A program made the position numbers and the translations under genes. Shown in pieces: positions 1 to 64,000 of a stretch of 64,000 bases of DNA; position 1 is the stretch's first letter; each line of letters begins with the position of its first letter. Origin of the DNA: Erodium maritimum. Lineage: Eukaryota > Streptophyta > Magnoliopsida > Geraniales > Geraniaceae. The stretch covers positions 47,848,039-47,912,038 of the forward strand of contig OY997593.1 in assembly GCA_963921825.1 (NCBI GenBank), in the 5' to 3' direction. Under the pieces are notes generated by a model. The model was not told where the DNA came from, did not search any database, and saw only the letters and a list, made by a program, of their open reading frames with translations.

Positions 1-1390
1 ACGGGATCTTGTGGTTGAGAGGTAGTAGGAGAGGATAGGGAGACCGAGCAAGGTAGTGTAGATGGGGGATGTTGTGGTTGAATGGTTGTGGGGTGAGAGG
101 TGGTGCATGGAGAGGAAGATGATGTCGTGTGAGAGGTTGTAATAGACATATTTGGTGGTGCACAGATAGCAAGTGGGTTGGGCTCATGAGATGATGATGG
201 GTACAATGAGGTTGACACAGGAAAAGAAAGAGGTGATGAGGACGTACCTGATGTCGGGGATGGCGCAAGTGGAACTTGTATTTCAACCGGTGGTGATGCA
301 TGAGCTTGAGTGTGGCGGGTGCTAGGTAGATCAGAAGGAAAAAGAGTGGTGTTGAAGGACACATGATTTTTTATGTAAGTGCGACCTGACTTTGGGTCAA
401 AGCAAATATAACCATCATGTTGGTGAACTCGACCCAAATATATGCACGGAGTAGAATGAAAGTCAAATTTATGATGAGTGTAAGGTCTAAGATATGGGTA
501 TACAGCACAACCAAAAGGCTTTGTTTCAGTGTACTTAGGCACATTATCAAATAACATTAAGTGTGGTGATTTGTTGTGCAGTACTGGAGTTGGAAGAGCA
601 TTGATAGATGAAGTAGCAGAGACAAAGGAATGAGCCCAAAACCGCAAGGGTAGATTTGCATGAGCAAGGAGAGTTAATCCGGTATCGACAATATGACGAA
701 TCTTACGCTCAGCCAATCCATTTTGTGTGTGAGAATGTGGACAAGAGATACGATGAACGATGCCCTGCGAAAGGAAATACTTGTTTAATTTTCGAAATTC
801 CCCACCCCAATCAGATTGAAATGCCTTGATTTGGGCATTAAATTGACGTTGAACCATAGCCTCAAACTCATGAAAGATAGTAATAACATCACTCTTATGT
901 TTAACGCAAAATATCCAAGTAAAGCGAGAGTAATCACCGATGAATAACATAAAATAATGATGACCATTGATTGAGGTAGTAGGAGCTTGCCCCCACACAT
1001 CAGAGTGAACGAGTTGAAATGGTTGGGTGCTAGAATGTGTAACACAAGGAGACGGGGACCGAGCAAGTTTTCCAAGACAACAAGCTTCACAAGAACGGAC
1101 CAATGAAATTGAACTAGGACTAGACACAGACAAATTATTAGATTTAATAATACGACTAGTGGTGTGAGACGATGGATGTCCCAACCGAGCATGCCATTCA
1201 ACCGGAGAGGGAGCCTCAGCGACATAGGAGCTGGGTGACATGCCAACCGGGAGAGCATACAAGTTCCCCTTACTCCGTCCGCGCAACAGGATTTCCTTGG
1301 TTACCTGATCCTTGACAACAAAGTGGTTAGGCCAAAATTCAAAGAAACAATGGTTGTCAATTGTAAATTGGCGAACAGAAAGAAGGGATG
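1..1390 (-). pseudogene. Copia integrase (5' portion of pol), partial
   Basis: Translating the minus strand in the frame that contains HARLGHPSS gives a GAG-pre-integrase domain with the H...CEAC zinc-binding pattern, then the integrase core with catalytic residues in VHSDVWG (first Asp), SDWGGEF (second Asp) and NGLAERK (Glu). It continues through the C-terminal GKGPGIG-like region (IYLGR...GYICFDPKSGR) and a Ser/Pro/Thr-rich linker, and is open at the window edge. Reverse transcriptase is expected beyond the edge. The stretch has no initiating Met of its own because it belongs to a polyprotein. Upstream frameshifts make the whole polyprotein non-functional. Confidence 0.85.
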
Positions 1391-2393
1391 CACCTGTTGA
1401 ATGTGATTGGAATCCGCAGTCATATGATGCGAAGCAGCTGAATCAGGGTACCAAACAGATGGATCGTTGTGATAAGCTGGAGATATAGACTGGTTGTTGG
1501 CGGGATGCATCATTTGGTGATGAGCAGGATGATGAGCCACGTAAGCTTGTGGAGTTGCCTGAGGCTGTTGATAGCGTCGTCTACAACGGTCAGCGGTGTG
1601 ATTTCTGTAACCACATATTTGGCATGGTCTTGTGGATCGACGTCCACGACCAGGGCCCGAATGAGGGCGTTGTTGTCCACCATGTGAGTGCACCGGTCCA
1701 GGCCTCGGGTTTGGAAACCGAGTAGTGACAGAATTGGCCAAAGGAGGCTCATAAGAGCTACGAAGTAATATCTCATGAGCAAGAAGTTGGCCATGAAGCT
1801 CATGAAATGTAACTGGTGCAACTCGTTGATTTATGGAAGAGATGATGCCATGGTACTCGGAACCGATATTATGGTAAATAATGGCATTAAATTCAGCATC
1901 AGATATGACCCGCCCTGCAGCACCAAGTTCGTTAGCAAGGGCCTTGGCCTGCTGGAGATAGTCGGTGACCGAGGTGTCGTTACGACGGAGAGACTGGAGC
2001 TCAATATGGAGCTGTAATTGCCGGTTCTGAGATACAGAGCCGAAGGCACTTGCTAGTGCTTGCCAAGCATCAAACGAGGAAGCTTTGCCAATAATGTGAG
2101 AAAACGCTGATTCAAAAAGCAATGAGAGAATCCATGACAAGAACAGTTGGCCGCATTGTTGCCATGTCTCAAATGCTGGATTAGGTACCTGAACGGTAGT
2201 GTTGTCCGTCGTTTTCGGTATCGTCGCCGGAGGGCACTGATCAATTCCAGAGATCAGACCGGTGAGTTTGTGGTAGTTGAGTAGAGGTCGTCTTCCAAGC
2301 CACGTAGTTGCGAGATGATTGAAGCCTGATTGGCAGGGTATGGGACATCGACGGTGAAGTCATAGGTGATGAAGAGGCTGGTACCATTTCCAT
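1391..2393 (-). pseudogene. Copia gag and protease remnant
   Basis: The probable start Met is at 2393. The N-terminal part runs in one frame to about 2285, then a one-base indel moves it to another frame that is open from there to 1301. That frame encodes a UBN2/retrotransposon-gag-like helical region, a basic Gly/Arg/Pro linker, one CX2CX4HX4C zinc knuckle (CQICGYRNHTADRC) and the aspartic-protease start WYPDSAASHHMT. The active-site triad is normally D-S/T-G; here Gly is Ala, which should abolish activity. Soon after this motif the sequence jumps into the region expected only some tens of residues later, so an internal deletion is inferred. After about 1390 the frame changes again into integrase. 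Confidence 0.8.
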
Positions 2394-2489
2394 GAGATAT
2401 ATGCAGACTTCAAATAAACCTGAAACAAGAGAAGAACCCAGCACAACCAGCAAAAAAAGACGCGGAAAAAAAAATTGGCTAGAGCATAG

Positions 2490-2501
2490 GCTCTGATACC
2501 A
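2490..2501 (-). other. Primer-binding site (initiator tRNA-Met)
   Basis: The minus strand reads TGGTATCAGAGC directly after the LTR end. This 12-mer is the usual complement of the 3' end of plant initiator tRNA-Met, used to prime minus-strand DNA synthesis in copia and gypsy elements. Confidence 0.85.
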
Positions 2502-2657
2502 TGTTTGTAATTGATAGAGAATGGAATGTAATTGTATATATAATGAGATGTACAGAACACGTATATATACTAGAGGAGTTATGACTAGACTAGACTCCTT
2601 ATATAAGTTAATGTATATCAGTACACTCTATCAGTAGCATTGTGTTTATCTCTAACA
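2502..2657 (-). repeat. Copia 5' LTR (156 bp)
   Basis: On the minus strand the segment begins TGTTAGAG and ends ACAAACA, giving the TG...CA ends and short inverted TGTT/AACA termini of an LTR, and it is followed directly by a tRNA-iMet type primer-binding site. At 156 bp it is much shorter than most copia LTRs. The base just outside (2658) continues into a Harbinger-type coding fragment, which marks the insertion boundary. Confidence 0.75.
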
Positions 2658-2835
2658 AGTTCCATGAACCGCTCCTTGAACCGCTCTTCGTTCCACCCGC
2701 TATGTTCTTTTTCAGTCTTCTCCTTCCTCATCAGTGTGATGTACCTCCGCACTTTTGGTGCACTTTTGTTCTAATGACTCTTGAAGGATTGCCACGTCCA
2801 CTCTTGGGCGTTGAATTTCCCAACTCAAGATCATA
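2658..2835 (-). pseudogene. Fragment of Harbinger-type Myb-like ORF1
   Basis: The minus strand here is clearly similar in nucleotide sequence to 7630-7810 on the plus strand (part of the Myb/SANT-like gene in the Harbinger-like element), including the stretch encoding a pair of Arg residues followed by YITLMRKEK. It is out of frame in places and truncated at 2658 by the copia LTR. It looks like a relic of another copy of the same family that was the copia insertion site. Confidence 0.65.
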
Positions 2836-3459
2836 GAATTCCTCCTTTTAGTATTACTTCCCGATGATTGGTGGTTCGCATATTGGTCCGGGTAATGATC
2901 TTGTGCCCTCTACCCGTGACTAGTATATGGTTGATTTCATGATACCGCATACATAGGAACTTACGTGTCCTAAGACCATAAGGAAAGCAATATTGGTTTT
3001 ACTCAACGTTAACCTAACCATGCATTAATTGGAAATCGTGTGTAATTATACCCCTGACCGACTCTTTGTGAGAATCAAATTTTATGTGTCTTACGTGGTA
3101 GCATGTATATAGATTTTACTACTTTCTAAATTTTAAACAACAATTTTACAATTTTTACCTTTCTTTTACAATATATCATTAGAAAAATAAATTATTCTAA
3201 TGATATATTTTAAAATTTTAAAAGATAATGAAATGTATTATTTTCATTTCACTAATTTTAAGTTATGAAATTCAGTGACATTATTTTGTAAAATATAACT
3301 GTTACTAAGGGGTATTATGAACTTTTCAAGTTCGAGGATGAAAAATGGATGAAAATGTAACGACTGGTACTAAAATGAGACAAATGAAAGTTCAGGGTAT
3401 CGAGGTGACACAAAAAGATATAGAGTATTATAAATGGAATCTGAAAGTTTTAGGGTACT
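2836..3459. other. AT-rich interval, no gene seen
   Basis: Strongly AT-rich from about 3100 with no credible coding frame, RNA gene or terminal repeat. It ends in the 14-bp target duplication of the next element. Confidence 0.6.
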
Positions 3460-3497
3460 AAGATGGAGTTATCTCACTAATAATCTAATAACATAGG

Positions 3498-5044
3498 ATG
3501 GTAGTACGAGAACAGAAAAAGGCTAAGAGGGACCTTCTTCCCTTTGCCTCTTTCTGCTCAATCTTATTGACAAGTTACGATCGATACATGTCCATCGTTT
3601 CTCGTTCTACACCTAGAACTGCTAAGAGGGTTGTGTTGCAGAAGGGGCGAAATCGTGCTCCTATTCCGGCACATCCGAGACGAAGATCTGAGGTATCGGC
3701 TCAGACGATCGTGGAGGAAGGCGTGCGGTCCGATGCTAAGGTCGTCAACGCGGTACCGGTGAGTAAGAGTTCTGCCAAGACAAGGGCGGTTGATCCAGTT
3801 CAAGGAAAAGATCCGGTCGTTCCGTGTGAGTTATCTGGTGTTCATGATCAACGGAATGACGTACGTGATCAATGGAATCTGGCGACTTCAAAGGCCGACG
3901 ACCTTATCCAGGTAATACCGACTGAGATTTACATTCGAAACCTACCTTTTTCAACCTCTGAGGATTGGGTCAGAAGAACTTTTGGAGCTTTCGGCACCAT
4001 TACTGGATGCTCTGTTTTGAGGCGTTTCAACAGGGGAGAAAAGTTCGGTTTTGTGGCGTTTTCGTCCTCCGAAGCTGCTTCAGTGGCAGTGGAAACCTTT
4101 AATGGATATAAGATCAATGGTCATATACTCTTTTTAGCGTTGGCGCGTCGTCCGGCAGTTGGTCCGGCAGCTGCTCCGGCGCGGTCCTCTGGCTCAGAGC
4201 TTGGCATTAACAGCTCCCCTCTCTTTCCGCGAGATGTGATTTCGAAATCCCATGATTCGCGGGATTGTCTCGATCCAAAATTATTTGATTTGGATTCGGT
4301 AAATTCTGGTGAAGCAGCGCGTTCTCGTGGGGAAGAAGAGGGGAACGCGCCTCTTGATGTCGTTGTGGGCGTCAATCAGACCCAGACACGATTTCAAGCC
4401 CATGACCAGGTTATTCAAGCCCAAACGCATATGACCAAGGATGCAGGCCCGGTTTTTGTAGCTGGGCCTCAGGTCTGTTCTCAGGGAATGGAAGCTCAAT
4501 TTTTCGAAGCCAAGAAGCAGTTTTGTGGGGGGGGGGGGGGGGGGCGGGTGTTTCTCCTTTAGGATTGGGTACGGGAACTCGAGTTGTAGACTCGACTTCA
4601 AGTGAAGCTTGCGATCTCATTGGGGAACACCAGAGTAGTCCATGGAAGGAGGTTCTTTTGCAACCTCCGAAGACTCTCACTACGATTCGGAACGATGCGC
4701 AACCGAGAAAACGTGGTCGTCCCAAGAAGGATGAATCAAAGAAGATGGCTCCTCCAACCATTTATTATCAGACAAGGGCTAAAACCTCGGCTGATAACGG
4801 AGGCAGCTCGAATAGTTTCTTGATTGACATTGCTAAGAAGGATAGCTCAGGTAATTGGAGCTATAGCACGAAAGTCAGGAAAAAAGCCGCTAATTCTTTG
4901 GCAATCGTACCTCTAAATACTGTAGCCGCACCTCAGAGTCTTGAGGAGGTAGTTAAGAGTAGCATGGAAGAAAATTGCCCTGACTCGACTTTTCTAGGGA
5001 AGGGTTATTCCCGATTTCGGTTTGTAATCGTTTTTTGTGTCTGA
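3498..5044 (+). pseudogene. RRM and AT-hook ORF1 protein of half-LINE A, split at a G-tract
   Basis: The frame starting at 3498 (alternative Met at 3588) encodes a basic N-terminus and an RNA recognition motif at residues ~143-218, with RNP2 IYIRNL and RNP1 KFGFVAFS. It runs into an 18-G homopolymer at 4527-4544. Beyond it the coding continues in another frame to a stop at 5042-5044 and includes the AT-hook-like RKRGRPKK. A one- or two-base change in the G-tract would unite both parts into a protein of roughly 510 residues. RRM-bearing ORF1 proteins are known from a plant L1 subclade (BNR type), where they are thought to coat the RNA. The frame break could be real decay, replication slippage or a sequencing error in the homopolymer. 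Confidence 0.75.
4527..4544 (+). repeat. G18 homopolymer
   Basis: Eighteen consecutive G residues inside the ORF1 coding region; they break the reading frame. A similar G16 tract is at 35969-35984 and a G11 tract at 39994-40004, each within a LINE copy. Confidence 0.9.
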
Positions 5045-5245
5045 ATTCGGGTAGGACTTAGGCAAGCAGTTTTCTTGCCAATTCCTGCTTGGGTTTACTG
5101 TTTTTTGTTTTCTTTTAGCTTTGTGTAACTGTTCTGGTTTTGGGAAAATATCCTCTTTGAGGATTGTTTTCTCGCTCTGTTTTACTTTTGTGTAAAACTT
5201 ATGCTTAATAAATTTTTAGCTTATCAAAAAAAAGATGGAGTTATC

Positions 5246-5447
5246 CTTATATTCAATAGATAGTCACGAGAAAAATAAAAATATTAGCGCAAGTTTGAAG
5301 TTTATCGGAGTTCAAAAAAAATATGAATGTTTAAATTAATAAATGAGTCAAGAAAAAAATAGACGTTTGTTTACAGGACACTATGTTATTACAATTAAGA
5401 GCATACTATTAGCGCAAGTTTGAAGGATTTTTTTTTCAAACATCCTA
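5246..5447. other. Short AT-rich spacer
   Basis: No gene seen. It contains two copies of a short 'attagcgcaagtttgaag' stretch (around 5283 and 5409), suggesting local duplication next to the Harbinger-like terminus. Confidence 0.5.
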
Positions 5448-6501
5448 TTAAGAGCATACACATCGATGCGGGGCGGAGAGGGGGGCAGGAGCAAGGAGCA
5501 GATGCCTCGGGGTTCAGAGTTCGGGGTGCCACGGTTTGGGCGTAGGCCTCGGGGTAGGAGCAGTTGCCTAGCGAGGGGGTGGGGGCAGAAGCACGAAGCA
5601 GATTTCTGCTCCGTGCCTCGCAGGTTCACGCCTCGCTAGTGATATCTCCTTGTGTGACGCATAGCCTGCAAAAAAATACATATAAGTTTTAAATTATTTT
5701 TTATATCAATTTTAAATCATTATTTTATATTTATTCATCTGTTTTTAATTTAAAAAATCAATTTAAAATCAATTTTTAATTAAAAAAATCAGTTTTTAAT
5801 TCAACAAATCAGTTTTAAATTTTTTTTAAAAAACCAGTTTCTATAACAAACAACGATGACGAGTTGTAATGAAATTTCAAGTTTCATTATCCATTTTAGT
5901 TATTTAATTGTATTTATTAATTATTTTTGCATTTTAGTAAATTTATTTATTAGTTAATTAATTTTATGTATTTTATTTCAATTTTATTTACTAGTTAGTG
6001 TTTTAAATATGAATTTAATAAATTCAGCAACACCATAATTAATTATCCAACCAGCACTTTTGCAAAGCATGATCCCGTCACTCTAGACGCCAAAATCGAT
6101 AAATATATGCAGGAAATTAAAGAGATGCAGGTCGTGGACATGGATGAATTGACCGAGGAACAATAGGTGAATCACGTGAAAATGTTGTCTGTATATTTCG
6201 CACACGTTGAGAAGCTTCAGAGACAAATTGATGTTATTATTAAATAATTTTATGCATTTTATTTAGTATTATTATTAATTAATGTATTATTTTATTTAGT
6301 TCAAGTTTAATTTGTCTTTAACTTAATTTATTTTATATATTTTATTTCAATTTTATATATTTTATTTCAATTTTACTTAGTATTTTGTTAATTAAATATG
6401 AATTTAACAAATTCAGCAAAAGTATAATTAATTATCCAGTCAGCACTTCTACAAAGCACGATCCTTATATATGCTACCCTTGATGTGAAAAACTCTCAAT
6501 T
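5448..6501 (+). mobile_element. Harbinger-like non-autonomous copy A
   Basis: Begins TTA-AGAGCATACACATCGA, the same terminal motif as the neighbouring copy, and ends near 6501 in sequence (cttgatgtg...ctctcaatttta) that is also found near the right end of copy B (8595-8625). Residues 6075-6245 match 8195-8360 of copy B and encode the C-terminal coiled tail of its ORF1 with an extra stop. It is therefore an internally deleted derivative of the same family. Flanking TTA/TAA trinucleotides fit PIF/Harbinger target choice, but a clean matched duplication is not evident. Confidence 0.6.
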
Positions 6502-8785
6502 TTAGAGCATACACATCGAGAGGGGCAAGAGCAAGGAGTAGGTGCTTCGGGGTTCCCTCGATGTGGGGAGGTTTGGGCGCGGACCTCGGGGCACGATCTC
6601 GCGCCTCACGTGGCGGGGGCAAGAGCACGAAGGACAACCATGCCTCGTGCCCTGCCTCTCCGTGCCTCACCCTCCTCGTCTCTACTGTTGACGCGTGGCA
6701 TGGGGGGCAAAAAAAATTGGTCGTTGGAGGCCAACAGTCTTCAACGACTAGTTTTTTTATAATAAAAATTAAAAACAAAAAAAAACTCCTATAAATACCT
6801 CATCCCCATTTATCAAACTCACACCATTTCTATCTACATTCTCTCAACTCTCACTTTCAAATTCTTTTCCTCTCTACAAAATCTGATCGGTAATGTCTGA
6901 TGATAATTCGAATCAACCGCCGAGTTCACCGGAGCAACGACAATTTACGCCGCCAAACCTCAATACGGAGGAAGAGCGAACACCAATCTACCCGAAAGCT
7001 ACCAACAGTATTTTCAAACCGGTTTCACCCAAACCGGTGGTTGGCCCTCTGATGCTTTCAACCAATACATGCAAGCCGGTTGGAACCAAGGTGCTTTACT
7101 TAATTAATTTTGATTACAAATGCATTTAATTTCATGAATTTTTTTAAAAGTTATTTAAATTTTAATTATGTGTGTTAAATTTTAATTAAATTTAGTAGGT
7201 TGGTATGTTAAATTTTAATTATGTATGTTAAATTTTAATTACATTTTTAATTATGTACGTTAAATTTTAATTAAAATTTTAATTTCAACGTAGGTCTAAT
7301 GAGACCACCGCCCAATCAAATGGGACAACCGACCAATCAAATTGGAAAACCATCCTTCCCTTTCCCACACCTATTCCGACCACCAATGTTCGACCCTTAC
7401 GATCTTGAGGGAAACTATTTCTCCCAACAACAACATGTCGGCGGCAACACCGGAACCCGCTTGTCGTCTACTTCATCATCCGTTGGACTGAGGACTAGGG
7501 TGGTCCCAAACAGGAGAACCAAGTGGCCCACTTCAGTGGACATGCTCCTTATAGCTGTCTGGCAACGCACAACAAAAGACCCCATCAGGGGGACCTCCCA
7601 AGATGGGAACACGTTCTGGTCCACTATGACCAGAAGATTCGTCAAAGCTGGGAGATTCATAGCCGAAGATTGGTCAGTGCAAGCCGTCAAGAACCATTTT
7701 AACAAAAGTGCGCCAAGAGTGAGGCGGTATATCACACTGATGAGGAAGGAGAAGATCGAAGATCATAGCAGATGGAACGAAGAAAGGTACAGGGAGCGGG
7801 TCACAGAACTCTATCGAATCCACACCGTAAGCAAACACGAGCCGAAGATTTTCAAGCTCCACCATTGGATCAAGCAGTTGGAAAACGATGAGAAGTTCTG
7901 GGAAGAGGAAGGCGTTGTGTACGACGACGCTTGAACGAGTATGACAGTTACAACACAACCCCACCTAGTTCACTTCCCACCGACGATGAAAATGTTACAC
8001 ATCTCGGTGCTGACGACCAACCATTCGAAGGCCTAAGTTCCCCAAGTGGCAAGAGTTCCCCAATTGTCACTCCGCGTGAACAACATTACCCAAATGGCAA
8101 CAAGGCCGCAAAGAGGAAGAAGAAGGCTCTCTTAAATAAAGAAACCGCCATCGCCCAAATAGACAATGAAAGGTGTGAGAAGGCGAAGCTTACCGTCACT
8201 CTAGATGCCAAAGTCGATAAATATATGAAGTAAATTAAAGAGTTGCGGGGCGTGGACATGGATGGCTTGATCGAGGAACAACATGTGAATCACGTGAAAA
8301 TGTTGTCTGTATATTTTGCACAAGTTGAAAAGCTTCAGAGACAAATTGAAGTTATTATAAAACAATTTTATGTATTTTATTTAGTATTATTATTAATGAA
8401 TGTATTATTATAATGTTTGGGGATTAATGAAATTTCAATTTTACTAATTAGTTTTGTATTTTTTTAATTAATTTATTTATTTTATAAATTTTATTTAGTA
8501 TTTTGTTAACTAAATATGAATTTAACAAATTCAGCAAAAGCATAATTAATTATCCAGTGAACACTTCAAGAGGAGCATGATTCTCATACATGTTCCTCTT
8601 GATGTGGAACACTCTCAATTTTAGAGGAGCAGTAGCACAATTCATCCCAGTCAGCATATGAATATGCTCCCTACTCCCTTTGATGTACATGCTCTTAAGA
8701 GTGCATGAGCACATTACATTCCAATCAGCACATGAATCTGTTCCCTGTTCTTTTCTTCCTGCTTCCTTTGATGTACATGCTCTAA
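6502..8785 (+). mobile_element. Harbinger-like element copy B with Myb-like ORF1
   Basis: The left end TTAGAGCATACACATCGAG is the inverted counterpart of the right end TGATGTACATGCTCTAA (8769-8785). A further copy of the right-terminal motif lies at 8680-8698, so the right end is duplicated. It contains promoter-like AT-rich leader sequence and one broken gene (6893-8360); no DDE transposase is seen, so it is non-autonomous. Assignment to PIF/Harbinger rests on the TTA/TAA flanks and on the Myb/SANT-type ORF1 that typically accompanies those transposases. Confidence 0.65.
6893..8360 (+). pseudogene. Myb/SANT-like Harbinger ORF1 with NAM-associated C-terminus, broken
   Basis: Starts ATG at 6893. 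A frameshift near 6957 precedes a Gln/Gly/Tyr-rich segment; an intron with GT at 7091 and AG at 7293 joins that frame cleanly to the next exon (split Gly codon). The exon from 7294 encodes a Myb/SANT-like trihelix domain (RRTKWPTSVDMLLIAVW...TFW...AVKNHFNK...RRYITLM), ending at a stop at 7932-7934. A one-base shift there leads into a downstream frame (from 7931) with a Ser-rich linker, a basic GNKAAKRKKK motif and a coiled-coil tail cut by a stop at 8231, after which homology continues to about 8360. In PIF/Harbinger elements such a DNA-binding ORF1 partners the transposase. Three lesions make it a pseudogene. Confidence 0.75.
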
Positions 8786-8806
8786 GACTAGAAACTCTAA
8801 TCATAA

Positions 8807-8838
8807 CTAGGAGGGTCGCACCGCGCGATGCGCGGTGC
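8807..8838 (-). mobile_element. Helitron-like 3' terminus
   Basis: On the minus strand a perfect 9-bp GC-rich stem (8838-8830 with 8826-8818, 3-nt loop) is followed 7 nt later by CTAG, then T. A hairpin a few bases before CTRR with insertion next to T is the standard 3' end of Helitrons. The body would extend to the right on the window. No matching TC-type 5' end, Rep or helicase sequence could be identified, so this is a terminus call only. Confidence 0.6.
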
Positions 8839-9357
8839 TTGTCGAACAACATACACCTGATTTGAGGTTTAATAACAAAATTTTCCCTTGAAAAAGAACT
8901 TGAATTTAAAAAGACAGTGACGTTCGTGCTTTATAATTTTCACCTTTTCGATGTTGAACTAAAGAAAAACACAATCATGATTTCGATGTTGAACTATACG
9001 CAAAATTGAAATTGAACATTACAAAAAAGAAAATGGTTTTGCTTCGGCGCTGCTATTTTTTCAATATAAACATGTAGAACTACCTGAAACGGTCCATTAA
9101 GGTTTAAATGATTATTAAGATACAATCATCAACGGTATATTTTGAGTAACAACTCCAACTAAACAATATTTAGATGTTGTACCTTCTATAATAATGTTAG
9201 CTTATATTTGAAAGCGTTTCTATTTCAAGAAAGAAAAATAAATAGTAAAAATATAAGATTAATCACTGGAATCCAAGTTTAAAACAAGTGGATTTGATCA
9301 CCACCAGAAATAAAACAGAGGACAAATTGGAGACTGCGCATATATACAAGCTCTATG

Positions 9358-9435
9358 GATCTGAATAGCTTTCCTTATCGAGTATCTTTACAGCTACCTT
9401 TGTACCATTCCACCTAGCCACTCGATACATTCCCT
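9358..9435 (-). pseudogene. Isolated protein-kinase exon (Raf-like/ILK type)
   Basis: The minus strand has a polypyrimidine-AG acceptor (TTTTAACAG) followed by 25 codons encoding GMYRVARWNGTKVAVKILDK and a short tail ending YSDP, then a stop. This is the glycine-loop exit and catalytic Lys (VAVK) region of plant Raf-like integrin-linked kinases. The rest of the kinase domain is not recognisable nearby. It is best read as a gene fragment, perhaps captured by the Helitron-like element whose 3' end lies at 8807 in the same orientation. It could instead be the last recognisable exon of a decayed local gene. Confidence 0.6.
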
Positions 9436-12400
9436 GTTAAAAGGCATGCAAGGATACATATTACACATCTAAAAAATAACATGAGCACCTGAAAAGAGTC
9501 AAGTTGTTTTACTTTTTACCTATCATTATAAGAGGGACAATAAATTATAAAGATACAGTTATAGTTACAATAATAAGAACATGGCAAGACTTTGAGATCA
9601 TTGGACTCTTAGTAGTATTTATGGCTCTATCTGCAAGCATAAGAACATGCCAAGAGTTTATAAGATTATGACTCTTAGCAATATTACTAAGACAACAATT
9701 GAAGATTTAAACAACAAACTAATGACATTAAGGCTGTGTTTTACAAAGGAAAGTGTAGCACTCTATTTCTGAAGCAAGGAACAGATGAAAACAACAACAA
9801 TGAAAGAAAATGGGCATAAGAGAAAAAGAGGCAATTACAAAGAGATTATGTCAACAAAATCTTTACCTTAGCAATATCATCACTCTTTCATAAAGGGAAT
9901 AGAGGCTACCACACAGTCAACCAAATCTTTCTGTGTGAGACTCAGCTTAGTTTATGAATAAGTTACAAAACATGGGAAGCACGATTCCTACAGCTACCAT
10001 CACAGGAATACCAGCAAAGGTATGTGAGGGACAAAGACTTTATCTTTCCAATACTATCACTCTTCCGGACAAGAAGCTCGAGTGGATTGAGTTCGTACTT
10101 CAGAGTTCCTTAAGGACTTGCAACAGTCATTGGAGAAACTTCTGGACATCAGGCTGAACCTTAAATCACCCAAAAAGCAGGCACATTTTGTTGGACACCT
10201 CTACAAACACATCAGATGAACCCAATGAATTAAATTGTTTAATCTCATACCTCTGCAAACACATCAGTTGAACCATATGGATTGAATTGCCATGATTTTA
10301 GTTGAACTATATGTACCATTTTCTAATAGCACATGAACTGTTTTGCGACTATCAAAAAAACTCGGACCTTGCACGATGGAAAACAGAGTAACACCATACC
10401 ATAAGGAAAGAGGGAGGAACGAGTTCGCACAATCTTCGAGAACAGCAAAAAATTCCTCAACAATTTCAGTGGGCAACGAGTCAAATGCGTCAACGATTCT
10501 GGCAAGCAGACACATTAGTACAACCGTTGGTCTTAACACAAATGACCCACAAAGATTCGAAACTTCATCATGTTTTAGTCTACCACGACTGGAAAATAGA
10601 ATTTGTTAATGATTTTTATCATAAAAACTTACATTTGAAACACAAAACAAATCAAAAGTAGACAATATGAACTCATACAAAAAACAAAAAAAAAACTAAC
10701 AAACGGTAAACCCACAACCAATAAAGCTCCAAACAGTCCAAATTAACTTCATGACACCCAATGTTCTTGACTACCCTGCCACTTCCACCCGTTTCATCTA
10801 TAAAACCACCACCATTCAATCATAAGCCTAAAAGCCTCATTGGTCGAGACCTAAATCCAGGAACATAAGACTGGGGATGAAAAAAACAGAATTGGAAACC
10901 CATAAAATGAAATTAAACGATGACCATAAACACATCAATATTACATTATTATACCGTCCGTTGCTTATTTGGAGTCTAGAGAGCAGGGATCTTTGCTCGC
11001 GGAGGATCGCTTGAGATACCAAACTGCTCTTTGAGGGGTGGACGGACGCTGCCAAAAAGTATAAGATTAAATTCAATTACAACCATATTTAATAGTAGAA
11101 TCAAAATCAATCCTCATTTAACAATCCAATCCTTATTTTTTTAGCAGAAACAATGATGAATGGAAGCCAAAATAAGCAATTAAGGTAACGAACTCAAATG
11201 CACAACCAACCCAATAAGGGACAATAATATTTAATTGTGAACTCATTCTGATACTCTTCAATATATACTTAATAGTTGCAATTATATTTCATACATGTAC
11301 CAATAATTAAAATAACCTTTATTTTGTACTCAGTCACCATAAAGCACAATTCCCATTAAAATTTGAGGGCAAATTGCAGGAATCCTACTCAGTTATACAG
11401 AAGAACAATGCTAAACAATGACAGGAACCCCTTGGACAACTTCACATTGCAAATCCTACATTCCGCACTACAAATCTTATTCAGGTCTCTAGAAGCACCA
11501 TCTACATCAAAGGCGGATAGGGTTCGAGGATGTATTTTGATCCCAAAGAATTAACAAATGGCAACATAATATTCGCAAAGGTTCGTACAAAAGTCATATA
11601 TGCAATCAACGAAATAATTATTTAGAGCTTAGAGATCGTCACCAAAGAAGTAGAGAAAGAAAATAAGGGGCAAAATGCAAACCAAGAAGACGCTACGAAT
11701 GACAATCAACAGCTACATTCAACCAAAAAGCACAAGCAGTAAAATGGATCGACGAAAAAATGAACATCATGCATATCAATCATATTTAAAAAAATCAAAA
11801 CAAACAAATCCATAAAACAACGTAATTTAAACTTAGGATCAAACAACACCTAGCCCCAAAAGATGATGACTAAGAAAAACAGCATAAGAATAACATATTT
11901 CCCAAAATTCCAGAATTACACATTACATTTCCTTCTGTCAGAACAAAGATTAATACATCATGAGACTGTACCAAAATCATGAACAACATATATCTCACTT
12001 GCCTCCAATTACAAAAAACCCTACAATCAATCGGTCCATACCATTCAAACAAACACTAACATTTTTTTAATTTGGCTTAGCTCCCACTAAAAAAAACATC
12101 TAAATCACACTCAATTATTAAACTAAATTCAACTCATAAATATTAGGTGCTATGAATAACACACGGGGTCATATAAATGATAATTAAGCACAAAGTGAGA
12201 AAATGAAAGGGGGAGAAACATCAGTAGGCAATGATGATCAGAACTAAAATGCAGCACGACCATTAGACTCATAATTTTGATTACTTTGGATATAAAATTC
12301 TTGTTTATTTCATAGCACATATGAAAATGTTAATACCATGAATCAACGGCTATTATAGTCACCAACAATATGATCAACTATAGTCATGATTGTAATGATC

Positions 12401-12860
12401 ATCAAAATCATAGATAAACAGTTGATTTAAGCCTATAAATCACAAACCATGAAATTATGTTTTACATATATGATTAATGAAACAGAAACTCATGGATAGA
12501 ACGAATACCCTTCATGTTTGACTAAGTACAATAGAACAATTCTTGCAAACCCCAATCCTTGCTCTTCTTTGGTCCTCATGCTCTACTGGCAAAAATTTAA
12601 CAGTCACATGCCTAGCCGTTAACAATATAGAAAAATGGCCGAAATAAATATACTCACGTCGATATCACTACTTGGAAGGTAAAGTCTAGCACTAACATAC
12701 CCAATTTTCTAAAACGAATGGAACAACAAAAATACAAACAATTGATGTGTTGTATAAAAAAAAATATGTGTATCCCAATCCATTGAAGTATTGTGTATAT
12801 AAAAATGCCAATTCCATCATTAATCTACCTGTTTTGTCACCTACAGAGAATCATTCACGA
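9436..12860. other. AT-rich region, no intact gene
   Basis: Mostly AT-rich. Small open stretches on the minus strand (10264-10539, 10837-11076, about 12540-12590) sit next to splice-like signals and might be further eroded exons related to the kinase fragment, but I recognise none of them. No RNA gene or terminal repeats were seen. Confidence 0.4.
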
Positions 12861-12868
12861 GCATGAAA

Positions 12869-14681
12869 CAGGGCCGACCCAATCATTTTTGGGGCTTAAA
12901 GCGAAAATTTGATTGACGCTTTTTTTTCCTTATGAAAGAATATAATAGAAAAATAAGTTAATTGTTCATATAGAAAGATTATACTAGATGATATTTAAAA
13001 AATGGACTTCAACATCTACTTATGACACTCAAAATCCAAAATGGATGGTAGAGATTAATTACTAACAAGAGAACCTCCATGAATAAGATTTACCGTCTAG
13101 GATTCTATACAATAATTCAAACGTTTAAGCATTCACATTTATCTATAAAATAAGATACATTCATGCCAAGTTTAAATATGATAGGTTCAAGATAATTCTA
13201 TATAGTTACACCAAATTATGTTAGCTTATATTTGACGTCGTCTATGGCTCACTTTATCATCAAGTTCTAGATATTTCCACACTTAAAATATTTTCTAAAT
13301 ACTAAATATCAGTTTTAACTAGGATCAATAAAATATAAAAGAAAATAAGAAAAGTCATAACCGACACTAACGACGCAAGATAATAGATAGCTGTAAATTT
13401 TCAAAAACTAACGACATTCAGTATCGAAACTCATCGATTAACCGATAACAACAAGATAGGACAAGTACAACACATTCTTTATATTATCTTAGGATATATG
13501 TCCAAGTTCATTTAACTGCAACTGTTTTCCAAATGTTAAAAAAGTTTATAAAAAAAACTCAAGACTAAGAAATCATAAACAAATATGCATTTATGTTCGA
13601 GATCTTTGGTCTTTCCTCTCTGTTGAGCATCTCCATCTCATATGAGTGAATCATTTCCCAGGAGTTTAGACAATACAATTATATGTGATAGGTATATAAA
13701 TCTAATTTTATTTATTATCTTGTTTAATCATGAAATGAAACTTTCGCAATACCTCTTCTTATATTAGTACTTCTAAATTTTAATATTTTCGAACTCAATG
13801 AGACTTATGCTTCTAGTTCATGAACCTCATGGATTATTGTTCGATAAATGATCTTATTTTTTCACTAAACATTTTAGTACAAATCCAAGACATTTTAGCA
13901 CCCGATTTTAATACACGTCATGTTTCCCTTCCAATAAGACAATATTGATATTATTTAAGATTCGTCTTTAGATGCATAGTTTCATTATTTGAATGTCTAA
14001 TAAATTGGTTTAAAAATATTAAGAGAAATAGGGAATATCAAATCAACACTTAATGAATTTCTCACATGTTTGCATCACATTTTTTTGTCGCTATGATCAA
14101 ACATCTATATCAAATACCACATTTTGTTTTCAATTTTGACGACTTAATTTTTCCAAACTATGTTGGTTTGAGCATTTCCGTAATGAAGTTGATAAATTGA
14201 TTATCATCCCTTTGAAAAGTACTAGTGTATTTATATATAAATATCCACACTTCCTTTCTTTGGTTTGGTCCATTGTTTTTTATCCATATTTTTAATTCAT
14301 TGATCACTGATAAACTGAACTTGCAAGTTTTGTTTCATTAAATATAGATTTTTATTGCGAAGTAAAGATCTATAGAGTTCTTAGAATGTTCAACCATTAA
14401 GAAAATATTGTCTTCCATTTGAAAAAAAAACTGTTTTATTTGAAAAACAAATTTGAATCGAGATCAAAAGTGGGCCAAACTTGATTAAAATTTGATTTCA
14501 ATATTAAAAATGTAATACTTTCGCTTGATTAGGTTTCATCAAATAGTAACAGATCTTTAATTTTACAGGGCATTTTTTTTATTTGACCCCGTAAACGGTT
14601 TCTTATTTAATTTTATGGGGCCTTTTCTAATCTGAGGCCTTAAGCGGCTGCTTAACTCGCTTAAAGCTTGAGTCGGCCCTG
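12869..14681. mobile_element. hAT transposon relic with 8-bp target duplication
   Basis: The left end CAGGGCCGACCCAA and the inverted right end CAGGGCCGACTCAA form terminal inverted repeats, a typical hAT end. The element is flanked by gcatgaaa (12861-12868) and acatgaaa (14682-14689), an 8-bp duplication with one mismatch, as expected for hAT. The 1.8-kb interior is AT-rich, and the minus strand shows only stop-riddled traces that resemble TTF/hAT transposase (for example around 13620). It is non-functional. Confidence 0.8.
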
Positions 14682-14748
14682 ACATGAAACACAGAAAGAG
14701 ATGATTTTTTACCTTCTGTCCTCTTCCTTTTTTGAGGAAATGGGTTAT

Positions 14749-16810
14749 TGTAAGAACCGCCTCCGGTCGATCCCCATCGAACCGGCGAAGTATGGCAAAA
14801 GTTGACTTTTTGCTAGAAAAGTCAACCGTTGACTCCGGGGGTCATTCGGGACCTTTCCGGGGCCCAAAAAGCTTAGCCGTCGTTACGGTTAGCTTAATTG
14901 GGCTGTTTCCTTTCAAATGGTTGTAATTGTGAAAAAGTCAACCCAGGGTCAAATTCGGTCAAACCTTGATACTTAAAAAATTAATTAATCGTTTGCTGAG
15001 ATATTTTGGTAGAGGTGGTCCCCACTATGGACACATGTCCATAGTGGCTTGGGTGAGAAGAAACAAGGGCGAAAAGACCCATATACCCTTGAAATTTGTC
15101 TTGTGAGGCTTTTTGGGCAAATGAGGCAAAAGGTGTATTTCTCACTTAGGTTTAAAGCAACACTAGGTGACCAATTCAGCCCATTTCTTCAAGGTGGCCG
15201 AATTTTAGAGAGAAATAGAGAGAGAGAGAGAGAGAGTAAAGTTTGAGGCTTGGAGAAGAAGAAAGGAGAGAAAGGAGGGAGCTTTGGGGTCATTTCTTCA
15301 TCAAAGGCTTTGATTCTTCAATTTTCTTCTTCTACTCTCCATTTCTAAGACTTGGACCCGAGCTTGACGGAGGAGGAGAATTTTGGACCTCAGAAGTGAC
15401 AAGGAGGAAGCTAGCCAGGTCGTTACGCTGCTGGATTGGATTGCTTTTGAGGTAGGGAAGAATAGTAATTACCGCTTTATTTGAAGAATGCTAATAGTAT
15501 GCATATATGATGATTAATAATCGAAATAGTCTTAGTTTTCATATAAGATATGATTCACTAGAATAACAGCTTTCAATTATGGGAATTGTCGTGCTGTAGA
15601 ATGGCCATGTCGAGCCTTAGGATTGATTGTTGATTGTGCTTGATTGTGGTCATTAGTCCTTAAACGTTGATGCATATTATCTTCTTTGATTACTTTAAGA
15701 GTCATAACATGCTATATGAATGTGATACGAATGTTTGCTCTTGATATGATTGATCGAATGAATGCGATGAATGTGAATTGAGCTTTTATCTTGTGATATG
15801 ATCGGGTGAATGATAGACCGATGTGCTATGCGCGGTAAGTTGTGCCGTTAAGTTTGTGGGTATGTGAGTTCGTTGTATTGTGTTTGGTATGCTATTGTGT
15901 GGTTTTGTTTGTTTACCCCGAGGTGTGTTTCCGGGAAGGTACCTAGGTCGATGTGCGTTTCCGGTATGGTATATGGTTATGTACCCCGAGGTGTGTTTCC
16001 GGGAAGACATCTAGGCCGATGTGCATTTCCGATATGATGTACGTTGTTTACCCCGATGTGCGTTTCCAGGAAGACGTCTAGACCGATGTGCGTTTCCGGT
16101 ATGACGTATGGTTGTTTACCCCGAGGTGTGTATCCGGGAAGATATCTAGGCCGATGTACGTTTCCAGTATGATATATTATTTGCTTTACCCCGATGTGCG
16201 TTTCCGGGAAGATATCTAGACCGAGGGGGTATTCCGGTACGATATATTTATTGAGTTGTGCGTGATGATCGAATTGTCTTAAATACTTGTTTTATGCTTG
16301 TGTGTTTTGGATCCGATTAACGTTTGTAGCGGTCGTAGTAGCATCATGTTCCGTTGTTCGTATGTCTCTTCAGTTTAGTGCTTTTATCGGTGTTGTTTGT
16401 TTCCGTCGTTTTCTAATTGGCTGTCAGTTATGAGTAAGAGTTATCGATCAAGTATTCCTGGTAACGTAACGAAAGTCCTTTTCCCTTTACTACTTTTTCC
16501 TACTGAGCGTAAGCTCACCCCCTCTGTTCTTACTGTTTTACAGGTTTCGATCGTGAGTCGGTGTAGAGGACGTCTCAGAGCTCGGGAGCTCACTGAGAGT
16601 CTGGGGTGTTTCTGTAGTAGAGACGTACTTTCTGATTTCAAACTATAATGTGTTTATTTACTCGATTTCAAACATTTGGCTAATGATATTTTATTGTGTT
16701 TTGGAACTAAATTTCGGGTTTTATTTATTAGTCTTCTTTTATAATTGTTGTTCTATTTTATTTCAGTTCACGTCTCGAGTCTGGTCAAAGACCGGATTTG
16801 GGGCGTGACA
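14749..16810 (+). repeat. Chromovirus 5' LTR
   Basis: Starts TGTAAGAACC and ends GGGCGTGACA; 2,062 bp. It matches 25564-27597 along its length. It contains (GA)n at about 15217-15234 and an internal tandem array at 15912-16250. The same LTR start, diverged and inverted, occurs at 57809. Confidence 0.95.
15912..16250 (+). repeat. ~63-74 bp tandem repeats inside the 5' LTR
   Basis: Five imperfect units each starting TACCCCGAKGTGYGTWTCC, followed by a GGGAAG...CTAGRCCGATGTGCG half that repeats the TGTGCGTTTCC core. Starts are near 15914, 15977, 16050, 16117 and 16187. The same array is in the 3' LTR (about 26700-27030). Confidence 0.8.
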
Positions 16811-16813
16811 ATT

Positions 16814-16826
16814 TGCTATCAGAGCC
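16814..16826 (+). other. Primer-binding site of the chromovirus
   Basis: TGCTATCAGAGCC lies just after the 5' LTR. It differs by one base from the usual TGGTATCAGAGC complement of initiator tRNA-Met; the G-to-C change would weaken priming. Confidence 0.8.
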
Positions 16827-17688
16827 TGCTTACGTTTTTCAAAACCTCGGACCGTACGTCAATTAGGTGGGTAGAGTTAGGTTGTTAAGGTTCTAAGGGT
16901 CGGTTACGCAAGTCGGAAATGTCCTACGCGTAGATCCGAGACGACGAGAGTCTCGGATGGCGAAGTGCCTTGTTTGATGTATTGCCTTAGTTTGTGCTAT
17001 GATGTGTGCCTTGGTTGAACGGGTATGCCGGTCGGTTAAGATCGAGGTTGGTTTAGCGAGCGATGCTCGATGTTGTGCATGACATGTTGTTAAGTGATCG
17101 TTATTTGGGTTGCCGCCTTGGTCGGTCGTTGATTGATTGGTTAAATCGAAATGTTGACTTGGCCGGGTAGTAACCGAGTGGTTACCGAGACCCGGGGTGT
17201 ATAGCGGCGATAATTTTCTGTATGTTATGGTTGTGCCAATTGCTTAATGCAAAATGGGAATTGAATGTCCCGCGTAAGCGGATGGTTAGTGAAATTTTCG
17301 AACGGGTCATGCCCAAATTTCTGCAAAACTGAAGTGTTTGTACAATCACGGGTTGACTCAGGGGTGCCACTGTACTCGAACGTGATAGGGGGATGTCAAG
17401 TGGTTACAACGAGATTAGGGGACGCCTGAATCGGGTTGTAACAACACGATATCGACATGAATGTTGTGTTGGAAAGAACAAGTGTTGAGGACCTTGAAAC
17501 TAAGTTGGTATTGATACTCGTGGATTTACTAAGTAGTGTGAACTGTGTGACCCTGTGGGGGATGGTTGAATTGTATGATTGATTTCGTGAGACAGACAAT
17601 TGTGTGGACTTATGTGATTATATGAGTTTAACTATAACTATACTACGACTAAGTATATCGTTGGTCCGAGTATGACCCATGTGAAACG

Positions 17689-20653
17689 TGTAATAACCAC
17701 TTCTGGTCAACGTCAGTCAAACCTGCGAAAAACAGGAAAATTTAAAAATTTTAAGACAGACACTTAACTTAACTTAAATTGACCCCGAGGGTCATGCCGG
17801 ACTTAAGTTGACCCCGTTATCGACTAAAATGAGTTACGGGGGACTCAGGGCAACTTCCTGGTCATTTTGGGAAAGATTGATTTTTCGCTGGAAAAGTCAC
17901 CCGAGCGACGTTTTGGTCCATTCGAGGACCGTTTTGGACCCGAAAAGCTTAGCCGTCGTCGTAGCGGTCTTAGTTGGGCCGTTTCCTTGAAGCCCGTCCA
18001 GTTTAAATTTTTTTTGGGAAAAGTGCCCGTTCGGGGCCCGAAACGTCCGTTTTTCGCGAATCTGATTGGAAAATATCAACTAGATATTTTCCAAAAGGTA
18101 TGGGACCCACCTTGACACTTGTCAAGTATATGGTGGTGTATTTTTGGAGGGAAAAGGTGTGGTTGGAGAGGGTTGGCCGAGTATGGGGTTTTAAAAGGGA
18201 AAAAAGTTAGTTTTGTTGTTAGTTTAATTAAATTAGAAATTAGAAGAGAGGTTTTAGAGAGAGAAGGAGAAGGAGAAGAAGAGAGAAGAAGGGAGGTTGA
18301 GCTAGGGTTTGTGATCGAGCCCTTGGATCGAGTCAAAGCAAAGAGCAATCCCGTTCCCCTCGTTCTCCTCTACGGTAATACCCGAACCGATTCTCGTTTC
18401 GATTATTTTCAAGAGCTAGGGTTTGGTTTTAAATTTTGGTTTAGGGTTGTGTAGAGATTAGAGAGGTGTTGGAGACGTTTTAGAGGTGTTTGGGAGAGAA
18501 ATTTCACGTTTTCCGGTGACCGGAGGCTCGGGAGGAGCTCCGGCCACCGTGGGTGGTGGCCGGCCGGCCATGTGGTGGCTGGCCGGAGGTGGCAGCAGCC
18601 ACCACTTGGTGGCCGAGCCCCTCCCTCAAACCCTAGGGCACGGCCAAGCCCTTTGGGTGGGGCCCACGTGCTCGGTTGTTCGTGTTTTAATTACTCGGGT
18701 AGTTTAAAACGTTCCCCGGACCTTTTATCCCAAACCAAATCGAATTTTGGATTTAAATTGGAGAAGTTGTAATTAACGGGTTTTGGGAAACTTTAAACGT
18801 TAATTAATTGTTTTAGAAGTCGGAATTCGATTCCGTCAAGTGCGTTGAGTTCCTTGATTTATTCTAAGACCGTAGAAACGAAAATGGGGACTTTTGGAGC
18901 CCCGGAAGGCAATTAACCAAAACCGGGCAGATTCGCCATGTCGGGCGAATCTGGCCCTTACGGGTCCTTTATCGGCAATATCGAGTATTTGGGAAGTTTG
19001 GGAGTGATCGGCATTGTCGGGGTTACGTTTGGGCGTTAAGTATATTAATTTTCGGTTTACTCGTACTAGTTTAAAAGTACTTTAAATTTGTGTTCTTTTA
19101 GATCGTGCTACGGACCGAGGCAAGGGGAAGCTCGGCGAGTGACTGAGTGTGCTTCGGGTGTTGTTGGAGCGCTTTTGGGATTGTATACGAGGTAGGGAAA
19201 AGTAGCCGGATCTCGGCCCTGATTAGGGAAAGTTAATAGTAGAATTGCATGTGACACCGGGGTGTCGTGGGTTATTTAGATTTATTTAATTATTAGAAAA
19301 GCATGTTACGGGAACTTAGTAATTATGAGAAAGGCATGTGACACTTAGTAGTGTCGTAGGAACAGAGAACTTAGCGATAATTGAATTACTGGAGGCATAT
19401 GACCATGCCCGGAGGTTGTTTGTGAAACTAGTGATTTTAGGACCGTTGGAGGCATCGAGTATGCCGGAGGTTGTCGTGCGTTTTATTTAATTGTTGAGTT
19501 TGGGTGGCCTTGAAAGCCCGTTTTTAATTGTTGAGTTTGGGTGGCCTTGAGAGCCCGTATTTAAATTGTTGAGTCGGGGTGGCCATGAGAGCTGTGTATT
19601 TAATTTGGTGTCTTGAGTGGCAGCGAGTGCCCGTGGGGTTGTTGAACCCGAGTCTTGACTGTTGAGGTGTCTTGAGTGGCCTTGAGTGCCTGTGTGATTG
19701 AACTTGCCTGTGATTGTGATTGTGGTTACCTGGGGTGCGAGTTCTAAAGGTCGACAGCCTGATCCGACTTAGTGTCGATGAATTGCGAGTTCTAAAGGTC
19801 GACAGCCTGATCCGACTTAGTGTCGATGAATTGCGAGTTCTAAAGGTCGACAGCCTGATCCGACTTAGTGTCGATGAATTGCGAGTTTTAAAGGTCGACA
19901 GCCTGATCCGACTTAGTGTCGAGGAATTGCGAGTTTGAAAGGTCGACAGCCTGATCCGACTTAGTGTCGATGAATTGCGAGTTTTAAAGGTCGACAGCCT
20001 GATCCGACTTAGTGTCGAGGAATTGCGAGTTTGAAAGGTCGACAGCCTGATCCGACTTCGTGTCGAGGAATTGCGATAGGTCGAACCCTGACCTGATTGA
20101 GATTGGTTACTGAGCAGCTGGTGTGCGATCCTTTGTGATCTTGTTTGGTGTTGTGTCGTTTCGTTCGAGTCCTTGAGGAGGTCGTCGATAGTTGTGTCGG
20201 GTCTACACTGTTTTTATCGAGTGTCGAGCCTGTTGAGGAAGGTGACGGGTTGTGGGTCTGTTGAGTACTTGAGTTGGGGACTGTAGTCCCGGCGTTGAGT
20301 TTGGTTTTAGTGTTACTGGCTTTTTCTGCTAATTATGCCATAGTCAGTCTGTTATCCGTGGAGGTGAGCGAACGCTCACCCCTAGCTGCTTTTCCTACAG
20401 GTACTGATCACCGGACGGACTAGGTTAGCTCTTGAAGTTCATGGAGCTTGGAGCGGAGTCTGGTCTTTACTTTTGTTGAGTCTAGTGACGGATGTTGTAC
20501 CTTGTCCACTTGTTGGGACGTTTTTGTATTGTAAATACTATTATTTTGAGAAGTAAATGGAAATGTCAAAGCTTTTATTGAAAACAGGTTTCAAGTGTTC
20601 ATGTTTTTAAAAGTTCGCGCCCGAGTTCGGTTCGCTGAAATTGGGGCGTGACA
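17689..20653 (+). mobile_element. Nested solo LTR of a second gypsy-type family (2,965 bp)
   Basis: Starts TGTAATAACCAC and ends GGGGCGTGACA, flanked by a perfect AAACG duplication (17684-17688 and 20654-20658). There is no internal coding region, so it is a solo LTR left by LTR-LTR recombination. The first ~350 bp share phrases with the host LTR (AAAAGCTTAGCCGTCGT, GGGCCGTTTCC), showing relatedness. It interrupts the leader of the chromovirus between primer site and gag. It contains a 7-unit, 48-bp tandem array. Confidence 0.9.
19737..20072 (+). repeat. 7 x 48-bp tandem repeat in the solo LTR
   Basis: Seven units of exactly 48 bp beginning GCGAGTT and containing GGTCGACAGCCTGATCCGAC, with few substitutions between units. 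Because 48 is a multiple of three, one frame stays open through several units (19720-19938), but that is a by-product of the repeat, not a gene. Confidence 0.9.
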
Positions 20654-20728
20654 AAACGTGTGTGAACATTACTGTTTTTAAGCGAGCCGCTTTATTCGAA
20701 ATTAAGAAAATGAACATGTGCGTTATCC

Positions 20729-22621
20729 GTGCAACAGAGATACGACATGACACCTTCCTACGTACTGCGAGGCACTAGGAGTGGCCCAACTAGGGGCCAG
20801 GGGCAACCACCTGCCGTTGAGCAGGCAGCGAGTGCCCAGGGTACTTCCTCTGAGGAGCACGAGAGAGATGAGTCTGGACCGTCAGGGCTACCGCCCAAAG
20901 GCCCTCCAGTCGCAAAGCCGACCCCAGCGACCGCTCTGGAGGAGTTGGTTCGCACAGTTCTCGCGGCGATCAGCGCCCAGAGGGAGACTGCAGCACCGAC
21001 ATCAGGGACTGTGCCTGCTGCAACTACATACGCTGTTGAGAGACCTAGTCAGGACGATAACTATACAACACAGGCGTTGAGAGATTTTCGCAAACTGGGC
21101 ACACCAGTCTTTTCCGGGGAGTCGGACCCCGAGGCAGCCGAGAGATGGCTGGAGCGGATTACCCGCAATCTGGATACTTCTGGGATATCTGATGGTCGCT
21201 TGAGAGTATCTTTTGCTGCTTTCCAGCTGGAGGGGGATGCGTACCGCTGGTGGCAGTACGCGCAGATGAGGGTTGGAGACGACTTTCAGTTGTTCGGCAG
21301 GCTGTTCTTGGAGCAGTATTTCTCGAGATCAGTCCGAGAAGACAGACACCAGCATTTACTAGAGCTGCGACAGAGAGGGATGACTGTATCGGAGTATGAG
21401 GCGAGGTTCACATCCTTGTCTCGTTTCGCACCGGAGATGGTGCAGACCGAGGAGCGCCGTTGCAGACGATTCGAGGGGGGACTCATCACGTCGATTGTGC
21501 AACGAGTCACCGCCTTGAGGACTAAGGTGTACACTGAGCTAGTGGACCAAGCACTAGCAGTGGAGCGACACTTCTGGGAGACCGTCAGGGCACGCGAGAG
21601 CAGGCCGAGGCCGAGTGGCTTTCTGAGGCCGTTTGTGGGCCGTGATCCGAGGAGGCAGAGGACCTCAGGATCCTTTCAACTACAGGCCCAGTCAGGTGGG
21701 ATGGGACGGGTCGGAGCAGTAGCGTCCGTTGGACCTGTCCCGTTAGCGCAATTTTGTCCCTCGTGTAGGCAGTTGGGACATCTGGGTCGAGACTGCCCGA
21801 TGAGTGGTGGACCTGCAGACCGCCCAGCGGGTCACCCGACGAGGATCGAGGAGAGGTCGCGTGCTGATGAGAGGACATGCTACCACTGCGGCCAACTAGG
21901 ACACATCTCCACTGTGTGCCCAGACCGACTTGGAGGAGGGTCAGTGCGGCGACCACAAAAGACGCAGCCCAGCCAGGCACTTTCGTTTTGCCCACGCCAA
22001 GCTCAGGCTCCGAGAGCCCCACGTCAGGTAGCGGGTGCGCCAGCACGGAGGCATCAACAGAGGGCTCCACATCAGACGACCCTTCCACCACCCCCGAGAG
22101 GAGGACCTCAGGCTCAGCAGGGTCGGGTGTATGCTGTCACTGACACCCGAGCTGAGGGGCGTTACTCTGGCCATGAGGCTACTCAGGGTACGTGCTTGCT
22201 TTACAATTCATGGGCGTCTTTCTTATTTGATACTGGAGCATCACATTCTTTCATCTCTTCTTCTTTCGTTGGTATGTTGGGACTGAGGGTAGAGTCTCTG
22301 AGTCGACCTTTATGTCTTGACACCCCTGTGACGGGAGAGGTAGTTCTGAGTACTGTATGTTGTGCATGTGAGATTAGAGTGGCCGATTGCCCTTTTAATG
22401 GTGATTTGCTTGTGTTGGACATGACAACATTTGACGTGATCTTGGGGATGGACTGGATGGCGAGGTATCGGGCGTCGATCGGCTGCTATCGACGACAGGT
22501 TACAGTGGTATCGGGCGACACGATCGTCACTTGTGTCCTAGGCATTAGGAGCGGAGTTCTCCTGTCAGTGTTGACCATGGGAGATGAGGTGGAGACCGTG
22601 CAGAGCAGAGAGCTGCCATAG
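20729..22621 (+). pseudogene. Chromovirus gag-protease, ends at in-frame TAG
   Basis: 630 codons from ATG 20729 (an internal Met six codons on is also possible). After a disordered N-terminus comes a retrotransposon-gag domain (residues ~125-240, with WW and EGDAYRWW features). Two CX2CX4HX4C zinc knuckles follow (CPSCRQLGHLGRDC and CYHCGQLGHISTVC), then an aspartic protease with LFDTGASHSFIS as active site and the flap/ILGMDWM segment. The frame stops at TAG 22619-22621, just before the RT linker, and continues in the same frame as pol. The stop replaces a codon inside the usual protease-RT connector, so it looks like a nonsense mutation (C to T from CAG) rather than the natural end. Confidence 0.9.
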
Positions 22622-25513
22622 GTAGTGTGCGAATTCCCGGAGGTCTTTCCGGAGGAGTTGTCAGGGTTGCCACCGGTGCGCGAGGTGGAGTTTAGGATTG
22701 ACTTGATACCGGGTACGACGCGGATATCCATGGACCCGTACCGGTTTGCACCAACCAAGTTGGTCGAGCTGAAGCGACAACTCGAGGAGCTTCGGGAGAA
22801 GGGATTCATCCGACCGAGTGCTTCGCTGTGGGGAGCACCCGCCCTCTTCGTAAAGAAGAAGGGTGGAGCGTTGAGGATGTGTATCGATTACCGGAAGTTG
22901 AACCGGGTCACTGTGAAGAATCGTTACCCGATGCCGAGGATCGATGACTTGTTCGATCAGCTGAGAGGAGCGAAGTGCTTCTCGAAGATTGATCTCCGAT
23001 CAGGGTATTATCAGTTGAGGGTTCGGGAGGAGGATGTGGCGAAGACCGCATTTAGGACTCGGTATGAGCACTACGAGTTCCTGGTCATGTCGTTCGAGCT
23101 GACGAACGCGCCTGCAACGTTCATGGATCTGATGAACGAGATCTTCCGACCTTACTTGGATCAGTTCATTGTGGTGTTCGTAGATGATATTCTGATTTAT
23201 TCGCCGAGTGAGGAGGCGCACGAGGAGCATCTGAGGACATATTTGACATTGTTGCGTACTCACCTGCTGTACGACAAGCTGGAGAAGTGCGAGTTCTGGC
23301 TCGCCGAGGTGAAGTTCCTCGGGCATGTTGTGTCCCGAGAGGGTATCCTAGTCGACCCGATGAAGATCGACGCAGTTTCGAAGTGGGCACGACCCAAGAG
23401 TGTATTTGAGATCGGTAGCTTCCTGGGATTGACGGGATACTATCGACGGTTCGTCCAGGACTTCTCACGACTGGCCGCGCCGATGACCGCCCTGACACGC
23501 AAAGGAGTCAAGTTAGGGTGGACTGATGAGTGTGAGCACTCCTTTACCGAGCTGAAGGCTCGTTTGACTACCGCACCCGTGTTGATAGTGCCGGAGTGCG
23601 GGGTCGGATACGATGTGTATTGTGATGCGTCCGGTGAGGGAATGGGGTGTGTGTTGATGCAGTCCGGTAAGGTAGTTTCATATGGCTCCAGACAGTTGAA
23701 GACATATGAGCGCAACTACCCTACCCATGATCTAGAGTTGGCATCAGTCGTCTTTGCGCTGAAGAGCTGGCGACACTACTTGTATGGAGAGCGATTCTGG
23801 GTGTTCTCGGATCACAAGAGTCTCTAGTACATCTTCTCCCAGCACGAATTGAACATGCGCCAGAGGTACTGGATGGAGCTACTTGAGGAGTACGACTTCG
23901 AGCTACTCTAACATCCGGGCAAGGAGAACGTCGTCGCCGATGCCCTGAGTAGGAAGTCGACTCACTGCATTGCTAGTATATCAGTCCGAGAGTGGGACAT
24001 GATGGAGGAGTTCAGCTCGTTTAGGCTTGAGCTGGATGAGATCACCGATGGCGTGACCATGTGTTCGCTGATGGCTCAGCCCACACTAGTTGCTCGTGTG
24101 CTGGAGGCACATGCCGAGGATGCCGAGACGGCAGAGATCCGCGAGAGGATGACCAGCGGTATTGACACCGAGGGCTGGGAGCAGGGTACACATCTGGGTC
24201 TACGTTACCGAGGAGGACTGTTTATACTCCGCGGTTGTAGAGACGATGTGTTGAGAGAGTCTCATCACTCCCGTCTCGCGGTGCATCCAGGTGGCACCAA
24301 GATGTATCGGGACATCAGACGGCAGTTCTGGTGGAGTGGGATACGTAGAGCAGTTGCGGAGTTCGTTTCGAGATGCCTCACTTTCCAGCAAGTGAAGGAC
24401 GAGCATCAGCGTCCCGCTGGGTTACTACAGCCACTGCCGATCGCAGAGTGGAAGTGAGAGCACGTCACGATGGACTTCGTGAATGGACTACCGAGGTCGC
24501 CGAGAGGGCACGACGCAGTTTGGGTGGTGGTCGAACGACTGACAAAGTCGGCACACTTCTTAGCCATGAGGATGACTGATACGGTTGACACTTTGAGCCG
24601 TTTATATGTGCGGGAGATCATACGTCTTCACGGGGTTCCGGTGTCGGTTGTGTCCGAAAGAGATCCACGATTCACATCCAGATTTTGGGAGAGCTTGTAG
24701 AGAGCGTTGGGGACCGAGGTCTTTCTCAGTACGGCGTATCACCCACAGACCGACGGTCAGTCAGAGCGCACGATTCAGATTCTAGAGGATATGCTGCGAG
24801 CATGTGTGTTGGATTTCCGAGGGTCATGGGAGGACCACTTACCATTAGCGAAGTTTGGCTACAACAACAGCTTCCAGACCAGTATTGGGATGGCACCGTT
24901 TGAGGCGTTGTACGGTAGGCCGTGCAGATCGCCCGTGTGTTGGTCAGAGGTGGGAGACAAGAGTCTACTTGGTCCGGAGCTTGTCCGGGAGACGACCGAG
25001 AAGGTCGCACTGATTCGGGATCGGTTGAGAACAGCGCAGAGTCAACAGAAGAGTTATGCAGATAGACGGCGTCGACCTTTCGAGTTTACAGTTGGTGATC
25101 ATGTGTTTCTGAGGGTGAGCCCGAAGAAGGGCCTATTGTGGTTCAACCGCGGCAGAGGCAAGTTGGCCCCGCGGTTTATCAAACCTTTTGAGATTTTGGG
25201 CAGAGTTGGAGTCGTCGCTTATCGCCTGGCATTGCCACCGCAGCTCGGGAACGTTCATAACATCTTCCACGTGTCCCAGCTGCGGAAGTACACTACGGAC
25301 CCCTCCCACGTGATTGAGTGGACGGATATCGAGGTAGCTGAGGATGTTTCGTATGGGGAGCAGCCAATTAGGATTCTGGATACGCGAGAGCAGGTCTTGC
25401 GTGGCAAGTCTATCCCACTGGTACGGGTGCAGTGGAAGCACCACGGAGTAGAGTCGACCTGGGAGCGCAAGGATGAAGTTCGTGCGAAGTACCCCAGCCT
25501 ATTTGACCCTTGA
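22622..25513 (+). pseudogene. Chromovirus pol: RT, RNase H, integrase, chromodomain
   Basis: Same frame as gag throughout. RT has the CIDYRKLN region and the catalytic FVDDILIYS; RNase H starts around the [13 protein letters not shown] motif. Integrase shows an HHCC zinc finger (HH...VHPGG...CLTFQQVK, the last Cys replaced by Phe), catalytic Asp in MDFVNGLP, Asp in SERDPRFTS and Glu in HPQTDGQSE, then the GPY/F-like module. A chromodomain-like segment closes the protein ([19 protein letters not shown]). Four further in-frame stops occur at 23825-23827, 23909-23911, 24455-24457 and 24698-24700. There is no frameshift across 4.8 kb, so decay has been only by point mutation. Confidence 0.92.
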
Positions 25514-25547
25514 GGTACGTCCGTTTTAAATTTTGAGGACGAAATTC

Positions 25548-25563
25548 TTTTAAGGGGGTAGAT
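25548..25563 (+). other. Polypurine tract
   Basis: The purine-rich run AAGGGGGTAGA lies immediately upstream of the 3' LTR start at 25564. It is the expected plus-strand primer site for reverse transcription. Confidence 0.8.
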
Positions 25564-27597
25564 TGTAAGAACCGCCTCCAGTCGATCCCGGTCAAACCGG
25601 CGAAGTCTGGCAAAAGTTGACTTTTTGCCAGAAAAGTCAACCGTTGACTCCGGGGGTCATTCAGGACCTTTCCGGAGCCCAAAAAGATTAGTCGTCGTTA
25701 CATTTAGCTTAATTGGGCCGTTTCCTTTCAAATGGCTGTAATTGTGAAAAAGTCAACCCGGGGTTAAATTCGGTCAAACCTTGATACTTAAAGAATTAAT
25801 TAATTGTTTGCTGAGATATTTTTGTAGAGGTGGTCCCTACTATGGACACATGTCCATAGTGGCTTAGGTGAGAAGAAACAAGGGCGAAAAGACCCATATA
25901 CCCTTGAAATTTGTCTTCTAAGGCTTTTTGGGCAAATGAGACAAAAAGGGTATTTCTCACTTTGGTTTAAAGCAACACTAAGGGACCAATTCAGCCCATT
26001 TCTTCAAGGTGGCCGAATTCTAGAGAGAGAGAGTGAAGTTTGAGGCTTCGAGAAGAAGAAAGGAGGGAACTTTGGGGTCATTTCTTCATCAAAGGATTTG
26101 ATTCTTCCATTTTCTTCTTCTACTCTCCATTTCTAAGACTTGGACCCGAGCTTAACGGAGGAGGAGAATTTTGGACCTTGGAAGTGACAAGGAGGAAGCT
26201 AGCCAGGTCGTCCGTTGCTGGATTGGATTGCTTTTGAGGTAGGGAAGAATAGTAATTACCGCTTTATTTAAATAATGCTAATAGTATGCATATAGGATGA
26301 TTAATAACTAGAAAAGTCTTAGTTTGCATATAGGATGTGATTCACTAGAATAACCGCTTTCAATTATGGGAATTGTCGTGCTGTAGAATGGCCATGTCGA
26401 GCCTTAGGATTGATTGTTGATTGTGCTTGATTGTGGTCATTAGTCCTTAAACGTTGATGCATATTATCTTCTTTGATTACTTTAAGAGTCATAACATGCT
26501 ATATGAATGTGATACAAATGTTTGCTCTTGATATGATTGATCGAATGAATGTGATGAATGTGAATTGAGCTTTTATCTTGTGATATGATCGGGTGAAGGA
26601 TAGACCGATGTGCTATGCGCGGTAAGTTGTGCCGTTAAGTTTGTGGGTATGTGAGTTTGTTGTATTGTATTTGGTATGCTATTGTGTGGTTTTGTTTGTT
26701 TACCCCGAGGTGTGTTTCCGGGAATGTACCTAGGCCGATGTGCATTTCCGGTATGGTATATGGTTCTGTACCCCGAAGTGTGTTTCCAGGAAGACATCTA
26801 GGCCGATGTGCGTTTCCGATATGATGTACGTTGTTTACCCCGATGTGCGTTTCCAGGAAGATGTCTAGGCCGATGTGCGTTTCCGGTATGACGTATGTTG
26901 TTTACCCCGAGGTGTGTTTCCGGGAAGATATCTAGGCCGATGTGCGTTTCCGGTATGATATATTATTTGCTTTACCCCGATGTGCGTTTCCGGGAAGATA
27001 TCTAGACCGAGGGGGTATTCCGGTACGATATATTTATTGAGTTGTGAGTGATGATCGAATTGTCTTGAATACTTGTTTTATGCTTGTGTGTTTTGGATCC
27101 GATTAACGTTTGTAGCGGTCGTAGTAGCATCATGTTCCGTTGTTCGTATGTCTCTTCAGTTTAGTGCTTTTATCGATGTTGTTTGTTTCCGTCGTTTTCT
27201 AATTGGCTGTCAGTTATGAGTAAGAGTTATCGATCAAGTATTCCTGGTAACGTAACGAAAGTCCTTTTCCCTTTACTACTTTTTCTTACTGAGCGTAAGC
27301 TCACCCCCTCTGTTCTTACTGTTTTACAGGTTTCGATCGTGAGTCGGTGTAGAGGACGTCTCAGAGCTCGGGAGCTCACTGAGAGTCTTGAGTGTTTCTG
27401 TAGTAGAGACGTACTTTCCGATTTCGAACTATAATGTGTTTATTTACTCGATTTTGAACATTTGGCTAGTGATATTTTATTGTGTTTTTGGAACTAAATT
27501 TCGGGTTTTATTTTATTAGTCTTCTTTTATTATTGTTGTTCTATTTTATTTCAGTTCACGTCTCGAGTTTGGTCAAAGTCCGGATTTGGGGGTGACA
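25564..27597 (+). repeat. Chromovirus 3' LTR
   Basis: Starts TGTAAGAACCGCC and ends GGGGGTGACA; 2,034 bp, direct repeat of 14749-16810. It carries the same internal tandem array. Its right end lies about 1.1 kb upstream of the GRP94 start codon. Confidence 0.95.
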
Positions 27598-28400
27598 GTT
27601 ATAACCTAACTATGAAAGAGCTATAAACCAGAAACTTGAACACAATCTATAATATCAGGTGAGAATCGTACTTTTGTTCACTGGTGAACAACTTTGGGGC
27701 ATCCCTAGAAGCCACGGCTACAACTTTCAGGATGATGATCGCAACAACAACCCAACCTCGCCTTCGTTGTCCGCGACCCTTCATCTCGATCTTCGATTCA
27801 CCCATTCCCATCAGTCAACAACGTCGCCCTCCTCCCTCTCGACTCTATAAAACACATATCATTTGTGATCCATATAGCCTCTCCCTTTCTCAGACCTAAT
27901 TTATAGTCATAACAACAGGGAAGAAGAAGAGATAGATAAAGACATTTAACGTTGGAAAGGAGAGAAGGTGTAACAGATGAACGGGTAGGAGCCGGGTCGA
28001 TCATGGAGAAAATGGCTACCATTAAAATGAAGAGAAGATCAAAGGCCGGACCAAAACTGTCAAAGAGGAAGGAGCGAGAGTAAAAGGAACCGCAAGTGAG
28101 GCTTGAGCACGCGCAATGGGCCGAAAAACCCACAATATGGACCGGAAGAAAACACAATAGTGGAGAGAGAAACGCGAATGAAGCAAGAGGGAGCGCGTCT
28201 TTCTCACAGAGATGTTCCTATTAGATATATAATAGATAATAGATAATATATAATAGACTACACCCCGTGGATACTCTACCATGGAATTTTCTAGAAACCG
28301 TCCGATGGGTTGCCGCCCAATCCATCTGTTCATCTGCAGCCAATCAGACAACGGTCAACCACACCCCATTTTCACGTCTCACCTATAGTAGGCCACACAA
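27598..28400. other. Spacer between retrotransposon and GRP94 promoter
   Basis: No gene I can support. A 54-codon minus-strand frame (27811-27647) with a hydrophobic run (WVVVAIIIL) could be a remnant exon of a gene split by the chromovirus, but I do not recognise it. An AT-rich ATAGATAATAG repeat lies at 28229-28258. Confidence 0.35.
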
Positions 28401-28404
28401 GCGC

Positions 28405-28413
28405 TCCACGTCA
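28405..28413 (-). promoter_or_regulatory. UPRE core (TGACGTGGA)
   Basis: The minus strand reads TGACGTGGA, an exact match to the unfolded-protein-response element core TGACGTGG(A/G) recognised by ATF6/XBP1-type bZIPs, in plants bZIP28 and bZIP60. It lies 16 bp from the ERSE and about 315 bp upstream of the GRP94 ATG. Confidence 0.7.
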
Positions 28414-28428
28414 AGAACACAAGCTGAA

Positions 28429-28447
28429 CCAATCATAGACCGCCACG
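28429..28447 (+). promoter_or_regulatory. ERSE, CCAAT-N9-CCACG
   Basis: CCAAT at 28429-28433 and CCACG at 28443-28447 are separated by exactly nine bases, the full consensus of the ER stress response element (NF-Y plus bZIP28 in plants). It is about 180 bp upstream of the TATA box of an ER-chaperone gene, exactly where it would be expected to act. Another CCAAT box is at 28340. Confidence 0.85.
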
Positions 28448-28612
28448 TACTTGGAAACTCTTCGCTAGCCGTAGGATTTTCCACGCTGTCAGTTTTGGGG
28501 AAATCCAAACACCCAACCTTGCTGTAGTGTTTCCCACTGGTGAGTAGAGTAGTGAGAGACATCGCGCGACCTGCGAGTCTAGTAGTCGTCTGTGACCTTG
28601 AGCTTCAGCGAC

Positions 28613-28619
28613 TATAAAT
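28613..28619 (+). promoter_or_regulatory. TATA box of GRP94
   Basis: TATAAAT lies 108 bp upstream of the start codon, which would place transcription start near 28645. No better candidate is nearer the ATG. Confidence 0.65.
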
Positions 28620-28726
28620 TATACCGTAATCTGGACCTCGGAGATTCAGTAACCAAATTCTAAACCTGAGAGCTGAGCAATTTCACCGAGCGAAGGAGCT
28701 GCTGGAACCACGCCAGAGTGGCTGCA

Positions 28727-31700
28727 ATGAGGAAATGGACTGTTCCCTCTGTTCTGCTTCTTCTCTGCCTCCTCTGCCTCCTCCCAGATCAAGGTGCGTT
28801 AGGGTTTCTATATGGACTGGAGTCGTTTATTCTCTCTCTTTAGCACATACGGTTGATTTTATTGGATCTTTATGAGTTGTGCTGTTCTCTGCAAATTAAT
28901 GGAGTGTTTTCTGTTCCTCGAGTGTTTAGATTCAGTGTCAGTGATCTAATTTACCTCTTCTGTGCATTGATCTGCGTTTTTGAAACGCTTGGTTCATTTT
29001 TACTGAGGATTTGTGTTCGGATCTGTAATTTTCCAGGGAGGAAGCTGCAGGCGAATGCAGAAGATGATTCTGGAGTTGTAGATCCACCAAAGGTTGAGGA
29101 GAAGATCGGTGCTGTTCCACATGGACTGTCTACCGATTCTGATGTCGTTAAGAGGTTCGGTTTCATCCTCCCTCAACAACTCTGTCTTGCAAGTATGTAG
29201 CTTTGGGGTTGTCTATTCGAATGGTAAAGATTGTGTTGTTTCCTTTTTATGTTACAGGGAATCAGAATCAATGTCAAAGAGGTCACTGCGTAGTAATGCG
29301 CAGAAGTATGAGTTCCAGGCTGAGGTGTCTCGGCTCATGGATATCCTCATCAACTCACTTTATAGCAACAAGGACATTTTCCTGAGGGAGCTCATCTCCA
29401 ATGCTTCTGATGTAAGCTTTTGTAGATTCATTATCTGTAATTGAACTCCTTTTTCATGGATCATTTGGGATTTGGTTTATTTAGTTGGAAACTGTTCTGA
29501 ATTTCAGGCATTGGACAAGATTAGGTTCCTTTCCCTCACAGATAAGGATGTTCTGGGTGAAGGTGATGACACAAAGCTTGATATCCAGGTTGGTATCTTG
29601 GATTTATTGTAGTTCAATACCATATATTTTCTATCATGCTTTCTGTTGGAATGAAGCTCGAAGTTCATTTTTATGCAGCATTTATTACTATTCTTAGTTT
29701 CGTGGAGGTGTTTATATCATGCTTTCTGTTGGAATGAAGCTTGGAAGTTCATTTTTATGCAGTATTTATTACTAATCTTAGTTTTGGGAGGTGGCCTTTG
29801 TGTTATTCACTCCATTATTGGAATACTATATTTGGAAGTATAAACATATTTACTATGATGTATAGTTTGAATTTGTGCACCTGTGTTGTTACCTAATGCA
29901 CAGATTAAATTGGACAAAGAAAAGAAAATTCTCTCAATCCGTGATAGAGGTGTAGGGATGACAAAGGAGGATTTGATCAAGAACTTAGGAACCATAGCAA
30001 AGTCTGGAACCTCAGGTTTGTATTCCAAAAATAAGACCAAAAGACTTGTAACTTGCAATATTTATATATATACTTTTCATGGAAGTAATAACTGCTAACC
30101 TTTGAATCCATTTATTTCAATGTGCAGCTTTCGTAGAGAAAATGCAGACAAGTGGGGACCTTAACCTTATTGGTCAATTTGGAGTTGGGTTCTATTCTGT
30201 GTATCTAGTGGCTGACTATGTTGAAGTCATTAGCAAACATAATGATGACAAACAGTAAGGCCTAAAATTTGATGCAACTTCTTGATTGACTTTGTTTCTA
30301 CAATTTGTTATTGCTTCTAAAAGTTGGATGTTTTGCCAAATCATTCTAATTCACTGGCTTTCAGGTATGTATGGGAATCGAAGGCTGATGGGGCATTTGC
30401 AATATCAGAGGATACTTGGAATGAGCCACTAGGACGTGGAACTGAGATTAGATTGCACATCAGAGAGGAAGCTGGAGAGTACTTGGAAGAGAGCAAATTA
30501 AAGGTGGGTAGTTGGTGTTTTCTTTGTTGCTGTTGTTGTATATTGACTCCATTGTGTTTTTGTATGCTTTCATGCATATTTATTTGCATTCACAGCTAGT
30601 TAGTACACCCCCTTGTCCTGAAACTATACCTCCATAAACCATTACTTTTTTTCTTGGTGCACATCACTGGCGTTAGCTGGGGCATGAACTGATGTCTGAT
30701 ATCAAAACCTAGGTTCTCGAAACTTGTTTTCATCCTACAAAATTTTGCTCATTAAAAGTTGTATTTTGGAATTAGTATTTCTGCTTTCATCATCCTGAAG
30801 TATCAACTTGATGTAACCTGTGAATATTTCAATTATCTTTATGGTAAATTGCATAATATGACCGTCTTTTGAAGACCTTTTGACGAAAAGTGATTGTGAA
30901 CTAAATCGTGAATTTGACCTTGTAATTTTTTCACGGAGCATTGTAGTACACAGTTACAAATTGCAACGATTTTAGTTTCCTGTCACTTTTTGCCAAAGGT
31001 CTTCAGTCATATTATGCAATTTACTCTTGTTATAGTGAAATTTAGTTCAGTCACTTTTTGCCAAAGGTCTTCAAGAAATGGTCATTTATTGCAATTTACC
31101 TTTATATTTATCATGTTTTTAATATGAAGCAATAATTTATGGGATTGACAATATTCTTGATTGATTGTAACTTTGGGACATTATAGGACATTCTTCATGT
31201 GCCTCTGTTCTTCGATGGTCAGGTTAAAGATACAGTGGATTTTCTTGTTTGCAGGAGTTGGTGAAGAAATACTCAGAATTTATCAATTTTCCCATCTATC
31301 TATGGGCAAGCAAAGAAGTTGATGTGGAGGTTCCAGCAGATGAAGATGAATCAAATGATGAGGAGGATACATGTATGTATATTTTAGTATCATTTGCTAT
31401 GTTTTGAATCCTAAATACTGTCTACAGGCCAAATATGCACGTCTTCTCCTGTTTTTAAAATCATATTTATTCAAACAGCTGAGGAAGAAGTGGAAGATGG
31501 AACCAAAGATGAAGATGAAGATGATGAGAAAAAACCAAAGACGAAGACAATTAAGGAAACCACCTATGAGTGGGAGCGTTTGAATGATGTGAAAGCTATA
31601 TGGCTGCGGACTCCGAAGGAAGTCACAGATGAAGAATACACAAAGTTCTATCACTCTTTAGCAAAGGTATGATAGAATGCTTTCGAAATATTTAATGATC

Positions 31701-33810
31701 ATCTTAAATTACATATCTTCTCGTCAGATGTTTGGTTTAGGTATGAAAGTGCAAAAAATTTATGCCAGGGTATTATACTGAAATTAAATGTTTGGCAGGG
31801 TATTATATTGAAATTTTCCCAATATTTAATCATCATCTTAAGTTACTTATCTTGTCATCATATGTATGGTTTTATTCTCAACAGGATTTTAGCGACGAGA
31901 AGCCTATGGCATGGAGTCACTTCACTGCTGAAGGTGACGTTGAGTTCAAGGCTGTCCTCTTTGTGCCCCCGAAGGCTCCTCAGGACCTATATGAGAGTTA
32001 CTATAATGCCAACAAGTCAAACTTGAAATTATATGTTCGCCGGGTGTTCATCTCAGATGAATTTGATGAGCTTCTGCCGAAATACCTAAGCTTTTTACTG
32101 GTATGAAATGATTTACCTAGTTAATGCAGTTGTATTTACTGAAAAACGAGATGACTACTATTTATATTTGGCCTGAATACTAATGGAGTTCCAAACTTGA
32201 CCAGGGTCTTGTTGATTCCGATACCTTACCACTTAATGTCTCTCGAGAAATGCTTCAGCAACACAACAGTTTGAAAACCATAAAGAAAAAACTTATCAGG
32301 AAGGCCCTTGATATGATCCGTAAGATTGCTGAAGAGGATCCTGATGAGGCAAATGACAAAGACAAAGACAAAGGTATGGTTGTTAGAAGTTCTAGGCTTG
32401 TGGACTAGATATTACATGCATTGCATTGTTTTGAGCTCTTACGTATTAAGCATTATCCAACACGACATACTGAGTTCTGCATTTTATAAATTAATAATCA
32501 ATATTTATTTTCCTTGTAATTTCAGTTTTTTCTTTCCCACCACCACTGCCTGGTTTTTGTTTCTTTAAATATTTATAGTTATGTTACCTTCCGGGTGATG
32601 CTCAATATTGATTGTCCAGCAGATGTTGAGAAATCCGATGAAGATGATGAGAAGAAAGGACAATATACAAGATTCTGGAACGAGTTTGGCAAGTCCATTA
32701 AGCTTGGAATCATTGAGGATGCTGCCAACAGAAACCGTTTGGCAAAGCTTCTTAGATTTGAAAGGTATCTACCTTGCTCATTTAATTGTGAGAAGATTCT
32801 TATTTTCTTAGTCACTTCCCTGTGTGATTGTGTCGCTCTCTTTTTTACAGCACAAAGTCTGATGGTAAGCTAACCTCACTGGATCAGTACATCTCGAGAA
32901 TGAAGGCTGGCCAAAAGGACATCTTTTACTTAACTGGAACCAGCAAGGAACAATTGGAGAATTCTCCTTTCCTTGAGAGGCTTAAGAAGAAAAATTATGA
33001 GGTGAGTTTCAAGTTGGTTTTGTTTCTTTTATTTCGATGTATGATTTTGTGTCTTAGAACTGTGTTTAAACCATATTCTGTAGGTTATTTTCTTCACCGA
33101 CCCTGTTGATGAGTACTTGATGCAATACCTGATGGATTATGAAGACAAGAAATTCCAAAATGTGTCCAAGGAGGGTTTGAAACTAGGCAAAGACTCTAAA
33201 GCAAAGGAGCTGAAGGAATCATTCAAGGAGCTAACTGTGTGGTGGAAAGGTGCTCTTGCGAGTGAGAACGTAGATGATGTGAAGATAAGCAACAGGCTGG
33301 ATGACACGCCTTGCATAGTAATAACGTCCAAGTATGGATGGAGTGCAAATATGGAGAGGATAATGCAGTCTCAGACACTGTCTGATGCGAAGAAGCAGGC
33401 ATATATGCGTGGCAAGAGGGTGCTTGAGATCAACCCAAGACACCCAATCATCAAGGAGCTTCGAGAGAGAATAGTCAAGGACTCTGAGGTAATCTTACAA
33501 CTCATTTCTTCTATGACTAGAACGGGAAAATTTGTGAAAAAGAATGTATTGGTTGACTGGTTATGGTGTTGCTCAGGATGAGAGTGTGAAGCAAACAGCG
33601 CAACTCATATACCAGACGGCTCTAATGGAGAGTGGTTTTGTTCTCCAAGATCCAAAGGATTTTGCCTCTAGAATCTACAGCTCGGTGAAGGCTAGCCTGG
33701 ACATCAGCCCCGATGCAACAGTGGAAGAGGAAGATGAGACAGAGGAAGTTGAGGCCGAAACCGAGACCAAAGAATCTGCTCCTGAAGAAACTCCCAAGGA
33801 TGAGTTGTAG
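28727..33810 (+). CDS. HSP90-7: Endoplasmin (ER HSP90, GRP94/SHEPHERD-type)
   Basis: ER-lumenal ATP-dependent chaperone; in plants it folds receptors such as CLAVATA components. Fifteen exons: 28727-28793, 29037-29154, 29258-29411, 29508-29588, 29904-30015, 30128-30254, 30365-30503, 31255-31372, 31479-31666, 31885-32100, 32205-32373, 32623-32764, 32851-33001, 33084-33488 and 33577-33810. All have GT-AG introns, summing to 2,421 bp (806 residues). A Leu-rich signal peptide spans residues 1-22. The GHKL ATPase domain has [11 protein letters not shown] ending near residue 113, DRGVGM at 154-159 and GQFGVGF at 193-199. An acidic charged linker follows around 293-330, then the middle and dimerisation domains, an acidic tail and a C-terminal KDEL retention signal. 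UPRE, ERSE and TATA sites precede it. Exon 12 has tandem acceptors (AG at 32619 or 32622), giving or omitting one Ala. The gene looks intact. Confidence 0.97.
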
Positions 33811-34369
33811 ATGGAAGGCTACTCCTTTCCTCTTGTTGAGAACTTCACTGATATTTGCAGTTAGATTTTGTTGTACGATGGATTTGGTTAGATAAAATAC
33901 TGTGTACTGTTTTATCAGCCAGAAATCTTGGCTTTAGTGAGATCCGTGTAGCCTAATCAGAGCGACTTTCCTGTTTTGATCCATCGCAACATTCCAATCT
34001 GACATTCGCCAATTTCAACCCTACTTGGATTGGTCCAACTAGCTGTTGAGTGGTGCGACTGTGAGCAAAAGGTTAAATCACTGCCTTTAAAATTAAATTC
34101 AGAGATAATTGCATGAATAACCTTGAGAGGATCATTTTTCTAGCACTTACTGCGCTCTTATTTTTTTTAAATTACAAAAGACTCATAAATGCATGTGTAT
34201 AAAAATGATTGTTTTACCTTTACTATATATTTAAAATATAATAAGTAAAAAATACATTTTTAATTTTCACATTTTTTTATCTTCTCCTTTACCATAAAAA
34301 GAGATTGAAAGATATGATAATTATATTTTCATGCGAAAGCCTTAATTCGTAGGAAAAGAAATAAACTTA
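33811..34369 (+). other. GRP94 3' region and spacer
   Basis: The 3' untranslated region is followed by AT-rich sequence. An AATAAA-like signal (GATAAAATAC) occurs at about 33892, and a polypyrimidine-rich AT stretch begins near 34150. No further gene seen. Confidence 0.5.
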
Positions 34370-37271
34370 CTCGAATCAGGAATCATAATAGTAATTGGGT
34401 GAAGTGGAGGAAGGGTTGGAGGCTACGGTTGAGGACTATTTTAACAGATTGTTTAAGGTAGGGGAGGGAGGTCCGGACTCGGCCAGTGATTTGATACCGA
34501 GCTCGATTTCGGTTGAGGACAATGATTAGTTGCTAAAATCGGTTGCCAGGAGGAGGTAATGAAGCCCTTTTCAGTATGCAGACTATGAAATCCTCGGGTC
34601 TGGATGACTTTAATCTGGTGCTTTTTCAACATTATTGGAGTTTGATGAGGCAGGAAGTAGGTGATGACACTAATCAAGTTTTCCAGGAAGGGAAATTACA
34701 GGATGATTTGAATGACACTAATCTAGTTCTTATTTCAAAAGTAAGAGCCCATAAAGAATTAGTGATTTTAGTCGTATTTCCCTTTGTAATGTATTATACA
34801 AGCTTGTAACAAGTGATTATAAACAGGATGAAAGGGTTGTTGCATAAGATAATCTCACCGACACAGAGTGCTTTCTTGACCAGTAGACTGATAACTGATA
34901 ATATTATTCTATCAGGAGAGGTTCTGCATTATCTCAGAAGACGGATTAATGGTACTCATGGTTTGATGGCAATGAATGCCAACATGAGTAAAGCTTATGA
35001 TTGGGTGGAATGAGATTATTTGGAGCGGGTAATACGCATGATGGGATTCGTAGAAAAATGGATGGTTCTTATTATGACATGCGTCCGATCAGCTCGGCTC
35101 TAGGTGGAGGCAGAGAGACACATGATAGGTCCATTGATGTCAGATAGGGGAATTAGACAGGGCGATCCGTTGTCTCCGTATTTGTTCATTATTTGTGCAG
35201 ATGGCTTATCTCGTTTGATAGAGAGAAGTGAAGTAGACCTCAAGACTCAGGGGTGCAAAATAGCTCGTAATGCTCCATCTATATCGCACCTGTTTTTTTG
35301 CGGATGATAGTTTTTTTCTTTTCCAGAGTTAGAGTAGAGGATGCTATGGAAGGGAAATTACTGTTTGAGAGGTATGAGAAGGCCTCAAGGCAGAAATTTA
35401 ACCTAGACAAATCGTCAATTACATTCAGTCCGAACACTTTGGAGGTAGTGAGATACAAGATCATGGAAAATCTGTTAATGAAAGAGGTGGTGGATCTGGG
35501 TTTGTATTTGGGTCTCCCACCCACTTTGGAGAGAAGTAACTACAATTCATTTATGTTTGTCAAGGACCGTATCGTGAATAAATTGAAAAGCTGGGATGAA
35601 TTATTACTTAGTAAGCAAAGGAAGGAAGTCCTCCTGAAAGCAGTTTTACAAGCTTTTCCTACTTACACTATGAGAGTTCATAAAATCCATAACATGTTGA
35701 TCTAGGAAAACGAGATACTGATGAATAAGTATTGCTGTAGTCATGACGCCAAAACGGGGAAAGGGCTCAAGTGAAAAAGCTGGGATAAATAATGCAGGCA
35801 TAAGTTGTAGGGTGGACTGTGTTTTAAACATCTTCAGGACTTTAATGTTGCAATGTTTTCGAATCAGGGATGAAGGATACTAACCAAACCGAATAATCTT
35901 GTAACGCAGACTTTGAAAGCGAATTACTACCCAGAAGTGAGTTTTTTGCAAGCTGGGACGAAACATAAGGGGGGGGGGGGGGGGTATTTGGTTCAGCATA
36001 CTGTTGGGGAAAAATTTCATCAAACAAGGAGTCCGGGGTACGGGAGTATTGGATGTTCCTTGGCTTCCTACGGAATCGAAAGTTGTAGAGGGACAATTTA
36101 TGGGCGGTTTGTATGATTGTGTAAGTAAGTACATTGATGATGCTCAAAGGTGGGCCAGGGGAAAAATAGAGGAGTATTTTGAGAGTCAGACTGCCTTGGC
36201 CATTCTAGCATTACCATTTTCGGCAATCCTTATTGATGACGGGGATCTCGAAATGGTGTTTTTAGGGTCCGTGAAGCTTAAAGATTCATTTAGAGGAAGA
36301 ATGAGAGGTGGAAGGAACAAGATCGGGACTTGTTTGAGAGGAGATTATGGGTGTTGGAGGTCCCCCCAACAATTAAACATCATGCGTGGCAAATTTTGAC
36401 GAGATCATTACCAACGAATTGTAACATGTACTCCCTATTTGCTCCGATTAGTGTAGATTGCAAATGGTGTGGTCGGCCGGCGTCGAGAGTGACATCTTAT
36501 TCCATTGCCTGGGTATGGACCGACTCTGGGAAAGATTGAGGCTGGTGGTATTGGGGAATAATGTGGATCCGAAAGGGTGGTTGAAGAATTGTTGGAATTT
36601 GGGGAAACAAGGGCTGATCGAGTAGGTAGTTGGGATCTGGTGGGAGATTTGGAGAGCTCGAAATGCAGTGTGTGGAGGTAGGAGGTGGTTATGGAAGAGG
36701 TGGTTGGGAGGCTTTTCTGAAATGTTGATCCATGATTCGAAATAATCCCAGCCAAGCACTTTAGGGAGAAAGGGGGCGAGTTCGACATTGGATGAAGCCG
36801 GACCTGGGAAAATTCAAAATAAATGTTGATAGAGCGGCTTTGGGCTTGGAAAGTGGAGGAAGGGGGATGACGTGCCGTGGTGAGACAGGCTGGGCCATAA
36901 ATGCTTGTTGCATTGTTTTACCAGGGAAACAGAATGCAGAGGTTATTGAGTTGATAAATATCAACGAAGCTCTATCTTGGATATATGAGGAAGATTGGTT
37001 GGAGGGTTCGATTGAATCTAATTGTCTAAGTGCAGTGGAGACCATTAATGGGGAAGAGATGGTATTGTCCATGATGGATCTGATAGTTGTGGAGAACAGA
37101 ACTAGGTTGAAAGCATGGTTGAGTTTCAGGTTAAATTCTATTTGTAAAAAAGATAATAGGATAGATCATTGCTTAGCCCGTAATGCTTGTGATTGGTATA
37201 CTGTGGATTGGCAGTTCATGAAGATCCCTCACGTTCTTCGTGAACTGTTGTCCAATAATATTTTGAATTAA
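34370..37271 (+). pseudogene. Decayed LINE ORF2 (RT to RNase H)
   Basis: Several frames on the plus strand together trace an L1-type ORF2. They are a segment before RT (SGLDDFNLVLFQHYW), RT pieces (QSAFLTSRLITDNI, MSKAYDWVE, RGIRQGDPLSPYLF and a FADD remnant at 35298-35308), the downstream thumb region to about 35700, then a diverged zinc-binding part. An RVT_3-type RNase H follows (36792-37271; FKINVDRAAL, AEVIELININEAL, ESNCLSAVETI). There are many stops and frameshifts and a G16 tract at 35969. The apurinic endonuclease domain and element ends were not found. An old insertion. Confidence 0.8.
35969..35984 (+). repeat. G16 homopolymer
   Basis: Sixteen consecutive G residues within the old LINE copy; compare G18 at 4527 and G11 at 39994. 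Confidence 0.9.
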
Positions 37272-37655
37272 TACAACTTTGCAATTCAAAAATGAAAATT
37301 TATATTTTTTGTTTTTCAATTATTAAGTTTTAAAATTTATATTTTTAGAAGTGAATCATTGTTTTAAAATAAATTTATAAAGTATAAAAAAGACAAATTC
37401 ATAATATAAGATGAAGGTTATAAACTGCAAAAAAAAAGTATATAAATTTTTCTTGTTGCAATTATCCCCAAAATTAAGTCGATAAATCTTTCGATCTTAT
37501 GATGGCACATGCCTTGAAAATTTGGAATCTACATTTCCTGGTAGCTATTCTTCTCTCAAGTAGTGTGACAATGACTACAATGTTAACAGCCCAACACTGT
37601 GGATTAGGGAAGATATTAATTTATATAAATATAATTTGAGGTGTATGATCAAGAT

Positions 37656-37739
37656 GTCAGGATGGCCGAGTGGTCTAAGGCGCCAGACTCAAGTTCTGGT
37701 CCTCTAACGAGGGCGTGGGTTCAAACCCCACTTCTGACA
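37656..37739 (+). tRNA. tRNA-Leu(CAA)
   Basis: An 84-nt cloverleaf of class II type. The 7-bp acceptor stem pairs GTCAGGA with TTCTGAC, with discriminator A at 37739. The anticodon loop CTCAAGT gives anticodon CAA; a long variable arm (CCTCTAACGAGGG) is typical of tRNA-Leu. Internal pol III promoters are TGGCCGAGTGG (A box) and GGTTCAAACCC (B box), and a TTTT terminator follows at about 37743. No intron is present, as is usual for plant nuclear tRNA-Leu genes. It sits in AT-rich sequence between a LINE relic and the thaumatin-like gene. Confidence 0.97.
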
Positions 37740-38341
37740 ATATTTTGAAGTATTTTTGTTCTTATCAGTGTATGATCCACTCTTTTCTGAGGGATGACGG
37801 ATGAGAGAAAAGGGTAAGGAAGCCGCAGAAATATGTCTGGATTTCAATTTAGAGGATCATAGCCTCTTTATGAATTTGCAATTGCACCTCAAAGGAACAC
37901 TGTGTCGTTGGTCTCATCTTGGCCGAGGTTACATCACATATTGAGGCAATCATAGACCAAACCCTAAATAATTAGTGAATATATAATTAAGTTTTGTTGG
38001 GAAATCCAAAATAATTGTCACTTTAAATTTAAACCCCACACTGATATGCACTGTTATCAGCTAAAAAAGTATTTAATCTCATTCAATTTTCTAATCACAA
38101 AAAGGTGGCGGATACATCAATACTACCACCACCAACGGTAATTTCTAAAAAAATATATAGTATATTAAAAAAAAATGAGTAGAGCTAAACTAAACTACAT
38201 AATTAAAACTAATCATTGATGGTGTGAAGCACACCACATCCTCAACCACAACATTCTGTTGCCACCAAGTGGACGGTTGAACCTTCCCCATCCTGACTCG
38301 ACTCCTCGTCAGCAACGACCAAACCTACCTAACTGGGCCCT
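37740..38341. other. Intergenic region after tRNA-Leu
   Basis: AT-rich; nothing recognised except the probable 3' untranslated region of the thaumatin-like gene near 38200-38341 on the minus strand. Confidence 0.5.
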
Positions 38342-39361
38342 CTACAGCTGCCACAACCCCCATATCGCCAATCCGACGGTGATCATGCCGTGTGATCTCA
38401 ACGCGGACGATGATGATTCGCTCTGGTCCAACGCACCTTCGTACACCATGCCGCCGTTGATTGTCGGTGGGCTCCACCGAGTGTCTTCGTTTTGCGTTGA
38501 TTTTTGGCTGCAACATAAACGTAACGGTCAGATTTTGTTGCCAGAGTAGGAAAAGAGAAAATTACCCCCATCCCAAGAAGTATCAACAATAATAGGTTGA
38601 AGGGCTTTTCAGTAAATTTACCTGGTGTTGGGAGAGGGGCAGAAGGTGATAGTGTAATCCGCGTCAGTACAGGTGAAGGTGCTGGTCTTGTCGTCGTAGG
38701 CGTAGCTGTAGGCGCTTGGGCACGCCGTCTTGAAGGCCTCCGAGTACTGCGACGGCTTACACGTGTCCGGAGATCCGTAGGCGCCGCTGCAGCAGTACTG
38801 CGGCTGCTGGAAGGCGTCGCACGCGCTCCTGCAAGCCACCCCATCGCCGTCTCCGCTCATAACCTTGAGCTCCGACGGGCACGAGTCGTTCAAGTCCACC
38901 ACGCATCCCGTCTTGTTGCAGTTCTGCCCCGACCCTCCCTGCGGCGCCACCAGCATCGGCAGGTTGTAGCCGTCGACCAGGCTGACGTCGAAGAAGTCCA
39001 TCCCGCCGGATCCGTCGAGAGTGAACTCGGCGAGCGTGGCCGGCGGGAGGGCGCCATTGCCGTCGCACTCGACCTTCCCGGAGGCGCAGTCGCCGGTGAG
39101 GCAGGAGAATTTGCCGGCGGAGTCCAGGGAGCATTTGGAACGGCCCCAGAAGCGGCCTCCCCAGGAGGCGGGGGCGGATATGGACTGGGACTTACCCGTC
39201 GGGAGGACGAATCCGGTGGTGGGAAGCGGCGGGACTCCGGCGTTGGTGAGGATTCCCGGCCAGACGGTGTAGTCGCATTTGTTGACGAAAGTGAAGGTCG
39301 TAGATTGAGATGCTGATATCAGTAAAGCGAAAAACGAAAACCAGATGCCCAGATGCGCCAT
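38342..39361 (-). CDS. Thaumatin-like protein (PR-5 family) with GPI-anchor exon
   Basis: Two exons, 39361-38622 and 38507-38342, joined by a GT-AG intron (donor AG|GTAAAT, acceptor TTGCAG|C); 906 bp, 301 residues. Exon 1 encodes a signal peptide (MAHLGIWFSFFALLISASQS) and a thaumatin domain with all 16 conserved cysteines, plus acidic-cleft residues around TLAEFTLDG and MDFFDVSLVDG. Read alone it would stop at TAA 38618, three residues beyond the last Cys region. Exon 2 adds a Ser/Thr-rich stretch, an ALDQSESSSSA segment and a hydrophobic end (VGLAIWGLW), which looks like a GPI-anchor signal. The product is likely a cell-wall or plasma-membrane-bound TLP. PR-5 proteins bind beta-1,3-glucans and many are defence-related; the specific role here is unknown. 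The start at 39361 was chosen over an upstream Met (39424) because it begins the signal peptide. Confidence 0.92.
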
Positions 39362-39479
39362 TGGAGACTTCAAATAAAGTAAGAATATGATGGAGTATTC
39401 TGATAGCAAAAATCTGGTGAACAAGAATATGAAATCGGAGGAGTAGACGTAAATTGTGAAATGGGAACCATAGGGCCGA

Positions 39480-39487
39480 TATTTATA
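39480..39487 (-). promoter_or_regulatory. TATA box of the thaumatin-like gene
   Basis: The minus strand reads TATAAATA about 120 bp upstream of the ATG at 39361. The remaining upstream sequence to the LINE at 39729 contains one TTGAC W-box core (near 39590, minus strand) and no other clear element. Confidence 0.6.
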
Positions 39488-39728
39488 GAGTAAAGTGAAT
39501 ACAAAGAAGTTGAGATATTGTAGCCAACGTGGCCGCTGTGGTGGACCCTCTTTGATTTAGTGGCTGCTCAGCAGTTTCTAGTCATGCTGTCAATCAGTCC
39601 CATCTTCTATTTTTTTTTTCATTTATTCGACTATAATTACCTTATTATATTTTTCAATCTCATTTTCAAAATATATGATGATGATTAGATAAAAAAAATA
39701 AAACGTGGTAGTAATTAATCCTACAAGT

Positions 39729-42700
39729 ATCGTCTCTAAATAATATAGCCGGCCCTAAGAGATGAGCGAGGGGATCGCTTGATCAGCGGCGCGTGAGAGG
39801 GACAGCGGCGACGGGTGTTCTCCGACTGGTTGACGGGAGTGAGTACGGTACGGGGAAGGTACGATCTAGTCTCCTTTCACGTTTTTCTGGTTTTCCTTTT
39901 GATTGCTGGAGTGGGGGAATCAGTTGTTCTCGTCCGGGGGCGAGTTTTTTGAGCGAGTTGCCCCACGGTGGTGTTTTCGACGCCGACGTGGTTGGGGGGG
40001 GGGGTGTTGACGGAGGGGCATCGGACGTCCAGAGCTGGTGTGACGGTGGTCGGATCTGGGACGTCGTCCGGGACTGCTGTTCTGTAGGAGGACTACGGCT
40101 GGTCGCTGAGGTTGAGTGAGGTTGAAGGTCAGTGGGTATCGCCAGTGTTTGGAGGGGAGCTTTGGCGACTAACACCGGGATAGGGACTGTGGTTGCTATC
40201 CTCGGGTGTGTTGTGCTTCTGGTGAGAAGAGTAGGACGAGACCAGAGAAGAGGAGTGGTGGGCACTCACCGGGACGCCTGTTTAGTACGGTACGAGGGGC
40301 TCTTTCGTCGTGCAACAGGTGGTTTTTGGGGATGAAGTTCCTATCCTGGAACTGTAATGGGTTGGGCAAGCTAGCGACGATGGAGTATCTGAAGGGGGTG
40401 ATATGTCGTAGGAAGCCGCATGTGATTTTCCTTAGTGAGACGGTGGCTCGGAAGGGGGAAGTAGATATCCTGAAGCTGAAAACGGGATTCCCGGGTGGGT
40501 GTGAAGTTCTGGCGGTGGGGCAAAAAGGGGGACTGATACTGCTATGGACAGCGGAGATGAAGGTTACGCCGTACCCTAGTGAGGATCGGTTTATTGATGT
40601 GGAAATTGAAGGGCCGAACGGAGATGGCTTCCGTTTTACGGGCGTGTATGGGGAGGCGAACAGAGAACTACGGTGGCAGACGTGGGATATGATTCGGTCC
40701 CTCGGTGCGAGGACACGAGCCTCGAGGAAATGGCTCTTGATGGGAGACTTCAATGGCATTCTGCGGGATAAGGAGAAACGGGGTGGCCGGGGGTATCCGG
40801 AGCGACTGATTTCGGGTTTCCGGACTGCATGAGGGATGTAGGGGTCTATGACGTCCCAATCCAAGGGTACAGTTTCACGTGGCATAGCGGGAGTGAACCA
40901 GAGACACGAATGGCAGTCTAGTTGGATAGGGCTCTGATGTCTCGAGAATTGAGGTCGATGTGGCCGGAGGCTCATCTGGCCAATTTGGGTATTTCAACAT
41001 CGGATCACTTACCCATTCTGATTGACTCGGAGAGAAGAGTGGATCATGTGGGGTCGCGTCATTTCCGTTTTGAGAATATCTGGGCAGAGGATCTGGAGTG
41101 TGGCTTGTTGATTCCGTCTAGTTGGGGTGCGCCGGGGGACCGGGAGGTCGGGAGAAAGATTCAGGAGACAGGCTTGGCGCTAGATACCTGGGGTAAGGAG
41201 GTGTATAATGCACTAGCCCGGAAGATTGCACGTTATGAGAAGGACATGCTGTGGCTGAACGGTAAGGAGGACCGATCGAGTATTCGGCGTCGGAGAGCTT
41301 TGCAGAAATTATATGTCAAAGCCTTGGAGCAAAAAGGGGACTTTTGGAGACAGCGGGCCAAGCAGCACTGGCTCACAGATAGTGATCAGAACACCAAGTT
41401 TTTCCAAGCCTCGGCGTCACAGCGGAAAAACATAAACAGGGTATCTGAGTTACGGGATTGGGATGGTAACGTCCTTACCTGGGATTCCAGATTGGGGGAC
41501 CATATCCTGGATTTCCATAAGGTCTTATCCCGGAGGACGAGGGGGGACGAAGTAAACTTCCCGAGATTCCGTCAGCAGGTGACGGAGGAGCAGAACAGGG
41601 CACTTATGGGGGAGGTGACGTCGGAAGAAGTCCGAGACGCGACTTTCTCCATGGGCCCGAATAAATCGCCAGGGCCGGACGGTCTCAACCCTTTCTTCTA
41701 CCAAAAGTACTGGGGACAGTCGGGGAGGATGTCACCGGGTGGGTGAGACGGATCTTTGCAGGGGAGGACATCCCACGGGAGTTGAATAGGACTACGTTGG
41801 TTCTGATTCCGAAGGTGGAGTTTCCAATGTCACTCAAAGATCTCCGACCTATAACATTGTGTAATGTGGTGTTCAAGGTGGTGTCCAAAGTGGCTGCAAA
41901 TAGACTTAAGGGCTTATTGGGTGGAATTATCTCTGACACCCAGGGAGCGTTCGTCCCGGGCAGATCTATACAGGATAATATCATCCTATCGTATGAGACA
42001 CTGCACTACCTATGGAACAAGAGACAGGGTAAAGAAGGCTGGGTGGCGCTGAAGCTGGATATGAGCAAAGCCTATGACAGGGTGGAGTGGGGCTTCTTGT
42101 GGGACATTATGAGAGGTTTTGGCTTGGGCGAGGAATGGATATCTCTGGTCCGTCGGTGCACGTACTCAGTTACGTATAACATTGTGGCTGGGGGTCAGCA
42201 GGCGGGGTTTGTTCAGCCTTAAAGGGGGATAAGGCAGGGGGACCCGCTTTCCCCCTATTTGTTCCTTTTCTGTATGGAGGGATTTTCTCGCTTGCTACAG
42301 GGAGCAGAGGGCACAGGGGATATCCATGGAGTCAGGATAGCTAATGGAGCTCCGGCGTTGACCCACATGTTCTTTGCGGATGACTGCTATGTGTATTGTA
42401 AGGCAGTTCCAGAAGAGATGACAAAAGTGCGGACCTACTTGGGAATGTTTGAGGAGGCTTCAGGGCAGGTGGTGAATCAAGCTAAGTCGTCTCTTTTTTT
42501 CAGCCACAACACTCTAGAGCATCGACGTCTGAGTGGTGTGCAGATATTGGGAATACCTGAGTTAGATACCCCGTCCACCTACTTGGGTATACCGAACATG
42601 ATGGGACGGAGCTGGAAGCAGAGTCTGCAGTATGTCATGGATAAGGTCCTCAGGAGGATCAGGAGGTGGGATGGTAAATTGCTCAATGGGGCAGGTAAAT

Positions 42701-44419
42701 AAGTGCTCGCAAAATCAGTGTTACAAGCAATCCCCACTTATACGATGAGTTTAATGCGGATTCCTAAGGGGATGCTGGAGAAGATGAATGTGGCCCTCGC
42801 TAGGTTCTGGTGGAAATCGGCGGGCCCGGACGGAAAAGGAGTGATCTGGAAATCCTGGGCAAAAATGTCACGGCCAAAGGAGGAAGGGGGTCTGGGTTTT
42901 AAGAATCTATACGAATTCAACTCGGCCCTTTTAGGGAAGCAGTTGTGGAAACTAGTCACGGAGGAATCGAGTTTGGTGGCTAAAGTCCTCAAGGCTAAGT
43001 ATTACCCGAGGACTTCGGTTTTGGAGGCAGTTCGTAGAAAAAATAAAAGTTATATCTGGCAGAGCTTATTATCGGTATAGGAGCTGATTCGCAGCGGGGC
43101 GCGAAGGTCTTTCGGGGCAGGTACGGAAACTTCTATACTTGGACATCCCTGGCTGACAGGAGTGGGAGCAAGGGTGCAGTCATCAGGACCTGGGCTTAAG
43201 GGAAAGTTAGTGTCGGAGTTAATGAAGCCACACGAGAGGGCTTGGGATGAGGAGAAGATCCGCTCCCTGGTTGGAGGGGAGGATCAACAGGCGATATTGG
43301 CGGTCCCGAATAGTCGGACGACTGCCCGAGACTCTTGGTACTAGGCGGGGGACTACTTGGGCCAGTACACGATGAAATCGACGTACGACATGAGCCAACT
43401 GGACCAGGCCTCTGTCCAGGCACACCCTGAAATCTGGCCGGCAATCTGGAATCTAGAAGTGATGCCAAAGATCAAATCGTTTCTATGGCGTACGTGTTCG
43501 GGCTGCCTGCCGGTGGCGGAGAACCTAAGACGCCGACATGTGGACATGGCGGCGACATGCCCGGTATGCCTGGGAGGAGATGAGTCAACTTTTCATCTGC
43601 TGGTCAACTGCCTAGTGGCAGCTGAATGTTGGGCGAAATCGGGTCTGCAACTACCTCAAGGGACCCAGACGATAACAGAGTGGTTGCTACTAATGCTTAG
43701 TATCAACTCTTCGACGAAGGGAGGACTGATTGAGTGTCTCCTATGGGAGGTGTGGAAGGCACGAAACAAAGTAGTCTGGGAGAGTACAGCACAACCAGCA
43801 GCCGGTATTTTCCAGACAGCTTTCCATCTTCAATTAGGATGGTTGGAAGCACGGAGAAGGAAGCTACAGGCCCAGGCTAGCCCGCGACATACCCAGGCTC
43901 GAGCAGCGGAGGTATGGGAACGTCCTAGTCGGGGTTCTTGGGCGATCAACACTGACGGGGCTCTATTCGCAGCAGCAGACAAAGTGGGAACAGGTTGGAT
44001 ATGTAGAGACGACATGGGGCATCTCAGGGGAGTCGGTCTACATCGTTCCACGGGGCCCAGAACCCTGGGCTAGTGGAAGCGTTTGCGATTCGGGAAGCGC
44101 TGATGTGGCTCCAACAATACCCGCTCCAAAGGGCGGTGGTTCGAAGTGATTGTAAGATCATATTGGATATGATCAAACGAGGTGGTGGGCTGCCTTCACC
44201 TCTAGGGACGATCGTTACAGATTGTTTTTCCCTTTTATCTAAACTCGAGTGCGTGCAGCTCGAATTTGTAAAGCGGACAGCGAACAAAGCAGCTCACTGG
44301 CTTGCCATGACGGCTTGTTCTAACCCTGTCTGGAATTGGCAAGGGGGTCATGTCCCCGAGCCTCCTTCAACATATCATTGTTGCCGAAAATTAATACAAT
44401 AGCATTTCTCTCAAAAAAA
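39729..44419 (+). mobile_element. L1-type LINE, 4.7 kb, with 12-bp target duplication
   Basis: Flanked by AATCCTACAAGT at 39717-39728 and 44420-44431, and ending in a poly(A) tract (44413-44421) after TTTCTCTC. The insertion lies 368 bp upstream of the thaumatin-like start codon, between that gene's TATA region and any distal regulatory sequence. It has about 600 bp of GC-rich leader with a G11 tract (39994-40004), and a single long ORF2 with endonuclease, RT, zinc-binding and RNase H domains. An ORF1 is not evident, so it may be 5'-truncated. Confidence 0.88.
40332..44402 (+). pseudogene. LINE ORF2: endonuclease, RT, zf-RVT, RNase H
   Basis: Starts at ATG 40332 with the apurinic-like endonuclease signature KFLSWNCNGLG, then LSETVA and MGDFNGIL. 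A frameshift occurs near 40820 and a stop at 40919-40921, then SDHLPIL closes the endonuclease. RT follows (GPNKSPGPDGLNPFFYQKYWG, PKVEFPMSLKDLRPITLCN, LDMSKAYDRVEW, RGIRQGDPLSPYLF, FFADDCYVY) with a frameshift near 41712. In-frame stops lie at 42220, 42700, 43078 and 43342. The zf-RVT domain (IKSFLWRTCSGCLPV, CPVCLGGDESTFHLLVNC) precedes an RVT_3 RNase H that is frameshifted at 44071 and ends at 44402. Few lesions over 4 kb suggest moderate age. This product is dead, but related intact copies could mobilise other elements. Confidence 0.9.
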
Positions 44420-45551
44420 AATCCTACAAGTTCTAGGTATTACTGAGGGTGGTTGTTGACGGTAGTCTATGTTGGTTTTCTCTAAGCTTCATGGTGGTTA
44501 ATTATAAGTTTTAGACCTGATTAGTTTTTATCTTTACAACTCTTTGTTGGGTTTAGCGATTACTACAATGCATTTTTTTTGATAAAATATGTTTTTATTA
44601 AAAACTTTTGCAAAGAGCAAAAGTTTATAAAAAAGGTAATCCAAAAAGGATGCCTTAATTAAAAGAAACCTACAAAAAGAAAAAAGAAGAAGAAGAAAAC
44701 CACCTGAACAAGTAGGCAAACCACAACACAATGAAATCCAAAACCCCCAGCTTATCATAGAACGCAAACCCCTCCAAACAATCCCTGCAACAGTCACCAT
44801 AATGAAACCTTCAAAGAGCAAAAATAAGAACCACACAACGCTTTACGATCTTCAATATATCAATCCCAACTTCACAAAAAACTACCCAAATTAACCTCTC
44901 ATAAGGGAGAGGAGTTGAACTCCCCCTCCCCCATCATCAATCACTACCTATCCCGAAGAAAAAAGCTTTTTTCTGTATCTTTTATAAAGGCCCATGTATG
45001 TTTCTGGGACTCTCGAATCTGGCTGCGAGATCTCAAATCCGGATGTGCCTGAACATTGAAGGTCTTCATTTTGCTGCGACCTACCCGAGACTGAGAAAAA
45101 TAAGCCATCGTTGCTTGCGAATCAAGAAAAAGGTAAACCCTTAGATCAACGAGGGCTTGAACCTCAAAAGAGACCGATTTAAGATAGTCAGGGACTATGG
45201 AACCCAAGAAAGTATCCTCATGATCACTACTGCAGATAAGTACTTGGCTGACGGATTGGATCCGTCACCTAAGAGGACGTATCCGTCGGCCAAGTTCTTA
45301 GGTGACGGATGCATCCTTCGGTAGAGTAACAACTTTAGCCACAGATCCAATCCGTCACCCAAGGTTGTCACTCTAGCTACGGATCCAATCCATCAGCCAA
45401 GTGTATCCGTCACCCAAGTGTAATAATAGATTAATTAAAAAAATCTATCTAACCAAAACTGCCCGACCCAAGACCCGCCTACACGCTCGACCCAACCCGC
45501 CACATGGGTGTCCAGACCCGCCCGACCCACCACGTCTCTACCAACCCGCGC

Positions 45552-45622
45552 ACGCCATGAGGTTCGAACCTCTGACCTCAGTGTGCACAAAGGTTGTGCC
45601 TTTTACCAACTCAACTAAGGAG
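45552..45622 (-). pseudogene. tRNA-like sequence / SINE head
   Basis: The minus strand reads TAGTTGAGTTGGTA (A-box-like) and, about 35 nt later, GGTTCGAACC (B box), in tRNA-like spacing. The acceptor stem does not pair, so it is a tRNA pseudogene or the head of a tRNA-derived SINE. Confidence 0.55.
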
Positions 45623-45805
45623 TTTTTGTGTTATATGAATGTTTAGAATATATATATACACTATTGAAGTTTTTCTTAAATTAAATAGCTTTATATAATT
45701 AAATTAAATAGCTTCTGTTATAAACGTACCTAGTACCTATTGTCAACTAATTATTTATAGCAAGTTGATTTTATCATGTGCGCTACATTGTTTATATTTA
45801 TATAA

Positions 45806-46225
45806 GGATAAATTACAAATATCTACCCTTAACTTATCACGTTTATCTGATACATATCCCTAACTTTTTTTAACTGATACCTACCCAGATGTTTAGTTAT
45901 ATGACAAATAGACCCTTTTTGTGTTAAATTTTTTCTAAAATGACGAAAACACCCTTAGTGATTTTTTGAAATCTTTTTTGATAAATAAAACTGAAGTGAT
46001 TTAGTAAGTAAATATATATATAACAAAAGTTATTTTTTAAATAAGTTTTTAAAAATAATTATTGAAGTGTGGTTGAGGGCATTTTCGTCATTTTAGAAAA
46101 AAGTTAACAGAAAAATGGGCTATTTGTCATATAACTACATATCGGGATAGGTATCAGTTAAAAAAATTTGGGGGTAGGTATCAAATAAACGTGACAAGTT
46201 AGGGGTAGGTATTAGTAATTTACCC
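45806..46225. mobile_element. Mutator-type MITE with 9-bp target duplication (420 bp)
   Basis: Long imperfect terminal inverted repeats of over 100 bp start GGATAAATTAC on the left and GGGTAAATTAC (inverted) on the right. They are flanked by the perfect 9-bp duplication TTTATATAA at 45797-45805 and 46226-46234. Nine-base duplications with long inverted repeats indicate a Mutator-like MITE. It is nested inside the CACTA element. Confidence 0.88.
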
Positions 46226-46447
46226 TTTATATAATACTAAGACAAGGATAACTCAAATTTTCTTGATCGTTTTCTCGATTCGAAGTACAAAATATTGTTT
46301 TTTTTTTGTGATCAAATACATTATATAACTTTTTTTACAACAATATCAATCTAATGATTATAAACTTGTGAATTATGGACACCGGTCGCTCAATGCCGGG
46401 TTTTAATTTGATGCCCAAGTTCAAAGATAAAATTAAAATAGTGGAAA

Positions 46448-46450
<3 letters not shown>

Positions 46451-46480
<30 letters not shown>
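46451..46480. repeat. (AT)n microsatellite
   Basis: An uninterrupted AT dinucleotide run of about 30 bp within the CACTA element. Confidence 0.95.
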
Positions 46481-46482
<2 letters not shown>

Positions 46483-46928
46483 AATGATGGGTATATGCAT
46501 CCGTCGATGAAAAAGCTGGCCGATGGATATATGCATCCGTCGGCCAGCAGAAGTTGACTTACATTGACCAAAACCTCAAAACCCGTCATCTTTCCCGACT
46601 ATCGTAGTATTGATAATTGAACGATATAAGTACTTAGCATGCCTCATATACAACATAAGATCGTATAGTCTCATACATATCACATACAAAAAATGAACGA
46701 GACAACGTCATACGTTATACTACCGTAAGGCTAAATATGTTCATGCACATAGTGGAATTGACGATTTCAATCAATACGTGTCGGTCTCTCGCATATTATA
46801 TAATCAAGACCGCTCATCTCGTATGTACTATGCAAACTAGTATACGTATGTAAAAAAAAACTATCATCGAACGGTTAATTCATCTTGAATATTGTGGTCA
46901 ATTTTTTTTTTGTAAAATAGTCAACCCA

Positions 46929-47092
46929 CTTAGGTGACGGATAGAGCATGCGTGGCTAAAGTTTTCTCACTTGGCTGACGGATCCAGCATGCATGGCTAA
47001 ACTTTTCTCACTTGGGTGACGGATCCAGCATGCGTGGCTAAACTTTTCTCACTTGGGTGACAGATCCAGCATGCGTGGCTAAAGTTTTCTCA
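46929..47092. repeat. 4 x 41-bp subterminal repeats of the CACTA element
   Basis: Four units starting CTTRGSTGACRGAT and containing GCATGCRTGGCTAAA, each 41 bp. They are followed by more diverged GACGGAT motifs up to the right end. Confidence 0.85.
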
Positions 47093-47767
47093 CTTGGCTG
47101 ACGGATAGTAGTTACCTTATCTACGAATATTGTATCTGTCGGCCAGGTTTGTCACTTGGCTGACGGATACAGGATCCGTGACCTAAGTTGTTCCACTTGG
47201 CTGACGGATTGCTGTATCCGTGGCTAGAGTGCGAAAACCTAGGTGACGGATCCATTTTATCCGTCACTCAAGTGGATTTCTGCAGTAGTGAATCCACGTA
47301 CTCTTGATTCGAAATCGGAGTTCTATCCGCAATAGGATTGAAATGTTGCGAACTAGAGCGTTGAGAATAATCTGATCCATCCTCAGGCACAATCATCTCT
47401 TGAATCCCACGCATATAGGGCATGGCCAAACATGCAGAAATTACCGAGTCTCGGGCCAACAAAAAAGAAACAATTCTTCTAGTTGAAGAGGAAGAGTCTC
47501 TTGTTCACGATGAAGGGGACTATGAGGATGGTGCTCCTCCGATTTAGGAAGAAAAACATGAAGATGATTGTTAAGCATATGAAGAAAATGTTCCAATGAA
47601 AATGACATCTTTTTGTAATTCCAGATGATTTAATACTGGAGTTTTCTAATATAGTTGAGATTTGGTTTATATAATTTTGTTCCTTTATTTTTTCGTTATT
47701 GTCATTGTCTTATTGAATAAACCATTTACAATTTCGATACTAATTTATCAAAGTAAGAAATTTTGGG

Positions 47768-49930
47768 TTTTTTTTTTTGATAAACGAGGGGAAATTTTCA
47801 TTATACTATAAAGGGGAGTACAATGAAAAGCAGAATACGAAGTCAAATTGACTGATTCTGAAAAAACATTAACGATAAAAAAACACAAAAATACTGAAGC
47901 TTGCCAACATGAGATAACACCAAACTTCAATTAAAACAGAACTTATCTGCTGAAACAACGAAACCGGTTTCCACTGTCACGCCATACCACAAAATAACGA
48001 ACCCGAGTGCCAGTCCACAAGTGAAGAACCCAACGTTCAAACTGAAGCTCGTAGATGATAGAAAGACAAAGATTGCAACTACAAGAACACCAACCGCAAA
48101 AACTCATATGCATCTCTATCACCCACACGAAAACAAGCCTAATTGTAAGGTCAAACGAGAAGGAGCTGAACAAAAGGCTTCCAGATCCTCATCTTCACAA
48201 ATGTCTTCATACAAATCATCCTCATCCACTTCCAAGCCCACACGTTCATGAATTTCTAAGTCCAGGTTATTAAACTGTTCGATCGCAGACTCATCTAATT
48301 TCAATGCTTTGATGCCAACTTGTTTCACATAATCCCAGGTACCTTGACGAGAAGCTCTTTCTTTACCTGTCAACTGAAATCCCGGTGTCTGGTAGGAAAC
48401 TGAAGGCTTAGACTTTCTCAGACTTGAAACTTTTTGATTCAATACTTGTGGAGCACGCAAGGCTGATTCCAAATGAGTGTCATAAGTAGAATGAATTATA
48501 GGGGATGGAGTTATACCTACTCCCAAAGGATATGTGGAATTAGAGTTTGTCACTTTAGAACATGACTTGTCTGCGGAAAACGCCACTTTAGAGTATGTCT
48601 TATCCTCCGGAGCTGTCTGATCTTCTTGACTAGCCCAGTCCTTATCCGATGATGTATCCAGCAGGCTTACAGTCGGAAAAAACTTCTCCGGAACTGTTGT
48701 GATGTCCTCTCCTGAAACAGAAATTGGGAAACTAGAGGATCCCAATACAAAGTTCAAGTTCAACGAAGTAATTTTAGAATTCCTATGTACCAAGATGAAC
48801 GCTTTATCAAAAGAAGCCGACTCAGGGTTCGAATCACAGATGTAATACAAAACAGTACCCAGAGACTTTCCAATTTTTAAAATTGAATCTTCAGTTCTCC
48901 CTTAGAAATGGATACCCTCCACCACAGTCCACTGAAAAAAACCTCCCACAGTGACCAAAACCCCTGAATTACTTATCAACTCAAACCAAGGTTTCAAACG
49001 TGCCCAATTTTCCTCTTCTAAAGTATCCCCGAGAGAAGGATTTATAACTGTAAGAAGAAAAATGCGATGCCCAAAAGAGCGCAGGACCACATCAACTAAG
49101 CCAATAGACTTGAGAATCGCTTTGTAGTGAGAAAAGTTCCAGTTGTTATGTGCCAAAACCAATACACCTGAAAGAGCCATATCTCTGGCTCCCGCCACAG
49201 AAGAACCAAGAACATTGTGTGGTTTTGGAACCCACTTCTGCGTGACCTTTGGAGGAGAATTCCGAGGTTTGGAAACTGTTGGTCTAGCGAAGTCTACCAG
49301 CAATTTGTAACCATCCTGCATTGTTCCATTATAAGCCTCAATAGTTTCTTGAGCCAGACCTGATTTCATCATGATAAAACCAAAGAATTTACCAGTGCGA
49401 TTAGATCTCTTACACACGAAACATGACTCAACACCTTCAGAGCCTAAAATATTTTTAAGCCAAGACTCATATCTTCCCGGAGGAATATTACAGATGAACA
49501 ATTTCTTTCCTTCCACATATGCTTTTGGAAAGGGAGCCTCGGAAATGATTTCCTCCTCAAGGTTCAAAGATGTTGAAGATTTTTTGGAATCCTCAAAAAT
49601 ATGAACCATATAAGAGACTCTCCCTGCCTGAGGCCAACGCTCCGAACTCAAGGTTTTATTGACAAGATCATCTTGTAAATGACATTTCTCTCCAGTAGCT
49701 TTGACGGTGGAAAAATCTCTGCTCAGAAAATTTATAGAGCTTCCACTCGGAATAACCACAACAGATTGAGGGCGAACCTTCTTCGCCACTGAAGCAATTT
49801 CATTCATCGGAGCCTTTCCTTTCCTACTGTCCCTCTTCATACTCTTCTTCTGAGCCGATCTCAGGACCCACAAAAGAGAATCCTTGAATAGAATAGAAAC
49901 TAACCAAACAGTAGAAAAAACAGAGAACAA
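47768..49930 (-). mobile_element. ORF1-only LINE-type element (half-LINE B)
   Basis: Minus-strand element whose 3' end is an 11-nt A-tract preceded by TTATC (plus-strand T-tract 47768-47778). It carries one long RRM-type ORF1 (49840-48119) and about 340 bp of 3' untranslated sequence. No endonuclease or RT is present between the ORF and the poly(A). The 5' end lies beyond 49930; a GC-richer leader may reach about 50400, where a ~27-bp direct repeat (50133-50188) occurs. A target duplication was not found. Confidence 0.75.
48119..49840 (-). pseudogene. RRM ORF1 protein of half-LINE B, one nonsense codon
   Basis: A single frame of 574 codons from ATG 49840 (an upstream in-frame Met is at 49930) to the stop at 48119, interrupted only by TAA at 48902-48904 (codon 313). 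The RRM spans residues ~112-187 with RNP2 LFICNI and RNP1 KFFGFIMM. A following globular region (VLVLAHNNWNFSHYKAIL to TVVEGIHF) resembles the DUF4283-like domain found after the RRM in plant L1 ORF1 proteins. The C-terminus is Ser/Thr-rich and ends in an acidic DEDDLYEDICEDEDLEAF segment. Having one stop in over 1.7 kb and no frameshift suggests recent activity or selection on ORF1. Confidence 0.8.
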
Positions 49931-50833
49931 TGACTTGATCGGAGTATTGGCCGACTTAAGATCCGGCTACAAACCCACACTTAACAGTACACCTGACCTG
50001 ATGTCCCAAAACACACAGTCACGGAGGTTTGGCTCATACCTGGTGGTGTTGAAAACCTGGCGACGACTCCTGCAGACTATGAACAGAATTGTTGGCGAGG
50101 ATAAATCCGAATTACGAATTAGAAGGAACGATGGAACACGACCTGTGATACGTAACGATGAAGCACGACCTGTGATACGTAACCGGTGAAGACGCTCCGA
50201 AGGAACTCTGATTCGTTCCGTGATGGCGGCGTTGCAACGTATTTCTCCCGGCCCTATGTCTGATTCGTATATGTCTGATATCGCTAGACAGAGATGACAG
50301 GGCAGGCCGGAGAAAAAACCGATATGAGCCAGAGAAGAAGGTCGGGACGAGCCAGAGACGTGACGACATGATGGGTAGCAGACACGACCTAGGCACTTCC
50401 TAGCTTTCGCCGCGTGAAGCCCTGTTTTGGCTTCCTTGTAAACACGGACTCTTCAGAAAGATGTATAACTACTGAGGAGGATTAATGGAATCTCTCAGCA
50501 AAATAGGTAGCTGCTGCAGATTTGATCTCATCAAGATCAGTCAAGAGGAAACCAGCATCAAATATCTGAGAAATTCTCTTTTTTGTTACACTATTAAGTG
50601 ACAGTTTCAGATTTGAAATGAATTAATGTTGTAGATCAAGGCGACGATTCGGTAACAATCTAGATAAAAGGCTTTCGTGTAGCATCTTGTTTATTATAGA
50701 GAGAGAGAGAGACTCTGACCTCTCTCTAGAAACCCTACCTCTCTTCTTTATAATCCGCTGCCACTCCTAACCTTAACCTCCACTAACACTCTCCTGGTCA
50801 CCACGGCCATAGAGGATGCCGGCGGCGGTCTCC
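49931..50833. other. Leader of half-LINE B and AT/GA-rich spacer
   Basis: Contains the probable minus-strand leader of element B, a direct repeat of the ACGACCTGTGATACGTAAC motif (50139-50182), and a (GA)n microsatellite at 50699-50714. No gene seen. Confidence 0.4.
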
Positions 50834-51076
50834 CTATCCTATTCCTCCTCCCCTCAACCCGTTTTCCTCTCCGTTTCTCTCCGGCGACGGTCTCGAGCCA
50901 ATTAACCATGGCGTACCCCGGATCAACGTATCCTGACCATCCTCAATATACTTTCGTGGCCTTAAAAGCTCTTGCGTGGAAAATATACTTTCCCATGTAA
51001 AGCTCGGGTTGGGCCCAATTCTTGCCTGCAAGAAAGTAGTAGTTGAGAAATATCTAGCTTTAAGAAATCGAGCCAT
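50834..51076 (-). pseudogene. LINE ORF2 fragment (region between RT and zf-RVT)
   Basis: The minus strand encodes MARFLKARYFSTTTFLQA, then SFTWESIFSTQELL, and shortly after GTPWL. This is the conserved 'KARYFP..SFL.A..G..PSYTWRSI' connector that follows RT in plant L1 ORF2 proteins. The fragment is isolated and grades into unrelated GC-rich sequence, so it is a relic. Confidence 0.75.
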
Positions 51077-52364
51077 TCAAGAGTGGGACGGTGGATAAAA
51101 CCCTAAACCTGTTTTCCAGAAGAAGCGTATTAGGTTCTTTTAAATATATGCGTTAATGACTAGAAAAAACAATCTAGATAAAGAATTTGAAGATTGAAGA
51201 AGATAATAATGAATTTAGTTAGGAATCTTAATAATTTGACTCTCCCACTCTGCATTCTTGGAATAACATATTCCTTTATGCTCTTCCCAGTCATTTGTCA
51301 CACTTAAAATCTATATGGTCTATCTATCTAAACCTAATACCACCCAATCTTGTTCATCTGATGCCAAAAAGTCTGCACATGTTGGAATTGACTTTTGAAT
51401 TTTGATGACAATTTGGGACTGTAATGCAAGAACAGTAATCGGATGGTGAACAAAGTAGACGAAATATTAGCCATACAGACATAAGATCAATGGAGCTATT
51501 CATCCATTAATTGTACACGAAAGCTCTATATTTTATTGCTACTATTTCAACTAGAATTGCTGAAAATTGGAATACTCAATAATACTCTACTAAAACAAGT
51601 GTTTTATACGCATTTAGTGGTGACTGAGTCCATGTAATGTAAATATTGTATAGTAGTAAAATAAAATGGAAGGTGTAGAGGGAGTTCCTTTTAGTGGACA
51701 TATATGAATGTTGTGTTAAAAAGCATGAGCAAAATATGGAGGATTGCACTGTGAACTTGTCTAGTATTTTAGGTTATCCATAGCATACCCCATGGCCCAG
51801 AGAGAACCAAGGAAGAAATAGAGAGTGCGTGTTGAATTGGATAATTATAGTCTTTTTCGGCCAGCTTCCCATTATTTTTCTCAACTACCAAAGGTAAATA
51901 AATAGACAAGGTCAAGGCTAAGGTGACACACGGTCTACTTTCGTACACCATAATTCTTCAGGTTAGTGTTGACCGTTTAACACACATGCTTATTCACCAT
52001 TAATTCTAAATGGAAACACACTGTAAATAAACTAAAAAAGAGTTAATTAGTTGGAATGTTTCAGAGTAATCAGGTGGTGGGTTGGCCTCGCGGGGTGTAC
52101 CTCGGACCACTTGCAGTTGATACGAGGTCGACGTCACAAACAGTAACAAAAATAAGTAAGTTGAATTTGGGTCAGCTTCGCATGAAAGACAAATTTGAAT
52201 ACCACTTGGTGCTTCCAATTGGGGTTGTTGTTTGGAATGATCGTTGGTCAATTAAGATGTTCCAAACTGCCAATCTATAAAAAGTTACCAACTGCCACGA
52301 GTATGAGTGGTACGTGAAATTATTAGGACTAATTTGAAACATATTCTCTTAATTTGCATTATAA
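51077..52364. other. Spacer, no gene seen
   Basis: AT-rich, with no supported coding region, RNA gene or element ends. Confidence 0.5.
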
Positions 52365-55016
52365 TTTTTTTGATCAACAAAGCAATATAATAAAATGCTC
52401 CTCTTTTCAAAATGAAAAAAGAGAGACAAGGAGAAGGACTCTTGAGAACACAAAACGACAAATACTTCTTTAGAAGAGGACAACATAAACACTAACAAAA
52501 AAACAAACCAAGACCAAACAACCTAAAACACAGAAAAGAAACCAGGAACAAAACAACCATAAGAGATAAACAAAAACATAAGACAACCCTGAACCAACCC
52601 TAAAAAAACAGGAGCCAAAAACCAACCCGACAACGAGCCACCAGACTTGAACCAGAGCAAAATCAACAACAGAAACTCTCAACCCACTCCTCTAGCTAAA
52701 TCAGAATCAGAAACACCCTCCAAATCCTCAAATTCATCATCAGAACCAACTTCTAAATCAACACCCACATTAAAATCACATTCCATAAATTGTAACTGCT
52801 CAATTACCACCTTATTAGAAACAAAAGCTTGGAGACCTGTAACTTTACCAAATTGCCAGGCCTTTTCAGCTTCCGAGATACTTTTATTGAAAATATTCTT
52901 ATCAACATTCTTTTTAGAAACAACTTCCTTCCCCCAATTTCAATCTAGAGCTTGTATCATAGGTGCGAGTGAATATAAATTTCTTTGAGTTTTTCTTACA
53001 TCCATGAAGTCAGAAATTTCATCAACTTGCGCTTGCACAACCTTTTTACAAGCCAAGTCAAAACCATATTGGACCTCCTTATCAGAAACCATACCATCTA
53101 AACCTTTACTACCCTCTAAAACCAGGGCTGAAAAAGAGTTGCCATCTCTCATAAACTCACTAGAAACACGGTTCGGAGGCTCAAGGAGGTTGTTGGTGAC
53201 CTGTTGCAAATCCCCAACTCCATCCTTACTAAAGTGAACATGATCATCTCCAGAACCCAACACTGCTTCACTATCAAGAAAGTCCATCTTCCCGACCTCT
53301 ATGCCCAAGAAAGTATCTCTTTCAACACCACGATGAGAGATAAAGTCTTCGGAATCCCTAGTAGAGTTCACCCCCTCCTTAGAAACGTTCCCGATGCTTG
53401 AGAGTGCAACCCACAACCAACATTCTCCGAGCTTTTGAAGCTAAACTATCCTCCACATCAAGAGAAGACGTCTCACCACTCACAACAAAATCTGGAACAA
53501 TTTGAGAATCCACTGGACATAATAAGACAGAAAAAGTCTCCTCTCCAACTTCATTATTTGCTTCCTTCACGTTCAAGACATCAAGACTTGATTAACAGTG
53601 AATCAATATGTAAGCAACTTCCAAATTTCTTCTCGCTAAAGTTTGAGGATGAGTAAACACTAGAGTACCAACTTCTTTACCACACACTTCAAATGATTCA
53701 TCACACCAGCCTTGGAAAGGGAGACCCTGAATAACGAACCAAATGAACATGCCACCTTTTGCAAGAAGCTTTTGTTTATTTGGAACTACCGTGCACCAAT
53801 TTCTTAGCCAAACCAATTGTGTCTCTCCGATTCCACCCTAAAATCCACATCAGGGCAAAAAATACCAAAGACGGTTTCCAAAAGATCGCACATATATCTC
53901 AGAAACGCCTTGAGCTAAAATCTCCCTCATCAAAGTATCCACTAACGAATTATTATGAACCACTGCAAGTTGACAAGATTGACTCTCAAATTTGAAGGCT
54001 GGGACTTCAGCTCCCCGACAAAGATCGACTTATCTATCAATTGGAGAAGCTTGATTCTCAACATGTTCACCATTACTCCCGTTCATCCTATCCAACTTGT
54101 CTTCCCTCCTACCCAGTTGTTGAGTAGAACTGCTAGAAATGGGAACTTTCTTCCAAGCTTTTGCAACAAATGACACAAAACCCTTTAAAGTAGTCCCATT
54201 AAAATTTTGATTTGCCATTTGAATAGAAGATTGTAAATCGAATAGGATGAAAGCAAACGATCTCCCTTTAGCATTTGGTCTCCATGGATCTTGAACACAA
54301 AGAACCTTTCCAACAATAGAGAAAACATCTTCTAACCATTTTGGAGAAGACTGTTGCGGAAGGTTACGAACAAAAATCCAGAACTCCATATCCTTGACGG
54401 TTGTCCTACCACTCAAAGAGTTCTCAAACGGAATAATGTTTATTTTCATCTTTTTTCCAGCGAGGATAGTAGCTTTCATAGAACCAAATTTGTCTGAGGT
54501 ATCACCCCTGTCAACTTAACATGGAGCTCGAGAAGAAAAAAGAAACGGTACTCCACCAAGTATATAACCTTCCTTATCCTTCAGAGCTTTTCTGGCTCCT
54601 TCAAAACCAGGGGTGGGTACCCCGACGAGGAAGAAGACTCCATAGAACTCACGAGGCCTTCACACCCCGCACAAAACCCTGGATGACTGAATAGAAATGA
54701 ATGGTACCTCCACACCCACTCGAACCCAGAAAAAAAGAGACAAACCAATCAAAAGTAAAGACAAGAACCTTAATTAGGTAATCAATCTTCTGCGAAAAAT
54801 ACCATTCTGGTTAGAGACCGTAACCAAATCCCAGCGACAATTGAACAAAGCCTTGTCATCCCCTATAGAAACTGGCCTCGAAGAGGTCAGATTCGAGGCG
54901 GCTTGAGTCGGAATCGCAGAGGGGCGGGTCTGCAGGGACGATGTCTGATCAGAAGGAACTCCCAGCAATTCGGGAACTCTGAGAAGTATGCCTTCTCCTT
55001 CGTCCTTATTACCCAA
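52365..55016 (-). mobile_element. ORF1-only LINE-type element (half-LINE C), degraded
   Basis: Minus-strand element with a short A-tract preceded by TGATC (plus-strand T-tract 52365-52371). Coding pieces follow the same order as half-LINE B: RRM (54479-54030), a DUF4283-like piece (53816-53592), then acidic C-terminal pieces (53576-52940). There is no RT or endonuclease. Frameshifts separate the pieces. The 5' end is near 55016, where a short open frame precedes the RRM. No clear target duplication was found. Confidence 0.7.
52940..54479 (-). pseudogene. RRM ORF1 of half-LINE C, frameshifted
   Basis: The first piece (54479-54030) has an RRM with RNP2 FWIFVRNL and RNP1 GRSFAFILF. The next pieces include GGMFIWFVIQGLPFQGW (the aromatic-rich pattern of DUF4283-type ORF1 proteins) and an acidic, Ser/Asp/Glu-rich C-terminal region. 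At least three frame changes are needed to connect them. Domain order and end structure match half-LINE B, but decay is more advanced. Confidence 0.7.
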
Positions 55017-55249
55017 ATGGCCTTATTATAGGAAAGTGTTACGATGACAGACCTCGTAATTTACCTTCACTTATTTCTTTTCTTTTTTATTTTCTTCTTG
55101 TATGATAAAATTATAAGATTACTTATATACCATTTCCATTCTTAGAAGTTTGATCCCAGAAGCTTTGTTTTTATTTTTATTTTTTCCCTCTTTATCTACG
55201 TGGCTTTAATTTTCCCTCCCAAAGGATCAATCGAGCCCAAGAATATGCT

Positions 55250-55600
55250 AGGTAATATAGCTACTTACCACTAGGCTATGTGGTATTTTGTTATTGTATG
55301 AATACCCAATAATATTTATTTATTGGTTTTCAGTAGAACTGAAAACAAAAATATATACACTTTTTGAATATAATGGGATTTAAACCAAGGTTTAGCCCAA
55401 GCCAGATGAGACCCTTACCATTGGGCTACGTTGTATTTTATTATTATGTGAATACCAAATAATATTTATTTATTGGTTTTCAGTGGAACTGAAAACAAAA
55501 ATATATAGATTTTTTTGGATATAGTGGGATTTGAACCCAGGTGTAGACCAAATTAGATGAACCCTTACCAATAAGCTAAGTGAGCTTATAGTAAGAATGT
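55250..55600 (-). repeat. Tandem tRNA-derived SINE-like copies, 150-bp period
   Basis: Two full copies and part of a third repeat with a 150-bp period (compare AATATTTATTTATTGG at 55311 and 55461). On the minus strand each has an A-box-like TAGCCCAATGGTAAGG and a B-box-like GGTTYAAATCCCA, spaced as in a tRNA. No cloverleaf forms, so they are SINE heads or tRNA pseudogenes duplicated in tandem, each with an AT-rich body. Confidence 0.6.
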
Positions 55601-55842
55601 CCAAAGTATGCTTATATTGTTTATGTTGTGGAATATCAACTTGTCCGTTCTAGAAATTTATTTCCTGATCCTCATACTGCCATGGGAATTATTTTCCACA
55701 CCCTCAACCTGCTCTAAAAAATTCTAATCAGATCTACAACTAGTACCCGACCTGAAATAAATTTACATGTCTTATTTATGGATCTGGAAATTATGTATCG
55801 GAAAAGAATTTAGATCTGGACATTCTTATACGGATCTATAGA

Positions 55843-56640
55843 TTTTTTTTAATAAGCGCTAATTTTTTTAAAAGGAAGCAATTTCCAAGGACAAAAAGGC
55901 TAAAGAAAAAACGATTACAATAAACTCCAACAAGGAGAAAAAGGGAGGATGTCCCTTAAGAAGAAAAGTTACACCCTAATAAGCAAACGACGAGGCTTCC
56001 TCCGTAAGCAACCAACAGGATCGTGTTGCCAATCTTCAAATGATCTATCACTACGAATGGACTTGGAAAGCCATAAAATACTGAAGGACTGATTCTGAAT
56101 CTTGCCAAGAACCACCTGTCTGCTTTCCATAATGTGATTGAAAACTACCCCGTTCCGCAGGAGCCACAATTGCCAAAAGACCACATAACCAATCCGAACC
56201 CAATGCTTCCACCACCAATTCGGCCCAAGGCTCTTCCACGATAAAATGGCACCGACGACAGTTTTGGGACAAACCCAAACTACCTCCCACCAGGAACAAA
56301 TCAAACCCCAAATGATGGCAGCTACTGGACAATGGAGCATGATATGGTCGGAGTCCTCTATGCCGGATAAGCACATCTTGCAATACATACCAGCCAAAGT
56401 AATTGGGACCCCTCTCGATTCTAAGAAAACCGAAGTAGGGAGAATAGAGTGAGAGCTCATCCAGACCAACATCGAAAGCTTGAGGGGAATAGCTTTAATC
56501 CACAGAATGGCAGCCCATTCAGACTTCTGCAAAACATCATTACCGGACAAAATATTGTAACCAGTCGCGACTGAAAAAACTCCCTTGCCTTTGTTCCAGT
56601 AATTCACGATTGGTTTAAAGAGGAAATCGTTCCCAATTAA
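55843..56640 (-). mobile_element. LINE 3' end, 5'-truncated
   Basis: Minus strand; the 3' A-tract is at 55850-55843 and the body contains only the C-terminal part of ORF2 (56607-55969). Truncation near 56640 is typical of incomplete L1 reverse transcription. A target duplication could not be assigned. Confidence 0.75.
55969..56607 (-). pseudogene. LINE ORF2 C-terminus (zf-RVT domain)
   Basis: A 212-codon open frame with the reverse-transcriptase zinc-binding pattern. It runs from GVFSVATGYNIL through IKAIPLKLSMLVW, CKMCLSGIEDSDHIMLHCP (Cys/His cluster) and WQLWLLRNGVVFNH. The RT domain is missing upstream and no RNase H follows, which fits a LINE lineage ending in zf-RVT. Open throughout, so relatively young. 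Confidence 0.85.
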
Positions 56641-56689
56641 CCCCCAAAGGGCTCGGTTATAGGTAACCGTCCCGATTACTCGAATTTCA

Positions 56690-57809
56690 CCACAATGGGC
56701 CCAAGAGGATCAAATCTAATCTACCACGGTTCGGGTCACGGAGCCTTGACAGGCTCCGTCACGGGTCGGGTCACAGACCCGTGGTCTGCACCGTCACGGT
56801 TCTCCTCACGGAGCCGTGACTTGCGCCGTCACGGTCTCCCTCACGGAGCCGTGACTTGCGCCGTCACGGTCTCCATCACGAAGTCGTGACGTCCTCCGTC
56901 ACGGTCCCCGTCACGGATCCGTGACGGGTCTGGACAGCTTCGTCCTTCTTCTTCCTCCAGCTCCGATTTCACGAAAATCAACCTCAAAACCTCCATTGTC
57001 ATCCACCAAAAACCTTCAAAACAGCACCATAAACCTCCACACTTCAATACCCATGATGGGTCTTCAACAAAACATCAAAACCAATTGATTTCTACTCACA
57101 AACACCCTCTTAACTCCAAAAACCAATCATCTAAATCAAAAACCCATTGATTCCAACCATTTTCATGCCCTTTTCTACCAAACCCATAATCTTGATTACC
57201 ACAAAAACGAAAAAGGGTAGAAGATTCACCTTGGAAATGGAGATTAGAAGAGGAAGATGATGATTTTGATGAGATTTGAGCAGAAAACTAGGTCAAGAAC
57301 ACTCTTTTCCTCCTTTCTTCTTCTTCAAGCTCTCATAGCTTTCTCTCCTCCTTCTCTCTCTCTAAGTTTCGGCCAAGGCTTGTAAAATGGGCTGAAATGT
57401 TGTCTCAATCCACTTAAAACCTAACCTTGTAATGACCCAATTGCCCCCTTTGTCTAAAAGCCTCTCATGTTCAAGTTTAAGGGTATAAGGGTCTTTTGTA
57501 CCTTGTTTCTTCTCACCCAAGACACTATGGACATGTGTCCATGTGGGGACCACCTCTACCAAAAATTCTCACCCAACAATGAATTAATTCACTAAGACTC
57601 AAGGTTTGACCGAAATTGACCCCAGATTGACTTTTTCACAATTACAGCCGTTTGAAAGGAAACAACCCAACTAAACTAACCGTAACGAGGGCTAAGCTTT
57701 TTGGGTCCCGGAAAGGTCCCAAATGACTTCCGGAGTTATCGGTTGACTTTTCCGGCAAAAGGTCAACTTTCGCCAAAATTCACCGGTTCGACCGGGGGTG
57801 GTTCTTACA
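56690..57809 (-). repeat. Inverted, diverged copy of the chromovirus-type LTR
   Basis: Read on the minus strand from 57809, it starts TGTAAGAACCACC and follows the chromovirus LTR start (14749) for about 500 bp, including AAAAGCTTAGCC and GGACACATGTCCATAGTG. Beyond about 57300 it diverges and reaches a palindromic GC-rich array (56735-56935). The distal end and any internal region are missing or unrecognisable, so it is a truncated or solo LTR of a related subfamily. Confidence 0.75.
56735..56935. repeat. Palindromic CCGTCACGG array
   Basis: At least five repeats of CACGGAGCCGTGAC/CCGTCACGG, each able to form a short hairpin, spaced about 30-40 bp apart. They are rich in CpG and CHG sites. 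The array lies inside the inverted LTR. Confidence 0.85.
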
Positions 57810-57825
57810 AGGAGTATGTTTCCGT

Positions 57826-58422
57826 GTGATGCACTCTTTTTCCCTTATTCAGGTTTTGTCCCACGAGGTTTTCTTGGAAATGTTTTTAACGAGGCAACTG
57901 TTATGCACGTCCAACTCACCAGAAATGAGTAAATGGAAGAAACACTCTACTTGGTATGGCTTTCCTGACACCCACTTGTTGGGAAATTAATGTTCAAGAT
58001 CAGAGTACGTCGACTCAACCGAACAACCAAAGTAACCTGCCTGAAGTCAGAGAGAGACAGATTTTGTGCGTTGTACTCTTTTTCCCTTATCCAAGTTTTG
58101 TCCCACGGGGTTTTCTTGGAGAGGTTTTTAATGAGGCAGCATCAAGCACAACATTGAGCCCGTTTTGCGCGTTGTACTCTTTTCCTTACAGGTTTTTGTC
58201 CCATCGGATTTTCCTGAGGAGGTTTTTAACGAGACAACTTAAGGCGCATTTGATGTATTCGTTAATAGTGGTGTCCAAGAGGGAGTGTTGTAAATGCACG
58301 TGGAGATGACTCATCATTTTATAAGGCTATATATATGTGCTATTTTTGTCCATGTAACATATACAGAAATAAAAGAAGAGAAAAAAATATATAGAATCAA
58401 GTTTGATTATTTTATGGTATCA
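57826..58422 (+). mobile_element. Copia-type 3' remnant: tandem repeats, polypurine tract, short LTR
   Basis: Three imperfect copies of a ~100-bp unit with GTTTTGTCCCAC, then TTTTCTTGGA and TTTTTAACGAGGCAAC (near 57850, 58090 and 58190) match the repeats found upstream of 3' LTRs in many plant copia elements. A polypurine AAGAGGGAG precedes TGTTGTAAATGCACG at 58286. This LTR-like stretch of about 130 bp ends just before TGGTATCA (58415), which resembles a primer-binding site. No coding sequence survives. Confidence 0.6.
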
Positions 58423-59051
58423 AATATCAAGGCAAAATCAATTCATTCGTTTCGGTTTTGATCCCTTCGAGAAATAATCACAACTCCAAATTAAGAGAAT
58501 GATTTTTTATTTTAAGAGATGTGGCATGACACTTGCATATTTGTTCACAGTGTCAGCCATGTATATTATTGAGAAAACCAGTCAAAAATGCCAATATTAT
58601 AAACGCAAACCTGGGTCCACCTCAGTATATTAATGCAACAATTTTATTGGATAAAACACTCAACCTTTTAAATCAGACAGTGAAAAAGGTGCTCAACAGC
58701 TGGTCTTCTCAATTCGCAGCCACCATTTACACGACGATTCGTAGTACAACTACACAACTACCTACCTGTATAATAAACAATAACGTGGCTTTTGTTTGGA
58801 AATAGTTGCGTCTAAGAGATCGATATCAACTTCTTCTCTACATTTACCAATCATGTCATCCACATCTGCTAAGAGGATTCAGAACTCGTATTTTAATATT
58901 CCACACAAAAAAAAAAAATAACAAGATAATAGTATCAAGAGAACATAGTCATAAATATCTGAATCATATTATTACTATTAAGTATTTGCTATCTACACAT
59001 ATAGTTATATTATGGGAAAACGTTGTTTTCAGATTTTTAGTTATGATTTTT
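58423..59051. other. AT-rich spacer
   Basis: Nothing recognised. Confidence 0.5.
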
Positions 59052-59276
59052 TAACTGAGGTCGACCTTTCGTGATAATTCCTAGCTCAAAAGTTGTATTT
59101 TGTTACAAAAAATAACATAAAGGTGGTAGTTTGTTACAAAAAGTAGCATAAAGATGATATTTTTTTACAAGGAAAAACACATTTTCATGCTTATTTATTT
59201 TACACGTGATTGATACTTTTTGTAAACATGTACCACCTTTGAGCTAAATATTGTCACAAAAGGTCGACCTCAGTTA
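59052..59276. mobile_element. Small MITE (225 bp)
   Basis: Terminal inverted repeats TAACTGAGGTCGACCTTT on the left and its imperfect inverse CCTCAGTTA on the right, with inner similarity (TAGCTCAAA) extending to about 45 bp. The AT-rich centre carries GTTACAAAAAATAACATAAAG-type short repeats. Flanking TTA/TAA is compatible with a Tourist-like origin, but it is too palindromic to prove. Confidence 0.7.
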
Positions 59277-60570
59277 GGAAGTAAAAATGACCTTTCCACA
59301 TAGGTCCAGAATCGACGTTATCCCATTCCCTTAAATTATTGACATGTATTTTTGGACACATCAATCTTTAATGAAAACAAAAACAAAAACGACCTGCCCT
59401 CAGCCCTCTCAGAAGATCCAATCCAGGTTGTGCACAAAAATGGATTGGCAGGGAGCTATTGTCGGGAGGAGGCTTGCTTCTTTTAAAACAAATGGAATCA
59501 TTTTCATTTCATGTAATCTTCCATCATTGTGAAGGAAATAACAATTTTTAAGCAATCATGATGCGCATGCTTTCCATTTTTATACCCCAACTCAATTGGA
59601 GTCATTAGGCACTTTGTTCATTTCTTTTTTGTGTCACAAGATTTTGGTTATTATAAAATGGGGGTATATATAATTGTAGTTTTGTATTCAGACACCGCCC
59701 CATGCTATTCATAGGCTTGCATAAACTACCAAATTGATGCATGTCACAGTTTTGTTACTGTTGATGGTGAGGAAAGCATGTGACGAATCCGCAATCCAGA
59801 CCGCTTACTTCGGATTTGGTATTTCTGAACCCGGGCCCGTCCCCATAACCCATGGGGACAAACCCACTTGGACCGGGTGAGCCGGATTAACCGGGTGGAT
59901 TAGGTTCCGGGCCAATTTTGGACACCCTCACTGAGGAGAGCTTGTGAGGTGGGGCAAAGAGTAAGGTCAGGTGTCCATTCTCATAACCAGACTGCATTGA
60001 GTTGCTCCATTAAACCATGATTAGTCTTGAGTCTAATTATTTGGAAATCACATTAAATGATTTTGCTTTACCCACCATCACTTTGAGTAGGATTGAAGGT
60101 CACACAAATCATGATATCAGATCAGGTAAATGTAAGGTGATTCTAGTATCTCAACCCCATCATAAGATGAGGAGATAAATAAGTTTTGATAATTACTCAA
60201 TTTCCTTCATGAGTTTTGTAATGACAAGCCACATTGTTTTAAACTTAGAGACAACACACTGTAATTTACAAGAACCAATAAGGTGTGGAACATTCCTTAT
60301 AATTGCAGAACCAATGGATGTTTCATATTTGATTTGATACAGTGAGAGATCCAAACTCTTGAAAGAGTTAATTTTACTCTATTATAACCTATAGTCCCTG
60401 ACTTTCTTGAGGCCAAGCTCTTGCAGCTCCAGCAGCAGATAACTTAGTGATGCAACACAAAGTTGCAAAGCAACTTACAAACAAGTTTTAGGGTTTTGAA
60501 ATTGCACACAAGAAATCATCAGTATAGAGATATAATAGCTTCTTACCAAAACATATTATGTGTGCTGAAA
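59277..60570. other. Spacer downstream of FNR
   Basis: No gene recognised. A GC-rich patch at about 59780-59935 stands out from its AT-rich surroundings and may be a transposon remnant. The right part will include the FNR 3' untranslated region. Confidence 0.5.
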
Positions 60571-62383
<1,813 letters not shown>

Positions 62384-62990
62384 TGTTGATCCGAACAGAG
62401 AGCTGGAGTGATCGATCACGAATTTGGATGCGGTGGCAAAGAGGAGAGTAAAGAAGAAAGAGACAGAAAGAGGAATTGCAGTGATGGTGGGAGAGATGAA
62501 GATTAATGGATGGGTGGGAGAGAATGGAGTGGCAATTGCATTGTAGTGATGGTTTTATTCAGTGGCTCTCATTCGTGTGCCTTAGATTTTGTGAGGATAA
62601 CGTACGTGCCTTGTCAATTATTTACATGCTATCAAACGATGCCGTTTAGTAGCTTCTACCATGACATTTTACGCAACGGCTAAGCTAAACAAGTTCCCAA
62701 AAGTATTGGGCTTCATTTTATGGTCACCTAGACCCAGCCCAGGACTCTCGACGTCTAGTCACTACCCTCTTTTGCTGCCTGCAATGCTCAAGTCTTTAAG
62801 AAAAGGTTCATGTTTGAGTTAGTCCCCTGTCGTTTAAACGGCAACTAGGCATCAAGATCACCAAAAACATTTGAACCGTCGACCCCTTTCATTAGTTAGA
62901 AAGTTGAAGCGTTGGTTTGTGAGGTTGGAATTTTGGAAAAAATATAAAAGGATGAAAGAGACACAATATGTATTGTATATATAACGCATC
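62384..62990 (-). promoter_or_regulatory. FNR promoter region
   Basis: On the minus strand the leader is CT-rich (TTTCTTCTTTACTCTCC, CTCTCCCACC) without a clear TATA box, as seen in several plant photosynthesis genes. A plus-strand GATAA (I-box core) lies at about 62595. The region ends at the LINE-like sequence starting near 63000. Confidence 0.45.
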
Positions 62991-62999
62991 TAGTAAAAA

Positions 63000-64000
63000 C
63001 GTTTTTTTGTAACTTGAGATCTCTCTCTTGCTCTAGCCGCTTGCCATAGTTATGGAGCTACTCTCTGTCACCGTCACTGTTATGTCCTCTGTCGTGCCTC
63101 TACTTGGGGCTGGTGTCGCTGAGCCTATCGGTTCTGTCACCCCTGTGCTGTCCAATCCCTCGTAGATCGTGTATGGTGATGGGGATAAGACATGCCGAAG
63201 GAGGAAGCTTAAACCACTTGCTCCGGTTTCTTCCTCCTCTCCACCTTCTACATTTGCACTACCGCCGCTCGTTCCGGGACCCTCGACGGGCTGGTTCCCT
63301 TCTCCATGGGAGCGGTTTGCTCTTCACCGGTTTCAAAACCGAGAAGGGGACGGCCTATGCGACGTCCCCTTGTTGCTTCTTCCCCAAGCAATATGCGACC
63401 ACCTCCTCCATCAAACCCTAGTCTGTCGGCCCCCCAACCAAGCCACGACCTTGCGCTGGCTCCTCTTGAAGGCGTGATTTCTAGGGTTGCGACTCCCGAT
63501 CCCCAACACGCCCCCTCTTCGTCTGTTATCCCACAGACTCCGTTGTTGCAGCTGGATCCGGCCAATGGCAAGGCGCCTATGGAGGACATTCCTACGACGA
63601 CGGTGGAGGGCCTGGTGTTAGGGCGGTGCCTTCCCAATCAGGGGAGGATTTTGTTCATTCCTGCAAGCCTCAAGAACCCGATGGGGATTTCTTGCGATCC
63701 TTCGCGACACCTGGACACTAACGAGATCTCTTTGGCCTCGACTTCTCTGGCTCTGGACCTTCAAGCCTCCCTAGCAGGCCTTCAGGATGGTGTATCGTCC
63801 TGTTCGCTTGAAGATGAAGACGAGGTCGAGGTCGTTGTTTCGTTCTCTCCTACCGTCTCAACAACCATTTCTCGTCAACAATGGGGTATGGTGGGGAAGT
63901 TGTGGTCACCAAAGGCTCCCCAGAAGGAGACCCTCCTACGTATAATCACTACCACGTGGGAGAATGCTGCCGAGGGCCTTGTTGTCAAGGAGCTAGGGCA
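63000..64000 (+). mobile_element. LINE 5' region with DUF4283-type ORF1, cut by window edge
   Basis: The frame from ATG 63306 is open to the window end (about 231 codons). It has a Pro/Ser/Arg-rich N-terminus with an AT-hook-like PRRGRPMRRP, an acidic EDEDEVEVVV stretch, and then the start of a DUF4283 domain (WGMVGKLWSPKAP...LLRIITTTWENA...VVKELG). This is the usual ORF1 of another plant L1 lineage, without the RRM seen elsewhere in the window. Coding-like sequence in other frames extends left to about 63052, suggesting a frameshift upstream or an untranslated leader. ORF2 would follow to the right. Confidence 0.7.

Follow-up and report, generated by a model that had tools for sequence, protein, structure and literature searches.

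Separate families of putatively trans-copied half-LINEs with an RRM-bearing ORF1 in the genome of Erodium maritimum

The window analysed here is a stretch of 64,000 nucleotides from Erodium maritimum (assembly GCA_963921825.1, contig OY997593.1, positions 47,848,039 to 47,912,038 of the forward strand). It contains three elements, el1, el2 and el3. A preliminary description of the window had read each as an RRM-type ORF1 followed by a 3' untranslated region (UTR) and a poly(A) tail, without endonuclease (EN) or reverse transcriptase (RT), and this make-up was borne out for all three. Their features, in positions of the window, are:

3460..3473, + strand: left target-site duplication of el1, AAGATGGAGTTATC, perfect, 14 bp
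3474..5231, + strand: el1, complete ORF1-only element of 1758 bp with the perfect duplication on both sides
3492..4562, + strand: el1 ORF1, first frame, 356 aa
3927..4124, + strand: el1 RRM (Pfam RRM_1, E 7.5e-16)
4406..5044, + strand: el1 ORF1 continuation in a second frame after a G run, with the family C-terminal region GRPKK...YQT...W.(Y/F).K
5045..5225, + strand: el1 T-rich, hairpin-rich 3' UTR, ending in TAATAAATTTTTAGCTTATC
5226..5231, + strand: el1 poly(A); the A run extends 2 bases into the duplication
5232..5245, + strand: right target-site duplication of el1, AAGATGGAGTTATC, perfect, 14 bp
47768..50440, - strand: el2, ORF1-only element; 5' end at about 50440 by eye, no duplication found
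48119..49966, - strand: frame of the el2 ORF1, 615 codons, interrupted by a single in-frame TAA (48902-48904)
49301..49501, - strand: el2 RRM (RRM_1 E 0.0024 alone, below the cut-off; homologous to the el3 region)
47779..48118, - strand: el2 3' UTR, its last ~107 bp 78% identical to those of the relative L048
47768..47778, - strand: el2 poly(A), from the tail-end scan
52365..55020, - strand: el3, old ORF1-only element; 5' end at about 55020 by eye, no duplication found
54177..54377, - strand: el3 RRM (RRM_1 E 2.1e-9 alone)
53601..53744, - strand: el3 partial DUF4283 (E 8.6e-6; 25.9 bits, cut-off 27.2)
52372..52678, - strand: el3 3' UTR, aligned to the tail in the relatives L050 and L052
52365..52371, - strand: el3 poly(A), from the tail-end scan

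The boundaries first proposed for el1 are exact, as given by its duplication, and the 3' ends proposed for el2 and el3 also stood, whereas their 5' ends (49930 and 55016) are not fixed, because neither element has a clear target-site duplication. The ORF1 of el1 is damaged by a frame change at a run of 18 G near 4527-4544, and the ORF of el3 by several stops and frameshifts. The C-terminus of el1-type ORF1 reads SNRFLCLNP.R.

All three 3' UTRs are T-rich (48% T in el1, 44% in el2 and 53% in el3, against 26, 31 and 33% in the respective ORF1s), and each element terminates in [TG]ATC-(A)n. Six ends of the form [TG]ATC-A6+ were observed, compared to a mean of 1.4 and a maximum of 4 in 60 resamplings, and T-rich DNA precedes four of them, namely those of el1, el2, el3 and a fourth tail. 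The 3' UTRs contain no credible EN, RT or zf-RVT match (the best were E 0.015 over 11 residues in el1 and E 0.060 over 62 in el3) and gave no match at E<=1 to a complete ORF2 from the same clade. Thus, none of the elements has the ORF2 with endonuclease and reverse transcriptase of an autonomous L1 LINE. The tails of el1 (z -3.35) and el2 (z -3.66) as well as the fourth tail (z -3.54) fold better than shuffled sequences, which is not the case for el3 (z -0.35) and a zf-RVT fragment (z -0.70); a common 3' hairpin is not put forward as recognition signal. A likeness of the el1 3' UTR to the zf-RVT fragment at 55972, a 15-bp match with z 2.7 that was equalled in 6 of 400 shuffles, was dropped.

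The source genome (763 Mb) was searched with ORF1s and with tails, a genome search having been suggested in the preliminary description, and structures and 3' ends common to separate loci were found. The el1 ORF1 gave at least 115 matches; 110 ORF1 places were counted after five second pieces had been left out of the 115 listed. The motif of the el1 tail was counted 1,177 times, compared to 9 for a control, and an el1-type ORF1 precedes seven of the first eight tail matches listed. A set of 42 family loci was compiled, 28 fetched by ORF1 and 14 by the tail. Of those fetched by ORF1, 25 have the 3' end of el1, and the other three (L011, L017 and L023) have no tail match and no ORF2 match either. 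An ORF2 match between ORF1 and tail was found in none of the 42 loci, nor did an ORF2-bearing relative appear among the 110 ORF1 places or 40 tails. Likewise, no EN was listed within 3.5 kb downstream of any of the 110 places; since the list comprised the best 150 of 5,315 EN candidates, absence from it says little about a single locus. Perfect duplications of 15-17 bp were detected in 7 of the 17 relatives scanned from the first 20, and L024 is inserted within the ORF2 of another LINE, where the empty site is open for 80 residues over the join. The family matches are scattered along contigs, and telomere-specific insertion as in HeT-A was not seen.

Copies of the el1 family keep a single structure down to 38-53% identity, whereas their leaders, 17-42 nt in length, are non-homologous. 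Many contain stops or frameshifts, many matched stretches have none, and the ORF1 C-termini of the deep relatives L054-L061 are open. Comparison of the ORF1s yielded an omega of 0.39 for deep comparisons (null 0.70-0.95) and 0.54 for shallow ones (null 0.66-1.06). The deep set comprised 11 loci, 9 of them with the ORF2-less 3' end seen and two, L017 and L023, with no tail seen. The ORF1 of the el1 family is thus under purifying selection, and el1 is a member of a large and old family. The wide spread together with the conservation of the one remaining gene makes it probable that this family borrows its enzymes from complete elements. Because no ORF2-bearing el1 relative was found, an origin by deletion is putative for el1; such an origin may also apply to el3.

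For el2, the derivation from a complete L1 element by loss of ORF2 can be followed. Its 50% relative L048 is a full-length RRM-LINE with an RRM ORF1 and an ORF2 comprising EN, RT and zf-RVT, whose frame is broken by frameshifting; it has a 15-bp duplication and ends with the same ~107 bp as el2. L035 (89% identity) shares the ORF1/3' UTR junction with el2 (682 bp, 93%), and L040 and L042-L046 retain partial ORF2 remnants, consisting of end fragments only. The ORF2 deletions around el2 are therefore graded, and el2 descends from complete RRM-LINEs of the L048 type by ORF2 deletion. From 73 el2 matches, 70 were used after removal of 3 pieces, and 59 extend to residue 595. Among the best 150 of 5,315 EN candidates, an EN lies just downstream of none of the 17 close el2-type ORF1s, of one of the 9 at middle distance and of 17 of the 33 distant ones, the close ones being those at >=56% identity, el2 included; 7 of these 16 relatives were read as DNA. 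The distances from the ORF1 end to the tail, based on 100 of 103 tails, are 340-620 bp (n=9, el2 included), 3,810-3,812 bp (n=2) and 5,545 bp (n=1). Distances from EN to tail were dropped as a basis, as they rested on 11 of the 150 EN rows, chosen by eye. A predicted structure of the el2 RRM and the following region was discarded as well (mean pLDDT 36.8). A tree was computed with L038 left out.

El3 represents an old, decayed third family. None of its five loci has an ORF2 match, the tail being reached in two of them; these two, L050 and L052, are the relatives whose 3' end is intact, and they align contiguously to the tail and match the el3 structure. In a count intended as a positive control, an EN at about 1.7 kb downstream was seen in 4 of 60 distant el3-type RRM places (60 of 150, chosen by open-frame length); close relatives showed none.

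Overall, a full ORF2 in all close relatives, which would have made the three elements unrelated private deletions, was not what we found: ORF2 matches were absent from the 42 el1 and the five el3 loci, and no EN from the best 150 candidates adjoins the 17 close el2-type ORF1s. Three such deletions of ordinary LINEs, none of them propagated, are hardly credible. Although el1, el2 and el3 hardly resemble each other at the DNA level, and el2 and el3 have no duplications, the structure recurs at other loci (the 25 of 28 for el1; L035; L050 and L052), which indicates propagated half-LINEs, and the duplications in el1 relatives are their own. Thus, we regard el1, el2 and el3, at a probability of roughly 0.87, as separate propagated half-LINE families with an RRM ORF1, without EN and RT, and putatively copied in trans. 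The earlier proposal of a non-autonomous lineage holds for the propagated ORF1-only families, whereas a single lineage gave way to three different ones. It had also been put forward that the differing sequences reflect either several origins or an old lineage, and both apply: there is more than one history of ORF2 loss and at least one old lineage.

It could also be that the el1 family does not stem from a LINE, but from a host gene with an RRM like that of poly(A)-binding proteins that became a self-spreading coding retroposon. The lack of an ORF2-bearing relative among the 42 loci and of a listed EN within 3.5 kb downstream of the 110 ORF1 places would fit this, as would an el1 RRM about equally near to poly(A)-binding-protein RRMs and to those of el2 and el3, a weak C-terminal profile match to el2 and no N-terminal homology to it. 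However, the el1 RRM resembles those of el2 and el3 at E about 1e-7, its T-rich 3' UTR with a TATC-(A)n end is of the same kind as theirs, and a colinear YQT...GxW(Y/F)xK motif is present in the C-terminal regions of el1 and el2, which together make a host-gene origin improbable; el1 would descend from a LINE and be served by a LINE helper. Between el2 and el3, the RRM and the following region are homologous (E 1.3e-14 to 6.8e-16). Searches of protein collections gave no match for el2 or for the alignment A1, and four for el1, covering 17-24% of the query, of which the two named ones are fungal; prokaryote and virus collections contained no relatives.

A weaker candidate still is that the ORF1-only family is dead debris and that ORF1 was selected in complete ancestors only. 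Stops in many copies and the higher omega in shallow comparisons point that way, but the low omega in deep pairs, mostly with the ORF2-less 3' end seen, the open C-termini in L054-L061 and the intact duplications, which point to fairly recent insertions, argue against it. Slightly less probable again is that complete LINEs repeatedly give rise to ORF1-only RNAs, whether through splicing or through early polyadenylation, the copies being fresh by-products without a lineage. The varying amount of missing ORF2 in the el2 family would agree with this, yet el1-family copies hold one structure to great depth with no complete source seen, and plain early polyadenylation within ORF2 is disfavoured by 3' UTRs that do not consist of ORF2 sequence.

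For the propagated half-LINEs, we propose that an RNA of ORF1, T-rich 3' UTR and poly(A) would be copied in trans by ORF2 protein that complete L1-type LINEs supply, and that its insertion would proceed by target-primed reverse transcription and leave the 14-17-bp duplications. Selection would keep the ORF1 protein, most likely since its own RNA must be bound in cis for a competent particle. With the odds about even, the el1 family might be an old, obligately non-autonomous, protein-coding family of about a thousand copies, with no RT-bearing member left in this genome (or ever present), whose ORF1 is selected and which depends entirely on enzymes from other LINEs; it would then be a dispersed plant counterpart of HeT-A and not a by-product of deletion.

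BNR-type L1 LINEs of Beta vulgaris reportedly carry an RRM in ORF1, as Heitkam and Schmidt are said to have described in 2009. An RRM in ORF1 is also found in el1-el3 (in el2 below the Pfam cut-off). By description, L048 resembles BNR in its RRM ORF1 and its ORF2 with EN, RT and zf-RVT, whereas el1-el3 lack ORF2. By analogy, the mode of action of el1-el3 is putatively that of HAL1 in mammals or HeT-A in Drosophila. HAL1 (half-L1) is characterized as a multi-copy L1 derivative of several origins that encodes only ORF1p (PMC5753468). The likeness, again by description, lies in an ORF1 with 3' UTR and poly(A), lacking ORF2, in a structure common to several loci. In contrast to HAL1, el1-el3 are plant elements with an RRM ORF1 (in el3 also DUF4283), several families occur side by side, el2 is surrounded by partly deleted intermediates, and no ORF2-bearing kin was seen for el1. 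HeT-A is a non-LTR element without transposition enzymes, for which RT is thought to be supplied by TART or TAHRE (PMC5537684). El1-el3 are similar to it, by description, as non-LTR elements without enzymes of their own, but HeT-A targets telomeres, whereas the half-LINEs here occupy dispersed sites with duplications. The poplar LINE Celine has a DUF4283 ORF1, poly(A), 10-30-bp duplications and a 189-bp 3' UTR (PMC11288735); DUF4283 is partial in el3, and Celine is described there as complete with ORF2 and centromeric, unlike the ORF2-less el1-el3. SIDEs such as Persaeus of Lepidoptera are internally deleted non-LTR derivatives that spread and arose several times independently (PMC6740152); they are short, about 300 bp where tabulated, whereas el1-el3 retain a whole ORF1. 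Within the part of the literature covered, we found no report of plant half-LINEs.

Parasites of LINEs are usually taken to be SINEs, which are gene-less. Elements that have lost the polymerase and kept an RNA-binding protein would reveal a LINE function that cannot be borrowed. Since one plant genome contains ORF1-only families next to partly deleted intermediates and a full-length RRM-LINE, the need for ORF1 in cis and the origin and persistence of half-LINEs become testable. An annotation that demands an RT domain would overlook half-LINEs or label them as host RRM genes.

All three ORF1-only elements of the preliminary description were found again in the window, whose gene content is of plant type (a thaumatin gene and plant-type retrotransposons) and which lies at positions 47848039-47912038 of a contig in a 763-Mb genome. 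The first element, el1, is a complete insertion (3474-5231, +) flanked by perfect 14-bp copies of AAGATGGAGTTATC; el2 (47768-50440, -) and el3 (52365-55020, -) have approximate 5' ends. An RRM is present in each of them, whereby that of el2 scores below the Pfam cut-off, and el3 additionally carries a partial DUF4283. The homology between el2 and el3 extends from the RRM through the adjoining region and is found again at the C-terminus. In all three elements a T-rich 3' UTR with poly(A) comes after ORF1, and no credible match to an endonuclease (EN) or reverse transcriptase (RT) was detected 3' of ORF1. We refer to such elements as half-LINEs. ORF1 of el1 contains an 18-G run at 4527-4544, where the reading frame shifts.

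The ORF1 of el1 has at least 115 matches in its own genome. By ORF1, 28 relatives were fetched (20 among the best and 8 deeper ones at 38-53% identity), and 14 more loci were fetched by the tail at the 3' end (6 from 3' UTR matches and 8 from the top of the list of exact tail matches). BLASTN identified the el1-type 3' end in 25 of the 28 relatives; it was not matched in loci L011, L017, and L023, which show no ORF2 match anywhere in the fetched stretch. Between ORF1 and tail, no ORF2 match occurred in any of the 42 el1-family loci, whereby the eight stretches from exact tail matches extend only ~470 bp upstream of it. In four loci, ORF2 matches do occur nearby: upstream of ORF1 (L009), in antisense orientation (L019, L020), or in the flank (L024). 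When the element and one duplication are removed from L024, the ORF2 of the other LINE is open for 80 residues across the join, and thus the ORF1-only unit was inserted whole. Perfect duplications of 14-17 bp surround el1 and 7 of the 17 relatives scanned (L010, L019, L020, L021, L022, L024, and L025), with duplication-to-duplication lengths of 1,529-1,893 bp; L029 is interrupted by two other insertions. The el1 subfamily has a common 5' end from about the CGAGAAC of el1 onward, and in the six subfamily copies with duplications 17-42 dissimilar bases separate it from the duplication. These non-homologous leaders are sited at 3474-3506 in el1 and near position 1190 in L010 and L019-L022.

Regarding the 40 listed matches to the 200-bp 3' end of el1, an el1-type ORF1 match lies within 2 kb upstream in 27, and none has an EN match within 6 kb upstream among the best 150 EN matches listed. 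A 26-base pattern of the el1 tail, allowing up to 2 mismatches, occurs at 1,177 places versus 9 for the reversed control. Seven of the first 8 listed places are located behind an el1-type ORF1 C-terminus, the remaining one (L063) having only 72 bp of 3' UTR. Extrapolated from these 8 places, el1-family copies are thus of the order of a thousand. The dN/dS values relative to el1 were 0.39 for 11 deep relatives, 2 of them loci with no tail seen, and 0.54 for 9 shallow relatives, compared to 1.12-1.18 (deep) and 0.78-0.83 (shallow) in the other reading frames and 0.70-0.95 (deep) and 0.66-1.06 (shallow) for randomly placed substitutions. As the remaining copies have the ORF2-less structure in common, selection on ORF1 is most simply read as having acted when the family was already ORF1-only.

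How half-LINEs arise is shown by the el2 family, for which 73 ORF1 matches are listed in the genome. The ORF1/3' UTR junction of el2 is common to L035 (89% identity) over 682 bp, and L036-L039 have ~75 additional bases there. About 66 residues near the ORF2 C-terminus are retained in L040 and L042, the first 57 and the first 168 ORF2 residues in L043 and L044, respectively, and both ORF2 ends, with the middle lost, in L045 and L046. No ORF2 remnants were detected at E<=0.05 in L041 and L035-L039 (L037 gave a weak match, E 0.065). L047 has an open ORF2 frame of 1,169 residues and the same tail as el2 and is without a full ORF1. L048 is a full-length RRM-LINE with a 15-bp duplication and frameshifted EN, RT, and zf-RVT regions; its ORF1 is 44% identical to that of el2 over 25-614, and its 3' end is the same (78% identity, last ~107 bp). 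Counting only ORF1 matches that reach the C-terminus and the best 150 EN matches listed, an EN match within 300 bp downstream was found for none of the 17 ORF1s with >=56% identity, el2 among them; the corresponding figures were 1 of 9 for ORF1s with 52-55% identity and 17 of 33 for those with <52%. Of these 59 ORF1 matches, 12 have a listed tail; nine of them, el2 among these, have 340-620 bp between the end of ORF1 and the tail, two have 3,810-3,812 bp, and one has 5,545 bp. The el2-type tail pattern was found at 103 places versus 0 for the control. A small C-terminal tree, strongly supported on only 2 of 10 inner branches, groups el2 with L035, L036, L037, and L039 (97/96), adjoining L048 (89/87).

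The third element, el3, is older. Its five best-scoring relatives (L049-L053) were fetched at 49-66% identity, and none contains an ORF2 match. L050 and L052 align contiguously as far as the el3 tail (72-73% over ~2.1 kb); in L049, L051, and L053 the match ends short of the 3' end.

The other features of the window are the following:
33084-33578, +: HSP90 fragment, possibly a retrocopy (E 8.2e-51)
34324-37289, +: second ORF2-bearing LINE fragment (RVT_1, E 2.5e-11)
37655-37740, +: tRNA-Leu(CAA) gene
38618-39553, -: thaumatin-like gene (E 5.5e-85)
39729-44419, +: ORF2-bearing LINE of another clade with EN, RT, and zf-RVT; perfect 12-bp duplication AATCCTACAAGT
44573-44586, -: fourth T-rich 3' end, TTTATC-(A)8; element upstream to ~45226, perhaps also 47291-47420
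45227-47290: CACTA-like DNA transposon within the fourth element, seen by eye; ends CACTACTGCAG...CTGCAGTAGTG, repeated GTCACC/AAGT motifs
50861-51076, -: LINE ORF2 piece close to el2 on its upstream side; matches the LINE at 42976-43161 at 40%
55240-55600, -: three repeats resembling tRNA-derived SINE pieces, by eye only, AGTGGTAAG...GGTTCAAATCCC
55857-56709, -: 5'-truncated LINE with zf-RVT and T-rich 3' UTR, end GCGCTTATT(A)8
56760-56940, -: tandem GTGACGG-rich repeats adjoining the zf-RVT fragment, by eye

The fourth 3' end is hairpin-rich (z -3.54). An upstream open frame of 96 aa gave no Pfam match above the cut-off, and its region is split by the CACTA-like insertion, whose 3-bp duplication is imperfect. 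The LINE at 39729 has no clear ORF1, and its 3' end is resembled by that of the fragment at 34324-37289 (z 3.8). The SINE-like repeats were called neither by ARAGORN nor by Rfam.

Short internally deleted non-LTR elements are termed rare in the introduction of one paper, which mentions fruit flies, one mosquito, and one trypanosome (PMC6740152). No report of plant half-LINEs was found in the open library searched, which is weak evidence of absence as the BNR, plant-subclade, and HAL1 papers were outside the scope of that search. Mammalian HAL1 is described as encoding ORF1p alone and having several origins (PMC5753468), and HeT-A as being without enzymes of its own (PMC5537684); by their action, el1-el3 are of the same kind. 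The parts of these half-LINEs fit a LINE parasite that supplies its own RNA-binding protein and would use the ORF2 protein of others. For el2, the likely helper would be an L048-type LINE, which has the same 3' end. A review proposes that, in plants, RNA is presumably recognised by the L1 machinery through its poly(A) tail (PMC3747384). That ORF1 is kept for cis-binding would be the economical answer.
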